Below, one piece after another: positions 1-64,000 of a DNA stretch of 64,000 bases. The notes under the pieces were generated by a model. That model was not told where the DNA came from and searched no databases. It saw only the letters and a program-made list of their open reading frames with translations. How positions within the stretch are numbered: position 1 is the stretch's first letter; each line of letters starts with the position of its first letter. The position numbers were made by a program, and so were the translations under genes. Origin of the DNA: Promethearchaeota archaeon (GTDB lineage Archaea; Asgardarchaeota; Lokiarchaeia; Sigynarchaeales; SOKP01); the NCBI GenBank assembly GCA_030668025.1, contig DAOUUT010000001.1:1-64000 (forward strand), read 5' to 3'.

Positions 1-522
1 AAGTTAGCTAAAATCTCTTTAGATAAAAAACCTGAAATTTACGTAACAAGCGTATTTCAAATCTTTACCATATTAAGAGCATTTTCATCAGGTATAGCCA
101 AATTAAGTCCAAATAGAGACTTGATCAGACATAACCTTCACATATTTTCGTCTAAATCTGATGTATATTTGGCACTCTTGTTAAGCAACGATGGATTAGT
201 ATTAGCTGAATATTATACTCCTGAGGCAATGGAAATCACAAAAATGCAAAAATCTGACGACTTATTAAATGTATTCGAGGTTGTAGCGCCACAATTTGCC
301 ATTTTATTTAAAATATTTTCGAAATATAAGGCTGCAGAGAAAGACGAAGCCATATTTAAAGTTTCAAACTCAGTTATTTTGTTTAAGAGAATTAAAGTTT
401 TACATTACGAAATGTTCATTCTTTTCTTATTAGACAACGAGAACACAAAAGAAATAATTAACAAAAATATTCAAGATTTCCTCGACCGTAGCCAAGATTT
501 ACTAATAAGATATATCGCATAA
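1..522 (+). CDS. Partial hypothetical protein, 5' end outside window
   Basis: The frame is open from base 1 and no start codon is visible, so the gene begins upstream; 173 residues are seen before the TAA. I do not recognise it with confidence. The stretch LLLSNDGLVLAEYY followed by alternating helices and strands is reminiscent of Roadblock/LC7 or longin-type folds, which Asgard genomes carry in many copies, but there is no diagnostic motif. No signal peptide or membrane segment is seen. It is convergent with the next gene, with 99 bp between them. Confidence 0.7.
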   Translation, partial: KLAKISLDKKPEIYVTSVFQIFTILRAFSSGIAKLSPNRDLIRHNLHIFSSKSDVYLALLLSNDGLVLAEYYTPEAMEITKMQKSDDLLNVFEVVAPQFAILFKIFSKYKAAEKDEAIFKVSNSVILFKRIKVLHYEMFILFLLDNENTKEIINKNIQDFLDRSQDLLIRYIA

Positions 523-621
523 AATATCTGAAAAATGTGGAATTTAATTAATGGAAAACGCTAACTAAAAATTAAACAAATATAGTTTATTTAATAGTAG
601 AATAAAAAAAAAATAGTTATT

Positions 622-948
622 TTATTGACCTGGTAAACTTTCCCCGATACTTTCCAACGCTTCGACTATACTAGTCCACACTCGAATTGTGTACTCAAAT
701 CCCTTGATATCCTGAAAGTAGACCATCCTTCTATAAGTCCATAATATAGCTTCCGTAAGTTTACCCTCTTTTACATTCATAATACTCAACGACTCTACCC
801 CCTTTGGAGTTGTTGTGACTGCTACCTGCACTGTTTCTTTTCCAAGAGATCTATCAAAAGGCATTTCTTTTAACATTTTAAAATAAGCTTCGACTACTTC
901 ATCTTTTAAATCGGTCGGGTACAAAGACGTTGTAAAAAGATATGGCAT
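622..948 (-). CDS. Conserved-looking small hypothetical protein (108 aa)
   Basis: An ATG-started 108-residue soluble protein with alternating strands and helices (for example VQVAVTTTPKGVESLSIMNV), resembling a small alpha/beta dimeric-barrel fold. I do not recognise the family and assign no function. It lies just downstream of, and on the same strand as, the MtrH-like gene with a 95-bp gap, so it could be co-transcribed with it. Codon use and composition resemble the neighbouring chromosomal genes. Confidence 0.65.
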   Translation of the reverse strand: MPYLFTTSLYPTDLKDEVVEAYFKMLKEMPFDRSLGKETVQVAVTTTPKGVESLSIMNVKEGKLTEAILWTYRRMVYFQDIKGFEYTIRVWTSIVEALESIGESLPGQ

Positions 949-1043
949 TTTTCACATTCATCTCATTATTAATTTCATTAGCAAATTTAATTTCGAAGTA
1001 ATTAATAACTAGAAACAATGTTTTATAAATCTTACAATTGTGT

Positions 1044-1946
1044 CTAAAATATGTGCTTCAATGGAGTCCGATCTGAAATCTTTTTTCGTAGAATTCTTTT
1101 TCGATAATACGAATTAATTCCGGAAATGAGAGACATGGCGGGAATAATACACTTAGCAAACTTGATCGGCCCAAATAGCACAAAGTCGCTTCCAGCGTTA
1201 ACGCAATATGCCATTAACGATGCAATACCACCACATCTAGACGAATCACCGTATTTTTTAACAAAGTTCCATCCATAAATTGCGTTGGCGGGAGCGAAAC
1301 CTGTGGGTAATCCTAATTCAGATTTTACTAACCTCGTTGTCTCAACATTAATCGCAATCGAAGGTAAGTCTAAAACTGCGGTATCAATCATGATATTTTC
1401 AATGTTAGCTCTTTGAGCCTTTGATATTAATTCGTTCTTTAGAAAATCTAATTTCTGCTGAGGAAATATATATCTATTTCCAAAAGTTAATAAAACCGCG
1501 TGCTTTACCCCAATTTCTTTTAATTTATTTAAACTCTCTTCGCTTGTAGCGTCGTCTATACTGTTTAAAATAGCTCTATCCAACAAACCAATTTCTTTAA
1601 GTCCTTCCATTGTCGGAATTCGCGAAGCGTCGTTTAATCCATCAACTAAGAAGGGGTAATCGACTACATCAGCGATAAATTCGCATTCTTTTAATAAAGC
1701 TTCTGGATAACCCCCAACTACATCTACTATCCCTTGCATTCCCGTCTCTTCGATAATTTCGGAGTATTCGTTCAATTCTTGTTCAACAAGCTTTTTGTCG
1801 ATTTCACCTTTCTTTTCGTCTAACAAAGCAGCGTGGTTGGTGTAAAAAACGGTGGCAATCATTACGGGAGGGTTTTCCCCTGGTTGTCCTCCGATTCGGG
1901 TCGTTCCAATTTTAAAAGTTTTTTGTTCTTTTTCAAAATTTAGCAT
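1044..1946 (-). CDS. mtrH: MtrH-like methyltransferase (tetrahydromethanopterin S-methyltransferase subunit H family)
   Basis: The protein opens with FEKEQKTFKIGTTRIGGQPG, closely matching the start of MtrH, and keeps the family's TIM-barrel course (VDVVGGYPEAL, FLVDGLNDASR, APANAIYGWNFVKKYG). MtrH moves a methyl group between tetrahydromethanopterin or tetrahydrofolate and a corrinoid. At about 300 residues it has the usual length. I chose the ATG at 1946 because it aligns with the family N-terminus; TTG 1958 and ATG 1955 are also in frame. No other Mtr subunit or corrinoid protein is in the window, so it is a stand-alone MtrH as found in many non-methanogens, probably working with a separately encoded methyltransferase. 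Confidence 0.88.
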   Translation of the reverse strand: MLNFEKEQKTFKIGTTRIGGQPGENPPVMIATVFYTNHAALLDEKKGEIDKKLVEQELNEYSEIIEETGMQGIVDVVGGYPEALLKECEFIADVVDYPFLVDGLNDASRIPTMEGLKEIGLLDRAILNSIDDATSEESLNKLKEIGVKHAVLLTFGNRYIFPQQKLDFLKNELISKAQRANIENIMIDTAVLDLPSIAINVETTRLVKSELGLPTGFAPANAIYGWNFVKKYGDSSRCGGIASLMAYCVNAGSDFVLFGPIKFAKCIIPAMSLISGINSYYRKRILRKKISDRTPLKHIF

Positions 1947-1994
1947 AATAAACATCAATTATGTTTTATTTATTGGACTAATAATTTATTTTAA

Positions 1995-3077
1995 TTATTT
2001 TTTACCTTTTTTAGTTTCTTTCATGAGTTTCAATCTCTTACTAAATAAAGTGCCAATATATATGATAGATATGATGAATTCAGGGATCCATTTATGTAAT
2101 AAGAGAATAATTATTGCTGCGACAAAAGAACTTGCAGCGCTAATTGAAACGTGAATGCTATCCCAAGGATAACCGAGATAATATAACTCTATCTGAATTA
2201 TCATGCGAATAATATTTACCACATAAAAAATCAACGAGGATATTATTAGAGATTTAGTTTTTCTCCAGATAATGTCTTTATTTGTTTCTCTATCTTGAGA
2301 ATGGGGCGTACATATAATAATTCCTGCAAAAACACAAATTGCTTGAACTCCTGTGCAAAAAGTCTCAAAAGAAATACTACCTAATGGATCGCCATTAATA
2401 TTGCCACCTAAGAAATTAAAACTCCAATGATGCGTACCTATTGGCGAATAATTAGCACTTACTCCCATATCAAAAAATAAATTAAGAAGATATATTGTTT
2501 GTTTAACTACGATTTCATGTAACCAATACTGTGGTTCCGTGTCAAAAAATAAGTATATCAGATAAGCCAATATTGGAGTTCCAACAGCTAAAATCACGAG
2601 CGAATTAATTGAAAATATATATTTTTTGTTTTCGAACTCTATAACGGGTTTGTTTGACTTGGTTCCTTCTTCTAATTCTTGTTCGTACCTAACATCTTTA
2701 GCGTTATTATCATATTTATATTTGTCAGTTATAACATAGCTTAAGACTACAAGTAAAGGTATCATAACTAGACCAAAATTATATTTTGAAGTAGCTTCCA
2801 TGAAAGAAATCGAAAGCCCTATAACTACCGAAAAGATTAAGTTAAAAAAATGTAGTAATAAAACTCCAATTTTTTTTCGGTTTTCAAAACCGCCGCTAAT
2901 AAATTTTAAAATGAAAATCGATTGAAACAAAAACAGTGCAATTGTTAGGACCAATAACATAACACTATTAACCTCAGGCTTAATTAGTGGTATTAATAAT
3001 CCAAAAAGGAAGCCTAAAATCAGAATTATTGAAAATATCAACCAGATAACATATTTATTGTAAAAAATAGTTTTCAT
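1995..3077 (-). CDS. Exosortase/archaeosortase family transpeptidase
   Basis: A 360-residue polytopic membrane protein with about eight or more hydrophobic segments. The C-terminal half carries the family's three catalytic positions in order: the Cys within FETFCTGVQAICVFAG, the Arg in VNIIRMIIQ, and the His in DSIHVSISAASSF. Archaeosortases cut C-terminal tripartite sorting signals of surface proteins and are thought to attach them to lipid. The gene stands alone, upstream of and co-oriented with mtrH. A possible substrate, with an IPGY-type C-terminal tail, is encoded in the mobile element at 22409-23335. The exact subfamily cannot be set by eye. Confidence 0.85.
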   Translation of the reverse strand: MKTIFYNKYVIWLIFSIILILGFLFGLLIPLIKPEVNSVMLLVLTIALFLFQSIFILKFISGGFENRKKIGVLLLHFFNLIFSVVIGLSISFMEATSKYNFGLVMIPLLVVLSYVITDKYKYDNNAKDVRYEQELEEGTKSNKPVIEFENKKYIFSINSLVILAVGTPILAYLIYLFFDTEPQYWLHEIVVKQTIYLLNLFFDMGVSANYSPIGTHHWSFNFLGGNINGDPLGSISFETFCTGVQAICVFAGIIICTPHSQDRETNKDIIWRKTKSLIISSLIFYVVNIIRMIIQIELYYLGYPWDSIHVSISAASSFVAAIIILLLHKWIPEFIISIIYIGTLFSKRLKLMKETKKGKK

Positions 3078-3232
3078 AACAACCCGATTCTAAAAATGAT
3101 TAATACATATAATTGATAAGTTCTAAAAAGACTTATTACAAAATGATAGAATTTTTTTTCTAGGCTTTATTTTTATAATTGAGTAATTATAAAAAACGAA
3201 ATTTAGAAAAAAAAAAAAAAGGGAGATTTAAA

Positions 3233-3973
3233 ATGGAAGAAAGTAATGAAAATAAAGAAAATATAGATGAGAAGGAAGTAATTGCTGAAAAGGAGCAAGA
3301 AAAAGAGGAATCAACTGAAAAGGTCGCAACTGAAGAATCTAAAGCAAAATTTACTTTTAAATGCACCCGGTGTGATAATTGTTGTTTAACTCGTGGACCG
3401 ATACCAATAACATTTTGGGATATTGAACTATGGGCTAAAAATGGAGTAGTTGCTAATTTCTTACCATATTTAGACATATATCAAAAACCAGATGGCGGAA
3501 TAGACTTGATTTTTAAACCTTTACCACCTACTCCGAAAGAAGGAGAAGAAAAAGCTCCGAGAGACCCTTTTGGAAACGTCCCGATAGAAGATTTATTAGA
3601 GGAAAAATGCCCGTTATACAATAAAGACCAAAAACAATGTTTAGTCTACGATAACCGTCCTTTGAGCTGTAGAACATATCCATTAGAATTTGACGGAAAG
3701 AACTTTACGGTCGTTGATGTAGATTGCCCCGGTATTGGAGAAGAAGGTATGGGTAAAGAAGACTTAAAAGAAATGAGGAATACGGCAAAACAGATGTTTT
3801 ATGAGCTAACTCGAATGAGAATATCTTTACCTGTTTTGAGTCAAATAATTTCTCAAAAAGTTATGATGGACTTAATGCGGCAAAACATGGAAGCAATGAG
3901 CAAAATGAGCGACGACGATAGAGCTAAACTCGATCAAATTCTAAAAAAGGAGGAAAAGCCTCAGCCTGATTAA
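3233..3973 (+). CDS. YkgJ-family cysteine cluster protein
   Basis: After an acidic, Glu/Lys-rich N-terminal region (about 40 residues) comes a cysteine-rich domain: FKCTRCDNCCLTRGPIPIT, then CPLYNKDQKQCLVYDNRPLSCRTYPLEF and a later CPGI. This is the pattern of the YkgJ/UPF0153 family, proposed to bind zinc or iron; its cellular role is uncertain. An in-frame TTG lies 54 bp upstream at 3179, but ATG 3233 follows GGGAGA at 3221-3226 with good spacing, so I use it. The C-terminal 70 residues are helical and Met-rich. Confidence 0.85.
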   Translation: MEESNENKENIDEKEVIAEKEQEKEESTEKVATEESKAKFTFKCTRCDNCCLTRGPIPITFWDIELWAKNGVVANFLPYLDIYQKPDGGIDLIFKPLPPTPKEGEEKAPRDPFGNVPIEDLLEEKCPLYNKDQKQCLVYDNRPLSCRTYPLEFDGKNFTVVDVDCPGIGEEGMGKEDLKEMRNTAKQMFYELTRMRISLPVLSQIISQKVMMDLMRQNMEAMSKMSDDDRAKLDQILKKEEKPQPD

Positions 3974-4018
3974 TTTTTTTGTTCTTAAAATCTATTTAAC
4001 AATTTTCAATAAGAGAAT

Positions 4019-4537
4019 ATGAACGAAATTACTATTGGCAATTCTAAAATAAAGCTAATTCAAGGAGATATTACAGAGTTAAATACTGATGTTATCGTGA
4101 ACGCCGCAAACGCCCAATTAATTATGGGTGGCGGAGTCGCTGGAACTATAAGACGTAAAGGAGGGGCCATAATTCAAGAAGAATGCAACAAAATCGGAGG
4201 AATTTTTGTAGGTGGAGCAGTTATAACAACTGGAGGAAATCTAAACGCTAAACACGTTATTCATGCTGTTGGGCCGCGTATGGGCGAAGGTAATGAAGAT
4301 GAAAAATTGAAAAATGCTACATTAAATAGCCTTAAATTGATGGATGAGCACGAATTAAAAAACATCGCGTTTCCAGCGATATCCACGGGTATTTTTGGGT
4401 ATCCTATAGAAAAATGTGCCAAAATAATGATTTCTACTGCCAAGGAATACTTATCTGGAGAAACTAAAATTGAAGAAATTTTTTTTTGTTTATATTCAAA
4501 ACCAGATTTTAAAGTTTTTAAAAAAGAATTAAATTAA
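4019..4537 (+). CDS. Macro domain protein (ADP-ribose-binding, O-acetyl-ADP-ribose deacetylase type)
   Basis: A single 172-residue macro domain. Visible signatures are IKLIQGDITEL, DVIVNAANAQLIMGGGVAG (the ligand loop), GGAVITTGG, HVIHAVGP and FPAISTGIFGYP. These match bacterial and archaeal YmdB-type macro domains that bind ADP-ribose and hydrolyse ADP-ribosyl or O-acetyl-ADP-ribose linkages. Length is normal for a stand-alone domain and all loop residues look intact. It lies 45 bp after the YkgJ gene on the same strand and may be co-transcribed with it. Confidence 0.93.
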   Translation: MNEITIGNSKIKLIQGDITELNTDVIVNAANAQLIMGGGVAGTIRRKGGAIIQEECNKIGGIFVGGAVITTGGNLNAKHVIHAVGPRMGEGNEDEKLKNATLNSLKLMDEHELKNIAFPAISTGIFGYPIEKCAKIMISTAKEYLSGETKIEEIFFCLYSKPDFKVFKKELN

Positions 4538-4904
4538 TTAAATATGAAATGCCATACTCTTAAAAATTTGTTGGAAAAGACGATTTAATCAGTGCAAAAT
4601 TAGAATTTGATTAATTGAAGCATAATTTTTATTTGATTTAAAAGTTAACGAATAATATTTATTTTTATTTCTTTATTTTTTGTACATCAATGTGGAACAA
4701 ACTTAAAGAAATGAAAATTTAAAAATATAAAATTGATTATTAGGTTGGTCTCATTTTTTAATCACTTAAATTTCCACCTTTCTTTTTTTTATACTTTTTA
4801 AAATAAAAACCAGCTTTTTTTACTAGTTCAACTTATTTATAATTTATTAAGCATCAAATACTTAAAATAAATTAATATAAGAACTAACCTAATATAAGTT
4901 AGCT
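4538..4904. other. Intergenic region before the PEP synthase gene
   Basis: 367 bp of very A+T-rich sequence with no reading frame I would call. Just before the PEP synthase ATG there is a short inverted repeat, CTAAC (4884-4888) and GTTAG (4898-4902), directly abutting the start region; it could be an operator. No terminator-like hairpin with a T tract is evident. Confidence 0.4.
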
Positions 4905-7814
4905 ATGACCGAATATGATTTTCTATATATAAAATTTTTTGATGATGTAAGAAAAAATGATATAGATATTGTCGGCGGAAAAAACGCCTCCTTAGGAGAA
5001 CTTTTATCTTTTGGGATTCCAGTGCCACTTGGCTTTGCCATCACTACTCAAGCTTACGATTACATTCTAGAAACTAATTATTTTAGAATTAAGGACGAAG
5101 AGATAACTCTAAAAGAGTATATTAAGCGAGATATCAAAAATATTTCTGAAGAACTTCAGAAAGAAGATATCAAATCCATTCAAAAAGTCGATAAATTTTG
5201 TGCGAACATCCGATATGTAATTGAACAAGCTAAAATTCCAGATAGTTTAACTGATGAGATAATAGAAGCATACCATATCTTGATAGAGCGAATTGGAGGC
5301 GAAACCACTTTTGCTGTTAGAAGCTCAGCGACAGCAGAAGATTTACCTGATGCCTCGTTTGCGGGTCAACAAGATACACACCTCAATATTTCAGGAGAAA
5401 AACAAATTTTAGAATATGTACTTAAAGATATGGCTTCCGTTTTTACGACAAGAGCAACTATGTATCGAGAGAGAGCGGGTTTTGACCACTTTTCCGTTAA
5501 ACTTAGCGTTGGTGTGCAAGAGATTGCTGGAGGATTGGAAGGAGTAAAAACATCGGGCGTTATGTTTACAGAAGACCCAGATTCGGGAAATCCTAACGTA
5601 ATAACTATTAGAGGCACTTGGGGGCTTGGAGAACTTATAGTTCAAGGAGTAGAAAAGGGAGATGAGTTCATTGTTTTTAAACACGATCCAAATTTACCAA
5701 TAATTAGTCGTGATTTAGTAAAAAAGGAACAAATAATGAGTTTTGACGAACAGAAAGGTGGTACAATTACCCTCCCTGTTAAATTAGAAAGACAAAAACA
5801 ATATTGTTTAAATGACGAGCAAGTCAAAATTCTAGCAAGATACGCCATCAAAATTAGAAATCATTACAACCAACCAATGGATATTGAATGGGCTTTAGGA
5901 AATAATGATAAAGTATACATCGTTCAAGCACGACCTGAAACGGTCCACTCACAAAAAGGGGATACTGAGGAAATCTTTTATTTATTAGAAAATCCAAAAA
6001 AATTAACAGAAGATGGTTATTTAGTTGAAAATACGGGAACCGCAATAGGACGTCGAATTGGCTATGGAAAAGTCAAAGTAATTGAATCCATTAATAACGC
6101 TCATTTACTAGAAGAAGGAGATATTTTAATTACTGAAGAAACTAACCCTGATTGGACGTCGTATATGGCAAACTTGGGAGGCGTAATAACAGAACGAGGT
6201 GGTCCAACATGTCACGCGGCAATCGTCTCCAGAGAATTAAATATCGCATCAATAGTAGGAGCAGATGATATAATAGAAAGAATTAAAGAAAAACAACGTG
6301 ATGGTCTCGAAAGTGTTACTATTGATTGCAGCGAGGGAGAACCACGAATCTGGCTTAAAGAAGTAGAATACGATTTCGATACGATCGAATTCGCCCAACT
6401 TCCGAGCACAAAAACTCAAGTTTTAGTTAACTTAGGAATTCCTAAGGGTGCTTTATCTTCCGGAAAGTATCCTGATGGCACCGGTTTAGCAAGGTTAGAA
6501 TTTATAATTAACGACGAGATTCAAATTCACCCAAATGCGTTAATAGATTTTGACGCTTTAGTAATGAGATATGACGTCTTATTGGAACAAAGAAAAAGGA
6601 TTGAAAACATTAAAAAAAGCGATTTACATCGTAAAGATCCCTTCAATCAAGAAATTAGAAAATTAAAACAAACGATAGATAAGATAAGAGAATCAACTAT
6701 TGGTTATTCAGACAAGGAAGATTTTTATGTAGAGAAATTAGCGGAAGGCATTGCGACTATAGCTGCGGGGGTTTGGAAGGAATTAGAAGATGGGAGTATC
6801 GCCCCATGTATAGTAAGACTTTCTGATTTTAAAACAAACGAGTATAGGAACCTTCTTGGAGGATGGATTTACGAGAGCGATGAGAATAATCCTATGCTAG
6901 GCTTTCGAGGTGCTTCTCGTTATGTATCCAATGATTTCCAAAATGCTTTTATATTAGAACTACGAGCAATCGTCAAAGCTCGAGAATGGGGTTTAATAAA
7001 TATTATTCCGATGATTCCATTCTGTAGGACACCTGAAGAGGCGCAACGCATTCAACAAATAATGGAAAGTGAAGATTTAGTTAGAGGAAAAAAGGGATTG
7101 CAACTATATTGTATGGCAGAAATACCGTCAAATATTTTTCTTGCGGATATATTCTGTAATTTCTTCGATGGTTTTTCTATAGGCTCAAATGATTTGACCC
7201 AATTAATATATGGTGCTGGTAGGGATAATCAAAAATTAATTCCTATAGCAAAACAGTTTAATTATATCACTAACAGTGAAGCCATAAGGAGAGCAATTAG
7301 CCATCTTATTAAAACTTCTCACGAAAGAAATAAAAAAGTGGGGATATGTGGTCAGGCTCCAAGCGATGACCCAGAGTTTCTCAGATTTTTAGTACGTGAA
7401 GGAATTGATTCCATTTCTTTAAATTTTGATACATATGCACGTGGGAGAATCAATACTTGGAGAACTGAAATAATTGAAGCGAAATTATCTGAAGAAAGCA
7501 GAACGAAAACATATCAATTTTTAGATAAATGCGATGTCCTAATTGAAAAGATTAGAACTCCCCGAGGAAAATTAAGAAATATGTTGCGAAAACAAAGAAA
7601 AGCAATTGATACGAAATTAAAAGAAATCACTGAAAAATTTGATAATTATTTTGAAGAGGTATCTAAAATTTCATACGATTTTATTAAAGAACTTAATCGA
7701 GGTGAAGATGATACTTTTAACCAATTATACAACAAATTCAACAAACAAATTGAAGAACTAGAAGAGTTATTCCCAAAGCTTACCAAAAAAATACGAGAAT
7801 TTGGAATATTTTGA
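4905..7814 (+). CDS. ppsA: Phosphoenolpyruvate synthase (pyruvate, water dikinase)
   Basis: A 969-residue enzyme of the PEP synthase family, making phosphoenolpyruvate from pyruvate and ATP for gluconeogenesis. The N-terminal nucleotide-binding domain shows VGGKNASLGEL and AVRSSATAEDLPDASFAGQQ. The swivelling domain has GGPTCHAAIVSRELNIASIVG, with the phosphorylated His near residue 437. The C-terminal TIM barrel has GFRGASRY, GSNDLTQLIYGAGRDN and GICGQAPSDDPEFLRFLV. All catalytic signatures look intact. Beyond residue about 850 there is a 120-residue lysine/glutamate-rich coiled-coil tail not usual for archaeal PpsA (typically 760-820 residues), perhaps for oligomerisation. Confidence 0.93.
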   Translation: MTEYDFLYIKFFDDVRKNDIDIVGGKNASLGELLSFGIPVPLGFAITTQAYDYILETNYFRIKDEEITLKEYIKRDIKNISEELQKEDIKSIQKVDKFCANIRYVIEQAKIPDSLTDEIIEAYHILIERIGGETTFAVRSSATAEDLPDASFAGQQDTHLNISGEKQILEYVLKDMASVFTTRATMYRERAGFDHFSVKLSVGVQEIAGGLEGVKTSGVMFTEDPDSGNPNVITIRGTWGLGELIVQGVEKGDEFIVFKHDPNLPIISRDLVKKEQIMSFDEQKGGTITLPVKLERQKQYCLNDEQVKILARYAIKIRNHYNQPMDIEWALGNNDKVYIVQARPETVHSQKGDTEEIFYLLENPKKLTEDGYLVENTGTAIGRRIGYGKVKVIESINNAHLLEEGDILITEETNPDWTSYMANLGGVITERGGPTCHAAIVSRELNIASIVGADDIIERIKEKQRDGLESVTIDCSEGEPRIWLKEVEYDFDTIEFAQLPSTKTQVLVNLGIPKGALSSGKYPDGTGLARLEFIINDEIQIHPNALIDFDALVMRYDVLLEQRKRIENIKKSDLHRKDPFNQEIRKLKQTIDKIRESTIGYSDKEDFYVEKLAEGIATIAAGVWKELEDGSIAPCIVRLSDFKTNEYRNLLGGWIYESDENNPMLGFRGASRYVSNDFQNAFILELRAIVKAREWGLINIIPMIPFCRTPEEAQRIQQIMESEDLVRGKKGLQLYCMAEIPSNIFLADIFCNFFDGFSIGSNDLTQLIYGAGRDNQKLIPIAKQFNYITNSEAIRRAISHLIKTSHERNKKVGICGQAPSDDPEFLRFLVREGIDSISLNFDTYARGRINTWRTEIIEAKLSEESRTKTYQFLDKCDVLIEKIRTPRGKLRNMLRKQRKAIDTKLKEITEKFDNYFEEVSKISYDFIKELNRGEDDTFNQLYNKFNKQIEELEELFPKLTKKIREFGIF

Positions 7815-7958
7815 TCTTTGAATAAAAATCTAAAACATTTATTTATATTATTTCTTAAAATCAAAAAAATTAAATTTCAATGAATATTTTTAAAAGTTAA
7901 GTGTCTGAGTTTTACTAATTAATTTTACGCTTAAAATAAAAAAATTGGTGAATAATTT

Positions 7959-8240
7959 TTGCCAAGAGGAAAGGAATTTACTGAAGATATACTTGAAACT
8001 TTTAAAAATGTTGAGTTTTTATTAAATGGAATGATTAACGATCGAGGCGTTCCAAGAAATATAAAACGTGTTGCTCAAAAAGGAATTGATGAGCTACAGC
8101 GAGATGACGATACACCTGCGGTTTTTGCAAGTAATGTTATGTATATGATTAATGATTTGGCACAAGACGCTAACATTCCCTTTCATAGTCGTACAACTAT
8201 ATACCGGATAATCTCCTTGCTTGAAAATATTAAAGATTAA
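7959..8240 (+). CDS. UPF0147 family protein
   Basis: A 93-residue all-helical protein containing the family pattern MINDRGVPRNIKRVAQKGIDEL and a DANIPFHSRTTIYRIISLLE tail. UPF0147 is a widespread archaeal family without an established role. The start is TTG 7959: the frame is closed just upstream (stop at 7953) and GGTGA at 7947-7951 sits 7 nt before it. A tRNA gene follows. Confidence 0.87.
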   Translation: MPRGKEFTEDILETFKNVEFLLNGMINDRGVPRNIKRVAQKGIDELQRDDDTPAVFASNVMYMINDLAQDANIPFHSRTTIYRIISLLENIKD

Positions 8241-8326
8241 TAACTTTAAGATACATTAATTATAATTCTTTTTCATAATTATTACCTATTTAATCACCAA
8301 CCTTAATAATAGCAAATATTATTGCT

Positions 8327-8427
8327 GGGAAGGTGGTCTAGCTTGGTATGATTCTGAAATTCTTTGATTTCAGCTTAAATCTCGGTTCGGAACTGAGCGA
8401 TCGGGGGTTCAACTCCCCCCTTTCCCA
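8327..8427 (+). tRNA. tRNA-Pro (CGG) with putative 27-nt intron before the anticodon stem
   Basis: Acceptor GGGAAGG (8327-8333) pairs with CTTTCCC (8420-8426) plus discriminator A 8427. The D arm is 8336-8352. The T arm is GGGGG (8403-8407), TTCAACT, CCCCC (8415-8419). A 5-bp anticodon stem CTCGG (8381-8385)/CTGAG (8393-8397) encloses loop TTCGGAA, giving anticodon CGG (Pro), with a 5-nt variable loop CGATC. This leaves 27 extra nt (about 8354-8380) between D arm and anticodon stem. They form their own hairpin (CTGAAAT/ATTTCAG, 8354-8360 with 8367-8373), as expected for an archaeal bulge-helix-bulge intron at a non-canonical site. Mature length would be 74 nt. The exact splice points are uncertain by a few bases. 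Confidence 0.82.
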
Positions 8428-8577
8428 CTTTTTTAAATAGAACATTAAAAAAAGTTATTAACTCGTAACTCTATAAATATTAAAATTGAAAAGCGTTAAT
8501 ATTTATATTTTTAAATAATAACTATTATTAGGAAATCAAGTAATAATTAATCAATTATACTTTAATATCACGCTAAA

Positions 8578-9609
8578 ATGGAGCCAAAATTAATTAGTGG
8601 AATTTTGTACACTGAGATGGACGAGGAGGTTGGCCCTAATCCAGTAGTTTTATTAGGAGATATACCCACCTCTAATAGACATTACATAGCAATTAAAACA
8701 ATCACTGTTCTTTCAGGTGAAGGAGGCCTTATTCCAGAAACCTTAGTTATTCTCCCTTTTCCTTCGATGGGTTTAAAAGGATTAATAAAATTTATTAAAT
8801 GGGAGGATGAGGCGAGACGCGGAGGAGTAGGTCAAGGAGCTATAACATTGCTATTTAAGGAATTTGACGATGTAATTTTTTATAAATATTTAAGTTTTCT
8901 TGATCCCCCATTCGATGAAGCTGCTAATGAAATCGCGAATCTACAAAAATCTAACGCTCCACGAGAGAAGTATATGGATGTGTTGACTAAACTTTCAATT
9001 GCCACGACACAGTTTTTACATGAATTAAAGGATAAAGAAATAAAGGACGCCAAAGCTTTCCCTGAACAAAAAATAAAAGAAGCAAATCTAGTAAATTACA
9101 AGTTTAAAATCATTATTTGTGGCGACCCTTCTGTCGGTAAATCGTCCTTAATATTAAGATTTACTGAAAATGCTTTTAGAAGACATTACATTCCCACTCT
9201 AGGCGTTCACGTTTCAGATAAAATATTTAAAATAAAAGATTCCTACATCCAGCTCGTATTATGGGACATTGCCGGGCAAACAAAATTTGAAACCATGAGA
9301 CAACAATTTTATTTGGGCTCTGACGGTTTATTTCTTATTTTTGATTTATCAAAGGCTAATTCGATAGATAGCGTTTCTAATTGGTTCGATGACATTTATA
9401 AGCAATTAGAAGGGAGGTCAAATTTAGTTGGTTATATTATTGGAAATAAAAAAGATTTAGCTAAAAACTTCAAGGTCATATCAGAAAAAGGTTCAAAGTT
9501 GGCTAAATCCCTAAAGCTGGGATACATTGAAACTAGCGCCTTAACAGGCGAGAATGTTGAACACGCGTTCTATACTATAGCTGAATCGCTTTATAATTTA
9601 GTACAATAA
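8578..9609 (+). CDS. Asgard Rab/Ras-like small GTPase with N-terminal extra domain
   Basis: Residues 1-155 form a soluble alpha/beta domain (starting ISGILYTEMDEEVGPNPVVL) typical of Asgard proteins and possibly longin-like; I cannot assign it firmly. Residues about 175-343 are a Rab/Ras-family GTPase: G1 GDPSVGKSS, a switch I threonine in YIPTLGVH, G3 WDIAGQ, G4 NKKD and G5 ETSA. All nucleotide-binding motifs are intact. No C-terminal Cys suggests no prenylation. Asgard genomes contain many such GTPases, likely regulators of membrane or cytoskeletal processes. The ATG at 8578 is the only sensible start. Confidence 0.9.
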   Translation: MEPKLISGILYTEMDEEVGPNPVVLLGDIPTSNRHYIAIKTITVLSGEGGLIPETLVILPFPSMGLKGLIKFIKWEDEARRGGVGQGAITLLFKEFDDVIFYKYLSFLDPPFDEAANEIANLQKSNAPREKYMDVLTKLSIATTQFLHELKDKEIKDAKAFPEQKIKEANLVNYKFKIIICGDPSVGKSSLILRFTENAFRRHYIPTLGVHVSDKIFKIKDSYIQLVLWDIAGQTKFETMRQQFYLGSDGLFLIFDLSKANSIDSVSNWFDDIYKQLEGRSNLVGYIIGNKKDLAKNFKVISEKGSKLAKSLKLGYIETSALTGENVEHAFYTIAESLYNLVQ

Positions 9610-9662
9610 TTCTTAAAAGTTTTCTTTTGATGAATCTTTTACATTAAAAATCTTTTTATTTT

Positions 9663-10043
9663 CTAAGATACATAACTTTCGATGGCTCGATTAACAGCAC
9701 CTATCAATTTGTTTATAGAAAAAGGTTTGGTTATAAATAAAAAGGCTCCAATGGAAATAGCTTCTTTTTTAGCGTTAGAATCGGCGCTTAAAAATATAAT
9801 TTTTACCCTATTATCAATTTGTAATATAAATTTTGACGCTTCAATCCCGCTCATTTCGGGCATTCGCTGGTCCATTAAAATAACTTTAGGTTTGTTTGAA
9901 AGCGATTTGAACATGGCGACTGCTTCTACGCCGTTACTGGCAATACCTGCCACCTCAAAACCGCCTATAGTTAGAACTTTCTCGTAGAAGAATTGAAGCG
10001 TAGGTTCGTCGTCAACGATAAATACTTTTTCTATTTTAATCAA
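9663..10043 (-). CDS. CheY-like response regulator (single receiver domain)
   Basis: A 126-residue stand-alone receiver domain with the acidic pair VDDEP, the phospho-acceptor Asp in ILMDQRMPEMSG, the Ser in FLSAD and the Lys in ITKPFS. It overlaps the 3' end of the histidine kinase gene by 8 bp and is surely its partner. No DNA-binding output domain is present, so it should signal by protein contact. The TTG at 10043 directly abuts the GAGG Shine-Dalgarno (10047-10044). In-frame ATA at 10034, 9 nt after GAGG, is a better-spaced alternative that would give the classic start MEKVFIVDDEP. Confidence 0.92.
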   Translation of the reverse strand: MIKIEKVFIVDDEPTLQFFYEKVLTIGGFEVAGIASNGVEAVAMFKSLSNKPKVILMDQRMPEMSGIEASKFILQIDNRVKIIFLSADSNAKKEAISIGAFLFITKPFSINKLIGAVNRAIESYVS

Positions 10044-13000
10044 CCTCAGGAATTAATAATACGAAAATGCTACCCTTAGAACGGTCTCCCTTAAACCTGT
10101 CTTCAACCCATATCTTTCCGTTATAAGTTTCGATGATTCCTCGCACTAGCGCCAACCCTAAACCCATTCCATAAATGCCCTTATCTTTGCTGTATCCTCT
10201 CTGAAAAATCTTTTCTTTCATAGAATCTGCTACTCCAAAACCGTTATCCAAAAATTCCAATTTAAGGAAACTCATGCCTACTTTATTTTCTCTTGAGATT
10301 CTAACGATAATTTCTATTAGCAAATTCTTATTATGTCTTATTGCGTTAATTAAAAGGTTTTCAAACACGTCCTCCAACAAATTATTAGCTTTAATAAAGA
10401 GTTTTTCTCCATTAAAATCGACTCGAATGGCCAGATTTTTATGTTTATAAGATTTTTTCACGAAAGAAACCGTATTTTTTATAACGTTAAGAATTTCTAT
10501 TTTCTCTAAACTTCGTCCCGCTTCTTCAATTTTAGAGAGTTTTCGCACGTTTGAAACTAACCTTGACCCTCTAGTGACTTGATCTTTGATTATTTCAGCG
10601 TTTAATTTTAAATCATCGAATTTCTCATGGTTACTAAGAATTAATTGACTAATTTGCGTTCCAGACAAAATACTTTGTAAAATATTATTAATATCGTGAG
10701 CGAATAAATCTTTATAGAACTCTGCTCGATTGAACGCTTCTCGATATTTTTCCTCCGATTCTTTTAAATCTATTTCTCCTTTTTTACTTTCAGTTATATC
10801 TCGAAAAATCTCTAATTTTGAAATACTCCTATCGGGATTTTTCAAAGGTGTACCAATGATATCGTAAATTTTTTGGTTTTTGGTAAAATAAGATTCCCAT
10901 CTTATCGTTTTTCCTTGAAATACGTCTTCATTTTTGCACCACGGACAAACTTCTTTAAAATCGTGAAAATAGTTGAAACACTTAATTCCTTCGATATTTC
11001 CAAATTCTTTTATGAGGATTGGATTTAAATACTCGATATCGTAATTAGAATCTACGATATACACTCCATCTTCCATAGAATTTAAGATATTTAAGAAATT
11101 ATCTCGCTCGAGTTGTAATTTTTGCTCTGCTTTTTTGCGCTCGGTAATATCTTTTACGTATTCGATAATTCCTTCCAGAATTCCGTCACTATTATTAAGT
11201 GGAAATGCTGTAAGTTCAATCCAACCAGTTGGATCCTTTTCCGTTGGATAAGGTACTATTGAAGTATTCTTTTGACCCGTTTCAAGTGTTTTAATAGATG
11301 GACACCAAGGACACGGAGATGATCTTTTTTGATAAACATCGTAACATTTTCTTCTTGGGATCAGATCAAATTGACCGTACATTTCTATCATATATGGATT
11401 GACTTCTACTATGTTTAAATCGAGATCTAAAATGCTCACTCCATCCTGAATTGCGTTAAAGACATTTTGAATAAATTTAGTATTCTCTTTCAATTTCTGT
11501 TCTGCTTTCTTGTGCTCGTTGATATCAATAGCGGCACCTTCAATACGATCTTCTTTTTCAAACACTCGAGCAGAGATACTCAACCAAATGGGAGTACCAT
11601 CTCTTCTGGTGACATGGATTTCATAATTCTTAACTTCTTTATTAATACGAAGTTCTTCTAACATCATACTCCGTGCATTTAAATCAACAAAATGCTCAAT
11701 AGCATTATAATCTGCTAAACATTCCTCTCGATTATCATATCCAAATAATTTGGCAAAAATATCATTACATTCTAAAAATTTACCATCACTGATTCTTGAC
11801 CAATATAACCCTACTTGTGCGTTATCAAATAAATATCGATATTTTTCCTCAGAAACTTTTAATTTTTCCTCTGCTTTTTTGCGCTCGGTGATATCTTCTC
11901 CTGAACTTAGAACTCCGGTCATATTTCCAGTTTCATCTTTAAATAAGACGGTTGACCATGAAATTAACCTTTCTTCTCCAGTTTTTGCCCAAATAGAATT
12001 TTCATAAAATTTAATTAGTTCCATTTCTCCAGCCATTAACTTCTTGAAATATTCGTACACTCTTTCGCGGTCATTTGGAGGAAGACATACTTCAAACCAA
12101 TTTTTTCCAATTAGTTCACCCTCATCGTAGCCAAGTAATTCGTGACCTTTTTTATTTAGCAAAGTAATTATTCCATCCTTATCAAGTGCTACAATAATCA
12201 CACCAGCAATATTAAGGTAATTTTTTGACTTTTCTATTTCTTTTTTTATTTTTTCTTCAGCTTTTTTACGCTCGGTAATGTCCCGAAATACAACCATTGG
12301 GACAATATAGCCTTTCCAATTTGTCTTTGAAGTCCTGAATTCGGTGAGCACTTCTCTTCCATCTTTTCGTACAATAATTCGCTCATACATTTTTTTATGT
12401 GGCTCACCTCCAAGCCTTTTTTTCATCTTATCTTTATACTTTTTGATCTCTTCCGTACGCGTTAACTCCCAACCATGCATGCTTAAGAGCTCATCAATGC
12501 TGTATCCTGTTATTTCTGCGGCTCGCTGATTTGCGAATAAGTGACGTATATTCTTATCAGCTATAATAATTCCATCAGGTGAATTGTTAATCAGATCAGT
12601 AAAGTTCTCATGCAATTCTTGCATTGCGATCTCTGTATTTTTACGCTCGGTAATATCCAAAAGAGATGCTACGCTTTTTTTAGTGTTAGGGATCACAGCG
12701 ATAGTTATGATTATGTCTCGAATATTACCTTCTTTATTGACAAAACGAAATTCATATTTTTTTAGAGTAGATTCTGGATCACTTATCCGAGAGTAATGGA
12801 GTTTTTTCACCCTTTCCAAATCTTCCTCAATAACAAACTCTGTACAACTTTTTTTCCATTCGATCTCTTCTCTTGAATAACCAGAGAGTTCTTCAAACGG
12901 CCCATTTACAAGAGAAATCGTAGTGTCCTCCTCTACTATGGCTGTTGCAGTTCCAGTATTTTCAAAAATGGTTCTATAATTTTCCTCAGATATACTAATT

Positions 13001-13443
13001 GTATGCTTTAGCTTTAAATTCAATGCTTGTAATTCTTTTTCAGATTCTTTCAATTTTTCTAAGACTTTTTTTTTTTCCGTTATGTCTTCTGTATGAACAA
13101 TAACTATATCGGGGGGGATGAAACCATACATCACAGATAAGAATTTTTCTTCTCCCGTAGACATGTAATCATACTTCATTTCTCTGAAAATACTAACGCG
13201 ATCGTTAGCACAGCGATGTAATTCTTCTAAGATTTCTGGTTGACCCTTATACATCTCTGAAGCGTTTTTGCCTACATAATTCTTAATCGTTCCATTAGTT
13301 ATTTTTTCAGCAGCATCGTTGTAATCAATTAAAATTAAATCTTCATCAATCTTTTGCCAAGAATAGGTAGGAATAGGGATTCCTTTAAATAATGATTCAA
13401 ATCTATTTTTTGAAGATTTCGTTTTATTTACTATATTCCTCAC
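10036..13443 (-). CDS. Multi-PAS sensor histidine kinase
   Basis: A soluble 1135-residue kinase with no membrane segment, so it senses a cytoplasmic signal. I count seven PAS units in tandem, most separated by the linker DITERKKAEEKL. Then come the phosphoacceptor helix (AHDINNILQSILSG, His near residue 915) and an ATP-binding domain with N box (ENLLINAIRHNK), G1 (DNGFGVADS) and G2 (GMGLGLALVRGI). The sixth and seventh PAS units contain the paired-cysteine motifs CPWCPS and CPWCKNEDVF, which could bind metal or sense redox state. The coupled receiver gene follows. Its 5' flank is where the mobile element inserted. Confidence 0.93.
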   Translation of the reverse strand: MRNIVNKTKSSKNRFESLFKGIPIPTYSWQKIDEDLILIDYNDAAEKITNGTIKNYVGKNASEMYKGQPEILEELHRCANDRVSIFREMKYDYMSTGEEKFLSVMYGFIPPDIVIVHTEDITEKKKVLEKLKESEKELQALNLKLKHTISISEENYRTIFENTGTATAIVEEDTTISLVNGPFEELSGYSREEIEWKKSCTEFVIEEDLERVKKLHYSRISDPESTLKKYEFRFVNKEGNIRDIIITIAVIPNTKKSVASLLDITERKNTEIAMQELHENFTDLINNSPDGIIIADKNIRHLFANQRAAEITGYSIDELLSMHGWELTRTEEIKKYKDKMKKRLGGEPHKKMYERIIVRKDGREVLTEFRTSKTNWKGYIVPMVVFRDITERKKAEEKIKKEIEKSKNYLNIAGVIIVALDKDGIITLLNKKGHELLGYDEGELIGKNWFEVCLPPNDRERVYEYFKKLMAGEMELIKFYENSIWAKTGEERLISWSTVLFKDETGNMTGVLSSGEDITERKKAEEKLKVSEEKYRYLFDNAQVGLYWSRISDGKFLECNDIFAKLFGYDNREECLADYNAIEHFVDLNARSMMLEELRINKEVKNYEIHVTRRDGTPIWLSISARVFEKEDRIEGAAIDINEHKKAEQKLKENTKFIQNVFNAIQDGVSILDLDLNIVEVNPYMIEMYGQFDLIPRRKCYDVYQKRSSPCPWCPSIKTLETGQKNTSIVPYPTEKDPTGWIELTAFPLNNSDGILEGIIEYVKDITERKKAEQKLQLERDNFLNILNSMEDGVYIVDSNYDIEYLNPILIKEFGNIEGIKCFNYFHDFKEVCPWCKNEDVFQGKTIRWESYFTKNQKIYDIIGTPLKNPDRSISKLEIFRDITESKKGEIDLKESEEKYREAFNRAEFYKDLFAHDINNILQSILSGTQISQLILSNHEKFDDLKLNAEIIKDQVTRGSRLVSNVRKLSKIEEAGRSLEKIEILNVIKNTVSFVKKSYKHKNLAIRVDFNGEKLFIKANNLLEDVFENLLINAIRHNKNLLIEIIVRISRENKVGMSFLKLEFLDNGFGVADSMKEKIFQRGYSKDKGIYGMGLGLALVRGIIETYNGKIWVEDRFKGDRSKGSIFVLLIPEVD

Positions 13444-13719
13444 TTTACATGTTTTTTTACACTATTTAATTTATTAATTTTTATCAAAATGTTTTTTGTG
13501 TTTTTTCAGAAGGAAAAGTTTGTTATATTAGTATTTATAATTATAGAACGAAAAAACTTGTATTTAAATATTTATAATTATGTTTTTTTGGCACACAAAT
13601 TAACCCAAAAAAGTATTAATCGTGAAAGATTAATTTCAAATAATCTTTACATGAAATTTTCATGAAGATTTAAATACTATAATTTTAATTAAAAATATAA
13701 GAAAAAATTAAAATTTAAA
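13444..13719. promoter_or_regulatory. Left junction: kinase upstream region, att site and integrase-operon promoter
   Basis: 276 bp without a gene. The host part (to about 13638) should hold the kinase promoter on the minus strand. The element part starts at the att site. AAAGATTA (13625-13632) and TAATCTTT (13641-13648) form an inverted repeat around an 8-nt spacer. An archaeal TATA-like box ATTTAAATA lies at about 13667-13675, 45 bp before the regulator ATG. A near-palindrome ATGAAATTTTCAT at 13651-13663 could be an operator for the adjacent ribbon-helix-helix protein. Confidence 0.5.
13621..13638 (+). repeat. Left attachment site (attL core)
   Basis: CG followed by the 16-mer TGAAAGATTAATTTCA, which recurs exactly at 58519-58534. 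Here the left flank (CG) is chromosomal and the right flank (AATAAT) belongs to the element. Joining this left flank to the right flank of the other copy restores CGTGAAAGATTAATTTCACG, a perfect 7-bp inverted repeat around GATTAA. This architecture, with short inverted arms and a 6-bp spacer, is what a tyrosine recombinase uses. Confidence 0.75.
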
Positions 13720-14247
13720 ATGATAAAAATGGAAATAAAACAAAAGAAAGAAAAGAAGTACAGGTATAAATTTATTCAATTTTCAGTATCCGATGACTTA
13801 AAGAATGATATTGAAGAATGGACTGGAAAATCGTCTTTTAATACGATATCGGATTTTGTTCGTAATGCTGTAGTAGAGAAAATTAGAAATCTAAAAAACC
13901 CTAAATTAAACCAATCTAATCTTAAGGACTCTCAAATTAACGCTTCAATGTTAGAGCAATTAACAAAAAATACTCAAAAACTTATTTTATTACAGGAAAA
14001 AACTATCGACAGATCAAAGATTTTCGATGAAATGAAAGCTGATTTAGAAAGAATAAAGAAATTCTCAATAAAACAAGGCTTAGTTCAAGAATCTGAAATT
14101 ATCTATAATTTACTGAAAGCACATCAATCGCTATCCCAAAAACAAATAATCGAGAAAACAAATTTAGAGAAAGATACTATTTTTCAAATTCTTTCTACTG
14201 ATGATCGATTCAAATTAAATATAAAGGGGAGATTTTGCCTAAAATGA
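13720..14247 (+). CDS. Ribbon-helix-helix regulator with C-terminal winged-helix-like domain
   Basis: A 175-residue protein. Residues 15-55 (KFIQFSVSDDLKNDIEEWTG, then ISDFVRNAVVEKI) fit a ribbon-helix-helix fold; the middle is a predicted coiled coil; residues 125-175 (IIYNLLKAHQSLSQKQIIEK) fit a winged helix. Its stop overlaps the integrase ATG as ATGA (14244-14247), so the two are translationally coupled. It is probably the directionality factor and/or repressor of the integration module. An alternative internal start is ATG 13729. Confidence 0.8.
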   Translation: MIKMEIKQKKEKKYRYKFIQFSVSDDLKNDIEEWTGKSSFNTISDFVRNAVVEKIRNLKNPKLNQSNLKDSQINASMLEQLTKNTQKLILLQEKTIDRSKIFDEMKADLERIKKFSIKQGLVQESEIIYNLLKAHQSLSQKQIIEKTNLEKDTIFQILSTDDRFKLNIKGRFCLK

Positions 14248-15188
14248 GACCTTTAAACGAAGAGATTATACAAAATAATCTTAGCTTTTACAAACATTCA
14301 AAACAATCAATTAAAATGCGAATTTCGAGTTTAAAATACTTCTTTGACGAAAAATACTTTAATTATCAAGGGCATATCTTCGACATTAACATCCGAATTC
14401 TTAAGAAGTATTTTATTTACCTTAAAAATTTAAATACAATAAGCATTGAGACAAGAAAAAATAAATGGCATATCTTAACATCCTTCCTTAATTTTACTAT
14501 GGAAGACTATGAAGATTTCCATGTTGCGATACCGCGCAAAACAGTATCGTGGAACGGATATATTCCTAAAGAGAACGTGAAAACTAATAAAAATGTCATT
14601 GCTGAAAAAGAAGAAATAACCAAAATATTAAACCATTTTGAGGTAAATAACTTTAAACATTACCTTATCTTTAAAATCTTGGTTGAGACTGGAATGCGAA
14701 AAGGAGAACTAATAAACGCTAAATATACCGATGTTAATCTTAAATATAGACATATTTACATAAAGGAAGGAAAGACTGGTGAAAAAATATACAATTTCTC
14801 TAAAGATATGGGGAATAAGTTAAAACTTTATTTAAGCGAAAGAAAAACCCTCAAAGTTGATAATAAATACCTATTTCTCACTAAAACACTAAGAAAATAC
14901 GATAATAGATCGTTTAACCAAATACTCAAGGGAAATAAAGGAAAATATAAAGAATATCCTGGCGCTTTAGAAAAACTTGGAATTAGTAAAAATATTACTT
15001 GCAAAACTTTTAGAAGTACACTTAATACGTTGAGAAAAAAAGAAATGGGATGTTCAAATGAAGTCGCTAAATTATTACTGGGGCATAAAACTAACGATGT
15101 GAACATAAAGTCTTATACGAAATACGATTTAATCGATTTAATCGATTTATTTGATAAATATAACCCTTATCAAACCCTAAATATCTAA
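14244..15188 (+). CDS. Tyrosine recombinase/integrase (XerC/D-like)
   Basis: The N-terminal SAM-like helical domain (residues 1-115) is followed by the catalytic domain. The first Arg lies in VETGMRKGEL, the beta-hairpin Lys in EGKTGEKIY, the box II Arg in CKTFRSTLN (Lys replaces the usual His of HxxR), then LLLGHKTNDVN with the box II His/Trp-position His, and the nucleophile Tyr in IKSYTKYD. I chose ATG 14244 (ATGA overlap with the upstream stop, GGGGAG at 14227-14232) over in-frame TTG 14235, which sits too close to the ribosome site. It should catalyse recombination at the 13.62/58.52 kb att sites. Confidence 0.92.
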   Translation: MRPLNEEIIQNNLSFYKHSKQSIKMRISSLKYFFDEKYFNYQGHIFDINIRILKKYFIYLKNLNTISIETRKNKWHILTSFLNFTMEDYEDFHVAIPRKTVSWNGYIPKENVKTNKNVIAEKEEITKILNHFEVNNFKHYLIFKILVETGMRKGELINAKYTDVNLKYRHIYIKEGKTGEKIYNFSKDMGNKLKLYLSERKTLKVDNKYLFLTKTLRKYDNRSFNQILKGNKGKYKEYPGALEKLGISKNITCKTFRSTLNTLRKKEMGCSNEVAKLLLGHKTNDVNIKSYTKYDLIDLIDLFDKYNPYQTLNI

Positions 15189-15272
15189 TTTTTTAATTAT
15201 TTTTATAGGTCCAGGAAGAAATTATTGGTGCCACTAATTCTTTTTTTTCAATATAACCAAAAATGCGAAAAT

Positions 15273-15620
15273 TCAATCTACATCCATAATATCTAATCTT
15301 TTTTGAACTCGATTATAAGTTTTTAAAAAAGAATCGAGATTGGGTTTTATGTTAAGATAATAATCCGCCTCTGTGCGAAAAATTTTCATACTTTTCAAGT
15401 GATTACCTAAAATTGAATCATGGTTCATAATTGCCTCGATTAAATTTGTATGGAAATGCTCAGTATCAATGTGAGAAAGTTTTTTTATTAATCTAATGTG
15501 GTGCAATATCCCATAATAGATTCGTCCAATAGCAGTTCTATTTCTAACTTCAAGACTATAATTATTGTCATTAATTATGGTCTGCCCTAAAATAATAAAT
15601 TCTTTTGGGTCCAATATCAT
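15273..15620 (-). CDS. HEPN-domain protein (UPF0332-like)
   Basis: A 115-residue helical protein with the hallmark RNRTAIGRIYYGILHHIRLI, matching the R-x4-R/YYxxxHxxR helix of UPF0332-type HEPN domains, and the family's late RTEADY motif. HEPN proteins are often RNases in toxin-antitoxin and defence systems or partners of nucleotidyltransferases. Here no MNT partner is present; instead it is the last gene of a three-gene operon (ATGA overlap with 15617-16210). Its function as RNase or as structural subunit is inferred only. Confidence 0.7.
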   Translation of the reverse strand: MILDPKEFIILGQTIINDNNYSLEVRNRTAIGRIYYGILHHIRLIKKLSHIDTEHFHTNLIEAIMNHDSILGNHLKSMKIFRTEADYYLNIKPNLDSFLKTYNRVQKRLDIMDVD

Positions 15621-16210
15621 CCACTATATATTGATCTAAAAATAAAATATGTTCTTTTAAAAGTCGATAAAAACGAAGGAAATTCTTGTTTGATTAAATC
15701 TTCTTGTTCTTCAATAAATTTTTCTAATATATCTAAAATAAAATCAAAATCATCAATAGGAAATGCAATCTTTATTATTATACTTCTTATATCAGGATTC
15801 TCGATTTCAGCTTTATAATCGCAATTTCCATGAATATGATCAAAGTCATTTTTAATCATGAAATGCATGAAAAAACTCTTTAGCCATTGAAAGTAATATG
15901 AGAATTCAGAATTATGGTTTAAATAATTGTAAAAGTTTTTTGTAATGCTCATAGATTCAGCAAATTTGTCTTCAATGTAATTTTCCTTAAACTTTATAAA
16001 AAGAGATTTAGCATCGTAATTCTCCATAATATAATAAGCATCAAATATGGATTCCAATTTATTTTTATCTTCTGACCAAAACTTATCTAATTGGACCCCT
16101 CTTGACAAACAACGCTTAAAATGGGGTTCAAGAGCGTACATAATCCCTTCAGTTCTAAAAGAGTACATCCAATTTAAATCCTTTTCAATTATATTATAAT
16201 TACTAATCAT
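15617..16210 (-). CDS. Hypothetical protein in HEPN operon (197 aa)
   Basis: I do not recognise this protein. It is soluble, rich in aromatic residues (Tyr, Phe, Trp) and mostly helical. It overlaps the upstream gene by 8 bp and the downstream HEPN gene by 4 bp (ATGA), so the three are one translationally coupled operon. An aromatic-rich helical protein sandwiched between an unknown and a HEPN protein near an integrase suggests a cargo defence or toxin module, but no catalytic motif is visible. Confidence 0.65.
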   Translation of the reverse strand: MISNYNIIEKDLNWMYSFRTEGIMYALEPHFKRCLSRGVQLDKFWSEDKNKLESIFDAYYIMENYDAKSLFIKFKENYIEDKFAESMSITKNFYNYLNHNSEFSYYFQWLKSFFMHFMIKNDFDHIHGNCDYKAEIENPDIRSIIIKIAFPIDDFDFILDILEKFIEEQEDLIKQEFPSFLSTFKRTYFIFRSIYSG

Positions 16211-16625
16211 ATTTAATCTTTAAACGTCTTTTACTTATTACACGAGCTTGTTCTCTCTTCATCCATTCATACTGAAGTCTTTCACCGTGATAAATAATGA
16301 ATTTTAGCATTTCAAATATCTCGATTGATTTTTCACTATTTAATATCTCGGGCATATCAGATATAAACTCAATTAATTTAAATGTTCTTGATTTTAATTC
16401 CTCAACAAATATAACATCTGATTCGTCAATATATTCTTTAACTCTTATTAAAGAATTCCGATAAATATCAGAAAGTTCAGAAGAAAGAAAAACTAACGTG
16501 TCATTTCCAATTTCAATCCCATAATGACATAAATCCATAAAATAATCACCAGCTATCGGATATTCCTCTTTAGTAATATGGTCTTTAATCTTTTTTGATA
16601 TATTTTCAATATATAAATCGCTCAT
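16203..16625 (-). CDS. Hypothetical protein, first gene of HEPN operon
   Basis: A 140-residue helical, acidic protein with no recognised motif; the C-terminus is basic (KREQARVISKRRLKIKYD). I take ATG 16625 (MSDLY) because GGTGAG lies 4 nt upstream; an in-frame ATG 16637 is also possible. It overlaps the next gene by 8 bp. Fold and role are unknown; it may be the regulatory or antitoxin component of the HEPN module. Confidence 0.62.
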   Translation of the reverse strand: MSDLYIENISKKIKDHITKEEYPIAGDYFMDLCHYGIEIGNDTLVFLSSELSDIYRNSLIRVKEYIDESDVIFVEELKSRTFKLIEFISDMPEILNSEKSIEIFEMLKFIIYHGERLQYEWMKREQARVISKRRLKIKYD

Positions 16626-16637
16626 CTTTCTCACCAT

Positions 16638-16969
16638 TCTATTTTATTTAATAATTATTAAAAAGTCATTTTTTTTTGTTGCATGTCATTATGATTGTTA
16701 AGAATTAAAAAAATTATCTTTTTTTGTCGGTTATGATTTCAAACAACATCCTATTTAAGCATTGTATGATTGAAGAAATATCTAATTAAATAAACAGAAT
16801 TTAGATTAAAACTCATTTTTTTTCGATTTTCTCAAGAAGAAAAAAATACGGTACCAAAAAGTTCCAAATAAATAGAACTTTTATCTCAGGATCAATAAAC
16901 GAAAAAAACTTTTTTTTAATTTTTTATCCTGATCCTAAAGAAATTTTTTGTGGTGCCAAAAATTCAAGT
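16638..16969. other. Intergenic region between HEPN operon and HicA-like module
   Basis: 332 bp, no gene seen. It contains a spaced inverted repeat TCAGGAT (16886-16892)/ATCCTGA (16926-16932) flanked by A and T runs, and GGTACCAAAAA near 16851 loosely mirrored by TGGTGCCAAAAA near 16950. One of these may be the HEPN operon promoter/operator or the end of the upstream transcript. A similar TTGGTGCCA word occurs at 15228-15236, just after the integrase. Confidence 0.35.
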
Positions 16970-17278
16970 TCATAGTAAATCTAATGGATCTATTGTTCCT
17001 AAATGCTCTTTAACAAATTGTATATAATCGTGTCCATTATATCTACAATCATATATTCCTAAAAATTGGTCTTTAGTTATTTTAAGTTGCATTGCCATTT
17101 GCTCTATTAAATAATCATCAACTTTTCTACCATGATCTCCTCTACTAAAATGAGTTTTAAAAGGTGTTCTGCGTCCTTCATGTTTAAAGAATAATATTAT
17201 ATGACTTGGATTATTCTCAGTGGTAAACCCTTTTTTACAAAATTTCCCTATTAATTTTTCCCGATCATAAGTAGTCAT
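16970..17278 (-). CDS. HicA-like mRNA interferase toxin
   Basis: A 102-residue protein with a double-stranded-RNA-binding-like HicA fold: CKKGFTTENNPSHIILFF (the conserved Gly-Phe then His), RTPFKTHFSRG, and the tail QMAMQLKITKDQFLGIYDCR seen in larger archaeal and bacterial HicA-like families. HicA toxins cleave mRNA. Its start overlaps the upstream gene's 3' end by 14 bp, so the pair is coupled, the usual arrangement for toxin and antitoxin. Activity is inferred from the family. Confidence 0.62.
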   Translation of the reverse strand: MTTYDREKLIGKFCKKGFTTENNPSHIILFFKHEGRRTPFKTHFSRGDHGRKVDDYLIEQMAMQLKITKDQFLGIYDCRYNGHDYIQFVKEHLGTIDPLDLL

Positions 17279-18278
17279 TCAAATCTTTCTCCCATTTATC
17301 AAAATTAATTAAATCAATAAGCTTTTTCTTAATTTCTTTTGCACCCTGAGTTAATGGGTCTTTTGTAAAAATATAATACTCTAAATGAGTTATTAGACAA
17401 CCATACAGATTATTATACATTTCTTTAAATGTCTTTCCTGCGGCCACTATATTTAATTCTTCATTTATAACAAAGAACGCATTAGCTTTAAATTCTAAAG
17501 CTAAATTAAGATTTTCTTTAAATTCTAAATCTTTTAAATTATGTAATGAAATTGCATCCACTAATTCAAGTTTGCTAACATTTTCTAATCTATTTTTAAT
17601 AGGATCATATAAGCCACTAATTTTAATGATTTTTTTGTAATAACTTATATATCTTTCTTCTTCTACTTCAAGAAATTTATATTTTATCGAGATTCCATGA
17701 ATATCTCTTATTTTAAAATATATCTCGCCTTCACCATGTACTATAGTGAGTGCTCCAATAAACTCCTCCTCTCTTTTTATAACATCCAATTCTTTCCATT
17801 TACTTAAAGTTTTCCTATACTTTTTTTTAGCAACAAAAATTGTAGCAAATGTTTCTTTTCGTGATTTTCTCAATTGAATTGAAAATGAACCAGGATGTTT
17901 TGAGATAGATTGAAGATTGTTAAAAAGTCTATGTCTTCTTACATTATTTGTAATTATACCTTTTAGAGCCTTATAATTATCCCCATTTCGATCCTCATCT
18001 AATAATTTAGGTATTTCTAAAAGTTTTTCTACAACATTATCAATTAAAGAAGCTCCAAATGTGGGTGTTTGCGCTTGTGGTTTTAAAGAAAAAATCTGTG
18101 AACCTTCGCTTCTCTCTATTATTAACAATTGAAATTGTTCGCTTCCTGCTTTTGGATAAATTTCCTTTCCAATAAGTTCTATTGAATCTTGTATTTTTGA
18201 GGTATATTTAATAAAATCTTTGATAGAAACAAATCCCATCTTTAATAATGCTTTATCAAATACTAAATTTAGCTCCAT
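17265..18278 (-). CDS. Large partner of HicA-like toxin, putative antitoxin
   Basis: A 337-residue soluble protein upstream of and overlapping the HicA-like gene. Most of it is not recognised. The C-terminal 75 residues (LNIVAAGKTFKEMYNNLYGC, ending WEKDLNDYL) resemble a HicB-type antitoxin body. The N-terminal 260 residues are much larger than a normal antitoxin and contain many beta-strands and basic segments (FSIQLRKSRKETF). It may combine toxin neutralisation with sensing or DNA binding. Confidence 0.6.
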   Translation of the reverse strand: MELNLVFDKALLKMGFVSIKDFIKYTSKIQDSIELIGKEIYPKAGSEQFQLLIIERSEGSQIFSLKPQAQTPTFGASLIDNVVEKLLEIPKLLDEDRNGDNYKALKGIITNNVRRHRLFNNLQSISKHPGSFSIQLRKSRKETFATIFVAKKKYRKTLSKWKELDVIKREEEFIGALTIVHGEGEIYFKIRDIHGISIKYKFLEVEEERYISYYKKIIKISGLYDPIKNRLENVSKLELVDAISLHNLKDLEFKENLNLALEFKANAFFVINEELNIVAAGKTFKEMYNNLYGCLITHLEYYIFTKDPLTQGAKEIKKKLIDLINFDKWEKDLNDYL

Positions 18279-18458
18279 ATTTAAGAAAATGATAATTAAT
18301 TTATTTTATGATTTAATATCAAGATATTATTATCCTTCAGATTTATTAGTAAAGAGCTAATAAAATAAGTTATTTATAGTTTATTAGCATTATAAGTTTT
18401 ATTTAAATTTATTTTATTTTTAATCAAATTATTAGAGTATTGTTTCTATTTTATTTAC

Positions 18459-18623
18459 ATGAAAGTTAAAGATTTAATTGAAAAATTGCAAAAATGTGAG
18501 CTAGAAGCAGTAATCCAGTATAAACATGATTTAAACTCCAAAGAAGTATTTCTGGGAGCAGAAGTACATCAACTTACTGAGAATCGAGTAATAATGCTAA
18601 TCATAAAACCAGATGATTTCTAA
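18459..18623 (+). CDS. Small phage-type hypothetical protein (54 aa)
   Basis: ATG 18459 opens a 54-residue frame beginning MKVKDLIEKLQKCELEAVIQ and ending in TAA 18621-18623. This start and length resemble small phage/plasmid proteins of the MKVKDLIExL type whose role is unknown. It stands alone between the toxin module (divergent) and the convergent 18620-18811 gene, overlapping the latter's stop by 4 bp. Confidence 0.6.
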   Translation: MKVKDLIEKLQKCELEAVIQYKHDLNSKEVFLGAEVHQLTENRVIMLIIKPDDF

Positions 18624-18811
18624 TCTAATATCCTATTATTATTTCTTTCTTTTTTTTTTATTTTTCTCCTGACGCAATATATTTTTTCAGGATTTTCGCT
18701 ATTACCGTCTTTAGTCCCTATCAGCTCAAAGCCAAGTTTATTAAAAAATTCCTTTGCTATTAAAAATTCCTCAGCAATAACTATTGTGGTGCAGGTCTCC
18801 ATTGACATCAT
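18620..18811 (-). CDS. Small hypothetical protein (63 aa)
   Basis: Contains TIVIAEEFLIAKEFFNKLGFELIG followed by a basic tail (VRRKIKKKERNNNR). I do not recognise it. ATG 18811, 18808 and 18802 are all possible starts. The element-specific promoter motif (GACAAACATTTAAATA on the minus strand, 18851-18836) ends 24 nt upstream of ATG 18811, suggesting a leaderless transcript. Confidence 0.55.
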   Translation of the reverse strand: MMSMETCTTIVIAEEFLIAKEFFNKLGFELIGTKDGNSENPEKIYCVRRKIKKKERNNNRILD

Positions 18812-18835
18812 CAATTAAATTAAGGGATAAGTAAA

Positions 18836-18851
18836 TATTTAAATGTTTGTC
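18836..18851 (-). promoter_or_regulatory. Element promoter motif copy 1
   Basis: GACAAACATTTAAATA on the minus strand, one of four copies of a 16-bp motif with an archaeal TATA-like core (TTAAATA); it lies 24 nt before the small gene at 18811. Confidence 0.5.
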
Positions 18852-19013
18852 AAAAAATAGACAAAACCTATTGAAAAAGTTAAAATCTTGAACGATTTTT
18901 TGATGTTGGATACAATTTATCGTCAGTTTTTAATTTCCCAGTAAATATTATTTTCTTCTAATTTAGAAGCATCCAAAACAGTTTTTAATTGATTATAATA
19001 GTATTTGGATATA

Positions 19014-19029
19014 TACAAATATTTAAATA
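19014..19029 (+). promoter_or_regulatory. Element promoter motif copy 2
   Basis: TACAAATATTTAAATA, 22 nt before ATG 19052. It would drive the long plus-strand early gene run starting there; the spacing fits leaderless transcription. Confidence 0.55.
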
Positions 19030-19051
19030 TGAGAATTGTTTCTTCTTTATT

Positions 19052-19213
19052 ATGCCTGAATATAATTTTACAGAAGAAGAATTAAAAAACAACAAAGAAA
19101 GCATAATAAGCGCGGTAAAGCTTACAATCTTTAGTTATGAAGAAGAACGAGACAAAATAAACAAGGAATTAAAAAGGGCAAGAACCTACTTAAAGAAAAT
19201 AAAGGGGGCGTAA
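19052..19213 (+). CDS. Small hypothetical protein (53 aa), first gene of early run
   Basis: Begins MPEYNFTEEELKNNKESIIS and is a charged helical protein ending in KRARTYLKKIKGA, probably a coiled-coil hairpin. An upstream in-frame ATA-rich extension exists, but ATG 19052 lies 22 nt after the TATA-like motif and is the natural leaderless start. Function unknown. Confidence 0.6.
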   Translation: MPEYNFTEEELKNNKESIISAVKLTIFSYEEERDKINKELKRARTYLKKIKGA

Positions 19214-19219
19214 AAAAAA

Positions 19220-19501
19220 GTGGTAAAAAAAATGCTTGAAGGTCAAGGAAAAAGGTTGTTAATAGATTTTGCTGAATATCCTAATCCAAATTTTAAAGCT
19301 CTTACTTATTTAGCTGCCAGCAAAAAGGCTGAAACTTTATATTTAGTTCACCAAGACTCTGAAGGAGAGGAAGAGTGCTACGAATTAGCGACTTCAGCAG
19401 AAGAACTAACCGCAATTAGGGATCTTTTAATTAATGTGGTTAGTAAAATCGAAAAGAGTTACGGGTTAGAACAATCGGTTAAAATATTGGAGGGAAATTA
19501 A
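19220..19501 (+). CDS. Hypothetical protein (93 aa)
   Basis: Soluble alpha/beta protein (RLLIDFAEYPNPNFKALTYL, then TLYLVHQDSEGEEECYELAT). Not recognised. GTG 19220 follows GGGGGCG (19204-19210); ATG 19232 is an alternative. It lies 6 bp after the previous stop and 1 bp before the next ATG, within one transcription unit. Confidence 0.62.
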   Translation: MVKKMLEGQGKRLLIDFAEYPNPNFKALTYLAASKKAETLYLVHQDSEGEEECYELATSAEELTAIRDLLINVVSKIEKSYGLEQSVKILEGN

Positions 19502-19502
19502 A

Positions 19503-19670
19503 ATGTCTCATAAAACTGCGGAAGGAAAAAATTTATGTTCGGTTTGGTATTGTAAAAACGAAGGTGTCCACTACCATCATCGTGGCGGCTGCGGTATAGT
19601 GTTCTGCGACGAACACGAAGCCCAGGATAAAAATCCCAATGTCCCTATTGTTGAATTGGAGGGGGAATAG
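19503..19670 (+). CDS. Small zinc-binding-type protein (55 aa)
   Basis: ATG 19503 to TAG 19668-19670. Contains LCSVWYC, a VHYHH patch and CGIVFCDEH, so Cys and His residues could form a zinc site. Function unknown. It is the first of a large set of small Cys-pair proteins in this element. Confidence 0.6.
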   Translation: MSHKTAEGKNLCSVWYCKNEGVHYHHRGGCGIVFCDEHEAQDKNPNVPIVELEGE

Positions 19671-19675
19671 AAGAT

Positions 19676-19813
19676 ATGTATAGATATAAAAAAAGGCTAT
19701 GGACCTGCGAAGAGTGTGGTGCTAAGACTGAATTCCTCGGACTTAAAGAGGGTAAATATGTTTGTGGCGAATGTTCAAACAAATCGAACGATCGGAGGGA
19801 TAAAAAACAATGA
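19676..19813 (+). CDS. Small zinc-ribbon protein (45 aa)
   Basis: ATG 19676; two CxxC pairs (TCEECG and VCGECS) make a classic zinc ribbon with a basic tail. The stop overlaps the ATG of the Toprim gene as ATGA (19810-19813), so it is translationally coupled and may be a partner or processivity accessory of that protein. Confidence 0.65.
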   Translation: MYRYKKRLWTCEECGAKTEFLGLKEGKYVCGECSNKSNDRRDKKQ

Positions 19814-21237
19814 ACATAGATGAAATAAAGAAGTTAGTTAAACAATCTCCTAAATTCAAGCGAGTAAACGATGTTTTAGCTTTAACTCCTGTAAACGATC
19901 CTTTTTATATTCAAAAAAATCAAATAGAAAAAGCAGAATGGTTTGCAGAGGTATGGAAAAGAGAAGAGGCGATCTCAGACTGGGAAAATGGGTTAATTCA
20001 CCCAAGAGGTTTGCATTATCAGATTTTAGGCAAAGGTGATTCTTTCACACTTAAAATAGGGGGGAAAGATAAAAAGATTACTTATGAAAATACTGAACAA
20101 TGTTGGAATTTCTTAGAAATGGGCGCAAAATATTCAAGATTATTAGGTTTAGTGCCCTATGAGAGGATTAAAGACGAGCAAAACCCCGATCCTATTGGAA
20201 ATCCGATTTTTAACGAACATAACGAATTTGAAGTAATGGAAATGCAGATTAATAATGATGTATTAGATATACAATTACCATCTTTGATATATGATGATAC
20301 AGAGAGCCTTATAGAAGCCAGGATTAATAAAATAATCGAAGTATTATTTAAGGACGTTAGTTATTCTTCGAGAACCGAGCAACCGAATTATCTTGAGATT
20401 TGGGCGGAGAAAAGCGGTGTTATACCTATGAGCATTGCGAGAGAGTTTAATGCAGAAGTTAAACCCGCAGGTGGTGGGGAGTTTTCAGTTGATATGTGCT
20501 TTAAAGCAATAGAAAAGGCTAAGAAATTAGATAGGGATTTACATATCTTCGTACTAAGTGATTTTGATCCTAAAGGAATGGATATGCCTAAAAGTGTTGC
20601 CCGAAAAGTGGAATTTATAGCAAACCAATTAGAAGCAACTGCTTTTGTTCATCATGTGGCTTTAACAAAAGAGCAATGTATTAAATATTCTCTCCCAACC
20701 GTTCCAGCTAAGGTTCCTAAAGGGGATGGTACGGGTTATTTAACCCATATAGAGATTTTTAAGAAATTTGCAGGACAAGATCCCACAGAACTAAATTCAT
20801 TTCAAGCAAGAGAGCCTGAAATATATAAGGATACAATAAGAAAGGCTATTGAACCATATTACGATAAGGAATTGGAGAATAAATTTAGAGAAGAACGAAA
20901 AAGATTAGAAGAGAGTGTTCGGGAAAAATTAAAGGCTAAATTTGAGGTATTAAGAGAGGATTTAGATAAAATTCGGGAAATAATCAACAATCGTTTTGAT
21001 AAACTAAATAAGGTGTTAGAACCAATAATAGAAAAGAAATATGGTAAATTAGACTTAGATAAACATATTAAAGCGTATGAGGAACTAATAAATTTTGAGG
21101 TAAGTGAGATTATAGAAGATGAAAGTTTTGAGTTTCCCAATGTAATCGTGGAATCACCTAAAAACGCATTATTGGATACACGCAGAAGCTATTTAGAGCA
21201 ATTAGCTAAGTATAAAGAATTTGATATGAGAGAATAA
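19810..21237 (+). CDS. Toprim-domain protein related to topoisomerase VI subunit A/Spo11
   Basis: 475 residues. The Toprim acidic residues are visible: the Glu in LEIWAEKSGV (about 200) and the Asp pair in FVLSDFDPKGMDMPKS (251, 253). Upstream, HPRGLHYQILG (Tyr70) resembles the RxxxYR position of Spo11-like and phage Toprim proteins and could be the DNA-cleaving tyrosine. The C-terminal half has a long charged coiled coil (residues 350-440). No topoisomerase VI-B gene is in the element, similar to stand-alone A subunits (Mini-A) of mobile elements. It probably acts in replication or DNA cleavage; the exact reaction is inferred. Confidence 0.7.
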   Translation: MNIDEIKKLVKQSPKFKRVNDVLALTPVNDPFYIQKNQIEKAEWFAEVWKREEAISDWENGLIHPRGLHYQILGKGDSFTLKIGGKDKKITYENTEQCWNFLEMGAKYSRLLGLVPYERIKDEQNPDPIGNPIFNEHNEFEVMEMQINNDVLDIQLPSLIYDDTESLIEARINKIIEVLFKDVSYSSRTEQPNYLEIWAEKSGVIPMSIAREFNAEVKPAGGGEFSVDMCFKAIEKAKKLDRDLHIFVLSDFDPKGMDMPKSVARKVEFIANQLEATAFVHHVALTKEQCIKYSLPTVPAKVPKGDGTGYLTHIEIFKKFAGQDPTELNSFQAREPEIYKDTIRKAIEPYYDKELENKFREERKRLEESVREKLKAKFEVLREDLDKIREIINNRFDKLNKVLEPIIEKKYGKLDLDKHIKAYEELINFEVSEIIEDESFEFPNVIVESPKNALLDTRRSYLEQLAKYKEFDMRE

Positions 21238-21373
21238 GAAGGTTTTTTTGAAGTGACCGTCTAAATGATCGGTTAAGTGATCGTCATAAAACACATCTAC
21301 AAGCGATTTTAAAAAATATAAAAAAATCAGAAAATTATTAAAAAATTATAGAAAAAAAATATGTTTTGATATG

Positions 21374-21389
21374 TACAAACACTTAAATA
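21374..21389 (+). promoter_or_regulatory. Element promoter motif copy 3
   Basis: TACAAACACTTAAATA, 17 nt before ATG 21406, which also has a GAGGTAAT ribosome site. Same 16-bp motif as at 19014 and 24036. Confidence 0.5.
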
Positions 21390-21405
21390 ACGAGGTAATA
21401 CTAAT

Positions 21406-21717
21406 ATGCTTATGAGTTTGAAAGATATTAAAAATAGAATTTTACGAATCGCAAAAATTAAGGACCCTGTAAAATGTCAACGGGACTTAATAGCATTTGC
21501 TAAAGAACTTAAAAAACCGAGAATTGAACCGAGAACGACAGGAAATTACACGTATTTTTACGAGATGGAACTTTTTTATAATCCTGAAGTGAAAGGTAAA
21601 AGAGAAAGAGTAAAAGAAAATATTGGTCGGATTAAAAAAGAAGAATATCAAGCAAATCCGGATAAATTTAAATCAATGTCAAAATCAGAATTAAAAAAAT
21701 ACTTGGAACAATATTAA
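21406..21717 (+). CDS. Hypothetical protein (103 aa)
   Basis: Basic soluble protein (KDIKNRILRIAKIKDPVKCQ; C-terminus MSKSELKKYLEQY). Not recognised; could bind nucleic acid. ATG 21406 is preceded by GAGGT; ATG 21412 is also in frame. It is preceded by a 168-bp gap holding the promoter motif and three TGATCG-like words near 21268-21284. Confidence 0.6.
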   Translation: MLMSLKDIKNRILRIAKIKDPVKCQRDLIAFAKELKKPRIEPRTTGNYTYFYEMELFYNPEVKGKRERVKENIGRIKKEEYQANPDKFKSMSKSELKKYLEQY

Positions 21718-21746
21718 AATTAAAAAAAAGGAAGTGAGTGGATTAG

Positions 21747-22166
21747 ATGGGTAAAAAACAAATCGAATTTGATATAAAATTTAAGGATTTTACTTTTAAT
21801 GACGAAGTCCTAATGAAAGGTACGTTTAAACCAACTTCAGAATTTGTAAAGATGCAGTTCCAATATTTTATCGATATTTTAAGTTATAATTTAATAAATA
21901 TTAGAGAGCGGAAAATTAAGTTTCATTTTAGACTAATTATGAGACCTGATATGGGGGAAATCAATTTCAATGGAGAATGTCTATTAGAATCACCACAGCA
22001 AAATAAAATTAATTTTGTAATTAAAACAATTCCCAAACCATTAAGAATTTTTATGGATAAGTTTATTTTGAAAAATTCTTATTATCATGCTGAAAAATTT
22101 GCAAGACAAGAAGGGTTTATTTTTCCTCCGGCTCAAGAAATATTAAGAGGGCTTGGAATAAAATAA
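21747..22166 (+). CDS. Hypothetical protein (139 aa)
   Basis: Beta-rich N-terminus (IEFDIKFKDFTFNDEVLMKG) and a C-terminal helical segment. Not recognised. GGAAGTGAG upstream supports ATG 21747. The last gene before the first non-coding gap and the divergent secreted protein. Confidence 0.6.
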   Translation: MGKKQIEFDIKFKDFTFNDEVLMKGTFKPTSEFVKMQFQYFIDILSYNLINIRERKIKFHFRLIMRPDMGEINFNGECLLESPQQNKINFVIKTIPKPLRIFMDKFILKNSYYHAEKFARQEGFIFPPAQEILRGLGIK

Positions 22167-22408
22167 AAAGGATTAAAATAATAACGATTGTGTATTTTCC
22201 AAGCTCAAGAAAAAGTTTGTATAAAGTTTATTGAGTATAATTGAATGATAATTATTCTACACAGACTCTAATAGAAAGATCCTTTATTGATGTTATAAGA
22301 AATAATATCTTTTGTTATACCTTGTTGGGATATACTCCGACACATAGCTGTTATTTAACCGTTCCTTACTCATAAATATAATTTGATGTAAATATAAAAT
22401 AAAAAAAA

Positions 22409-23335
22409 TTATTTAGATTTGAATTTCTTAATCAAAAGAAATATTGTAGATATCGATGCAAATCCTAATATAAGTAGAGAATATCCAGGAATTAACGAAG
22501 GGGTGGTAGTTTCCTCTACCACTTCCATTAATGAAAAACTATAAGAGGTTAAACTATAGAAGAGGTATTTCCCCGATCCTTGTCCTAAACCAGATGTAGT
22601 AATAATATCGGTACCAGAATAACTCAATAGATTATGAGATCCATCTAATTCATCCCCTACTAAATAATATGTAGAATAGAGCTGATTAATGTGACAATAA
22701 TACATGGCGCCTAAACCCGAGTAATCAAAATGAGATCCATCATACCCTGTTTGATACTCTTTTCCTGATTCCAAATCTATAATCACCGCAAATATTGGAT
22801 CTTTGATAAAATCCCAATGACTTGACGTCATCTCAGTGTCTAAGGGCATAATAGGAACTTTAAGAAATCCAATTCCAGAAAATCCTACTGAACCGTATTC
22901 CGCATTACACCAAATTGTAAGATTATATAATCCTGTTGTCGTTGGGTTTAAATATAAAATAAGTCTCCCTCGAGGTTCAGTCATAGCAATAAAATATTCA
23001 TCTACACTTGTACTAATCGCAGAATGGAAATGGATATTAGTATCGTCCATTGAGATATAACCCCCTACAAGATAGAAAATATAATGGTTATCTTTCTCTA
23101 AATTTACTTGATGATAAAAATAGTTATCTCCTGAAAGTGAAATATACCCATCTGAAGTGATGCATACCGTATCAACGACAAACGTAAAAGGATCAAAAGG
23201 ATCCGTTCTTAATTCGTATTGACCTACATCAGCTCTTACCGGAATAAATGTAAACAATCCTGCAAAAACGGGAAGGATGAATAAAAGGATCAATATTATA
23301 GTCTTATTTTTTTTCAAGTTTATTTTGCTTTCCAT
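22409..23335 (-). CDS. Secreted surface protein with archaeosortase-type C-terminal sorting signal
   Basis: A 308-residue protein with an N-terminal signal peptide (hydrophobic core IILILLFILPVFAGLFTF, cleavage near PVRA-D). The extracellular domain is beta-rich. The C-terminus has SLIPGYSLLILGFASISTIF followed by LLIKKFKSK. The IPGY motif, membrane helix and basic tail form the tripartite signal that archaeosortases process in Asgard archaea; the host enzyme is at 1995-3077. It is the only minus-strand gene in the early half apart from small regulators, so it is likely separately controlled. Its function could be superinfection exclusion or cell-surface modification, which is speculation. 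Confidence 0.75.
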   Translation of the reverse strand: MESKINLKKNKTIILILLFILPVFAGLFTFIPVRADVGQYELRTDPFDPFTFVVDTVCITSDGYISLSGDNYFYHQVNLEKDNHYIFYLVGGYISMDDTNIHFHSAISTSVDEYFIAMTEPRGRLILYLNPTTTGLYNLTIWCNAEYGSVGFSGIGFLKVPIMPLDTEMTSSHWDFIKDPIFAVIIDLESGKEYQTGYDGSHFDYSGLGAMYYCHINQLYSTYYLVGDELDGSHNLLSYSGTDIITTSGLGQGSGKYLFYSLTSYSFSLMEVVEETTTPSLIPGYSLLILGFASISTIFLLIKKFKSK

Positions 23336-23641
23336 TTTGAATCATTTTTTTTTAGATTTTTGAAAATTATAATAATATAATTACTCCGACAAAAAATATA
23401 AGCATTTATTTTTATTTTCAATCACCCCTCTCTGTCTCCATAGAACGCCATTCCCTACGTCTGGTTTTCTGATTTAGTAAATATTTAAATTAAGACAAAT
23501 CTAATATTACTCAATACCAAAATCATTGAGTTCAAGGCTTTTGTGTGTACAATTTGAACACACAAAACTTTCATAAATCAGAAAACTAATACAATTCGCA
23601 CTTTATAAAGATCTGAAATTTATATAGTATAAAAGTAATTG
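23336..23641. other. Divergent intergenic region with nested inverted repeats
   Basis: 306 bp between divergent genes. It holds the multi-stem structure at 23464-23586 (separate entry), a TTTAAAT box at 23484-23490 for the minus-strand secreted protein gene, and a TATA-like TTTATATA around 23619-23626 that would serve the plus-strand small gene at 23642. No protein-coding frame is supported inside it. Confidence 0.5.
23464..23586. repeat. Nested three-stem inverted-repeat structure
   Basis: Outer arms GTTTTCTGATTTA (23464-23476) and TAAATCAGAAAAC (23574-23586) are a perfect 13-bp inverted repeat. Inside are two further perfect hairpins: ACTCAAT (23509-23515)/ATTGAGT (23525-23531) with a 9-nt loop, and TTTTGTGTGT (23539-23548)/ACACACAAAA (23558-23567) with a 9-nt loop. 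The whole can fold as a three-way junction in RNA or extrude as a cruciform. A role as replication origin, structured RNA or resolution site is inferred from architecture only. Confidence 0.65.
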
Positions 23642-23803
23642 GTGTATAAAATTAAATTAGAAATTCAGAAAAAGAAGAAGAATCCTATTATCACATTCTT
23701 AATTGAAATATTTACTGAAAATGAAAAACCGTTAGATGAAATCGAAGGTTATCTTAAAGGATTGAAAATTCCATTTGAAATCACAAAATTGAAGAATTAT
23801 TAG
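23642..23803 (+). CDS. Small hypothetical protein (53 aa)
   Basis: Frame from GTG 23642 (TTG 23639 also possible) to TAG 23803, giving a basic amphipathic protein (KIKLEIQKKKKNPIITFLIE, then DEIEGYLKGLKIPFEITKLK). A TATA-like box lies about 20 nt upstream, so it could be leaderless. Its 3' end overlaps the convergent AbrB-like gene by 23 bp, which lowers confidence. Confidence 0.5.
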   Translation: MYKIKLEIQKKKKNPIITFLIEIFTENEKPLDEIEGYLKGLKIPFEITKLKNY

Positions 23804-23969
23804 ATTGATTTTTTTTTTTAAAAGGTTTTAGAATTACTTTATACATTATTTCAGGATCAACTTCACCAGATTTTATATAATCGTTTGGAATAGTAAAAAC
23901 ATAATATTTTCCATGTTTAGCTGGAGATCTGGTAAATGAGATTTGGGTAGGGCGTTCTTCTTCACTCAT
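23781..23969 (-). CDS. AbrB-like DNA-binding protein, copy A
   Basis: A 62-residue protein with ISFTRSPAKHGKYYVFTIPN followed by EVDPEIMYKVILKPFKKK, the swapped-hairpin AbrB/SpoVT pattern. It is clearly paralogous to the protein encoded divergently at 24100-24318 (shared ISF-PAKHG-IPN-VxLKP-KKK). AbrB proteins are transcription regulators; this one probably binds the 130-bp spacer between the two genes. Confidence 0.72.
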   Translation of the reverse strand: MSEEERPTQISFTRSPAKHGKYYVFTIPNDYIKSGEVDPEIMYKVILKPFKKKNQSNNSSIL

Positions 23970-24035
23970 GTAAATAATATAACTTTTTTTTGTATAAAAC
24001 TCTTCTTAATCCATGTATGAAAAATAGATAAAAAA

Positions 24036-24051
24036 TACATAGATTTAAATA
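24036..24051 (+). promoter_or_regulatory. Element promoter motif copy 4 and ATACAT repeats
   Basis: TACATAGATTTAAATA, the fourth copy of the shared motif, 48 nt before ATG 24100. The following 50 bp closely resemble the sequence after copy 2 and include repeated (T)ATACATA words (near 24036, 24075, 24087) that could be AbrB-like operators. Confidence 0.45.
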
Positions 24052-24099
24052 TGAAAATGTTTTTCTCCTTATTATACATAAATTATACATAGAAAATAC

Positions 24100-24318
24100 A
24101 TGCATAAAAAAATGATTGAAATGAGAGAAATAAGTTTTATTGGAACCCCTGCTAAACACGGCGTTTATTTTATTTTTCAAATCCCAAATAAACTAATTAA
24201 AAAGGGTTTAATAAATCCTGATTCAACTTTTCATGTCGTCTTAAAACCAATAAAAAAGAAGCACGAAAAGAACAGTAATAATCAAGACAAAATAGAATTT
24301 CCGGAGGAGATCCTTTAA
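24100..24318 (+). CDS. AbrB-like DNA-binding protein, copy B
   Basis: 72 residues: REISFIGTPAKHGVYFIFQI, PNKLIKKGLINPDSTFHVVL, then KPIKKK. Same AbrB-type hairpin as the divergent paralogue at 23781-23969. Start ATG 24100; ATG 24112 and 24121 are alternatives. It heads the second plus-strand run; the next gene begins immediately at 24319. Confidence 0.72.
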   Translation: MHKKMIEMREISFIGTPAKHGVYFIFQIPNKLIKKGLINPDSTFHVVLKPIKKKHEKNSNNQDKIEFPEEIL

Positions 24319-24993
24319 ATGTTATCTCAAGGCGTTTGGAGTGAAGAACTCAATCAATGGGTAAGATCCGACAAGAATGAATGTTGCGTTTGCGAAAATA
24401 GATATAGTACATCCCCCGAACTTTTTTTGGTTAAATTAACTGAAGGGAAAGATAGAATCTATTGCAACGTGTGTCTTGGCGAAGGTCCCTTATCAGAAGG
24501 TATTAACAAGATAGAATCTATTACGAAGGTTGGATTGACATTTATTAAAGTTCTACCTCAAGATTTAGAATCCTTGAACGCAATCAAAAAGACATTAGAA
24601 AAGATCTCTCTTTCTAAACAAGGTAGTAATGCGTGGAAAGACTCAGATTATTCCGAAATAATCTGTTTTGCTACTAATTTAGTACATTCTCGTTTTGAGG
24701 AGAAGCATGGGCTTAACATGTATAAAGTGTTAAAGGATACGAAAAACGCTCAAATGGAATCCAATACGCCTGAACATTTAGAAATTGATCTCTGGACCGA
24801 CAAACTCGAACGATTTAGAACTGAATTTTCCTCTATGAACGATGTAAAATTTGATGGTTCAGACGTCATAGAACAGCAAGGGGTTGATAAGCGGTATTCT
24901 CTTCTCTATCGTAATTTTGGCGGAGAATTAAAATTTCCAGAGCAAGGCTATTACCAGTTAAAAAACGTATTCAGGAATTTGGAGGGTAAATAA
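24319..24993 (+). CDS. Hypothetical protein with N-terminal zinc ribbon (224 aa)
   Basis: Two Cys pairs, ECCVCENRY and IYCNVCLGEG, form an N-terminal zinc ribbon (residues 20-55); the remaining 170 residues are helical and unrecognised. GGAGGAGA at 24302-24309 supports ATG 24319. Probably a nucleic-acid-associated early protein; no catalytic motif is seen. Confidence 0.65.
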   Translation: MLSQGVWSEELNQWVRSDKNECCVCENRYSTSPELFLVKLTEGKDRIYCNVCLGEGPLSEGINKIESITKVGLTFIKVLPQDLESLNAIKKTLEKISLSKQGSNAWKDSDYSEIICFATNLVHSRFEEKHGLNMYKVLKDTKNAQMESNTPEHLEIDLWTDKLERFRTEFSSMNDVKFDGSDVIEQQGVDKRYSLLYRNFGGELKFPEQGYYQLKNVFRNLEGK

Positions 24994-24994
24994 A

Positions 24995-25204
24995 ATGGCA
25001 TTAGAAGGTGTGGTTATAGAAGATTTCGTTTGCGATTATTGTGGAGAAGAAATTGATGGAAATTTCAAGTTTCAAGTTTTTATAAACGAGAATACTCCTA
25101 ACGAATATAGTACCGCAATAAGCTGTCCTGATTGTATTGCAACTTGGTTTACCGAGACTCCCAAAGATGTTATTAATATGAGAGTAATAAAAATTACGAA
25201 TTAA
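24995..25204 (+). CDS. Small zinc-finger protein (69 aa)
   Basis: Cys pairs FVCDYCGEEID and ISCPDCIATWF flank a beta hairpin, a treble-clef or zinc-ribbon arrangement. ATG 24995 lies just after the upstream stop (1-bp gap). Function unknown. Confidence 0.65.
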   Translation: MALEGVVIEDFVCDYCGEEIDGNFKFQVFINENTPNEYSTAISCPDCIATWFTETPKDVINMRVIKITN

Positions 25205-25224
25205 ATCTTTAGGAGGTATATATC

Positions 25225-25377
25225 TTGAAGTGTAAAAATTGTGGTGAAAAAGTAATTGATTTTTCAAAAAGCTGCTTGAATGAAAAAGGCGTATTTTGTT
25301 CAAAAGCTTGTTATATTGAATACAAAAATAAAAATCCAAGAATCCCTCTCCTAAAAGGGATTTCTTCGTTATTTTAG
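25225..25377 (+). CDS. Small zinc-finger protein (50 aa)
   Basis: TTG 25225 with an excellent AGGAGGT site at 25211-25217. Sequence MKCKNCGEKVIDFSKSCLNE continues to VFCSKACYIEYKN, two Cys pairs of treble-clef type. Too short for most gene callers. The TAG (25375-25377) overlaps the next gene's ribosome site. Confidence 0.65.
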   Translation: MKCKNCGEKVIDFSKSCLNEKGVFCSKACYIEYKNKNPRIPLLKGISSLF

Positions 25378-25388
25378 GAGGGATAAAA

Positions 25389-26195
25389 TTGACCGAATCT
25401 GTGAATACTAATTATGAGATCGTTGTAAGAGATTTTAATGGAAAGTCTACTGAATTTTTGAAAAAAGATAATCAAGTTTGGGTAACTGCTCAAACCATTG
25501 CTTCAGGGTTAGGGATTAATAAGTATAATGTACTTCAGATTTTTGCTAATAGTAAGGCTCTTTTAGAGAAACATTCAACCAATATGAAAATCATATCGGT
25601 TGATAATAAGAGGAGAGAAGTCAGAGTCTTCAATAAAACAGCTTTTATTTGGATCGCCGTTAGAAGCAATTCTCCAATAGCCTTACCTTTTCAGCAATGG
25701 GTTTTGAATGTTATTGACGAAATAATGACAAAGGGCTTTTATTTTGAAAACGAAACACTTCAGAACTACGTTAAATATTTAGTTTCTGAACAGATTGAAA
25801 AACGCTTTTTTATACACAAGAAAAAAGGTAGAAGGGTCTTAATACCTTTAAAATTATCAAAATTAAATCAAGTTTTAGAATTCTTACCAATTTTTCATAA
25901 AACTCATTCTTATAAAGTATCGAGAAGCAGAAAACCCGAATTGCACGATAAATTAGTGTTGCAGACTGATTTCGTTCGCGCTTACGATAAATGGGCTCTT
26001 ACGCAAGGGTATGAATCCTTAATAAGTTTGACGGAGTTGGGAAGGCTTCAATCTAAATTGTTAGGATGGAATATTCGTCCTACAACAGTGCATTTCACTA
26101 ATGAGGGCTCTCAATCCGTCAAAAATGAATATGCTATTATATTTTTTGAAAAAGAAGTTTCAAATCTATTAAAAATTAAAAACATTGAGGGATAA
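25389..26195 (+). CDS. BRO-N-like antirepressor with C-terminal module shared with the replicative ATPase
   Basis: Residues 10-115 fit a BRO-N/phage antirepressor domain (VWVTAQTIASGLGINKYNVL, then VRVFNKTAFIWIAVRSNSPI and PFQQWVLNVIDEI). Residues about 187-262 (YDKWALTQGYESLISLTELG, RLQSKLLG, then NEYAIIFFEKE) align with residues near 960-1030 of the large ATPase at 34366-37845 and look like a primase-type C-terminal winged helix. TTG 25389 follows AGGAGGG. Likely an early regulator that also contacts the replication machinery. Confidence 0.72.
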   Translation: MTESVNTNYEIVVRDFNGKSTEFLKKDNQVWVTAQTIASGLGINKYNVLQIFANSKALLEKHSTNMKIISVDNKRREVRVFNKTAFIWIAVRSNSPIALPFQQWVLNVIDEIMTKGFYFENETLQNYVKYLVSEQIEKRFFIHKKKGRRVLIPLKLSKLNQVLEFLPIFHKTHSYKVSRSRKPELHDKLVLQTDFVRAYDKWALTQGYESLISLTELGRLQSKLLGWNIRPTTVHFTNEGSQSVKNEYAIIFFEKEVSNLLKIKNIEG

Positions 26196-26200
26196 AAGAA

Positions 26201-26578
26201 ATGTGTAAAGTAATATATTTGGAAGAAAGGACCTATAGTTTGATTAAAAGTTTTGCTAAAATCTTGAGTTCTCAGGATAAATTAGCAAAAAGCTACGAAG
26301 ATAGGATTTTAGACTTACTTGCTAAAGAAGTCTCCGTTCGTCATTTTAGACCAATTATTGATATCCTTCATAAAATATTCCATTCAGAACCTTCTCAATC
26401 TAAGATACCATTTAGCCTGAGAGAGCAAACCCTAAATTTGCTCTGTTTATATACATTTCTCCGTAGAAAGAAGAATTTTGACGAATCTTTATACGGATTA
26501 CTTGAATCTGAAATCAATAAAATTCAGGTAAAGATTCTGAAAAAAGAGTATGAAACGCAATTAATTTTGGAGAATTAA
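26201..26578 (+). CDS. Hypothetical protein (125 aa)
   Basis: All-helical soluble protein (YSLIKSFAKILSSQDKLAKS, IIDILHKIFH). Not recognised. GAGGG upstream supports ATG 26201; 5-bp gap from the antirepressor gene and 2-bp gap to the next gene place it firmly in the same operon. Confidence 0.6.
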   Translation: MCKVIYLEERTYSLIKSFAKILSSQDKLAKSYEDRILDLLAKEVSVRHFRPIIDILHKIFHSEPSQSKIPFSLREQTLNLLCLYTFLRRKKNFDESLYGLLESEINKIQVKILKKEYETQLILEN

Positions 26579-26580
26579 AA

Positions 26581-27246
26581 ATGATGGCTGCCAAAAATAT
26601 TCAACAAATAAATCTTTCAAATAAAGAACGGATTTTGAGACTTCTTAGAGAGAATCCTGAAAATGAATATACTTATGGGGATATTGCTGAAGGATTAAGC
26701 ATAAGTAAGACAAATATCGGTAAAACTATTAATCCGTTAGATAAAGAAGGCAAAATCAGTATTATTAAAATAGGGCATAAAAAATTTGTTTCAATTAAAA
26801 GTAGTAGTAGTAGTGATCAAAGTAGTAGTGATCTTTTTTCTCAAAAAGAGAATGATATTCCAAAGAGGACCCCCTTAGAAGAGGATATTAAGAAAGATAA
26901 TTCCGATCAAAGTAGTAGTGATCAAAGTAGTAGTAATCAAAGTAGTAGTGATCAAAGTAGTAGTGATCAAAATCATGAAATCCAGAGAATACCGACAATT
27001 TCAGATTTAAGGGAAACTGAGACCGTTAATTATTTAAAAGGAATGAAGGAGGAACTTAAGCTTCATGGGAGAATCATACCTTTAGATAAAAAACAGAAAA
27101 TAACAAACTGGATATTTGAAAATAAGGCTGATTTAATAGACGGCTTGGATACATCGCTTAAAGCTTATAAGAGTTACAAATATCCCAAAATCCTTAGACA
27201 GAAAAAGCGATGGCGCGAACAAATGAAATTCCTGGAGGAATTATAA
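26581..27246 (+). CDS. Winged-helix protein with SSDQS repeat linker (221 aa)
   Basis: Residues 8-65 form a winged helix (ILRLLRENPENEYTYGDIAE, then SISKTNIGKTINPLDKEGKI). Residues about 75-140 are a low-complexity linker of SSSDQ repeats, encoded by tandem 15-bp units (26804-26970), with a second helical domain at the C-terminus. The architecture suggests a DNA-binding adaptor such as an initiator or partition factor. The stop overlaps the next ATG (TAATG). Confidence 0.68.
   Translation: MMAAKNIQQINLSNKERILRLLRENPENEYTYGDIAEGLSISKTNIGKTINPLDKEGKISIIKIGHKKFVSIKSSSSSDQSSSDLFSQKENDIPKRTPLEEDIKKDNSDQSSSDQSSSNQSSSDQSSSDQNHEIQRIPTISDLRETETVNYLKGMKEELKLHGRIIPLDKKQKITNWIFENKADLIDGLDTSLKAYKSYKYPKILRQKKRWREQMKFLEEL
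26804..26970 (+). repeat. In-frame tandem 15-bp repeats
   Basis: Units of the form GATCAAAGTAGTAGT recur at least seven times in two clusters (26804-26838 and 26907-26970), each encoding SSSDQ. Being in frame and multiples of three, copy number can change without breaking the gene. Confidence 0.8.
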
Positions 27247-27422
27247 TGAGCAAGAAAGATTTGATAGTTCGGGAAGCACAGAACGTAATCAGTACCTATT
27301 GGGACGAAAATATTGAGAAAAAAAAAGATCACTTAGAAAAAGTCCTTAATGCGCGATATAGAAAGCATTTTGCAAAAGAATTGATTAAGTTAGGGAAAAA
27401 ATTAGAAAAAAAAGGTGTTTAA
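27246..27422 (+). CDS. Small charged hypothetical protein (58 aa)
   Basis: ATG 27246 (TAATG overlap with the upstream stop, GGAGGA at 27233-27238) gives MSKKDLIVREAQNVISTYWD and a strongly basic tail ending KKLEKKGV. A longer frame from 27210 exists but lacks a ribosome site. Helical; function unknown. Confidence 0.58.
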   Translation: MSKKDLIVREAQNVISTYWDENIEKKKDHLEKVLNARYRKHFAKELIKLGKKLEKKGV

Positions 27423-27666
27423 AATTAAAATATTAGTAAACGAGAAAAGAAACTTCTTATGGGATAACAAAAGTATGGCCCTGGATTTTTACCATTTTGT
27501 AATCACAAATTTTTTAGATATAGGTTCTGATTTTAATTATTTTGAAGTTATCTCTATTCCTTTCTTGGCTAAAGCTCTCGAAGTATTCCTTCGGAGTAGC
27601 CTACGGGCTTTTTACTACAAAATTGATACAAATCAAACAGGTGTAAAAAAATGGAATCAAAATTAA
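27415..27666 (+). CDS. Hypothetical protein (about 80 aa)
   Basis: Frame from GTG 27415 overlapping the previous gene. GTG lies inside the AAGGTG ribosome site, so in-frame ATT 27424 (6 nt after it) is a plausible true start. Contains FYHFVITNFLDIGSDFNYFE. Not recognised. Overlaps the next gene by 16 bp. Confidence 0.5.
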   Translation: MFKIKILVNEKRNFLWDNKSMALDFYHFVITNFLDIGSDFNYFEVISIPFLAKALEVFLRSSLRAFYYKIDTNQTGVKKWNQN

Positions 27667-27887
27667 AAAAGAAAGAAATGGAAATTCAGCGTGGAATTTC
27701 TGAAATCGAGAAAATCAAGGAGTCTTTGTTTGAATTAAAGAAGAATTTCTATGGAGATTTCAAATACAGCGAAGAACTTGGAAAAACCCCATATCCTAAT
27801 CATTCAATTCAATCTGCAATAATATCTCTTGAATGTGCAATAAAAGAGGCAATAGAGATTAAGATTAATAGCGTGTGGGTGAGATAA
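27651..27887 (+). CDS. Hypothetical coiled-coil protein (78 aa)
   Basis: ATG 27651 after AGGTG. An N-terminal coiled coil (KLKKKEMEIQRGISEIEKIK) and a C-terminal helix (IQSAIISLECAIKEAIEIKI). Not recognised. Abuts the next small gene (ATG 27888). Confidence 0.57.
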   Translation: MESKLKKKEMEIQRGISEIEKIKESLFELKKNFYGDFKYSEELGKTPYPNHSIQSAIISLECAIKEAIEIKINSVWVR

Positions 27888-28046
27888 ATGACAACAATAG
27901 ATTATTATCATAGTTTTCCGTGTCCTATATGCGGTAATTGGAATCCGTGTCATAATATTGCTGGAGACTGTCTATTTTGCAGTTCTCAAGGATTTAAAAC
28001 ACTAAAAAATAAAGGAGAAAAAAATGGGAAAAAAAGAACAATTTAG
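27888..28046 (+). CDS. Small zinc-ribbon protein (52 aa)
   Basis: ATG 27888 to TAG 28046. Cys pairs FPCPICGNWN and DCLFCSSQG, a rubredoxin-like zinc ribbon, then a basic tail that overlaps the next gene by 23 bp. Function unknown. Confidence 0.6.
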   Translation: MTTIDYYHSFPCPICGNWNPCHNIAGDCLFCSSQGFKTLKNKGEKNGKKRTI

Positions 28047-28221
28047 CGTTCACTTTTGTAAAGAATATATCGTAGTTGCTGAAGATTATGACCAAGCGGT
28101 TCTTAAAACCCAACAGTATCTTAACATTCCTATGGAAAAGTTTCAAGAATTTAAAATTGAAACTGCTAAAATTGATAGAGATAGAACTGAAAGATTATAC
28201 GATGGAGTTGATATTAAATAA
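28024..28221 (+). CDS. Small hypothetical protein (65 aa)
   Basis: ATG 28024 after AAAGGAGAAAAAA. A compact alpha/beta protein (KEQFSVHFCKEYIVVAEDYD, then AVLKTQQYLNIPMEKFQEFK) with a ferredoxin-like secondary-structure order. Not recognised. Its stop overlaps the following ATG by one base. Confidence 0.58.
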   Translation: MGKKEQFSVHFCKEYIVVAEDYDQAVLKTQQYLNIPMEKFQEFKIETAKIDRDRTERLYDGVDIK

Positions 28222-29084
28222 TGGTCGATGAGAAATTTAGGATAGAATGTGAAAATATGTTTGGGAGAAATTTAGAACGGATTGAGGCGCTGAAAAAGAA
28301 GTTTGAAGAGAGAAATTGGTTGGATTGGCAAGAATGGTGCGATGTTGTTAATAGACATTGTGGAGAAATCGCTGAGCTGAAAGAATGGAGAACCAATTTT
28401 AATAAAAATATTTTACCCTATATTAGTACATTAGAAGAGGTCTTGCGGGATTCTATTTATACATCTCGTAATGCTTTTCTACAAATAAAAGCTATTTTAG
28501 AAGACTCAGATCTAATGAAAGCAAGTACAGTGACTGAGAGTTATACTAAGCAGTTAGAGAAGCTCGATACTAAGAAAGAATACATAGCGTCATTGAACGA
28601 TCCCAAGGCGTTTGAAGCCATTAATCTGGGTGTACTGAAAAGAGAAAGAAAAGATTCGGAGAAGAAAGATTATGATGTAGGAAGAGGTTCGGGTGACGAT
28701 GTTTTAGATATGAAAAAAGGACAGAATCCACAACTATTATGTGAGAGATGTAAATTTGAATCAAATTGCCCCCATAGTCATGCAGATACTATAGATAAAT
28801 TAGGGTGTAATAGTTTTGAAGAGAAAACGAAAGAGCAAATCCTAAAGGAGTTCGAGAAAAGACTGAATGAACCAATTCCTAATTTCTGGAAAGCTTCGAT
28901 TAAATTAGGGAAAACAACCGAATACGATTATTACGCAAAGACCATCCCTAATCAACTATTTATTAGGCGACAGAAAATAAGGCTTATTGAGAGATTTATC
29001 AAAGGTTTGAAAGAACCCCATTCGAGAGAGGGTTTAATAGCGATGTGGAACAAGAAGCTAAAACAAATACGAGAGGGTAAATAA
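28221..29084 (+). CDS. Hypothetical helical protein with Cys/His cluster (287 aa)
   Basis: Mainly helical; residues about 170-195 (CERCKFESNCPHSHADTID, then KLGCNSFE) contain a Cys/His set able to bind zinc or an iron-sulfur cluster. The C-terminal part is basic and helical (RRQKIRLIERFIKGLK). Not recognised. It directly abuts the next gene (ATG 29085). Confidence 0.62.
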   Translation: MVDEKFRIECENMFGRNLERIEALKKKFEERNWLDWQEWCDVVNRHCGEIAELKEWRTNFNKNILPYISTLEEVLRDSIYTSRNAFLQIKAILEDSDLMKASTVTESYTKQLEKLDTKKEYIASLNDPKAFEAINLGVLKRERKDSEKKDYDVGRGSGDDVLDMKKGQNPQLLCERCKFESNCPHSHADTIDKLGCNSFEEKTKEQILKEFEKRLNEPIPNFWKASIKLGKTTEYDYYAKTIPNQLFIRRQKIRLIERFIKGLKEPHSREGLIAMWNKKLKQIREGK

Positions 29085-29333
29085 ATGAATGAAATAGAGA
29101 ATTGGCCTGAAAAGAAAAGCGGGTTTGTAGAAAAACCAGATTTTTTACTGAAAATAACAGGTAAACTTGAGATTGATTTTAACGATAAAATTAAGACGAT
29201 AAAAGACTTTGAAATCGAAGCAAAAGATTTGAACATATTAATTAAGAAACTTTTAAACGAGATAACTGAAGTAAGCCTTGGTAAGCTCCAAGAAGCTTTA
29301 CAATTTATAATAGAAAAGAGGAGTGAGATATAA
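29085..29333 (+). CDS. Hypothetical protein (82 aa)
   Basis: Starts immediately after the upstream TAA, with GAGAGGG ahead of ATG 29085. Helical and charged (FEIEAKDLNILIKKLLNEIT). Not recognised. Its stop overlaps the next ATG by one base (TAATG). Confidence 0.57.
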   Translation: MNEIENWPEKKSGFVEKPDFLLKITGKLEIDFNDKIKTIKDFEIEAKDLNILIKKLLNEITEVSLGKLQEALQFIIEKRSEI

Positions 29334-29509
29334 TGGATTCTAAATCTGAAAATAAAACGTCTAACATCAGAAATAAGGTTCGAAGAAGGAAATATTGTAG
29401 ATATTATCGAACATGTGGATATTATTCCCCTAAATCTTTTACATGCCACGAAGGTGGCGGTTCTTACTGCGGTAAATTTAGAAAATTAAAGGTGAAGGTT
29501 ATTGTCTAA
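29333..29509 (+). CDS. Small Cys-rich basic protein (58 aa)
   Basis: ATG 29333 to TAA 29509: a basic patch (NKVRRRKYCRYYRTCGYY) followed by TCHEGGGSYCGKF. Four cysteines and one histidine suggest a zinc knuckle. It overlaps the ribbon-helix-helix gene start (TTG 29502) by 8 bp. Confidence 0.57.
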   Translation: MDSKSENKTSNIRNKVRRRKYCRYYRTCGYYSPKSFTCHEGGGSYCGKFRKLKVKVIV

Positions 29510-29714
29510 TAGAAAAGAGAAAAAACCAAAGATGCAAAATATTACGATCAATATTCCTGAGATATACGATGAAAACATTCAGAAATTAATCAGAATGAAG
29601 GTTGTTCCGAGTCGTTCAGAAGCAATTAGGGTGGCAATAAGGGAGTTCCTTCATTCGGAATTTATTAATTTGAATCTATTAGGATATTTTAATCAAAAAC
29701 AAATAGAGGTATGA
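29502..29714 (+). CDS. Ribbon-helix-helix transcription factor (70 aa)
   Basis: NITINIPEIYDENIQKLIRM, then VVPSRSEAIRVAIREFLHSE: the strand-helix-helix pattern of CopG/MetJ-Arc proteins. TTG start after GGTGAAGG. It overlaps the next ribbon-helix-helix gene as ATGA (29711-29714), so the two may form a heterodimer. Confidence 0.78.
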   Translation: MSNRKEKKPKMQNITINIPEIYDENIQKLIRMKVVPSRSEAIRVAIREFLHSEFINLNLLGYFNQKQIEV

Positions 29715-30130
29715 AAAGATTGAAGATTGTAACCGTTAACGTACCTGAAAGTTATATAGGTGCTATAAATAAGATAATAGGCCGAGATGGATTGTATCCA
29801 AGTCGATCAGAATTGATTAGGTGTGCTGTTCGGGATTTTTTACTTAAAGAACTTAAAATGGCCAATAATATGGCGAAATATCAAGAAGCTGAGATAGATG
29901 ATTTTGACGATGAAAATTTCGTGCGCGTGCCAATTGAAAGCATAAATGAAAAGTCTGAACCAGTACGCGAATTTAAGACGTATAAAATTATTAGTAAACT
30001 TGATCACTTTGAAGCATTCACAGAGAGAATAGGGCCTAAAGAGAGAAAGAGGAAGCAGACTCTTGGTAATCCATTTTGGACAAATAAAATTGATGAAAAT
30101 GGTAATTTAATTCAAGTTCCTAAAAATTAA
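29711..30130 (+). CDS. Ribbon-helix-helix protein with C-terminal extension (139 aa)
   Basis: Residues 1-50 (LKIVTVNVPESYIGAINKII, then YPSRSELIRCAVRDFLLKEL) repeat the pattern of the adjacent gene, so they are tandem paralogues. The extra 85 residues are charged and may mediate partner binding. Coupled by ATGA to the upstream gene. Likely transcriptional control of the element. Confidence 0.76.
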   Translation: MKRLKIVTVNVPESYIGAINKIIGRDGLYPSRSELIRCAVRDFLLKELKMANNMAKYQEAEIDDFDDENFVRVPIESINEKSEPVREFKTYKIISKLDHFEAFTERIGPKERKRKQTLGNPFWTNKIDENGNLIQVPKN

Positions 30131-30221
30131 TTTTTTTTTTATTTTTAAAAAACTAACTAACGTTGGGTTCTCAGGTTGCTAAAATACCTGCCTGACGGTT
30201 TGAAGATGTGGAGGAAAAATC

Positions 30222-30371
30222 ATGGAAGAAACAAAAGAAATCGAAAAGAATGATAATAAGGACATTCGAGATGTACTAATTAACTCTTTCGAGTTAAAGG
30301 AAGAAAAACTTTCTCAAATAGACAAGAATATTAATCATTTAAGAAAGGAACTAAATTTAGAGAGTGATTAA
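30222..30371 (+). CDS. Small charged coiled-coil protein (49 aa)
   Basis: ATG 30222 after GTGGAGGA gives MEETKEIEKNDNKDIRDVLI and a helical C-terminus (IDKNINHLRKELNLESD). Not recognised; too short for the usual cutoff. It is separated from the exonuclease start by 5 bp. Confidence 0.55.
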   Translation: MEETKEIEKNDNKDIRDVLINSFELKEEKLSQIDKNINHLRKELNLESD

Positions 30372-30376
30372 AAAAC

Positions 30377-31090
30377 GTGTCAAAAGAGCAATCATTTTAC
30401 GATTGGGAAAATCCATCTGATTCAGCTAATACAGAGAGATTAGGAGAAAAAATTGGAATTAAGGAAAACAATTTTAAATCTTATTTAGCCGATTGGAGAT
30501 CCAAGAATTTGGGTAATAAAAAAGAAGCTAAGGATATTGTTATAATTCTTGATATTGAAACTACAGGGTTATCCCCAAAATTTGATATGATTTGCGAAGT
30601 AGGGTTATGTTTTTTGAATTTAGAGACAGGTGATATCGATCCAATTTTTAGTATTATTTGCCAGGAAGAAAATAAAAAATTTGATGAAAAAAGTTGGATT
30701 TTTCAAAATAGTGATTTAAGATTTGTAGATGTTATAAATGCACCCTATTTAGGGGATTTTAGGGAAGAACTTCAAAGTGTTTTCGATTTGGATTATCCTT
30801 GTACGGCATATAACCAAAAGTTTGATTTTGGTTTTTTGGAATTTAGGAATTTCAGGATAAATCAAAAATTTTGGGATCCTATGTTAAAATTGACACCTAT
30901 ACTAAAAATCCCAAATATACATTATTATAGCAACTATAAATGGCCTTCTGTTTGGGAAGCTTATTGCCATTTTTTCCCAAATGAGCATTATATTGAAGCG
31001 CATCGCGCCCTTGATGACGCTATGCACGAAGCTAAGATAATTTATGCAACATACAAAAATCTAAAATTGGAGATATTTAAAAAAGGGTGA
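30377..31090 (+). CDS. DnaQ-like 3'-5' exonuclease (DEDDh family)
   Basis: 237 residues. Exo I DIETTGLSPKFDMICEVG, Exo II AYNQKFDFGFLEFRNF and Exo III AHRALDDAMHEAKII supply the four acidic residues and the His of a DEDDh exonuclease. The first 50 residues are an extra charged segment. GTG start with only a weak ribosome site. Probable proofreading or nucleic-acid trimming in element replication, since no polymerase gene is seen here. Confidence 0.85.
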   Translation: MSKEQSFYDWENPSDSANTERLGEKIGIKENNFKSYLADWRSKNLGNKKEAKDIVIILDIETTGLSPKFDMICEVGLCFLNLETGDIDPIFSIICQEENKKFDEKSWIFQNSDLRFVDVINAPYLGDFREELQSVFDLDYPCTAYNQKFDFGFLEFRNFRINQKFWDPMLKLTPILKIPNIHYYSNYKWPSVWEAYCHFFPNEHYIEAHRALDDAMHEAKIIYATYKNLKLEIFKKG

Positions 31091-31096
31091 TTGAAA

Positions 31097-31354
31097 TTGG
31101 TTATGCCTAAAAATGTTTATCCAAAATCAAATCAAAAGGATATAGACGATGCAGTTATGAATTCTGAGTATGATAAAAAGCGTGAAAAGTTGAAAGAAAA
31201 GGAATCAAATTTGAGTAAAGTTGATCTTGATACAGTTAGAGAAGGTGTATTGAAATTAAGACAAATCATCTTAAAAATTGATCCTAACCTTGAAGAACAT
31301 TTAATCTATTTTAGAGATTGCTATGCGTTTTTGAAAAAATTAAAATTAGTTTGA
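31097..31354 (+). CDS. Hypothetical protein (85 aa)
   Basis: TTG 31097 is 6 nt after GGGTGA (31085-31090), a better start than TTG 31091 which abuts it. Charged helical protein (EKLKEKESNLSKVDLDTVRE). Not recognised. Confidence 0.55.
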   Translation: MVMPKNVYPKSNQKDIDDAVMNSEYDKKREKLKEKESNLSKVDLDTVREGVLKLRQIILKIDPNLEEHLIYFRDCYAFLKKLKLV

Positions 31355-31375
31355 AAAAAGAGGAGAAAAATACAC

Positions 31376-31747
31376 ATGTTAAAAATACACATGGTATGTT
31401 TTAAAAATGGTTATACCCCTGGTCCATTAAGATATGGGAATATTTTGATTGGTTTTAGTGAATACGAATGCCCTTACTGCAAATTGTTAACAAGATTTTC
31501 TGTAGGATACATTAACCTACGATGCTTTATATTACAATCAAAACGAATTCCCTATATATGTCCATCTTGCAATCATATCATGATTCTTGATTCAGGGAAT
31601 CATAAATTAGTTAAAAAACCCAGAAAAGAAAATAGCTTTCAAATTAATGCAATGATAACAAAAATTAATGGATTTATTGATAATATGAAAGGAATAAGCA
31701 ATAACTCTAAAGAAATTATGAAATATAAAATAAAAGAGAGTACTTAA
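31376..31747 (+). CDS. Zinc-ribbon protein (123 aa)
   Basis: Cys pairs YECPYCKLLTRF and YICPSCNHIM spaced about 35 residues form a zinc ribbon; the C-terminal 45 residues are helical. GAGGAG lies upstream. Not otherwise recognised. Confidence 0.62.
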   Translation: MLKIHMVCFKNGYTPGPLRYGNILIGFSEYECPYCKLLTRFSVGYINLRCFILQSKRIPYICPSCNHIMILDSGNHKLVKKPRKENSFQINAMITKINGFIDNMKGISNNSKEIMKYKIKEST

Positions 31748-31763
31748 AGAGAGTGAATGAAGG

Positions 31764-32219
31764 TTGGACCAAAGTTTTAGTTATATGCTTGAAATGAAGC
31801 CATTATTGTTAGATGGCTCGAAACGAAGAACCATTCGAGCAATCGGAAAAAATGATTTCAGAGATCGGTGCAATGTTAACGATATAATGCATAACTGGAT
31901 TGATATGATAAATCGACATAACGCAAAAGAATTTCTATTTGATTCAAGAGTGGTTGAGAAAATTCATGTTAATATTGACGATGCTCCTGAAAGTGAGGAT
32001 TTAGCAAGGCGATTGGAATCTCCAAGAAAAGGAGAAACATGGGAAGAATTTGCGTTAAACGATGGATTTGATTTTTATTCCGATTTTTTAAGCTTTTTCA
32101 AGGGCCATGTTAAAAAAACTAATAAATTTATCTGCTTCATATTCACTACAGATTTATCAAAACCTTACAAGATTAAAGGAAACATGCAAATTACAGACTT
32201 TATTGAGGTGAATGCTTAA
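31764..32219 (+). CDS. Hypothetical protein (151 aa)
   Basis: TTG 31764, 7 nt after GTGA. Begins MDQSFSYMLEMKPLLLDGSK and is soluble alpha/beta with an ASC-1/ASCH-like look at the start (EMKPLLLDGSKRRTIR), since such domains begin with a KPxxxxILxGxKxxTxR pattern; this is tentative. An RNA-binding role would follow if so. Abuts the next ATG. Confidence 0.55.
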   Translation: MDQSFSYMLEMKPLLLDGSKRRTIRAIGKNDFRDRCNVNDIMHNWIDMINRHNAKEFLFDSRVVEKIHVNIDDAPESEDLARRLESPRKGETWEEFALNDGFDFYSDFLSFFKGHVKKTNKFICFIFTTDLSKPYKIKGNMQITDFIEVNA

Positions 32220-32522
32220 ATGTCTTTACAAGAAATAGGAAAGATGTGTAAAGAAAATTACCCATATAGTTGTATGGGTGATAATGAACCGTGTTGTATA
32301 TGTGGACATTTAGGGAAATATCATAGATTTCGACACGGAAAAAGCATCTGTTTTGAATGTAATGAGCAAGAAGATGTTGAGGAAAAACTGAGGTTATGGT
32401 GTATTAAATGTGATATTGATATGGTTAAAAAAGGGATAGCGTTAGATTGTCCCGAAGATGGGAGTTTCTATGAATGTCCTTCTTGTAATTATAGAATTGG
32501 AATCTTTATAAAAAGAGGTTGA
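32220..32522 (+). CDS. Double zinc-ribbon protein (100 aa)
   Basis: Four Cys pairs: PCCICGHLGKY, SICFECNEQE, LWCIKCDID and YECPSCNYRIG, that is, two consecutive zinc ribbons. ATG start directly after the upstream stop. Function unknown; one of the densest Cys clusters in the element. Confidence 0.65.
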   Translation: MSLQEIGKMCKENYPYSCMGDNEPCCICGHLGKYHRFRHGKSICFECNEQEDVEEKLRLWCIKCDIDMVKKGIALDCPEDGSFYECPSCNYRIGIFIKRG

Positions 32523-32860
32523 TCGAGATTTTAACTGAAGTAGATTATAAAATTTCATTATATCCTTCGAAATTCTTAGGGTATCAATCAAAGAGTAAAA
32601 ATCAAGGATACATAAAACTCTTTATTCCATCTATTTGGGATTGGGTTAATACTTGGAGCGATAATTACGAAAATATTTTTGAGAATTTCAATAGTGCGAT
32701 AATTTATATTACGCTATTAGAAAGAATATGCTTAGAAAGAGCATTTCAAAAAATAAGAATGACAAAAAGATGTGAAGATTATAATGGATTTTCATGCAAG
32801 ATGGACTATATTGCATGTTTAATCGCAAAAAATCTATTAAAAAATAAAGAGGTTGATTAA
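32519..32860 (+). CDS. Hypothetical protein, ERICLE paralogue 1 (113 aa)
   Basis: TTG 32519 overlaps the upstream stop (TTGA) but abuts GAGG; in-frame ATT 32528 sits 9 nt after GAGG and may be the true start. The C-terminal half LERICLERAFQKIRMTKRCE is repeated in the next gene (CERICLESRIHKIKSKYKC), so these are tandem paralogues of unknown function. Confidence 0.58.
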   Translation: MIEILTEVDYKISLYPSKFLGYQSKSKNQGYIKLFIPSIWDWVNTWSDNYENIFENFNSAIIYITLLERICLERAFQKIRMTKRCEDYNGFSCKMDYIACLIAKNLLKNKEVD

Positions 32861-32862
32861 AG

Positions 32863-33294
32863 ATTCCAGGCCTTTACGAGTTAAAAAATAAATTAAATCG
32901 TCAGGAAGAAAAATATGAAAAAGACACTTCCGAATTGCGATTTAAAATAAAAAAACAAAATCAAATAATTTACGATATTGATATGGATTTTGAAAATAAG
33001 CTCGGATATCACATTTATTCCCATGAATATGGTCATACAATTTCTATGTGTCCAATATTTATATTGAAAAATCATCCTAATTTCAATGAATTTGTAGAAT
33101 ATTTTATTCATTATCAATTATGCGAAAGAATTTGTTTAGAGTCCAGAATCCATAAAATTAAATCAAAATATAAATGCTCTAAAAAATATTGTCCAATGGA
33201 GGTTCCAGCCCTATTAATGCTTGGTAGATATATAAATCACGAATATTATTTATTTAATCCTTTAAATTATGAAGTAGAGGTTCCAAGAAGTTGA
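32863..33294 (+). CDS. Hypothetical protein, ERICLE paralogue 2; putative ATT start
   Basis: The frame is open from 32857. No ATG or GTG occurs near the ribosome site GAGGTTGA (32849-32856); the first TTG is 83 nt away at 32935. ATT 32863, 10 nt after GAGG, is my preferred start, adding 24 residues. The body includes HIYSHEYGHTISMC (an HExxH-like look but lacking the order for a protease) and the ERICLE helix shared with the previous gene. Function unknown. Confidence 0.55.
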   Translation: MPGLYELKNKLNRQEEKYEKDTSELRFKIKKQNQIIYDIDMDFENKLGYHIYSHEYGHTISMCPIFILKNHPNFNEFVEYFIHYQLCERICLESRIHKIKSKYKCSKKYCPMEVPALLMLGRYINHEYYLFNPLNYEVEVPRS

Positions 33295-33443
33295 GATTAT
33301 TTAGAAGGTCTTTATTTATCTGCGTTAATGGATGTGGAGATTCTAAACTCAAGGAAATGAAAAAAGCTTCGGATCCTGAAGACCCTACTCTTGTATGTCC
33401 TAAATGTGGTCGGTGTGAATGGTATATAACTCCAAAAGCCTAA
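33291..33443 (+). CDS. Small zinc-ribbon protein (50 aa)
   Basis: TTG 33291 overlaps the upstream stop (TTGA) and follows GAGGTT by 10 nt. FICVNGCGDSK and LVCPKCGRCEWYI give two Cys pairs. Function unknown. Confidence 0.58.
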   Translation: MRLFRRSLFICVNGCGDSKLKEMKKASDPEDPTLVCPKCGRCEWYITPKA

Positions 33444-33464
33444 AAGAATTATGAGGTTGATTGA

Positions 33465-33602
33465 ATGAGAAAAAAATGTTATTTAGCAAAAATTTTTAAA
33501 TTTATTTGTAAAAAATGTCCCGGTTATTTAGAATGTCTGTGGGATAAAGAATTAGATGATTTTAGTAATTCTAAAGATTTTATTAAAGGTGATATGAAAT
33601 AA
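33465..33602 (+). CDS. Small Cys-rich protein (45 aa)
   Basis: ATG 33465, 8 nt after GAGG in GAGGTTGATTGA. Begins MRKKCYLAKIFKFICKKCPG and continues YLECLWDKELDD: four cysteines, perhaps a metal knuckle. This gene is a useful control, because the same ribosome-site context elsewhere is followed by ATA or ATT instead of ATG. Confidence 0.57.
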   Translation: MRKKCYLAKIFKFICKKCPGYLECLWDKELDDFSNSKDFIKGDMK

Positions 33603-33853
33603 CCCTCTCTAATACTGAAGAAATGAAGCTACCAAATCAAAAGAAAATTATGGATTTTATTTACGAAAATAATACTTACGATTTTAATTTCTGTGTTCGA
33701 TGTAAAGAACCCCGTAAAACAGATCATACGCTAACTGCAGATGATTTACGAAATATCGATTGCAATATTAAAGGGGATTTGGCGTGTTTACCCGTCTGTT
33801 ATTTTTGTTATCACGACCATCTTAATTATATATCAAGAGGTGTAAATAAATAA
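33599..33853 (+). CDS. Zinc-finger protein, putative ATA start (84 aa)
   Basis: GGTGA (33588-33592) is followed 6 nt later by in-frame ATA 33599, overlapping the upstream TAA as ATAA. The only canonical codon is ATG 33623, which has no ribosome site. The protein has NFCVRCKEPRKTDH and PVCYFCYHDHLNYI, a Cys/His zinc finger. Function unknown. Confidence 0.57.
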   Translation: MTLSNTEEMKLPNQKKIMDFIYENNTYDFNFCVRCKEPRKTDHTLTADDLRNIDCNIKGDLACLPVCYFCYHDHLNYISRGVNK

Positions 33854-34359
33854 CCGGCTCAAATCAAAAAATATTGATAATTGCTGGATGTAGTCAAAAA
33901 AAGTTAAATTATCCCGCACCGGCAATTGAACTTAATCAAGGTCAATTATTTAAATCTATAAAAAAATTAGCTAAATCCCATAATTTTGATCTTAAAATTT
34001 TATCAGGCAAATATGGATTATTAGATTCAAATCAAATTATTTCCCCTTATAATCAGAGAATTAGAGTTAAAAAAGATGTATTAAGAATTAGAAGGATAAT
34101 TACGCCTAATCTAATTAAAATTCACAAAGATTACGATTTAATAATAGTAATTTTAGGAAAAAAGTATTTAGAAGTTATAGAACCTTTAATTGATAATAAA
34201 TTTCTAATTCTTTACGATAGAAGAGGAATTGGAGGCTATCTTTATTTATTTTCAAAATATAATAAATTACCAAAAAACCAATTATTAAAAGAATTAGAAA
34301 AGTTTAGAGTAAATGATTATCAATCTGGAATTTATCAAAAAGAGAAAATTGAGGTGTAA
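33850..34359 (+). CDS. DUF6884-like protein, putative ATA start (169 aa)
   Basis: The domain start KILIIAGCSQKKLNYPAPAI, followed by LSGKYGLLDSNQIISPYN, matches a family of nucleotide-metabolism-like proteins (DUF6884) that usually begin KxLIISCSxxK. The first canonical codon (TTG 33874) would delete the first strand. ATA 33850, 7 nt after GAGGTG (33837-33842) and overlapping the upstream stop as ATAA, restores it. The enzymatic role is not established. Confidence 0.65.
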   Translation: MTGSNQKILIIAGCSQKKLNYPAPAIELNQGQLFKSIKKLAKSHNFDLKILSGKYGLLDSNQIISPYNQRIRVKKDVLRIRRIITPNLIKIHKDYDLIIVILGKKYLEVIEPLIDNKFLILYDRRGIGGYLYLFSKYNKLPKNQLLKELEKFRVNDYQSGIYQKEKIEV

Positions 34360-34365
34360 ATAAAA

Positions 34366-37300
34366 ATAACTACAAAGCGAGAGATTAAAGTTAAAGATCA
34401 AATCCTTAAAAATAGATTATTGGAACCAATTCAAATTATATTTAATTTTAAGGGGAAAGATGCTGAAAAGGGATTTAAAGAGATATTAAATGACTTTCAG
34501 AATTTAGGGTTTAGTCCAATTGGTACTAAAAGGGCGATTTTAAGAAATTGTTATATATTTTGTTATTACGTCAGAGTTAAGCAATTACCTTTTATTCAGG
34601 GTAAAAAATATGGCCATTTTGAAAAAAAATATATTAAAATTCTAAAGGAAATTTCAGTTCAAAAATATATAGAATTGGATTTAGAATGGACCGATGACGA
34701 AGTACGCGAAGTATCACAAGATCACATAGATAATTTCTTAAACGCTTTTCTGAGAGGTATTGAGAATAATGCTTTAGAGATTGTTTTGACAAATCTCATT
34801 CTTAATTCTGAAGATTTTTTATTACCTGAAGATGAATTAATTTCTTTTGGAATTGAAGAAAATAGAGAGCCTTTCGTTAAGCTATTTTGCCAGGAAGATA
34901 AATTAAGCTCTAAGGATGTTAAGGCTATATTTCAGCTTATAAATACGAGCGATTTTATATTAATTAAGCAAATATTCCACATGATCCTGAAAAAGAGTAA
35001 GTTTACGGCCAAGCAAATTTACGATGAATATCATAAAATCAAGGGCAAAATCCCATTTGAAAGTAATGGACTAAACTATATTTATACTAAAGAAGTCGCT
35101 AAGGAAATGAGCGTTTTAGAAATGTTTTTTAAGGTTTATATTTTATTGGAAAGAGTAGTTCAAGAAGTTAGAGATACATACAACGGAGAGAAGGAAGATA
35201 TGAAGGTTCAAATTCCTTTTGAGCTTAAAGGGTATAATTTGGAAAAAAAATATTCGAGTTCAGCCGCGAAAATCATTCGGAATTTCTTCCTGGAGAAAAG
35301 GGAATTAATATTACCTATCTTTAAAATGGTATTAGAACACGAATTAAAGCGAACAAAGGTTAAATTTAAGGGAATTTTGGTAAGTTTTTCGTATAATTGT
35401 TCTAAAGAAAATATTGAAGAAATGAGGCATGAGGGCTTCTTTTTCGATAATTTAAAAAAGCTCTACGATAATAAATTGGAATCGTTCAGAAGAGCTACTG
35501 AGAGTGGAAATCTTAACGAATTCATAATCTTTCGAGGCCATTATATAATCCCTCGAAATAAGATTGATTTTGATTGGAGTAAGGAATTCAGAGTAAGAGA
35601 CATAAATCATCAGAGAATTTTATGCAAGATTATGCATAATAGGACCTATTTTAACGAGTTATCCTTGGAAATAGAAAGTGAAATCGAACTACAGGGGATT
35701 TTACGAGTAAAATATGTGTATAATAAAAAGAATAAAACTCGTAAAATAACACAAAAGTATATTGAAGTCATTGATATCAACATTATAGATAACTTCAAAA
35801 ATATAAATTTTCATTTAGGGACTCATTATAACGGTGATAAATGGTTAGAAAATACCAAAGAAGGATTGAGTCTTTTTATTTATCCTATGAGAGAGAAAAG
35901 AGAAGCAGATTTTATATGTCAAACCAAAATAATCCATCGGCCGTTGGTTTTATTGAATATTTATGAAGGCCAAAATGAAATGTTTTATGAGGCTAAGGTA
36001 AATGGAGAGGTTATTTGTAAGCCAAAAAAACGATTAATTGAATTTTTGGAAGAACGGAACCTGATAATCGATGAGAGTTTAGTCAAAAAAGCAGTCAGTA
36101 ATATTCTTAGAGAAAGTATAATAGAGTATGAGCTTATACCAAAACCAATGTTCAATACAATTGGTATTTTTATTAAGGATGACGATTTTGTTTTGGTTTA
36201 TGGTGATGACGAATATAAAAGAGTTATTGGTGAGAATGATATTCAAAAGGATTTATTAGATGATTTGAAGGAAAAGGATTTAGATAAAGAAGGGATTTTA
36301 ACAGAGAAGTTTTACGAGATAATACATTTTCCTACTTTACCTCAAAATGTCAGATTATCAATTTTAGGATTTAGCGCAATGCATCCATTCTTCTTTGCCC
36401 TCTCAAGAAAGCTTGATCTACTTCCAAATCTATTCTTAATAGGAAAACATGGTTCAGGTAAGACAACAACGCTAAGAATTTTTTTAAATCTTTTATTTGG
36501 GACCAAAATGATGAAATCTGATGATGTACGGACTGAAGCGCGATTAACGAAATTCTTAACACAACATCTTTTTGTTATAAATATTGACGATGTAGATGTG
36601 ATCCCTGAAGAGCAAATTGGATTTATTAAAACATATTCTACTGAAAGAGGAACTCGAAATCGTATGGATAATCAAAAAATGAATAAAGAACAAATGTATG
36701 CAAGTATAGCTGGAAGCGCAAATTCTAAAGAGTTTTTAACTCAACATGATGATCAAGCGTTTAGACTTAGATGTATAGTTCATGAACTTAAGACGAACAT
36801 TCAGTCTGATAAGGGGAATAAGCATTTACTAAGGAGATTTAAGAAATTACATCAAGAATTAAAAGAATCGGACAAGATTTATGGCCATTATCTTTTAAGT
36901 AAAGCGCTTGAATTTATTGATATAAAAATTAAGGGAAATATTACCTTGCAAAAAAAAATGCTAAAGCATTTCAATCAAATTTACGAACAAATACAAGATT
37001 ATAAAGAAGATTCTAAAATAGACTTATCTGATATCCGAAGAATAACTTTATATTCGTTAATTTATATTGGTTGGGAAATTTGGGATTATACTTTTAAAAC
37101 AAAAGGTTTTGAATCTCCCTTATTAAAAGAAGCCATGAATCTTAAATCTGGTGTATTTTTTGATTATTTAAACGAATTAGAGAAAGCAGAATTAAATTTG
37201 AGGTTAGGAGTAATTGAAAATATTTTGGAATTTTACTCATCTGATTATGAAAATTTATCTGCGAAGAGAACGGTTAGCAAACGGCCTGAAAAGGACGGAT

Positions 37301-37845
37301 TGATTGTATTTCAAACGAGTTTTATTAATAAGTACGATAAATGGGCTAAGGTTCATGGATATAAAATCTTAGGTTCTTTAACTAAATTAGGAGAGATTCA
37401 ATCAGAAATCTTAAATAAAGATATTTCACCAAAAGTAATCTGGTTTAGAGATGGGGATATAGGTCAAAAGGTTAACGCTTACGGATTAATCTTTTATTAT
37501 AAAGAATTGATGACCTTAAGAAACAATGGAAACATTTCCCAAAAAGAAATAGAGGAGTTTAATGATGTTCAAAAAGAACAAAATACGGGGAAATTAGATT
37601 TTGATAAAATTTTAGTTGGGAGATCCAAAAACTCTATTTCTAAACTTGATATTTTAATTGACAGCTTAAAAGAGATGTGCGAAAATAATAATTGGAAAGC
37701 ATTAGAAAAGAACAATGTCATTCAAATTCTTGATCTCGAAGATAATTTAGATGAAAAATGGATTAAAATTGCTCTTGAGGAGTTAATAAAAGAAGGTACT
37801 TTATACGAACCGAAGGAAAATATGATTAAATGGGCCGATAAATAA
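34366..37845 (+). CDS. Large AAA+/SF3-like replicative ATPase (primase-helicase type)
   Basis: About 1159 residues. The ATPase domain (around residues 680-800) has Walker A LIGKHGSGKTTTLRIF, Walker B VINIDDVD, and an Asn sensor in SIAGSANSKEF followed by an Arg in QAFRLRC, as in D5/SF3-like and VirE-like plasmid and virus helicases. The N-terminal 650 residues are helical and unrecognised; I see no clear primase catalytic motif. A C-terminal winged-helix module (YDKWAKVHGYKILGSLTKLG) is shared with the 25389-26195 protein. Start: TTG 34420 lacks a ribosome site, while ATA 34366 is 9 nt after GAGGTG. Likely the element's replication helicase. Confidence 0.75.
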   Translation: MTTKREIKVKDQILKNRLLEPIQIIFNFKGKDAEKGFKEILNDFQNLGFSPIGTKRAILRNCYIFCYYVRVKQLPFIQGKKYGHFEKKYIKILKEISVQKYIELDLEWTDDEVREVSQDHIDNFLNAFLRGIENNALEIVLTNLILNSEDFLLPEDELISFGIEENREPFVKLFCQEDKLSSKDVKAIFQLINTSDFILIKQIFHMILKKSKFTAKQIYDEYHKIKGKIPFESNGLNYIYTKEVAKEMSVLEMFFKVYILLERVVQEVRDTYNGEKEDMKVQIPFELKGYNLEKKYSSSAAKIIRNFFLEKRELILPIFKMVLEHELKRTKVKFKGILVSFSYNCSKENIEEMRHEGFFFDNLKKLYDNKLESFRRATESGNLNEFIIFRGHYIIPRNKIDFDWSKEFRVRDINHQRILCKIMHNRTYFNELSLEIESEIELQGILRVKYVYNKKNKTRKITQKYIEVIDINIIDNFKNINFHLGTHYNGDKWLENTKEGLSLFIYPMREKREADFICQTKIIHRPLVLLNIYEGQNEMFYEAKVNGEVICKPKKRLIEFLEERNLIIDESLVKKAVSNILRESIIEYELIPKPMFNTIGIFIKDDDFVLVYGDDEYKRVIGENDIQKDLLDDLKEKDLDKEGILTEKFYEIIHFPTLPQNVRLSILGFSAMHPFFFALSRKLDLLPNLFLIGKHGSGKTTTLRIFLNLLFGTKMMKSDDVRTEARLTKFLTQHLFVINIDDVDVIPEEQIGFIKTYSTERGTRNRMDNQKMNKEQMYASIAGSANSKEFLTQHDDQAFRLRCIVHELKTNIQSDKGNKHLLRRFKKLHQELKESDKIYGHYLLSKALEFIDIKIKGNITLQKKMLKHFNQIYEQIQDYKEDSKIDLSDIRRITLYSLIYIGWEIWDYTFKTKGFESPLLKEAMNLKSGVFFDYLNELEKAELNLRLGVIENILEFYSSDYENLSAKRTVSKRPEKDGLIVFQTSFINKYDKWAKVHGYKILGSLTKLGEIQSEILNKDISPKVIWFRDGDIGQKVNAYGLIFYYKELMTLRNNGNISQKEIEEFNDVQKEQNTGKLDFDKILVGRSKNSISKLDILIDSLKEMCENNNWKALEKNNVIQILDLEDNLDEKWIKIALEELIKEGTLYEPKENMIKWADK

Positions 37846-37881
37846 TAAATTTAATTGGATTGATAAAGAAAGAGATTTTTA

Positions 37882-38478
37882 ATGAAATTCCTTTTGAAAC
37901 AGAATTTAAATTATAAGAAAGTTGGTTTTATTTATTATCTTTTCCCAAATCAATTTAGTAGTCAAATAATCCGTTTAGCGAAAAAGAAAGATGTAATTCT
38001 TGATATAGAATATAAATGGATTGGAAAATATCGCAATGTAGAATCCTATCTGATTTTAGAAAACGATTTTAAGCGCTTGAGAAATATTTTTAAAAAAAGA
38101 ATTATTGAAAAACGAAATCGATTTCACCAACAGGCCTATTTGATCCAATTAATTCAAATTTTAAAATATATATTTCAACGCAATAATAGAGCTAAAGTAA
38201 ATTTTAAATATTCTGCAATTCAAAAAGCGTATAACGATAAGCAAGAATTCTTAGATTTGGCGTTAGACATCGCAAGAAAAATAAAAAAAAACGAGTTTAG
38301 TTATGGATGGCAAGAGGATCCAAAACAATCATATCACCAATATATCTATTATTTTCAACTTGGGAAAAATCAAGTCTCGTTTCATAGTAGTGAACTAATT
38401 TTAGACATCCCCGAATTTCAAGGTAATTGGATTGGTTATAAAAATGAAATGTTTCCATTAAAAATCAAACAAGATTAG
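37882..38478 (+). CDS. Hypothetical protein (198 aa)
   Basis: Basic soluble protein rich in Lys, Tyr and Phe (RLRNIFKKRIIEKRNRFHQQ, then LIQLIQILKYIFQRNNRAKV). No recognised motif. It follows the replicative ATPase by 36 bp on the same strand and ends the packed early run; a DNA-binding accessory role in replication is a guess from location and charge. Confidence 0.58.
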   Translation: MKFLLKQNLNYKKVGFIYYLFPNQFSSQIIRLAKKKDVILDIEYKWIGKYRNVESYLILENDFKRLRNIFKKRIIEKRNRFHQQAYLIQLIQILKYIFQRNNRAKVNFKYSAIQKAYNDKQEFLDLALDIARKIKKNEFSYGWQEDPKQSYHQYIYYFQLGKNQVSFHSSELILDIPEFQGNWIGYKNEMFPLKIKQD

Positions 38479-39280
38479 GATCAATTTTTTATATCAATAC
38501 ATTCAGGACCCTTTCAGGATATATTATAAAATCCTGTTCTAAATCATATAATAATTAGAGCTTAGAATCTAAATATAAAATAGTGCAGTAATGCCCTCGA
38601 GAGTTTTAAATAAAAAGAAGCTCATTTTTTGAGATCAATACTTTCAAGGCTTCTTCATAATATATGATCAAAAATGATCATTTATGACGAATTCCGTTAT
38701 TGATCGAAAGAGAGAGAGACCTACAAAATTTGCAAAAAGTGATATATTCTTCTTAAAAAAAAATATTATAGTTTCTATTCATATTCTATAATTGTTACAG
38801 CAAGAATAACAATATATGTGTGTTCATATTCTTCCATATTCTTCTATATTCTTCTATTTAAATGATCTTTATATCGTAATTTTTTTAAAAAAACAATATG
38901 TGACAATATGTGAAGAATAAAACCCCCATATATTGTAATTATGGCGACTCTAATAACTTCATTTCATTTTTATCGGCAAAAAAAAAAATGCAATAGAAGA
39001 ATATGACGAAAAATATAATTTGCTCCCATGTGTCTCTTCTTGAAAAAAATTCACCCGGTGCAAAATTTTGTTAGTGATCCAAATTGATAATGCATGATCA
39101 ATTTCAATAAAAATATAATAATAAAAATATGGCCATCTTGAGATCAAAAATTTTAGCAGCGAAAAATTTCTTCAGGACCTAAGAGAAAAAATAAAAAGTT
39201 TAAAAATTAATTTTAGTAGTAACAATTGTTTATATAATATGTAATAATGAATTTATTAAAATAGTAAGGGAATATTTATC
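38479..39280. other. 800-bp A+T-rich non-coding region with short repeats
   Basis: No supported gene (a 62-codon antisense frame at 38959-39147 looks random). It contains CAATATGTGA twice in tandem (38896-38915), TATTCTTC words repeated around 38828-38860, TGATCA words spaced 4 nt apart near 38670-38685, and long A/T runs. Such iterated words next to a replicative ATPase gene are compatible with a replication origin, but this is inference. Confidence 0.4.
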
Positions 39281-39538
39281 ATGATTAGTTTACAAAAAGC
39301 TATGGATAAGGCAAAAGAAGTAATAATAAATATGAAAGGATTGGATACGGAATTTTATGGAAAACCTATGATTGATTGGCTTGATTTTGAAACTGTGAAG
39401 AAAAGTGAAACAGATGAGATTTATATCTTAAAATCAACTTTTAGAGCAAATATGTTTAAACCAGATATAGTATCTTTTGAAATCCATGTAAACAAGGAGA
39501 CTGGAGAATTAGATGATTTTAAAAGATTGGAAGACTAA
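39281..39538 (+). CDS. Hypothetical partner of PIN protein (85 aa)
   Basis: Begins MISLQKAMDKAKEVIINMKG and continues with beta-rich sequence (EIYILKSTFRANMFKPDIVS, FEIHVNKETGEL), resembling a PepSY-like or small alpha/beta domain. It overlaps the PIN-domain gene by 26 bp, so it may be the matching antitoxin, though it does not look like a known antitoxin family. Confidence 0.6.
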   Translation: MISLQKAMDKAKEVIINMKGLDTEFYGKPMIDWLDFETVKKSETDEIYILKSTFRANMFKPDIVSFEIHVNKETGELDDFKRLED

Positions 39539-39971
39539 AAAGAATATTGTTATTGATTCTGGAGCATTAAAAGAATATTATTTATTATTGCTTGAAGAAT
39601 CTAAAAGAAGATACGCTAAAGAAAAATTTAAACTCTTTTCAGATTTTCTCGAAAATAAGAAACTCTATGTAGTTCCTCAAGTTTTTGCAGAAATTTATTC
39701 ATTACTTAAGCGAGATGCAAAAATAGATTCAAAATTAATTTATTGGTTAGAGAAAATAAAAAAACATTTTGAAGATTTTATTGAGGAATACATCCAAAAA
39801 GATGAGATATTAAAGGATAAGAGTTTTCTAAAATTTGGATTTACAGATATTGCTCTAAGTAAGATTATTCGAAAAGATTGGATTTTTTTATCCAATGATC
39901 AACCATTAATTAACCTATGTAATTCAAGAGGATTAGAAGCTCATCATATTGAAGAAATCTTAATTTTTTAA
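39513..39971 (+). CDS. PIN-domain protein (VapC-like toxin)
   Basis: 152 residues with PIN acidic positions: Asp in NIVIDSGALKEY, Glu in VVPQVFAEIYSLL, Asp in KFGFTDIALSKI and Asp in FLSNDQPLINL. PIN proteins are Mg-dependent RNases, often toxins. The 26-bp overlap with the upstream gene supports a two-gene toxin-antitoxin unit. It sits at the 3' end of the plus-strand block, convergent with the late cassette. Confidence 0.75.
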   Translation: MILKDWKTKKNIVIDSGALKEYYLLLLEESKRRYAKEKFKLFSDFLENKKLYVVPQVFAEIYSLLKRDAKIDSKLIYWLEKIKKHFEDFIEEYIQKDEILKDKSFLKFGFTDIALSKIIRKDWIFLSNDQPLINLCNSRGLEAHHIEEILIF

Positions 39972-40310
39972 TTTTTATGTTCGGTTTTGATCATTTGATT
40001 ATCATTCCTGATCGTTTTATTATCTTTTTTAGTAAGAAAAAAGATAATTAATTATAGACTATAGTGGGTTTGTAAGTTTTTTCTGAAAATTTACTGAAGT
40101 TTTTTTCTAGAGTGCGTGCTTTTAGCGTCTAGTAGTAATGAAATCAACCCTCTAACATTCGAGTAATAGGCTCGTACCCTTCTAAAAATAGAAAGTGAGA
40201 TGTTATGTTTTGTGCGAGAAGAAACGATGAAAATAACAAGATAAATTTTTTTAAAAAAAGTAATTTTTAATCCTGATATTGCGTTGGGATTATTTTTTAA
40301 GTCAGTTAAC
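39972..40310. other. Convergent intergenic region between early and late blocks
   Basis: 339 bp without a gene. A foldable segment lies at about 40156-40208: TAACAT and ATGTTA arms enclosing CGAG/CTCG (near 40160 and 40172) and TTCTA/TAGAA hairpins. It is less A+T-rich than its surroundings and may be a transcription-termination region for both converging blocks or a structured RNA. Confidence 0.35.
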
Positions 40311-40625
40311 TTATTCTTTTTTAACTGAGCGCTGAGCTGGCTTATTTCGAGGCTGAGCTAATTTAGTTTGTTTTGTTTTTGTAGGACCTTGAGTTTTTTT
40401 CTTATTAGTTTCTTTTTGCTTTCCTTTTTTTCTTTCTTGTTTTCGAGTGCCTTTCTTTTTAATTTCAGCTTTAGTTCTACGAGGGTTTCGTTTGTGAGGT
40501 TGATTTCTAAACGCTTTTTTTGTTCTATTGCGCCAATGACCTCTAATCCAGGTCCCTTTTCTCCGATGTGGTTTACTTCCTTTCACTTTTGTTTTTACCG
40601 GTTGCCCTTTCTTTTTTTTTGCCAT
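40311..40625 (-). CDS. Extremely basic protein, putative DNA-condensing or nucleocapsid protein (104 aa)
   Basis: About 40 percent Lys plus Arg, with few acidic residues: AKKKKGQPVKTKVKGSKPHR, then RNRTKKAFRNQPHKRNPRRT, ending KPAQRSVKKE. No globular core is apparent. It is the last gene of the late cassette, just after the ATPase-nuclease. Such proteins condense DNA in virions or nucleoids; a ribosomal-protein-like tail is the alternative. Function inferred from composition and place. Confidence 0.6.
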   Translation of the reverse strand: MAKKKKGQPVKTKVKGSKPHRRKGTWIRGHWRNRTKKAFRNQPHKRNPRRTKAEIKKKGTRKQERKKGKQKETNKKKTQGPTKTKQTKLAQPRNKPAQRSVKKE

Positions 40626-40655
40626 TTAACTTTTCACGTCGTCTTTTTGATTATT

Positions 40656-42335
40656 TTAAGTTTTACAACTTAGAAGCTTAATAACGTAATCTTGATTTGA
40701 GAAGAATTCGCGATAATTAAAAGCTTGAATTGCGTCTAATTGGGTGTATTCCTTTAATAACGCTTTAGATACCGTAATCTTATTATCGCCGTGAATGTCA
40801 ACGATAATTAGAAGGTCCGCGTTAGCCCATTTTGGATTGCGCAAGAAAAGAGGAAAATATTGTATGTTGTTGTTTTTACAGTATGTATACGCGGGTTCTA
40901 AGGTCATTTTCTTATTTCTTTTATTACCTAACTTCTGTAAATAAAACGTGAGGGTACTACTTGTGTCGTCTATTAATTTACACTCCCCACATCCATAAAT
41001 CTCGTTGTTTTCGTTGTAATACCAAAGGTCTGGTTTTGATTGCCCCCCATCTCTTAGTCCGCATGTGGCGTGAGCTATCCAAAATTCGTAGACCGTTTTT
41101 GTCCGTAATAGATCTGAATCTAATCCATCTCCCTTGTTGTATTGTTGTAGCAATCGGTTTACGGTACTAAGACCATATCCAGTTCCATACGCAATATCTC
41201 GTTGTGAAAGGCCTAGCACCCAATCGTAAACAATTGCTAAGAAAGAAGCTTTATGCTTATTGAACGGCATATTATTAAAGTAATACGCTTTAAAGAAATT
41301 AGCGCAAGCGTCGTCAGCGTCTTTATTTCTAATTATTTGTGGTATAGTTAATTCTATGGTTTCAGAATTATAATCATCGTCTCGTTGTTTCTGATCGTCC
41401 CACATCCTATATTTAGCCGTTTGTACGATTTTTTTAATGTCCGATTCAAACTCTCCGAAAATCTCAATATGCTCGTCAAAGAGAAAGCCTTCTGCTTTGT
41501 CTTTAGTTAGATCGTTACCAAACTTGTCGATTAATAGTTGAATTATGGCTTCCATTTTCTTTTTTTTTTTCCGTAATCTCCTCATTAACGCGTCGAAATC
41601 CTCCCCTTCAAAACTTCGCGAAATTTCATCGTTATACCAGGAACAATATTTTTTTAACGGCAAAATTAAGGCACCCCTTCGAACCTTTTTTTGTAAAAAA
41701 TTAACGTGCGTAATCTGAAAAATTGTTTCTTCAGGTAATAATTCTGTGATGATATCACCATATCGTTTAGCAAATCTATCGTTTACTTCGTCAATATATC
41801 CGTCAGATATTAACTTATAAAACCGAAATTGGGCTTTAAGTCTATATCCTCTTAGGATTCCGTTATCGAAGCTATTCAAAATTGTAAAGATACCAGAATG
41901 CCGCAACGTTGTAATTGAAGCAATAAAGTTTTTAGAGTTTTTAGATAGGGCTTCCTTTGCGTCAGCAGATAAATAACCTTCGTCAACACAAAAAATATCA
42001 AATGGCCTCACTTCCGAAAGCGTTTCGATAATCCTGAATTTGTCTTTCAGACGAACTGGAACGGCTTTCTGAATCTCCTCTAATAATTTTTTTGGAGCTT
42101 GATAAAGCGCAATATTTCTCTTCTCAAAGCCAAACAATAAAAATAAATTACATAAAATACACATTAAGGCCGATTTTCCAGCTCCAGCAATTCCAATCGT
42201 CCAAATAATACCTCCAAAATCTGGTTTATTTGCTCGTTTTTTTAATACCTCCAAAAATGAATCTGTACAATCTTCTAACTTTTTATCTGGGTTTTTCGAC
42301 CTTCTATTTACGTAATTCCCTGCGTTGTAATAAAT
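40656..42335 (-). CDS. ATPase-HTH-PD-(D/E)XK nuclease fusion, putative DNA packaging or transfer motor; putative ATT start
   Basis: Numbered from TTG 42254: Walker A GIAGAGKSALMC (21-32) and Walker B FDIFCVDEGYLS (85-96) form a P-loop ATPase; a helix-turn-helix lies at 349-369 (LSQRDIAYGTGYGLSTVNRL); a PD-(D/E)XK nuclease follows (KPDLWYY 407-413, GECK 423-426). ATPase plus nuclease in one chain recalls viral terminases or Zot/FtsK-like motors, but I cannot place the family. Upstream of TTG the frame stays open to ATT 42335, which overlaps the previous stop (TAATT) and lies 5 nt after GGTGAG, adding 27 residues. Confidence 0.72.
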   Translation of the reverse strand: MYYNAGNYVNRRSKNPDKKLEDCTDSFLEVLKKRANKPDFGGIIWTIGIAGAGKSALMCILCNLFLLFGFEKRNIALYQAPKKLLEEIQKAVPVRLKDKFRIIETLSEVRPFDIFCVDEGYLSADAKEALSKNSKNFIASITTLRHSGIFTILNSFDNGILRGYRLKAQFRFYKLISDGYIDEVNDRFAKRYGDIITELLPEETIFQITHVNFLQKKVRRGALILPLKKYCSWYNDEISRSFEGEDFDALMRRLRKKKKKMEAIIQLLIDKFGNDLTKDKAEGFLFDEHIEIFGEFESDIKKIVQTAKYRMWDDQKQRDDDYNSETIELTIPQIIRNKDADDACANFFKAYYFNNMPFNKHKASFLAIVYDWVLGLSQRDIAYGTGYGLSTVNRLLQQYNKGDGLDSDLLRTKTVYEFWIAHATCGLRDGGQSKPDLWYYNENNEIYGCGECKLIDDTSSTLTFYLQKLGNKRNKKMTLEPAYTYCKNNNIQYFPLFLRNPKWANADLLIIVDIHGDNKITVSKALLKEYTQLDAIQAFNYREFFSNQDYVIKLLSCKT

Positions 42336-42871
42336 TAAAACTCACCGCCTTTTTTAGTAAATTTGCTTTTATTTTTACCCATTCGTTTCTTTTTCTCTTC
42401 CTCAATGGCTTCCTCGCTGGGAATCAATAAATCGAGATCGAGAAATCCTTTCGCGCTTAAGATTTTATGAGCGTAATACTCATCGGATAGATACATTGCT
42501 CTATTAGACCTCCTGCTGGAACCAACGTGTTCGTCTTCATAGCATTTCAATAAAATCGTATTAAATCGGTTATTTTTAGTAGGAAGCATATTGGTTCGAA
42601 TGATTAATTGTGCCATCTCCCGGAGCGGGTCGTGTTTATCAGGGTCTGCATAGGGGTCTGCTTTTGTTGTTTCCATCGATTTATTAAGCAAAAAGGCAAG
42701 CGTTACTTTGTTGGGATTTCTTCCCTGTTCGCTGGAAGAAATGAGTTGTCCTAAAACAACCGACAAAAGGTCGTTATCTAAGATGTTCTTTTGGTGCGCT
42801 CCAATGATTTTATTCACCAGATTGGTGACTGCTTGAACCTTTGCATTTTCTGATTTATGGTCTATAGGAAT
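42335..42871 (-). CDS. Hypothetical soluble protein, putative ATT start (178 aa)
   Basis: Helical, soluble, with a strongly basic C-terminus (EEEKKKRMGKNKSKFTKK). Not recognised. GTG 42817 has no ribosome site; ATT 42871 is 7 nt after GGTGA at the end of the upstream gene and extends the protein by 18 residues (starting MPIDHKSENAKV if ATT is read as Met). It is sandwiched between a membrane protein and the ATPase-nuclease, so it may link the motor to the membrane complex. Confidence 0.55.
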   Translation of the reverse strand: MPIDHKSENAKVQAVTNLVNKIIGAHQKNILDNDLLSVVLGQLISSSEQGRNPNKVTLAFLLNKSMETTKADPYADPDKHDPLREMAQLIIRTNMLPTKNNRFNTILLKCYEDEHVGSSRRSNRAMYLSDEYYAHKILSAKGFLDLDLLIPSEEAIEEEKKKRMGKNKSKFTKKGGEF

Positions 42872-42885
42872 CTTTTAATCACCTT

Positions 42886-44145
42886 TTACAATAAAATTGC
42901 TACAATTAATCCCATCGCAAGAATAGCAATTATTATACCGCTTAATGCTAAAATAAATCTCCTTTTATATTTTTCTATTTCTGAGGTTAATTTCTTTTGA
43001 GCTGGATTGTTCATGAATTTGCTGAAAATTATATTGTCAGCAGCCGTATCTTGAACTACATCCGAGAGCGTCTCTCCTAACGCACGCGCCTTTTCCTTGT
43101 AGTGGTCCCGTGTCTTTTCTAATCTTTCTGGCTTTACTTCTAAATCGTTATTCCATGTCTCCATAACCTTTAATTGTAGAAACGCATAGGCTTGTGCTTT
43201 CAAGTTTTTTAACGGTTCTAAATAGGGCTCATCGAAATTCTCTGAAAATACTAAATATAATACCTGAACATCTCCCGTTAAGTCCCATAAATGTTCCCAG
43301 AAACAGAAACATTCTTTCAATATAACAGGCCAATTGTTATAGAATCCGGTGCTTTTCCGCGTTGCTAAAGCGTCTTTATACGAATAGTTCGGGATAATAA
43401 TGAATAATTGGTCCCATTGTTCTTTTTCGTTCTCGTAATTCTGAGGTGAATCCAAGAGAACCCAATAAATGTTTAATTTTTTAAGAGTTTCAATCTCTTC
43501 CTTACTTACTTTCTTAACGTCCCATTGTTGAATATCTGTCTCTACAACGGCTTCTAAGTTTTCTATCTCGTCTTTAGTATCGGGTTTCTTTTCCTTCTTT
43601 TTCTTCTTTTCATCCTCTACATCATGTTTGATAATGTTTTCTAATAGACCATCGTCTCTCATTTCTAATAGCTTCGGCGTGAGCATTTTTAGAAGGTTTT
43701 TAAGATTATCTCCTGTAATTGCATTTGTATCATCAGACACGTTAGTAGTTATTTGCGATTCAAGATATGAAATATAGTGTTTTCTATACGTTTTTGAGCC
43801 TAGCTTGGCTATTAAGCTTTTATTGTCCTCAAAATCGATAGGGATCTTATATACTTCTTTAAACGGAAGCATAACATCGTCAGGTTTACTCTTTCCCCGC
43901 CTAACCATACTATCGGCATAATCTATCGCTTGTACTTTCCCTTGAGATGTATTTTTTCTTTTTAATGGGGCAAAACTATAAAGGTAGAATAATAGAACTA
44001 CAACTCCTGCATATGGTATTAGTTCGTAAAAAGTTAACGGTAGTTGAGGAAATAAGAAGAATCGAGCTTCTAACCAAAACATAAGAAGTATCAAAATAAT
44101 GAACCCATAGAACTGGAACTGTGCCTCTTTATCCTCTCCTGCCAT
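42886..44145 (-). CDS. Membrane protein with large cytoplasmic domain (419 aa)
   Basis: Two N-terminal membrane helices (FYGFIILILLMFWLEARFFL and ELIPYAGVVVLLFYLYSF), a roughly 320-residue soluble domain including an acidic/lysine linker, and a C-terminal membrane helix (FILALSGIIIAILAMGLIVA). Not recognised. The gene order (this, a soluble protein, the ATPase-nuclease) suggests a membrane scaffold on which the motor docks. AGGA 9 nt before ATG 44145. Confidence 0.62.
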   Translation of the reverse strand: MAGEDKEAQFQFYGFIILILLMFWLEARFFLFPQLPLTFYELIPYAGVVVLLFYLYSFAPLKRKNTSQGKVQAIDYADSMVRRGKSKPDDVMLPFKEVYKIPIDFEDNKSLIAKLGSKTYRKHYISYLESQITTNVSDDTNAITGDNLKNLLKMLTPKLLEMRDDGLLENIIKHDVEDEKKKKKEKKPDTKDEIENLEAVVETDIQQWDVKKVSKEEIETLKKLNIYWVLLDSPQNYENEKEQWDQLFIIIPNYSYKDALATRKSTGFYNNWPVILKECFCFWEHLWDLTGDVQVLYLVFSENFDEPYLEPLKNLKAQAYAFLQLKVMETWNNDLEVKPERLEKTRDHYKEKARALGETLSDVVQDTAADNIIFSKFMNNPAQKKLTSEIEKYKRRFILALSGIIIAILAMGLIVAILL

Positions 44146-44166
44146 AAATTTAAATCCTGCTATGAT

Positions 44167-44436
44167 TTATCCCCTCCTCACATATTTATTTTTAAAAAGA
44201 CAAGATGCTAAGACAAAATATAACGAGGTTCCAACTACAATTACTCCGATCGAAACGTCAAAATATTGCCCCCCTCCCGGACTTACTAAGCCTGGAAAAT
44301 AGGCTTGTGCCATCCCAGAAATCCACATGACAAAAATTCCATAAACGAGAGTAAAAATTATCCCCCCTATAATCTCTTTCTTATGTTCTTTTTTTTCTTT
44401 TTTATTCATTCTACTTGATTTTACTTTATCATTCAT
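44167..44436 (-). CDS. Small two-helix membrane protein with shared N-terminal tag (89 aa)
   Basis: Starts MNDKVKSSRMNKKEKKEHKK, one of the tagged proteins, then two hydrophobic helices (IIGGIIFTLVYGIFVMWISG and VSIGVIVVGTSLYFVLASCL). ATG 44436 is 6 nt after AGGTG; a longer GTG frame lies inside the ribosome site. Size and two-helix layout would suit a major membrane-embedded virion protein, as in spindle-shaped viruses, but there is no sequence proof. Confidence 0.6.
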   Translation of the reverse strand: MNDKVKSSRMNKKEKKEHKKEIIGGIIFTLVYGIFVMWISGMAQAYFPGLVSPGGGQYFDVSIGVIVVGTSLYFVLASCLFKNKYVRRG

Positions 44437-44451
44437 TATTTTCACCTATTT

Positions 44452-44709
44452 TTAAATTAATATTTTAATTGCGGTAAAATATACGCCTGGAAGCGTATTA
44501 TTGTTGTTATTAAATTGGTTGATAATATCGTCTATTTGTGTTCTATATGAAAAGACCGTATAGATCATGATTACATAAAACGCAATCATTAGTAGCATTG
44601 CGAGGATCCTTAATATATTTCCTGTAGCTTCTGTTTTCTCAGCCCGCCTCCTACCTCTCGCAGAGTTTATACCTCTGGATTTCCCTTTCCTTTTTCTCTT
44701 TTTTGCCAT
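44452..44709 (-). CDS. Small basic single-helix membrane protein (85 aa)
   Basis: A highly basic N-terminus (KKRKRKGKSRGINSARGRRR), one membrane helix (ILAMLLMIAFYVIMIYTVFS) and a short Asn-rich outside segment. GAGGT is 7 nt before ATG. Not recognised; the basic face could contact DNA at the membrane. Confidence 0.58.
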   Translation of the reverse strand: MAKKRKRKGKSRGINSARGRRRAEKTEATGNILRILAMLLMIAFYVIMIYTVFSYRTQIDDIINQFNNNNNTLPGVYFTAIKILI

Positions 44710-44714
44710 AAGAT

Positions 44715-45239
44715 TTACCTCATAGTAATTGCGATTGAACTCCCTCGTGCGATTAGCCGGGAACCAACGCTAACCGAGACCCAAGCTGAGATAAATGCGA
44801 GCCATTCGGGCATGAAATTTGAATAGAATATCGTAATTAAACTTATTAACAATATTATGTAACAAAAACCCCTAAGACCCGTATAGATTAAATATTCCCA
44901 TAACCACAAACTCGCGTTATTATCCTTTTTATTGCTGGGGAGATATTTTAAATAATGTAAAACAATCGTTTTAATAACCCATACCAATATTGAAACGATT
45001 ATATCCGTTAGGATTATCCAACTAATTATAGCTAAAAGCTCCATTACAGGATTATGATTATATTCATTTCGTATGGATTCAACATTCGTATAATAAATCC
45101 AGGAAAAAATTAGCACCTGGAATATCATTTTTAAAAACCATTTAAAAAATCGGTCCCACCCAAATGGAGGCTTTCCTTTATATAATTGATATTTACCTTC
45201 TTTTTTAGCCATCCGTTTGGACACTACTTTTTCGCTCAT
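44715..45239 (-). CDS. Polytopic membrane protein with shared N-terminal tag (174 aa)
   Basis: Starts MSEKVVSKRMAKKEGKYQLY followed by about four membrane helices (for example MELLAIISWIILTDIIVSIL and CYIILLISLITIFYS). Not recognised. GAGGGAAG precedes ATG 45239. The N-terminal S-x-R-x-x-K-K tag is shared with other membrane proteins of the cassette. Confidence 0.6.
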   Translation of the reverse strand: MSEKVVSKRMAKKEGKYQLYKGKPPFGWDRFFKWFLKMIFQVLIFSWIYYTNVESIRNEYNHNPVMELLAIISWIILTDIIVSILVWVIKTIVLHYLKYLPSNKKDNNASLWLWEYLIYTGLRGFCYIILLISLITIFYSNFMPEWLAFISAWVSVSVGSRLIARGSSIAITMR

Positions 45240-45242
45240 AAT

Positions 45243-45770
45243 CTAACTTCCCTCTTCTGATTTTATTTTTTTTACGTATAAAAATTTGATAAAAACAACT
45301 AATATGGTATGATATATAATAAGCGTAATTATCCAAAACCACGCCGGGTTTGGCAAAATATAGATAGAATAGAAACTATAATAATTCAAACTGGCTTGTA
45401 TCTGGGAAGCTACATCTAATTGAGAGTATTCGCTACTATATGTTGTAATAATTGAAATACTTGACAACGCAAATAGTACGATACCGGTTAGGAATAAAAC
45501 CAAAAGATTTGAAACGATTTTAGGGCCAAATTTATACTCCTTTAAAAATAATAGATTTAATCCGAAACTAATCCCAAATATTGCAAATAAACCTAAAAAG
45601 ATAATTAAATTTATATTAAAATATTTTCCTAATTGATATTCTACATCTAATACGTCCTTCAGCGTATCCCCTAAGGGAACTTCAATAAATAAAAATACGA
45701 AGTATCCTACTAACGCAGAAAATATGCTAATAAAGATCGCATAAGTCCAGGGGACGCTGAGTTGGGCCAT
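45243..45770 (-). CDS. Polytopic membrane protein (175 aa)
   Basis: Four to five hydrophobic helices (YAIFISIFSALVGYFVFLFI, LIIFLGLFAIFGISFGLNLL, FWIITLIIYHTILVVFIKFL). Not recognised. Coupled to the tiny upstream membrane gene by a TAATG overlap at 45770, with GGTGAG as ribosome site. Part of the same membrane complex by position. Confidence 0.6.
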   Translation of the reverse strand: MAQLSVPWTYAIFISIFSALVGYFVFLFIEVPLGDTLKDVLDVEYQLGKYFNINLIIFLGLFAIFGISFGLNLLFLKEYKFGPKIVSNLLVLFLTGIVLFALSSISIITTYSSEYSQLDVASQIQASLNYYSFYSIYILPNPAWFWIITLIIYHTILVVFIKFLYVKKIKSEEGS

Positions 45771-45877
45771 TAGAACTCACCACCCATTATAAAAACATAT
45801 GGCCACGAATAGAAGATTCCTAAAACGCCTCCTATACATGCTAATCCTATTAAAACAACCTTCCATTTTTTTTTCAT
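45770..45877 (-). CDS. Tiny single-helix membrane protein (35 aa)
   Basis: ATG 45877 after AAAAGGAG gives MKKKWKVVLIGLACIGGVLG then IFYSWPYVFIMGGEF: a basic start and one hydrophobic helix. It overlaps the upstream stop as ATGA and the downstream ATG as TAATG, strong evidence that it is translated. Function unknown. Confidence 0.58.
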   Translation of the reverse strand: MKKKWKVVLIGLACIGGVLGIFYSWPYVFIMGGEF

Positions 45878-46464
45878 ATTTTTCTCCTTTTAGTTTTCAA
45901 TTCTTTTACCAATCTTTTCTCGTTTTTGAAAATATCCTTAATATACTCGAGAAAACCGTAAGGATCCAAAGCAAAAAAACGGTCAATTAAATCGTGAATT
46001 AAGTGAACCGATACAGTAATTATCTGTCTATATGGGAAGCGTATTTTTTCTGGCAAATACGAAAAACACCAAAATTCTCCGTCAACGACCCATACTTCCC
46101 ATTTCTTTATCCCTCCTACGGTTTCAGAAATTAATCCGTGAATAATTTCGTGTATTAAAGAAGATGAATCAATTATTATAAGGGGGGCCTCAAAGTCCAA
46201 ATTTGGATCAATTTCTATACACATCAATATCGTCACGTATATAACGCTACTAAAAGCGATAATATAGGTTAGAGAGGGGGGAATTTCTCCAAAACATCCT
46301 AAAAACGCCAATACTACGCCAGATACCATTATGAAAAATAGCGTAGAAAAAAAAAAACATAGGGAAAGATCGTGTAAAAATTCCCGCATAAAATTAAATC
46401 CCTTTAAATTATCAATATTTTCGTGGTAAAACATGTGAATTTTAATAAACTCTAACCCATTCAT
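45874..46464 (-). CDS. Membrane protein (196 aa)
   Basis: Two membrane helices in the first 90 residues (LCFFFSTLFFIMVSGVVLAF, YIIAFSSVIYVTILMCIEI), then a soluble C-terminal region with LIHEIIHGLISETVGG (an HExxH-like HEIIH), so a membrane metallopeptidase is conceivable; the rest of such a site is not evident. Ends with a basic tail. Coupled by ATGA to the next gene. Confidence 0.58.
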   Translation of the reverse strand: MNGLEFIKIHMFYHENIDNLKGFNFMREFLHDLSLCFFFSTLFFIMVSGVVLAFLGCFGEIPPSLTYIIAFSSVIYVTILMCIEIDPNLDFEAPLIIIDSSSLIHEIIHGLISETVGGIKKWEVWVVDGEFWCFSYLPEKIRFPYRQIITVSVHLIHDLIDRFFALDPYGFLEYIKDIFKNEKRLVKELKTKRRKI

Positions 46465-46471
46465 TTTTTTA

Positions 46472-47209
46472 TCACACCACCATATTTATTGTTCCTAACA
46501 TTACCCACGTCGCAAGTAAATTAATTAATAAATGGCCTAACATCGGAACTGTAATATCTTTAAAAATTAAATAATAAATGCTTAACACGACTCCTACAAA
46601 GAACATCGCTACTAAAAGGTCAGGTCTCTGTCCATAAGCAGAGAAATGGACCGTCATGAACACGAACGATGAGAAAATCATAGCAATAAAAATTATTACA
46701 AACTCAGGTATTTTGGTATTGCTCTTAGAAAAAATAAAAACGATCAAAGAAATTAAAAACATTCTATAAAGAGCCTCTTCAATAACAGCTGCTGCTAAAT
46801 AATAGAAATAAATGTCAATTGTCTCCATTGCTAATCGAAAAACCGTCTGGGCTACTGCCTGAATTACCATCTGAAGAATAAATAAACTAAAAATCCCGGC
46901 CAAATAATATCCTCCCTGTCTTGAAGTCTGAATGGGAAATTCTTTATCTAAAAAAGTCTCTTTATTCGCTTTGTTTAACAAGATCATTCCTACTAACGCG
47001 CCTGCTCCTTGTAGAAAAAGACTTATGGAAAAAGGCACATAAGCTTCCCTCCCATAATATTTACTTATTAAATATAATTCAATAAATAAAGAAAATAAGA
47101 GAAACATTAACGAAACCACGTTAAATTTCATAAAGGATTTATCAATTTCGGGTTTCTCTTTCTTTACATGCTTCTTATAAATCCTCATACTATATACTTT
47201 CTCGTTCAT
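46472..47209 (-). CDS. CPBP-family intramembrane protease with shared N-terminal tag
   Basis: A 245-residue polytopic protein with CPBP/CAAX-protease motifs: Glu-Glu and Arg in AAAVIEEALYRMFLI, His in FVFMTVHFSAYG and His/Asn in PMLGHLLINLLATW. These proteases cut within membranes and often mature or inactivate small membrane peptides. It starts MNEKVYSMRIYKKHVKKEK, the tag shared with neighbours. It may process surface or membrane components of the element. Confidence 0.82.
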   Translation of the reverse strand: MNEKVYSMRIYKKHVKKEKPEIDKSFMKFNVVSLMFLLFSLFIELYLISKYYGREAYVPFSISLFLQGAGALVGMILLNKANKETFLDKEFPIQTSRQGGYYLAGIFSLFILQMVIQAVAQTVFRLAMETIDIYFYYLAAAVIEEALYRMFLISLIVFIFSKSNTKIPEFVIIFIAMIFSSFVFMTVHFSAYGQRPDLLVAMFFVGVVLSIYYLIFKDITVPMLGHLLINLLATWVMLGTINMVV

Positions 47210-47223
47210 TATCTTTACCTCAT

Positions 47224-50200
47224 CTATCTAATTCGCGTTCCTTGAGTAAACTTCTTGATGGTTTTAGCTTCAAGCGTAATCTTATCGGCATAAGACCTTC
47301 TATAATTCTCGCTTTTCTTTCTATAACGATACGCAATATATCCTATTAGAATAATCGAAGCCCCACATCCTAATATAATCAATACAATCATTAACCAAAT
47401 CACAGGCGCATTAAAATCAGGGGTTTTAGGAATCGCCTCTGAATAAAATCCAAAACTAACCGTTTTGTTGTCTGGTAAAGCCTCCCAGTTAGACAAATAT
47501 TCCTCATCTTCAATACTCCATAAACGATATTCTACATCTTCATTTGGAAGATATTGATCAATCATATTTTGAGCCGAAAGTAAAAGCTCATCAACCACAC
47601 CTTCGTATTTTAATTCTATCAACACCGAAGTATTTCTAAAATCGTTGATAAAACTCCAAACATCTATTTGTTCTTCTATAAATGTAGAATTGTAAGAAGC
47701 AGTAGACCAATTTAATAAATCTGAAAACATAGTTAATTGAAACAGAGTCGTTAGAAACTCGTTTTGTTGGATTGCTATACTTAAATTTCCCGAAATAGTT
47801 GTATTTATGATGTCTAAACTTGCCTCGACACCAATTACCGCCGTATATATCGTATCGTTTATCAAATATACATCTGTAGATAAATCCAGAAAAGACACAT
47901 TTATATTGTTCTGTAAACTCGTAAAATTGGTGTCCAACCATATAAAAACATTAGAAATATTATTAGAAATAAAATCCAATTGAGTGTTTTGATTGATTAA
48001 CAATGTATCTAAACTGGAATTAACCGAATCTAAATTAATTTCAATGTTAATAATTGTATTATTAATATCACTATTCTGATTAGTTAAATCGATTACAACA
48101 TTAGTAATCTGATTGCCGATTGTTGTATTTACATTTTCTATGTTATAGATCACATTAAAAAGAGTATAATTCGAACCAATCAATAAAATATCGTCTCCAT
48201 TTAAGGTATAAGAATAATAACTACTTCCCAAATTCTCGTAATCGGTTAGATTTATCTTATAATATCCCGAAAACAAATTGAATTCTATTATTTCGTTTGG
48301 TGCGATCCACTCCGACCAATAATACTCGCTTTCGTAATAGTTTGGATCTCTTGTAATGTTAATCCAATTAAAAACCTCCTGTTGATTCATTATTTTTAAA
48401 GTGTATAATGTTAGTGTTATGGCAATATAATTGTCTCCCAAATTAACTGAATATATTCCAGAATATACCTGATAATCATATCTGTCGGTAATCGTAATAT
48501 TCACATCGTCTCCTGCGTCCTCATAAAAAATATTCTCGTAAATCATAGTTCCGTTAATATAAGTTTTATAATTATCGAAAAATAGATGATTTCCCTGTTG
48601 ATCAGCATAACTCAAAAAGCAAATCTTAGAACGATTTAACTCGTATGCTTGGTTGGAATCAAGATATATCATAAATTGATGATGATCATTGTCAGAATCG
48701 TAATAACCTATTTGGTAATAACTCGTGGCGAGCATAAACTCAATCGTATTTCCAGATAATAAAGGATACACATAAGAACCATTTATATCAATGATCGTCT
48801 TTTGTTCCATTAAATTCTTTATTTGTAATTGATATGTTTCTAATTCCAATTCGATATAATCCGATGCAAAACGAGTAAAAGAATCTATTAATGTATTAAA
48901 TCGATCATATACATCAATATAAATATATGTCTCAGTATCTACACTAAAAACATCGTATAACAACCAAAAATCATCATATTCACCATTTAAACTCCGAGAT
49001 ATATTAATATGATAATCGATAATTGGTAAATAGATATCGTCTGGAGAAAATAATCCTAATCGACACTCTTGAATACCAATTGGTAAATAGACATGATAAT
49101 AATCTGTACTTTCAATTGTTATATTAACATTAACCTTCACATCACCATCAAAAGGATCAAATATCCTTAAATTATATGTATCTGGAGACAAGTAAACATC
49201 TCTTTGGTTAATTGGTGAAACATAAAAGGCTTTATAATCTCCTGTTATCGTGTATTTGTAAGTCTTTATATCGTAAATTTTAATATTATCGGTATCTTCG
49301 AAGATGGAACTGATTTTTAATTGGTCAAACTCTATAAGCTCCTCAGTAGATATTTGAACAGTATGTCTATTAAAATTGGTGTTTCCAGATTGACTAAGAA
49401 GTAGAGTTTTGTTTACAACATCATTTTTTAATAAAATTAGATTAATTTGAGAATCCGAACTCGTTTCAAAATCTATTTCAAAATAGTCTCCTGAATTTAA
49501 TATATAAGGAGTTCCATAATCAACACTTTTTAAACTAATTAATTCTGTTTCATTTGTTTGTATATATGTATATCCACTTCCAAAATACTTTTTTTCGATA
49601 TCATACTTAAATTCATATTTATAAACTTCAGCATTATTAAAACCCACCATACATAAATAAGTTCCATCTGAAGTTATTCCATATTGTCGACCATCTTCAG
49701 TAGTTGCATCAAAATAAGTTCCAGTATAAACACCAGCACTTGTATATTTATAAACAAAACTACTACCTGTAACCCAAAAATGAGTTCCGTCCCAAACAAT
49801 ATCTCTTGGAGCAACAATTTCAGAACTTATATCAAAATGAGTTCCAGTATAAACACCAGCATCTGTATATTTATAAACTTCATCTGTATCTTCTCCTACA
49901 ACCCAAAGATGAGTCCCGTCCCAAGTAATTCCATATGGATTATTATCTTGAACACTTATATCAAAATTAGTTGTAGTATAAACACCGGCATATGTATATT
50001 TATAAGCAATTTCATCACTACCTATAACCCAAAAATGAGTCCCGTCCCAACCAAGACCGTTTGGAGCAACAATTTCAGAACTTATATCAAAATGAGTTCC
50101 AGTATAAACACCAGCACTTGTATATTTATAAACTTCATTTGTAGCATCATCTAAAATCCAAAAATGAGTACCGACCCAAGCAATTCCAACTACTTTTGAT

Positions 50201-52779
50201 ACTCCAGCTGTTCCAACACTAAAATGAATTCCTGAGTATTGTATATCATCTGTATCAATCGTATAATCATCTAACAAATAATCCATACCTTCTGTAGCAT
50301 ATTTTTCAAAAGAATCGTCTGAAACATCGCCTAAATTCCAATCATTTATACTAATATCATCGTGGAAATCCTCAATACCATTTATTTCGGAACCCTGTAA
50401 TATCCATCTCGTAGTTAATTCTGATTCGGAAATAGCATGAAAGTTAGGTACGGGATCTATAACTTCGAAAACAGTCCAATCTGTATATTGAATCGAACCA
50501 AGTATAATCCATCTATATCTATGAAGACCATTAACATCAAACGATTTCCAATGAATTAGATCCAACTTGTAAAAGATTTGAACGAACAAATAATCTATTT
50601 GTAGTTCAAAATTATCTAATAAATCTGAACCAACCCAATACAATTTAACTACTCCACTTGGACTAATAAAATCGTTTGGAGATTCTGTATTATATTCTTT
50701 TTTAGTAAACGATGTATCCGAAGAACTGCTAATTTGCACATACGATTCTGTATCGTAATTCCATATCTTGAATACTATTGTCTGAGATATATTTGTTTTT
50801 TGCCAACTTTCGAGATTCATAGCCAAAAGATCTTCGTTGTATCGATCAAAAGAAAAAGTTATGGTCATTTCCAACTCTGCTGGTTCGGTAAGATAATCTA
50901 ACCTCAATCGATCTATTAATAGATCAAAATCAATTAATAGCTTAGTAGCCTGAAATCGTATTCTTACTCCATTAGTTTCATTCACATAAGGACTTGCACT
51001 CCCTAATGTAAAAGAATCGTCATCAAAATTAGCAGAATTATCAACAGATTCAATTTCGTACCACGAAGTAGTATCCCAATTCCAAATGTCTAAATCTACA
51101 GTAATTGATATATTTGTTTTATGAGAATATTTAAAAAACTCAATTGAGCTAAAATCTGGATCGACCACTTGCATGTCTATTTGAACATTTAACTCTGCTG
51201 GTTCGGCGAGATAATCTATTCGCAATCGATCTATTAATAGTTCAAAATTTTCTACTACACTCAAAGCCTGAAATCGTATCCTTACTTGATTAGTCCCACT
51301 TACATAAGGACTTGCACTCCCTAATGTAAAAGAATCGTCATCAAAATTAGCAGAATTATCAACAGATTCAATTTCGTACCACGAAGTAGTGTCCCAATTC
51401 CAAATGTCTAAATCTACATCAATTGATATGTCTGTTTTGTGCGAATATTTGAAGTATTCAATCGAACTAAGATCTGGATCGTCCACGTGCATATCTATTT
51501 GAACATCTAACTCTGGATCTCCATCTTCATTATCCCCTACATTATATTCGGGATCCCAAGGATATATTCCAACAGCATCAAGATAACAATGATACCCTAA
51601 TTGATTAGTATCTGTTCTATAAAATAATTCGTCAACCGACGATTGATCATTACAAATATCTAATACTCCAGAACTTACACCATCTATTGTTATTATCTGT
51701 TTATACTGAGACAATCCTTCATATTCTCCATCAGTTAATTCAAAATCAACTCTCACATGATACCACGTATTACTTGCTGGTGCAGCAACATTTGGGATTA
51801 TTGTCCATATCCCTTGGTCTTTATATTGCCATTGACTATTAAATAAACCCATGTAAATAACTTCTACTACTCCATCATATAAAACTTCATAAAATTTATA
51901 AGTATGGGTATCAGTTCTCATCCAACTCTCTACAGTTCCATAACTAACTGTAGGATCAATAGCTCTTGATATTGTTGCGTAACCATAGCTAACATCATCA
52001 TAAAAGTCTAAAACTTTTTTATGTCCGTCTAAGTCATCAAGAAGAGTAACACGATAACCATCCCAATCTGCAAATCCATTTTCAAATGAATAAGTTCCAG
52101 CATAATGACCGATTTCTGAAGAATCAAGAACAGACCAATCAGCATCAATAGTTTCTAACTCTCCTATTGTATCACCAGTCCCTTTTGTAAATGTAAAATC
52201 GCTCCATTGAGATGGTGTTTCGTAGATGTATCCATCAGTATGAGAAGATGTAATTACAGACCAATCGGTATCAATCGTTTCTAACTCTCCTATCGTATCA
52301 CCAGATCCTTCCGTAAATGTAAAATCATCCCATTGAGATGGAGTTTCATAGATGTATCCATCGGTATGAGAAGATGTAAATGTCGTGTAAGAAGCATCAT
52401 TAGATTTCATATTGTTTGTTGAATCAGTTGTTCCACTAATCATATTAACATTGTTTGGATCTCCATATTGAGTTTCAGTATTATTTACAGGAGTGACAGT
52501 ATCGTTATTAACAACACCAGTCCAACTCGTAGTAGTATCGTTAAAATCTTCCGTCTGAAATTTGGCTCCTGTCCAGACATGGTCAAGATCTTCATCGTCG
52601 TAAAAATCGTTTAGTTCAAATGGATACGATTTCCCGTTAAATAAAGTGTTTGTAGCAGATGTTTCCAAATTTGTATCGTTATCAGAACTTAAAAATAAAT
52701 TGTTAAAAATGGAACTATAACTTAACAATAAAGCGAATACAATTAACAAACAAGTTATTTTTTTAAATGGCTTAATCAT
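47224..52779 (-). CDS. Giant repetitive surface protein, putative adhesin/spike (1851 aa)
   Basis: Signal peptide (ITCLLIVFALLLSYSS), a large extracellular region and a C-terminal membrane anchor (PVIWLMIVLIILGCGASIIL) with a basic tail. Repeats: a 41-residue unit twice near the N-terminus; a roughly 105-residue module twice almost identical (WNWDTTSWYEIESVDNSANF) plus a divergent third; and four to five propeller-like units of about 45 residues (WDGTHFWVIGS, YKYTYAGVYT). A laminin-G-like domain sits near residues 200-400. Residues about 1550-1700 look like a heptad coiled coil (stalk), rich in Asn-x-Ser/Thr sites. Overall a stalked adhesin or receptor-binding protein. Confidence 0.8.
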   Translation of the reverse strand: MIKPFKKITCLLIVFALLLSYSSIFNNLFLSSDNDTNLETSATNTLFNGKSYPFELNDFYDDEDLDHVWTGAKFQTEDFNDTTTSWTGVVNNDTVTPVNNTETQYGDPNNVNMISGTTDSTNNMKSNDASYTTFTSSHTDGYIYETPSQWDDFTFTEGSGDTIGELETIDTDWSVITSSHTDGYIYETPSQWSDFTFTKGTGDTIGELETIDADWSVLDSSEIGHYAGTYSFENGFADWDGYRVTLLDDLDGHKKVLDFYDDVSYGYATISRAIDPTVSYGTVESWMRTDTHTYKFYEVLYDGVVEVIYMGLFNSQWQYKDQGIWTIIPNVAAPASNTWYHVRVDFELTDGEYEGLSQYKQIITIDGVSSGVLDICNDQSSVDELFYRTDTNQLGYHCYLDAVGIYPWDPEYNVGDNEDGDPELDVQIDMHVDDPDLSSIEYFKYSHKTDISIDVDLDIWNWDTTSWYEIESVDNSANFDDDSFTLGSASPYVSGTNQVRIRFQALSVVENFELLIDRLRIDYLAEPAELNVQIDMQVVDPDFSSIEFFKYSHKTNISITVDLDIWNWDTTSWYEIESVDNSANFDDDSFTLGSASPYVNETNGVRIRFQATKLLIDFDLLIDRLRLDYLTEPAELEMTITFSFDRYNEDLLAMNLESWQKTNISQTIVFKIWNYDTESYVQISSSSDTSFTKKEYNTESPNDFISPSGVVKLYWVGSDLLDNFELQIDYLFVQIFYKLDLIHWKSFDVNGLHRYRWIILGSIQYTDWTVFEVIDPVPNFHAISESELTTRWILQGSEINGIEDFHDDISINDWNLGDVSDDSFEKYATEGMDYLLDDYTIDTDDIQYSGIHFSVGTAGVSKVVGIAWVGTHFWILDDATNEVYKYTSAGVYTGTHFDISSEIVAPNGLGWDGTHFWVIGSDEIAYKYTYAGVYTTTNFDISVQDNNPYGITWDGTHLWVVGEDTDEVYKYTDAGVYTGTHFDISSEIVAPRDIVWDGTHFWVTGSSFVYKYTSAGVYTGTYFDATTEDGRQYGITSDGTYLCMVGFNNAEVYKYEFKYDIEKKYFGSGYTYIQTNETELISLKSVDYGTPYILNSGDYFEIDFETSSDSQINLILLKNDVVNKTLLLSQSGNTNFNRHTVQISTEELIEFDQLKISSIFEDTDNIKIYDIKTYKYTITGDYKAFYVSPINQRDVYLSPDTYNLRIFDPFDGDVKVNVNITIESTDYYHVYLPIGIQECRLGLFSPDDIYLPIIDYHINISRSLNGEYDDFWLLYDVFSVDTETYIYIDVYDRFNTLIDSFTRFASDYIELELETYQLQIKNLMEQKTIIDINGSYVYPLLSGNTIEFMLATSYYQIGYYDSDNDHHQFMIYLDSNQAYELNRSKICFLSYADQQGNHLFFDNYKTYINGTMIYENIFYEDAGDDVNITITDRYDYQVYSGIYSVNLGDNYIAITLTLYTLKIMNQQEVFNWINITRDPNYYESEYYWSEWIAPNEIIEFNLFSGYYKINLTDYENLGSSYYSYTLNGDDILLIGSNYTLFNVIYNIENVNTTIGNQITNVVIDLTNQNSDINNTIINIEINLDSVNSSLDTLLINQNTQLDFISNNISNVFIWLDTNFTSLQNNINVSFLDLSTDVYLINDTIYTAVIGVEASLDIINTTISGNLSIAIQQNEFLTTLFQLTMFSDLLNWSTASYNSTFIEEQIDVWSFINDFRNTSVLIELKYEGVVDELLLSAQNMIDQYLPNEDVEYRLWSIEDEEYLSNWEALPDNKTVSFGFYSEAIPKTPDFNAPVIWLMIVLIILGCGASIILIGYIAYRYRKKSENYRRSYADKITLEAKTIKKFTQGTRIR

Positions 52780-53329
52780 ATATCTCTTTAACCTCTTCTA
52801 TTGTTTCTATTATTTTAATCTTTACATTATCTATGTAGAATTGGTTATCTTCGTTTAAATTATAAAAATGTTTTTTTATTAATATAAAAAATCCTAAAAA
52901 GGTTAAAAAAACAAATCCAGTTAATTCGGTTATTATCAACATATTGTTAGATAAAAGCAAACCCATAAAATAATCAATCCGACCAAAATTAATATTAAAA
53001 TTAAAAATAAAATTAATATCTGTTAACGGATAAAAGAATTCAGGTAATGGAAAGTCCATTACAATATGAATAGAAAATCCGATAACATAACTAAATGTTT
53101 TTATTTTTTCTTTTTTAATTAATTGTAAAATAATAAAGGTAATAATTAAAAATAAGCATGTATGAGCTACACCTCTTCCATACCATATATTAAAGAATTC
53201 AGCAGTTTTATCTATTGCGTCAGATATTACCGACCCAACAAGCAACCAAAATATATTATGTTTAACATTTAATTTTCTAAATGGAAATACAAAAAGAAGT
53301 GGAACCATTATATGAAACAATAAAAACAT
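52772..53329 (-). CDS. DUF457/YdjM-like membrane protein with fused C-terminal fragment (185 aa)
   Basis: Several membrane helices with LVGSVISDAIDKTAEFFNIW, GRGVAHTCLFL and HIVMDFPLPEFFYPL, which fits membrane-bound metal-dependent hydrolases of the DUF457 group (His/Asp positions kept). The last 24 residues (NQFYIDNVKIKIIETIEE) copy the end of the 53661-54401 protein (NLFYVDNVEIEVIETI), also at DNA level. ATG 53329 is chosen; TTG 53341 abuts the ribosome site. It overlaps the giant gene by 8 bp. Confidence 0.65.
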   Translation of the reverse strand: MFLLFHIMVPLLFVFPFRKLNVKHNIFWLLVGSVISDAIDKTAEFFNIWYGRGVAHTCLFLIITFIILQLIKKEKIKTFSYVIGFSIHIVMDFPLPEFFYPLTDINFIFNFNINFGRIDYFMGLLLSNNMLIITELTGFVFLTFLGFFILIKKHFYNLNEDNQFYIDNVKIKIIETIEEVKEIYD

Positions 53330-53337
53330 CTTATTTA

Positions 53338-53646
53338 TCAACTCCTTTTTGGTTTAATGTAATAAACATACGTTAAAACGCTAAGAACAAAAAAACAGGC
53401 AAATACTATGTAAAGAATTGTATCAAGCATTATTGCCTGATCAACACGATCAATCATATTAAAACCAAACCAATACACGCTTGTCATAGATCTGTCTATT
53501 TCTGTTTCTGTTAAATATAATCTAGCTAAATAGTTGTATTTATAAATCAGTTCAAAATACACATCTAATAAATGATGTGTGACCATTAATAACGGTATTA
53601 GGATTATTAAAGAAATAATTATACAATCTACTATTTTTGACGTCAT
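53338..53646 (-). CDS. Two-helix membrane protein (102 aa)
   Basis: Two membrane helices (IVDCIIISLIILIPLLMVTH and LDTILYIVFACFFVLSVLTY) with an outside loop between them. Not recognised. GAGGTTTTAAAA precedes ATG 53646. Small two-helix proteins like this could be structural in an enveloped particle. Confidence 0.6.
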   Translation of the reverse strand: MTSKIVDCIIISLIILIPLLMVTHHLLDVYFELIYKYNYLARLYLTETEIDRSMTSVYWFGFNMIDRVDQAIMLDTILYIVFACFFVLSVLTYVYYIKPKRS

Positions 53647-53660
53647 TTTTAAAACCTCTT

Positions 53661-54401
53661 TTATATCGTTTCTATAACCTCTATCTCTACATTGTCCACA
53701 TAGAACAAGTTATTCTCTACATAAGTAGAGAAATATAATTCACAGAAATAAGGCGGAACTTCGTAATGATTGAAATTATATCCTATACTCTCATCGTTTC
53801 CATCTATCCATAAATGCCAATCGTTAAGATTAAACTCTATCTTAAAGTGATACCACTTTTCTACAGAAAAACGACTTATTTTGGTCCAAATCCCATTGCC
53901 GTCTTTTATTTTGATGTCACTATCGGATCCACCTAAATGAATAATGATGTCGTCAACATAATCGTATTCTCCTGTAAGTTGAGTAATATCAATATTAACG
54001 ACTTCATCATATTCACAATAAATATCGAATTCTATGACTCCACGTGCTGCCTTTTTGAAACGAGCTGCTAATTCGACACCATCCCCATCTCTATTCTCTA
54101 CTTCTGCTACTTGTCCAAATGTTTCGTCTAATTCCCATACTATAACTTCTGTTCCATCCCAACTCGTTCCTCTCCAATCTACTGGATGTTCGCCAATTAC
54201 ATCGCTCTCGAAATCGTATACGACTTCAGAGGGATATGGTAATTCTGATATGGTGTTATCAACTCTATCCTGATAACAATAATAAACGGTCCCTGAAAAT
54301 ACGATTAATAACAAGAATAAAATTAAAAAATTCTTTCCTTTTCCTGTTTTTCTATTTTTAATCTGTCGATTCTGTCGCTTACTCTTCGCTTTATCGTTCA
54401 T
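53661..54401 (-). CDS. Membrane-anchored lectin/LamG-like surface protein with shared N-terminal tag (246 aa)
   Basis: Starts MNDKAKSKRQNRQIKNRKTG, then one membrane helix (FLILFLLLIVFSGTVYYCYQ) and a concanavalin-like jellyroll domain (VYDFESDVIGEHPVDW, WYHFKIEFNLNDWHLWIDG, FYVDNVEIEVIETI). Such domains bind sugars or proteins. Orientation is cytoplasmic tag, outside lectin. Similar LamG-like segments occur in the giant protein and in 54494-55150. Confidence 0.7.
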   Translation of the reverse strand: MNDKAKSKRQNRQIKNRKTGKGKNFLILFLLLIVFSGTVYYCYQDRVDNTISELPYPSEVVYDFESDVIGEHPVDWRGTSWDGTEVIVWELDETFGQVAEVENRDGDGVELAARFKKAARGVIEFDIYCEYDEVVNIDITQLTGEYDYVDDIIIHLGGSDSDIKIKDGNGIWTKISRFSVEKWYHFKIEFNLNDWHLWIDGNDESIGYNFNHYEVPPYFCELYFSTYVENNLFYVDNVEIEVIETI

Positions 54402-54493
54402 TATTATTATTACCTCTTTTTTGCTTTTTCTGGCTTAAAACTTCTTTTAAATTCAATTCCTCCAATCTTACTTAAAAAAAATAAAAAAAAGGT

Positions 54494-55150
54494 TTAGATT
54501 TTTTTTAAATTGTTAAGTTTCTCGAAGATTACGTCTATAACGTTCTTATTCGCGATGTCCGTATACATATGTATCGTATCAATTTCTTCGTTTGCGGGAA
54601 TAAACATTAAATCGTCTACAACCTCGTTTCCATCGGCTTTAATAGATATTTTTCCCTCTCCGCTAATACTCAAATCAAAAAATATTTCAATCGTGTGCCA
54701 ATTTGTATCCCAGTCAAGAACCTTCATTTGAAGCGTACCAATTATAAGAGCTAACGAATCACATATCCTTTCCAATTTGAATAACGCATATCCGTTTGAT
54801 AGAAACTCTATTGTAAAATCTTCCTGATAAATCTCGTTGGGCATTCTTAGTTTCAATTTTACATAGCCTATGTCAATCGAATTAAAGCTTAAACTCATCT
54901 CCGCGCGATTCCACGTACTGGTATCTACAACAGTTATATAATCGTCAACTACTACAATTGCCGTATAATACAGTTTAGTTACAGTATCCCATTGATTGAA
55001 CGAAACATCTACCGATTCTTCAATCTCCATATTAATAGGGGTAGAGGACTCCATTTCTGAACTAACATAAATCATGGCTAAGCCAGAAGCAGAAACGATC
55101 AATACGACCATTAAGAGCATTATGACTTTTTTTTTTTCCATTCTATTCAT
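54494..55150 (-). CDS. Membrane-anchored jellyroll-like surface protein (218 aa)
   Basis: Signal-anchor KKVIMLLMVVLIVSASGLAM near the N-terminus and a beta-rich outside domain with NTWHTIEIFF-like phrase DWDTNWHTIEIFFDLSIS, typical of LamG/concanavalin folds. Related in design to the neighbouring 53661-54401 protein. ATG 55150 taken as start (ATG 55141 also in frame). Function: probable surface or receptor-binding component. Confidence 0.62.
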   Translation of the reverse strand: MNRMEKKKVIMLLMVVLIVSASGLAMIYVSSEMESSTPINMEIEESVDVSFNQWDTVTKLYYTAIVVVDDYITVVDTSTWNRAEMSLSFNSIDIGYVKLKLRMPNEIYQEDFTIEFLSNGYALFKLERICDSLALIIGTLQMKVLDWDTNWHTIEIFFDLSISGEGKISIKADGNEVVDDLMFIPANEEIDTIHMYTDIANKNVIDVIFEKLNNLKKI

Positions 55151-55276
55151 CACTTTTTTGTTCTTTTATTTTTAATTGGTGTTTTTTGCTTTCAAGAAGG
55201 CTTTTTCTCGAAATTTACAAACGCTCTATACTTGTTTCATATTTTTTAAAAAAATAAAAAAAAAATAATTTAGAAT

Positions 55277-56734
55277 TTATTCTTTATTGGAAGCTGCTTT
55301 AATTACACGGGAGGCTATGGCGGCGGGTCCTCTGATCTGCATGTAGATGTAGATAATAGCTATTAGGATAACAATGATAACAACAATAGCGATAATAAAT
55401 GGCAAGGAATTGAGAAACGCCTCTAATAAATTGGACAACCCTCTATAAAGCATGATTTCAACGTCGGTCATTCCAGTCATATCCTCGTCCCAGATAAAGT
55501 CCCCTTCGTCAAAGATAGGATCGTCTAAGTCATCGCCTCCTTCATCAGAAGTCATCTCTCCGGAGGCGATAAAATTTACGCGAACTGTAAACGTCTGCTT
55601 ACAGAATTGATTTGTAACTTTAGTTGCAACGTTTCTGACATATTGATTTGTTAACGGGCCTTGAGGCACCCATACTCCTGCAGGACTGATAAAGGGGAAA
55701 TCGTGATAATCCCACGTAAGCTGTGCCCATCGAACACCAAGCGTTTGAGTATCGTACGTAATAGCCGGTCTAAGTCTTGCTGGTAGGTTGAAGTTAAATA
55801 CGTCCGAGGATCCTGAAGGACTCCAGGTCGTACCTTGTGGTTGCGCTATTAAGATCGATTGTCCGGTCGCACCTCCTAAAAACGTTTTGCCGTAAGAATA
55901 ATCTCCTAAAGTAACTCCAAGATTAAGATCCTCTATTTTTTGAGATACGTCCGCTTTGTCTGTTCCAGTCCCTAAGCTTGGGGCCACCGTATCCGGGTCA
56001 TATACGGTTACTGACCCTACATTTTCTGCGTTTCCTTGATATACGGTATCGTAATCCGTAAGAACGTTATATCTAACGCCTGAGACTACGACTTGCTTAA
56101 TTTCGGATTCTACGATTAAATTTTTAATCGTCTTCCCATTTATTACGATCTCCCGTCCTTCAAAGTCTTCTCTTATATCGAGATTGATTGGAATGTTGCC
56201 ATCGTAGTCGTGATATTTATACGAACTTTCGGGGCCAAAGTCGATGCTTCTATAGTTAATAATTGCCTTAATATCTGACCGATCCAGATAAGCAGGAGGA
56301 GGAAATATATTAATTGCCGAAAATTTTACAATATGAACGTACTCTACAGATTTCAAAGCTCCAAGATTAGATTGAGGAAACACGTCTTTAATTCCAACGG
56401 TCGTATACCAGTTTAGCGAAAACTCGAATTCAGCAGCGGCTCTATACGCTATAGTTGTATCGCTTTCGGATATCTTTCCCTCGTTAGTGAAACTTATTAA
56501 CTGTATCCCCCCCGAACTCATGCGAAATTGGCCGGTTCCATCGGAAGTATCTTTATCAACTAAAGGATTTGCCGTCACAGCTAACCAAGTACTATCAATG
56601 TTAACCGAATCCCATTGAAGAGTATCATCTGCTTTTACAGGTTGAACTGAATAACCTACGAAGAACAGATTAAAAGAGATTAAAACAATAAAGAAAAAAA
56701 AAAGATTTTTGGATTTTTTTCTGCTGAAACTCAT
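55277..56734 (-). CDS. Large signal-peptide surface protein with C-terminal anchor (485 aa)
   Basis: Signal peptide (FFFFIVLISFNLFFVGYSVQ, cleavage near VKA-D), a roughly 410-residue beta-rich outside region, an acidic segment (DEGGDDLDDPIFDEGDFIWD), then a membrane helix (LPFIIAIVVIIVILIAIIYI) and a basic tail. Not recognised. AGGTGATTTC precedes the ATG. The layout fits a major envelope or spike protein, or a conjugation-pore subunit. Confidence 0.62.
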   Translation of the reverse strand: MSFSRKKSKNLFFFFIVLISFNLFFVGYSVQPVKADDTLQWDSVNIDSTWLAVTANPLVDKDTSDGTGQFRMSSGGIQLISFTNEGKISESDTTIAYRAAAEFEFSLNWYTTVGIKDVFPQSNLGALKSVEYVHIVKFSAINIFPPPAYLDRSDIKAIINYRSIDFGPESSYKYHDYDGNIPINLDIREDFEGREIVINGKTIKNLIVESEIKQVVVSGVRYNVLTDYDTVYQGNAENVGSVTVYDPDTVAPSLGTGTDKADVSQKIEDLNLGVTLGDYSYGKTFLGGATGQSILIAQPQGTTWSPSGSSDVFNFNLPARLRPAITYDTQTLGVRWAQLTWDYHDFPFISPAGVWVPQGPLTNQYVRNVATKVTNQFCKQTFTVRVNFIASGEMTSDEGGDDLDDPIFDEGDFIWDEDMTGMTDVEIMLYRGLSNLLEAFLNSLPFIIAIVVIIVILIAIIYIYMQIRGPAAIASRVIKAASNKE

Positions 56735-56746
56735 CAGAAATCACCT

Positions 56747-57823
56747 CTAAGCTTCCATTGAACTAAAAGTCTGCGAAACCGTTACTGAGTCCTCGTCTGT
56801 TGGAATATTTACGCGCACCGATTTAATATCGTTAAGTCCAATTGCCGATCCAAACGAAAATTCTGCGTTATATTTTCCAGGACCGTTTTCTAAGTTAAAA
56901 GATTCCGTTGCAATTAAGAAAATAGACGTACCTGAAACTACTTTTTCGAATGCAAAAGCGTCATCACCAGAAATGGTCATGTTCACTTGATAGGCGCTAC
57001 CGTCAGTTGCATTAAGCGTATAATTGAACACATATTCAAATGCGAACGCGTTTGTACCGCGTTCTAAGGGGTCCTCGTAATCGTGATCTTGGTCGTTTTC
57101 AATGTTATAGATGAATGGTTGACTTCTCCAGTCTGGCTCGTAGTAATACTCCTCTTGTTTCGATTGAGATAACTCCGCAAAATCGGACACGGACATTTTC
57201 CATTCAGGTCCATAATGGGCATCAGCCTGAGTGAAACCTGGAAAGTTAAAGAAGTGAGTATAATTCCCATTTGTAGAGAAATTTACTAATGTAATAGAAC
57301 TCATAGCATCGTTAATCATAATGTGATTAACATCGGAACTCATATGAAAAGCATCGATGAGATAAGGACCATTTGTTGCAGGTAAAATTAGATCGTAGGA
57401 TTCAAAGACGGTTTCACCGCTAGGATCGACGCGAATAAGAACGTAAGGAACGTCCGAAAGGTCGATCGTAATGTCGTCTGCGTCTCCTGATTTTTGCTTA
57501 ACCCAATTGGTAATATCAGTCAATTCTTCGTATATATATCCTGTTTCTGTGAATTCGTCGGGATCAGGAGTATAGATTTCTAACGGGATGTTTGGAGAAA
57601 CGAGTTCTTCGTCTGGCCATGCGTTAACTATAAAAGTTGCGGTAGATGCGGTAGGTGCCGGAGCCTGGGCTTGAGCTGTAACGTACCCATAAACCATAAA
57701 TCCAACGCCTCCCACAGCACATATAATGGCAATAACGCCGATAACAATGAAGATTTTAAGCTTTGGCGATACTTGACTAATTTTTTTCGCTTGTCTTCCA
57801 CTTTTTACGTTGTTTTTTGACAA
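56747..57823 (-). CDS. Anchored surface protein with shared N-terminal tag, first gene of late block (358 aa)
   Basis: Starts MSKNNVKSGRQAKKISQVSP (relaxed form of the tag), one membrane helix (IFIVIGVIAIICAVGGVGFM) and a roughly 300-residue beta-rich outside domain. TTG 57823 follows GGTGA by 9 nt. It is the promoter-proximal gene of the whole minus-strand cassette, so likely the most highly expressed; an abundant structural protein is a reasonable guess. Confidence 0.62.
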   Translation of the reverse strand: MSKNNVKSGRQAKKISQVSPKLKIFIVIGVIAIICAVGGVGFMVYGYVTAQAQAPAPTASTATFIVNAWPDEELVSPNIPLEIYTPDPDEFTETGYIYEELTDITNWVKQKSGDADDITIDLSDVPYVLIRVDPSGETVFESYDLILPATNGPYLIDAFHMSSDVNHIMINDAMSSITLVNFSTNGNYTHFFNFPGFTQADAHYGPEWKMSVSDFAELSQSKQEEYYYEPDWRSQPFIYNIENDQDHDYEDPLERGTNAFAFEYVFNYTLNATDGSAYQVNMTISGDDAFAFEKVVSGTSIFLIATESFNLENGPGKYNAEFSFGSAIGLNDIKSVRVNIPTDEDSVTVSQTFSSMEA

Positions 57824-57911
57824 ATTTTTGATTCACCTTTTATTTTTAATAGGTTTTTTAAGTTTTATTTAAATGATTTTTAAATAATAATGGGAATGGA
57901 ACTTATTTAAA

Positions 57912-58015
57912 TTATGCGTCTCTCGCATAAAAAAATATATATTATTTATTAAAGGAATAATATGATTTACGATTATTTTTCAATTTGAAATTATGCGCGA
58001 TAAAAATATTATCGC
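57912..58015. repeat. Two hairpins upstream of the late block
   Basis: TTATGCG (57912-57918)/CGCATAA (57924-57930) with a 5-nt loop, and GCGATAA (57997-58003)/TTATCGC (58009-58015), the latter extended by TTGAA and TTCAA flanks. Both contain ATTATGCG on the left side, so they may be two operators for one regulator. Confidence 0.5.
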
Positions 58016-58127
58016 TTCAAAAAAAGGTTAAAAAATAGGGTTTTTTAATATGTTAATTAAGAATTTAAATATCTTTCTCTCGGATATTTATTAATTATTA
58101 TATTCCTTAAACGCATATTTTATTAAT

Positions 58128-58220
58128 TTATATAACAATATATTATGTGAAGCCTCATTGGAGTTTGGCCATAATTTATTCCTCCACGAATAAAAAAAAA
58201 CTCCAGGGGCTTTTTTTTTT
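58128..58220 (+). ncRNA. Candidate small structured RNA or terminator hairpin
   Basis: A TATA-like TTTATATA (about 58128-58135) is followed about 25 nt later by a long hairpin: AAGCC (58150-58154)/GGCTT (58208-58212) plus TGGAGTTT (58159-58166)/AAACTCCA (58198-58205), separated by a small internal loop, and then a run of T (58211-58220). Promoter-hairpin-T tract is what a short independent RNA would show. It lies in the last 400 bp of the element. Expression is not known. Confidence 0.5.
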
Positions 58221-58518
58221 CTTAAAACTGCGAGAAGATCAATTAAAAAACAATGATTATACAACAATTATTTTTTAATAAGTTTCGGTTATTTTTTAAC
58301 TAATATTTAAGCATAACACAATTCTATTAAAACTTGAAGCCAAAACACAAATAAGCCTAATTTAATGATCGTTTTCGGAGAAATATTAAAAAAATTGATT
58401 TTACCGAAATATTTTGTTCCCCTTGGAAATTGAGGATTTGCACTTTTCATTTTTTACAAAAGTGTTAAGCGAAAATCTCTTTCATGAAAAAATTTAGTTT
58501 TCTCATGAAAAAAAGAAT

Positions 58519-58536
58519 TGAAAGATTAATTTCACG
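58519..58536 (+). repeat. Right attachment site (attR core)
   Basis: The 16-mer TGAAAGATTAATTTCA followed by CG. The left flank (AGAAT) is element, the right flank (CGGTG) is chromosome. Element flanks of both copies joined give TTGAAAGATTAATTTCAA, a 6-bp inverted repeat around the same GATTAA spacer (attP). Confidence 0.75.
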
Positions 58537-58639
58537 GTGAAATATGTATATACTAATAATATTTAGAATTACATCTACATATTACGTTTTAAACTTATAA
58601 TTTAAGTTCTAAAATTATTATTAGAAACTTCAATTTATT

Positions 58640-58948
58640 TCATTCTAAACCTACTATTTCTTTAAATTTGGGAGATTCGTCTCCTTCATCAACCGCTGAA
58701 ATTTTAAAATCTACGCCATACTTATCTCGAATTTGTGGAGCCTTTTGAGTTGCTATAAACTTCATTCTTATAGTTGCATTGCTGCCATGCCAAATCAAAA
58801 TCTCCTTATCTATTGGAACCACAATTATGTAAATATAATTAGAGTCTAATAGAGAATGTATGGGCTGATCTGCAATTTCTATTGCATCGAAATCTTCTTT
58901 TTCTTCGTCTATTTTAAATAGTAGGACCTGTTTTTCTAACATACTCAT
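58640..58948 (-). CDS. Single gelsolin-like domain protein (Asgard actin-regulator type)
   Basis: A 102-residue protein equal to one gelsolin repeat: VLLFKIDEEKEDFDAIEIAD, the core strand YIYIIVVPIDKEILIWHGSN (compare the family's xxVYVWxGxx), a helix with ATQKAPQIRDKYG, and the end EGDESPKFKEIVGLE, matching the gelsolin EGxEPxxFxxxxG tail. Asgard gelsolin-like proteins bind actin and alter filaments. This is a chromosomal eukaryotic-signature gene next to the right att site. Confidence 0.8.
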   Translation of the reverse strand: MSMLEKQVLLFKIDEEKEDFDAIEIADQPIHSLLDSNYIYIIVVPIDKEILIWHGSNATIRMKFIATQKAPQIRDKYGVDFKISAVDEGDESPKFKEIVGLE

Positions 58949-59179
58949 AATCTAATTAATTTAGAAATTCAATATTATTGCTAAAAATGTCGATTCAATT
59001 GAATTTCTTCTAATGGTTTTATATGCTATTTTAGTTTTTAAGCTTTATCTATGAAAACATACAATGCCTAAATTTATCTTTAGATTAAAACTTAAAATTA
59101 TAAATAGAAAAACGGGTTAAGTATTGATCATATTATTATTTTTATAGGATAAAGAATAGAAGTCATATATATAAATTAG

Positions 59180-60367
59180 GTGAATAAAATATCTCAACAA
59201 AGTGTTGATTACGATGTTACCATAGTTGGTGGAGGTCCAGGTGGATCTACTGCGGGTTATTTGTTAAAAAGACTCGGACTCAATGTACAGATAATTGATA
59301 AAGAGATTTTTCCTCGACAAAAGCTATGTGGAGGCATTCTTACCTTTAAAACCTTTAAACTATTAAAGAGAGTGTTCGGCGAGACGGTGGAATCACTTCT
59401 GGATAAGCACATTATAAATTATATTACGGATCGTTTTGAAATTAATTATAAAGTAGAAAGGATTATGTCAAGCAACATTTCCCAGTTTCCTTTTTATTTA
59501 GTGGATAGGGTAGTATATGACAATTTCCTTTTGGACAAGGCGAAGGAAGCAGGTGTAGATGTAATCGAAGGAGATAAAGTAGATAAGGTAAATCTAGACG
59601 CTTGTGAAGTAAGTTTATCGAAAGGTGATAAATTTAAATCAAATTTTATCATAGGCGCTGATGGAGCTAATAGTATAGTAAAGCAAGAATTTATCCGTAA
59701 TCGAATAATTAGAAAAGAACAATGGAATTATAATTTAGCTACTGGACTTGAGTGTTTTGTTGACAGAAAGGATTTAGAAAAAGAACTTTTTAATTATCCT
59801 ATGATTTCATTTGGGTTTTTAAAATATGGATATAATTGGTTGTTTCCAAACAAAGATAAAGTAATTCTTGGCGTTGGAGGTCTCATTAGAAAAAATAAAG
59901 GCTATTTTAAAAAAGCGTTGCACAATTTCATATCTGCGTTGGGTATAAATCCAAAAGTGGTTTCTGAAATATCTGGACACCCCATCCCCTATGGAAATTT
60001 CAAAATCACTCCTATTTATAAAAATAAAGTAATTTTAATAGGTGATGCAGCGGGTATCGCTGACCCGTTTTGGGGCGAGGGAATATATTACTCGCAAAAG
60101 ACCGCTGAATTCGCCTCTTACGCAATTTTAAAAAATTTACAAAACGTAAAAAAATCTACTACGTTTTATTTACATTTATTAACTAAATATCTTTATTCAG
60201 AATTTCAATACACGCTTAAATTAAGATGGGTTATTTTTAATCAAGTTAATGCTCTATTAAAGTACTATCCCACGCATTTGTTGTTAAAAATAATGAGAGA
60301 AAAATTAAATGAAGTAACACAGGGGATTAGATCGTATAGGTGGTTTCGATTAAAAGATTACTTTTAA
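59180..60367 (+). CDS. Geranylgeranyl reductase family FAD-dependent oxidoreductase
   Basis: 395 residues: the FAD-binding Rossmann motif VTIVGGGPGGSTAGYLLKRL, FPRQKLCGGILTFKTF, GADGANSIVKQEF and VILIGDAAGIADPFWGEGIY are all typical. The family reduces isoprenoid chains of archaeal lipids or acts in related polyketide or quinone chemistry. The GTG start lies within AGGTGA; in-frame ATA 59189, 5 nt after it, is an alternative start. Confidence 0.88.
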   Translation: MNKISQQSVDYDVTIVGGGPGGSTAGYLLKRLGLNVQIIDKEIFPRQKLCGGILTFKTFKLLKRVFGETVESLLDKHIINYITDRFEINYKVERIMSSNISQFPFYLVDRVVYDNFLLDKAKEAGVDVIEGDKVDKVNLDACEVSLSKGDKFKSNFIIGADGANSIVKQEFIRNRIIRKEQWNYNLATGLECFVDRKDLEKELFNYPMISFGFLKYGYNWLFPNKDKVILGVGGLIRKNKGYFKKALHNFISALGINPKVVSEISGHPIPYGNFKITPIYKNKVILIGDAAGIADPFWGEGIYYSQKTAEFASYAILKNLQNVKKSTTFYLHLLTKYLYSEFQYTLKLRWVIFNQVNALLKYYPTHLLLKIMREKLNEVTQGIRSYRWFRLKDYF

Positions 60368-60413
60368 ATTGGAACGTTCTACTAACCATAAGGGATATTT
60401 AGTTACTTTATAA

Positions 60414-61403
60414 TTAAATAACTATAAACATTTCTACTTTATTCATCAAAAACGCAATGACCCAAATAATAGCAACGTTAACAAAGCTTATTGAGAAAAT
60501 TATTACGCTATAGACGTTCAAAGGAATAATCTGGTATATAGTATAAACAATAACGACATGGATTAGATATAACATGAACGCATTCTTTCCAACAACGCTG
60601 AAAAATTTTTCTTTTTTCACAAATTCGTGGTTATTCGCCCAAACTTCAAATATATAATACATCAGATAATAAATTAAAGAAGCGATTCCCACACTGACTA
60701 GAATATATGGCAACGAGATAAAAGCCCTACTTATTCCCCAAATGAAACCAAAACCGAAACCGAGTACCACGCAAATTATTCCACCAAATAAGAAGTATCT
60801 TTTAACTTTATCTTTACCCTTGGTTAAAGCCTCTGCTAAAAAGGATGATAATATCATCATTGAGCCCCACGAAAGTGCTCCTAAGATCCCTCCCTCGATC
60901 GATTCGTAAATAATTAAACTTAAAGGCGTAAATAGAATAAGTTGATGGAGGAGCATGATTATTACGGCAAATAATAACTTTAAAAAGGGTTTTAGTTCGA
61001 TTAAGGGCAATAGCAAAAGACCTGACATCCCCAGAACTTGAAATGTGCCCCACCGAAAGTATAACCCATCAGGTCCGATATTTATCGTTAAAAAAAAGCC
61101 AATGCTAATGAAAATTAAAAACCTGCGAATATATCTTAGCATAGCTTTTTTTCTACCAAATTTTCCCTTTCGTTTTTGGTAAGAAATATTCATATTAAGC
61201 GCTAGCATAAAAACAAAAAAAGGAGCAATTAAATCTACATATGTTAGACCAAAATCTCCAGCGTGTTTGCTCCAAGATGGTACATTTTCGTAAATCGCTA
61301 AGGTGTTGACGAACACCATTAGAAGCACGGTTAAACCTTTGAACACATCTATACTAAGGAATCTTACCTTTAATTTATCAGAATTTTCTACAGTTTCAAT
61401 CAA
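60414..61403 (-). CDS. Polytopic acyltransferase of the HGSNAT/DUF5009 type
   Basis: About ten membrane helices. N-terminus RFLSIDVFKGLTVLLMVFVN matches the family's RxxSIDxxRGLxxxLMxxVN signature, followed by APFFVFMLALNMNISYQKRK. Related enzymes transfer acetyl groups across membranes to sugars. The substrate here is unknown. Convergent with the flavoprotein gene (46-bp gap). Confidence 0.8.
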   Translation of the reverse strand: MIETVENSDKLKVRFLSIDVFKGLTVLLMVFVNTLAIYENVPSWSKHAGDFGLTYVDLIAPFFVFMLALNMNISYQKRKGKFGRKKAMLRYIRRFLIFISIGFFLTINIGPDGLYFRWGTFQVLGMSGLLLLPLIELKPFLKLLFAVIIMLLHQLILFTPLSLIIYESIEGGILGALSWGSMMILSSFLAEALTKGKDKVKRYFLFGGIICVVLGFGFGFIWGISRAFISLPYILVSVGIASLIYYLMYYIFEVWANNHEFVKKEKFFSVVGKNAFMLYLIHVVIVYTIYQIIPLNVYSVIIFSISFVNVAIIWVIAFLMNKVEMFIVI

Positions 61404-61498
61404 AATTTTAAAAAAAATCTAATTTATTTAAAGAGTATTAGAGAAAATTTCGTAATAAGTTTTATTAACTTCTCTAAAAAAGAATAATGAAAAAATTT

Positions 61499-62608
61499 TT
61501 ATATTTTCCATTGACCTTCTTCGTAGATAACTTTTCCGTCGGCTATAATTTTAGAGCCTGGCGTTTTCATATCTTTCAAAATGTCCCAATGGATGGCACT
61601 TTGGTTGGTTGAACCCGTCTCTGGTGGTCCAGCACCTACAGCACAATGCATGGTACCGCCCATTTTCTCGTCAAATAGCATGTTTTTTGTAAATTTGGTT
61701 ATGCCATAGTTTGTTCCTATAGCAAATTCTCCTAAAATATTAGCATTTTCGATCGCAACTATCTCTTGTAGCAACTCTTCGGATTTGTCTGCTGTGGCTT
61801 TAACAACTTTTCCATCTTTAAAGTCTAGACGGATATTTTCAATTTCTTTTCCGCTGTAAATTCCTGGATAAGTGAATCTTATGTGTCCATTTACCGAATC
61901 TTCTATCGGGCTAGTAAAGACTTCTCCATCCGGTAAATTATGGTGCCCACAACAATTAATCCACTTCCTACCCTTAACAGAGAGCGTTAAATCAGTATCC
62001 TCGCCTAATACTTGAATCTTATCCACTTTATTTAAGATTTCAACGAGTTTATCCTGTTTTTTCTCAATTTCTATCCATTCTTTAACGGGATCTTCTTTAT
62101 CTAAAAGTAGAGCCTTTTCAACAAATTCAGTGTAAGAAAACTTGTCCATACTTGCCTCTTGAGCAAAAGAGTTGCATGGAAAAGGAACTATCACCCATTT
62201 CAATTCTCCTTTTGCAGATCTTTCCATGTATTTCTTCATTACTTCTCGTCTTTTTGGTGCACCTTGAACTTTGGCGATTTTTTTTGGATCAACTAAAGAG
62301 AGTTTGCGCGTGTTATAATCCCCAAATAAGTTGATCATGCAATCAAATTCTTTATATATAGTGAATAAAACATCATCAACATATAGTAGCTGTTCTTCTG
62401 ATCCATATTTATAAAGCAATTCTTGTGTCTCTTCTATTTGGGGGATTAATAAAACATGTCCACCGGCTTTAATAATTTCTGCATAGACTGCTTGAAAGAG
62501 CTCGTGTGCTACGACAGGCCCTGTAACGAATACTCTTTGATCTTTTTTTACGCCCACAGCGTAGTTAACTGCTAATTTAGCTATTTTTTCATAAAAAGTA
62601 TTAATCAT
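61499..62608 (-). CDS. M29-family (thermophilic) metallo-aminopeptidase
   Basis: 369 residues with family features: YAVGVKKDQRVFVTGPVVAH near the start, LPDGEVFTSPIEDSVNGHIR (metal-site Glu), GEFAIGTNYGITKFTKNMLF with GTMHCAVGAG, and the terminal AIHWDILKDMK. These aminopeptidases remove N-terminal residues from peptides in the cytoplasm using paired metal ions. Divergent from the hydantoinase gene. Confidence 0.87.
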   Translation of the reverse strand: MINTFYEKIAKLAVNYAVGVKKDQRVFVTGPVVAHELFQAVYAEIIKAGGHVLLIPQIEETQELLYKYGSEEQLLYVDDVLFTIYKEFDCMINLFGDYNTRKLSLVDPKKIAKVQGAPKRREVMKKYMERSAKGELKWVIVPFPCNSFAQEASMDKFSYTEFVEKALLLDKEDPVKEWIEIEKKQDKLVEILNKVDKIQVLGEDTDLTLSVKGRKWINCCGHHNLPDGEVFTSPIEDSVNGHIRFTYPGIYSGKEIENIRLDFKDGKVVKATADKSEELLQEIVAIENANILGEFAIGTNYGITKFTKNMLFDEKMGGTMHCAVGAGPPETGSTNQSAIHWDILKDMKTPGSKIIADGKVIYEEGQWKI

Positions 62609-62843
62609 GGTATAATTAATTTATGTCAAAATTTAAAGAATTTGCTCTTATTTATTAGAAAGGATATTACAATATTAAACTAAAATACTAAGAGTAGCTT
62701 AATACTCAAGTTTAAAACTTTATTCTAATTGAATAATAACCATTTTGATTTTGCATTACAAATAGTTTTATAAATTCTAGAAGAAAATAAATGTATTATA
62801 ACATCAAATATAAATAAAAAAAAAAGGGAGAAATATATCAAAA

Positions 62844-64000
62844 ATGAATACTCAAAATAAGAATTTAAAAGCTATTGCTCTTGATACAGGGGGAACGATG
62901 ACTGACTCCTTTATAATTGATGAACACGGAAGATTTAAGGTCGGTAAAGCTCAAACAACCCCACAAAATGAATCGGAAGGTATTTTGGACTCAATTACAG
63001 ATTCATTATCTCAATGGAACTCCACGCTGGAGGCTTCTGGTGGGGCAGTTGACGCTCTAGTTTATTCTGGCACAGCTATGCTTAATAGACTTTTAGAACG
63101 AGAAGGTAATAGTAACATAGGAGTAATCGTTAATGCTGGTTTTGAAGACCTACACAGATTAGGAAGGGCGCTACAATGCTGGATTTGGCTTGATTATGGA
63201 GGTCGTTTACATGCGCGGGAGCACGAACATCCTGAACCACTTGTCCCAAGAAAGCAAATAAAAGGAGTTCGTGGAAGGATTAATTTTTGGGGGGAAGAAC
63301 TAATACCTCTTTATAAGAAGGATGTAACTGAAGCAGTTGAAAAATTACTTGATATGAAAGTTGATAGTATCTGCATCTGCTTATTGTGTTCCTATATGAA
63401 CCCACGTCATGAGAAAGCAGTAGGTCGAGCTGCTAAAAAATTAATGAAGAAAAGAGGAATTGATATTCCTGTAATTTTATCTTGCGAGCACAATCCAGTT
63501 CGAGGGGAAACTCCAAGATTGAACTCGTTAATTATTGAACAATACGCAGCAGAGCCTTCTAGAGCTCAATTAATTAAGATTGCTGAACGATTAAAAGAAA
63601 AAGGAGTACCAGCTCCACTCAGAATTATGACTTCTTACGGAGGTACAATTTCGCCATACCATAAATCTCTTATTCCAACTATGGTTTCAGGACCAATAGG
63701 TGGCATGATTGGTACGAAATTTATAGCTAAAAAATACGGAATAAAAAATTTAGTTTCTTCTGATGTCGGAGGGACGAGTTTTGACGTTGGGCTTCTCATG
63801 GAAAGATACGTACCTACTAAATGGGAGTCGAGTTTGGGAAGGTTTATCTTAAACATCCCTATGATTGCTTTAGATTCAATTGGGGCTGGAACAGGCATGT
63901 ATGTTCGCTATAATAATATTTCGGGCAGATTAGAATTTGGTCCTGAAAGTGCGGGATATCAAATCGGAGTTTGTAACGAAGCTTCTGGAGTTGAAACAGT
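62844..64000 (+). CDS. Hydantoinase/oxoprolinase (HyuA) family protein, 3' end outside window
   Basis: The frame runs from ATG 62844 to the window edge without a stop (385 codons seen). ASKHA-fold signatures: AIALDTGGTMTDSFIIDEHG, YSGTAMLNRLLEREG, SCEHNPVRGE, VSGPIGGMIGTKFIAKKYG and SSDVGGTSFDVGLL. The family includes ATP-dependent hydantoinases and acetone/acetophenone carboxylase subunits, so the substrate is open. GGGAG lies at 62826-62830; in-frame ATA 62835 would also be close to it. Confidence 0.88.
   Translation, partial: MNTQNKNLKAIALDTGGTMTDSFIIDEHGRFKVGKAQTTPQNESEGILDSITDSLSQWNSTLEASGGAVDALVYSGTAMLNRLLEREGNSNIGVIVNAGFEDLHRLGRALQCWIWLDYGGRLHAREHEHPEPLVPRKQIKGVRGRINFWGEELIPLYKKDVTEAVEKLLDMKVDSICICLLCSYMNPRHEKAVGRAAKKLMKKRGIDIPVILSCEHNPVRGETPRLNSLIIEQYAAEPSRAQLIKIAERLKEKGVPAPLRIMTSYGGTISPYHKSLIPTMVSGPIGGMIGTKFIAKKYGIKNLVSSDVGGTSFDVGLLMERYVPTKWESSLGRFILNIPMIALDSIGAGTGMYVRYNNISGRLEFGPESAGYQIGVCNEASGVET

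Follow-up and report, generated by a model that had tools for sequence, protein, structure and literature searches.

What are the exact boundaries of the mobile element carried by this Lokiarchaeal contig, and what directed it to an intergenic position? The window, i.e., the whole analyzed stretch of 64,000 nt, covers positions 1-64,000 of contig DAOUUT010000001.1 from a Promethearchaeota archaeon (Lokiarchaeia), and all coordinates refer to it. The original prediction placed the exact ends of a 44.9-kb element at two copies of TGAAAGATTAATTTCA, and this sequence is indeed present without mismatch at 13623-13638 and 58519-58534. Joining host flank to host flank gives CGTGAAAGATTAATTTCACG, as had been reconstructed and as found in relatives (see below), and recomputing the junction of the two element flanks returned the expected TTGAAAGATTAATTTCAA. 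The accompanying caution that a 16-mer repeat is insufficient by itself was justified: 16-mers repeated in direct orientation at distances above 5 kb occur at 15 distinct offsets in the window and at 1-7 in 10 simulated sequences. The repeat alone, which is not significant against the simulated sequences, was dismissed as proof of the ends. The G+C content is 30.7% in the element and 32.4% in the host flanks within the window. Features are collected in Table 1.

Table 1. Features of the element, its attachment sites and its host flanks (window coordinates).
Feature	Coordinates	Strand	Description
PAS/histidine kinase gene	10036..13443	-	left flank
attL	13621..13638	+	CGTGAAA-GATTAA-TTTCA(A); host arm CGTGAAA, 6-bp spacer GATTAA, element arm TTTCAA; empty site in 5 relatives
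Integrated element	13623..58518		44,896 bp; missing from syntenic loci of 5 relatives
TTCATGAA	13659..13666		putative arm-type site inside left end
175-aa protein	13720..14247	+	ribbon-helix-helix (RHH)-like by eye; gene overlaps integrase gene
Tyrosine recombinase (integrase)	14235..15188	+	317 aa, XerA-like
475-aa protein	19810..21237	+	matches phage topoisomerase family phrog_6247
Bro-N/anti-repressor-like protein	25389..26195	+	
Exonuclease	30377..31090	+	RNase_T family; phrog_192, DNA polymerase exonuclease subunit
Small Cys-rich protein	31376..31747	+	by eye near-identical to a gene of the G004 element remnant at a TCCCGA site
1141-aa protein	34420..37845	+	P-loop by eye; C-terminus matches end of MCM model, under cut-off
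532-aa P-loop protein (by eye)	40656..42254	-	43 matches in environmental sequence, itself included
CAAX-type (Rce1-like) membrane protease	46472..47209	-	
1851-aa protein	47224..52779	-	by eye, predicted to be a secreted surface protein with a membrane anchor
485-aa protein	55277..56734	-	mostly beta, signal and C-terminal membrane helix; model pLDDT 69
TTCATGAA	58481..58488		putative arm-type site inside right end
attR	58517..58536	+	(AT)TGAAA-GATTAA-TTTCACG; element arm TTGAAA, spacer GATTAA, host arm TTTCACG; empty site in 5 relatives
102-aa protein	58640..58948	-	right flank; weakly gelsolin-like (under Pfam cut-off)
Geranylgeranyl reductase family gene	59180..60367	+	right flank; used for finding relatives

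Relatives were located via the reductase gene of the right flank, and 12 loci (L001-L012) were fetched. Five Lokiarchaeia loci (L001, L002, L004, L006, and L010) contain the predicted 20-bp empty site letter for letter. In L001, L002, L004, and L010, the alignment reaches 13638 and restarts at 58519, the two parts overlapping by 16 bp. The L006 contig begins only 109 bp ahead of the site, which makes its left match short (13510-13575); its right match begins at 58519 as well. L005 carries the site with one outer base altered and followed by additional sequence, the arms in L003 enclose the spacer CATAAA, alignments of L007-L009 cover only the reductase gene, and the distant bacterial matches L011-L012 gave no alignment. 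Since the exact empty site stands at the element-free junction in five Lokiarchaeia relatives, the ends of the 44,896-bp element are exact.

The two copies had been read as attL and attR of a tyrosine recombinase encoded about 0.6 kb away. This is borne out by two observations: relatives without the 44.9 kb join their flanks at exactly those 20 bp, and these arms also terminate other elements whose integrases are homologous. The integrase gene begins 597 bp inward of the left copy. A search of viral contigs for the circular junction, represented by the attP 22-mer, gave no match. The site is intergenic and not in a tRNA gene, as proposed; ARAGORN detected no tRNA in the window, and Rfam one at 8327-8427.

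The window element is an integrated mobile element, a provirus or an integrative plasmid, in a Lokiarchaeon. Its integrase matches Pfam PF00589 (1.5e-16), phrog_1, and XerA in the PDB (5hxy, 1.3e-9); NF040815 is matched with 9.6e-21, but under that model's cut-off. The catalytic residues R, K, xxR, H, and Y are present, with a Lys replacing the usual first His of HxxR in the alignment of the window copy. The 175-aa protein has no match in Pfam, NCBIfam or PHROG, and a similar pair of RHH-like protein and integrase adjoins att in the elements of the genomes G001, G115, and G123. The 1141-aa protein may have a role in replication. Profile searches including PHROGs revealed no family match for the 1851-aa protein, nor did a fold search with the model of the 485-aa protein yield a match at E 0.001. 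Viral contigs yielded no relatives of the integrase, the 532-aa P-loop protein, or the 1141-aa protein, and phage records yielded none of the integrase. Among the listed 56 element ORFs of at least 80 aa, the 30 scanned against PHROGs and the 29 scanned against Pfam include no capsid or packaging gene; the G115 element, unlike these ORFs, does carry such genes.

According to the available part of PMC8371274, archaeal integrative elements with tyrosine recombinases have tRNA genes as their main targets. As in the window, their integrase adjoins att, their ends carry a short direct repeat, and inverted arms surround a short overlap. Along this line, the window element has an integrase with catalytic residues, a direct repeat at its ends, and an intact empty site in relatives. 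The difference lies in the target, which here belongs to dispersed intergenic sites with constant arms and variable spacers that are used by different elements. Aloposons and HeimV1 of Heimdallarchaeia, likewise integrated elements of Asgard archaea, integrate at tRNA genes (PMC8813620, available part); in contrast to aloposons, the window element occupies an intergenic site and has no giant twin genes, its largest ORF (1851 aa) being single.

The suggestion to look for CGTGAAAGATTAATTTCACG as a conserved chromosomal site proved fruitful: it is such a site, and it turned out to be one member of a site family with variable 6-bp spacers. CGTGAAA-N6-TTTCACG occurs at 457 sites in 81 of the 227 genomes of the phylum, while the reversed-pattern control gives 3. 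The arms are near-exact and the spacers vary by site, with 90 distinct spacers in 24 genomes. Spacers contain 55% G+C in surroundings of 27%, and 62 of 76 site pairs with homologous flanks have identical spacers, where flank identity predicts 48%. For equal spacers in distant genomes, locus homology was not detectable in 10 of 12 pairs and is nearly absent for four half-sites. Identical spacers at loci without detectable homology thus mean that sites move or flanks turn over.

Avoidance of similar spacers within genomes is only partly supported. Spacer pairs differing by one mismatch occur once versus 7.1 times expected (P 0.006), the same spacer occurs twice in 3 genomes versus 0.4 expected, and both kinds of pairs taken together give P 0.13. 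A first test of spacer dispersion, the null of which ignored orthology, was discarded and another test was substituted.

Homologues of the window integrase adjoin halves of sites with other spacers, namely GAGATG, CCACTC, TCCCGA, and CTGAAC. A 17.6-kb tailed provirus (G115, contig C6, 25719-43372) has GAGATG halves at both ends, and a 10.1-kb element (G001, contig C82, 115370-125505) has CCACTC halves at both ends. In all three elements with both ends known, the window element included, one spacer is common to both ends, and for the window and G001 elements it equals the spacer of the intact site in relatives. The attL and attR of the G001 element have in common only AA-N6-TT. This element has no match in the loci of six relatives, each with an intact CCACTC site. 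In G002 and G008, its right flank runs on uninterrupted at the site; in G003 and G005, its left flank stops equally far from the site; and in G002, G004, and G006, about 1.1 kb is additionally present on the left side; both flanks are joined in no single relative.

Single ends were found in G004 (TCCCGA), G002 (CTGAAC), G123 (CAATGG), and G161 (TAGCAA). For the first two, relatives hold intact sites of the same spacer beside homologous flanks; the left half in G004 shows damage, with the right flank restarting 1.5 kb past the half-site. The element ends of G002 and G004 are 92% identical over 1312 bp and their integrases are 88% identical, yet their spacers differ. A recognisable att half is present at only 6 of the 18 integrase loci examined, 587-971 bp from the integrase, and the integrase subfamily in G121, G117, G155, and G156 has no recognisable one. 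A phylum-wide search for TCGTGAAA-N6-TTATTC gave 27 matches versus 10 in the control, so that many may be due to chance; halves were retained only if an integrase adjoins or if spacer and end motif are known from other sites. In viral contigs, TCGTGAAA-N6-TTTCACGA occurs in 15 contigs, 13 of which carry a phage palindrome without the integrase.

Most probably, the element was put in by its own XerA-like integrase at CGTGAAA-GATTAA-TTTCACG, one of the dispersed constant-arm sites, with the matching 6-bp spacer as its address. In this model, the constant 7-bp inverted arms of the intergenic attB would be recognised by one integrase family, which would travel with its RHH-like partner in elements of different kinds, and the 6-bp spacer, differing by site, would be the region of strand exchange. 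attP and attB would have to match in the spacer, so that the spacer would direct every element to a single site. The exact ends, the empty sites, the site family, and several pairs of integrase and site with equal spacers are observed; how the protein contacts DNA, where it cleaves, that spacers must be identical, that the element excises, and any advantage to the host are parts of the model that we infer. Counted against the model are the low share of integrase loci with a recognisable att half (6 of 18) and the 114 site loci lacking a nearby integrase match, since the persistence of mostly empty sites does not follow from it. The imperfect flank comparisons for G001 and G004, the partial support for spacer avoidance, the possible chance matches to TCGTGAAA-N6-TTATTC, and the identical spacers at loci without detectable homology also count against it. 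A wider reading, to which we give somewhat less than even weight, is that Lokiarchaeia may share landing pads throughout the clade, orthogonal to one another and numbering up to about a dozen per genome, with common arms, an own 6-bp barcode each, and a steadiness exceeding that of their surroundings. Tailed proviruses, the 45-kb membrane-protein-rich element, and small elements would then use one portable RHH-integrase module, addressed by spacer alone, and the pads may be kept intact by the host, either as places between genes where elements can dock safely or because they serve the host itself.

The strongest alternative, though a rather unlikely one, regards the palindromes as binding sites of a host protein, either a regulator or a chromosome-organising factor. 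Only the arms would matter to the host, integrases would have adopted a common conserved sequence, and spacers would be incidental. Many copies with conserved arms across part of the phylum, the location of 87 of 95 sites outside predicted ORFs, and the 114 loci without integrase matches agree with this. However, degenerate copies are few: across three genomes, there are 26 exact sites, 6 with a single mismatch (the G115 attL among them) and 39 with two, compared with 37 for the control allowing up to two mismatches. Gaps between convergent genes are favoured over divergent ones (30 versus 13), and the spacers are G+C-rich and better conserved than the flanks. Each of these counterpoints is still compatible with a host role for the arms.

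We consider it improbable that the host's own Xer uses these sites in the manner of dif, which would make them an archaeal, dispersed counterpart of the Acinetobacter dif modules, with the elements exploiting the Xer system. Inverted arms with a 6-bp spacer, a XerA-like integrase, and the attP arms GAATAA/TTATTC, which we take to resemble dif arms, would fit; the elements, however, carry their own integrase 0.6-1 kb from att. The available part of PMC8371274 describes archaeal XerA/dif with the same combination of XerA-like protein, 6-bp spacer and inverted arms, but with dif as a single site per chromosome for dimer resolution, whereas here several sites occur per genome, eight of them on one 3.34-Mb contig of G129. 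Acinetobacter dif/pdif modules share the inverted arms, the variable 6-bp centre, and many copies per genome (PMC12907356, available part; see also PMC13141974). They are acted on by XerCD, whereas the elements here have an own integrase that adjoins att in six loci and the window, and most sites here are isolated, without an integrase match nearby.

A provirus of the usual kind in an unremarkable intergenic attB, with the remaining palindromes unrelated, would account fully for the window element and its empty site. It is nevertheless very improbable, as it is contradicted by the G115, G001, G004, and G002 loci: homologous integrases adjoin the same arms with other spacers, relatives have intact same-spacer sites, and the reversed-pattern control is near zero. 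In the conjugative transposons CTnDOT and Tn916, a variable centre of 6-7 bp lies at the crossover and differs between donor and target; such a system, with non-matching coupling sequences travelling with the element, resembles ours in its constant arms around a variable 6-bp centre and is the least probable of all, since the spacers here match, being the same at both ends of the window, G115, and G001 elements, which contradict it, and, in the window and G001 elements, agreeing with the intact site of relatives.

Under the preferred reading of the spacer as address, site-specific integration in Asgard archaea, the group held closest to eukaryotes, looks separable into recognition (arms and protein) and addressing (6-bp spacer). 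This gives a rule, directly testable, for the entry points of mobile DNA into Lokiarchaeal chromosomes, offers exact delimiting of integrated elements in fragmented metagenome genomes, and might supply one enzyme family with a set of mutually orthogonal recombination sites. A further question is why 20-bp intergenic palindromes stay exact amid otherwise diverging DNA.

Beside the putative arm-type sites inside both element ends, a further TCATGAA is located near the right end (58503-58509), and TTTCATGA has seven copies in the window, four of them no more than 40 bp from an att site.

Host flank joined to host flank across the integrated element gives the palindrome CGTGAAAGATTAATTTCACG, and element flank joined to element flank gives TTGAAAGATTAATTTCAA, both as described in the original prediction, and the two 16-mers at 13623-13638 and 58519-58534 are exact in the window sequence. 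The caution that such a match alone could be chance was well founded: direct 16-mer repeats are frequent in the window, where those more than 5 kb apart fall at 15 distinct offsets, versus 1-7 in ten simulated sequences. By itself, a 16-mer repeat means little here. For the comparison with related genomes lacking the element, 12 loci were retrieved via the window's reductase gene, 10 of them from genomes titled Lokiarchaeota or Lokiarchaeia. The predicted 20-bp palindrome of the empty site was found in L001, L002, L004, L006, and L010. In all of these but L006, the alignment runs to 13638 and restarts at 58519, with an overlap of 16 bp; the L006 contig begins 109 bp before the site, and its left alignment is confined to 13510-13575. 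L003 has identical arms around the spacer CATAAA, and L007-L009 align to the window over the reductase gene only. The element thus delimited measures 44,896 bp, and the original prediction holds in every point open to checking. The L005 locus holds two sites where relatives hold one, each with one outer base altered: CGTGAAA-GATTAA-TTTCACa and, 1.3 kb further, aGTGAAA-CATAAA-TTTCACG.

The proposed search for a conserved chromosomal site revealed a family of sites with the arms CGTGAAA-N6-TTTCACG. Across the phylum of G001, 81 of 227 genomes contain 457 such sites (sum of listed counts), with at least four in 54 genomes; the reversed pattern, used as control, occurs three times. Nine of the 10 relatives' genomes contribute 73 sites, at most 13 per genome, while the control is absent from the same 10 genomes. 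When up to two mismatches were allowed in three genomes, 26 exact sites were accompanied by 6 with one mismatch (among them attL of the G115 element) and 39 with two (among them its attR), versus 37 control matches in total. Counting orthologous sites separately, 87 of the 95 sites with context lie outside predicted ORFs, and the flanking genes are in tandem (44), convergent (30) or divergent (13) orientation. Thirteen of the 73 listed sites, in G005, G006, and G010, are no more than about 120 bp away from the end of a contig. Since overlapping ends of contigs account for four pairs, these represent nine physical sites; their position suggests insertion polymorphism in the sampled populations.

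The spacers are diverse, with 90 distinct sequences in 24 genomes. Their inner four positions have 48% G+C versus 27% in the surroundings, and A is nearly absent from position 1. Among 76 pairs of sites with homologous flanks in different genomes, which are non-independent (15 spacers, one G003 site entered twice), the spacers are identical in 62, differ by one base in 4 and by two in 10, where about 48% identical spacers would be expected from the mean flank identity (88%). Spacers that occur together in a genome differ at a single base less often than expected (1 versus 7.1, P 0.006); the same spacer occurs twice in each of three genomes, and a test combining identical and one-mismatch pairs gives P 0.13. 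Ten of 12 tested pairs of equal spacers lie at loci without detectable homology.

Matches to the window integrase (E 1e-5) were found at 36 places in 25 of the 227 genomes. At six of 18 loci examined (G115, G001, G004, G002, G123, and G161), a half-site of the family lies 587-971 bp from the integrase; none was found at the other 12. The integrase subfamily of G121, G117, G155, and G156 probably has other targets, with several contigs too short for a decision. Both ends are known for two of the six.

Locations of elements, sites and genes discussed in the text
Feature	Location	Spacer	Remark
Window element	window 13623-58518	GATTAA	attL 13621-13638, attR 58517-58536
G115 element	G115:C6 25719-43372	GAGATG	both ends known
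G001 element	G001:C82 115370-125505	CCACTC	both ends known
Window integrase	window 14235-15188 (+)		
tRNA	window 8327-8427		101 bp
First L005 site	L005 2436-2455	GATTAA	
Second L005 site	L005 3749-3768	CATAAA	
Site with integrase fragment (L154)	G117:C21 111597-113145		
Repeated matches (L226, L238)	G133:C280 3558 and 7155	TCAAGA	3.6 kb apart

With a match to a terminase (3.6e-14) and a weak one to a capsid protein (4.9e-4), the G115 element is likely to be a tailed provirus. Six relatives' loci that hold the intact site of the G001 element contain nothing that matches this element. Its right flank continues without a gap at the site in G002 and G008 (97-98%), and the match to its left flank stops 38-50 bp short of the site in G001 as well as in G003 or G005 (77-80%). 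G002, G004, and G006 have about 1.1 kb of other sequence to the left of this site, and therefore no single relative has both G001 flanks joined. In G004, a 4.4-kb element remnant occupies a TCCCGA site whose left half is damaged, and the flank common to relatives restarts 1.5 kb beyond the right half. In G002, an element ends at a CTGAAC site, with a host flank matching that of relatives whose site is intact; the G002 and G004 element ends share 92% identity over 1312 bp with different spacers. In G117, a full site is followed by an integrase fragment at about the usual RHH-integrase distance, as if an element that had full arms had decayed at this place. G152:C146, G111:C106, and G109:C248 also have full sites close to integrase fragments.

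The window integrase is XerA-like, and its gene overlaps a ribbon-helix-helix-like (RHH-like) gene, similar to those adjoining att in the G001, G115, and G123 elements. It reads CKTFR, with Lys at the first catalytic His of aligned homologues (CHTFR and the like). The attB arms are constant, unlike the attP cores, which vary among elements: the window has TTGAAA/TTTCAA, whereas the side known for G002 and G004 reads GAATAA. As attL and attR of the G001 element have only AA-N6-TT in common, strand exchange would take place at the spacer. Short motifs repeated near the ends of the window element (TTCATGAA) and of other elements (CATAACATTTATATG, CATATCAAATATATGA) resemble arm-type sites. In the simplest reading of these sequences, the integrase would recognise the constant arms, and recombination would require a spacer match. 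The finding opens up a site family in which arms and spacer look separable.

Its nearest analogue is the Acinetobacter dif/pdif module (PMC12907356). A review (PMC8371274) gives tRNA genes as main targets of archaeal integrative elements, besides some intergenic sites, and dif in archaea as single-copy with a 6-nt spacer; PMC8813620 reports that in Heimdallarchaeia the aloposons and HeimV1 integrate at tRNA genes. A literature search of titles and abstract openings, with subscription papers largely outside it, gave no description of sites of this kind for Asgard archaea.

Genes assigned to replication and regulation occupy the left half of the window element; they encode a topoisomerase-family protein, a Bro-N/anti-repressor, an exonuclease and a large P-loop protein whose C-terminus is MCM-like. 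The right half encodes membrane and secreted proteins, one of them 1851 aa long. A PHROGs scan of 30 of the element's 56 listed ORFs (80 aa or more) gave neither a capsid nor a terminase match. For the 532-aa P-loop protein, there are 43 matches, itself among them, and two bear names of Asgard MAG proteins. Both a membrane-enveloped virus and an integrative plasmid are possible. The host flanks encode a Ras-family GTPase, an MtrH-like protein, a PAS histidine kinase, a weakly gelsolin-like protein and a geranylgeranyl reductase family protein. The tRNA in the window, found by Rfam and missed by ARAGORN with the bacterial code, perhaps contains an intron.

The palindrome TCGTGAAA-N6-TTTCACGA matched 15 viral contigs (L239-L253), 13 of which contain a longer form, GTCGTGAAA-N6-TTTCACGAC, with varying spacer (e.g., L252:7872). 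All four contigs scanned for it (L242, L243, L252, and L253) have a gene for the terminase large subunit close to this palindrome, and in L252 a small subunit gene lies on its opposite side; the palindrome may serve bacterial phages in packaging or recombination. The two TCGTGAAA-TCAAGA-TTATTC matches in G133 lie in repeated sequence and are perhaps a repeat, not att.
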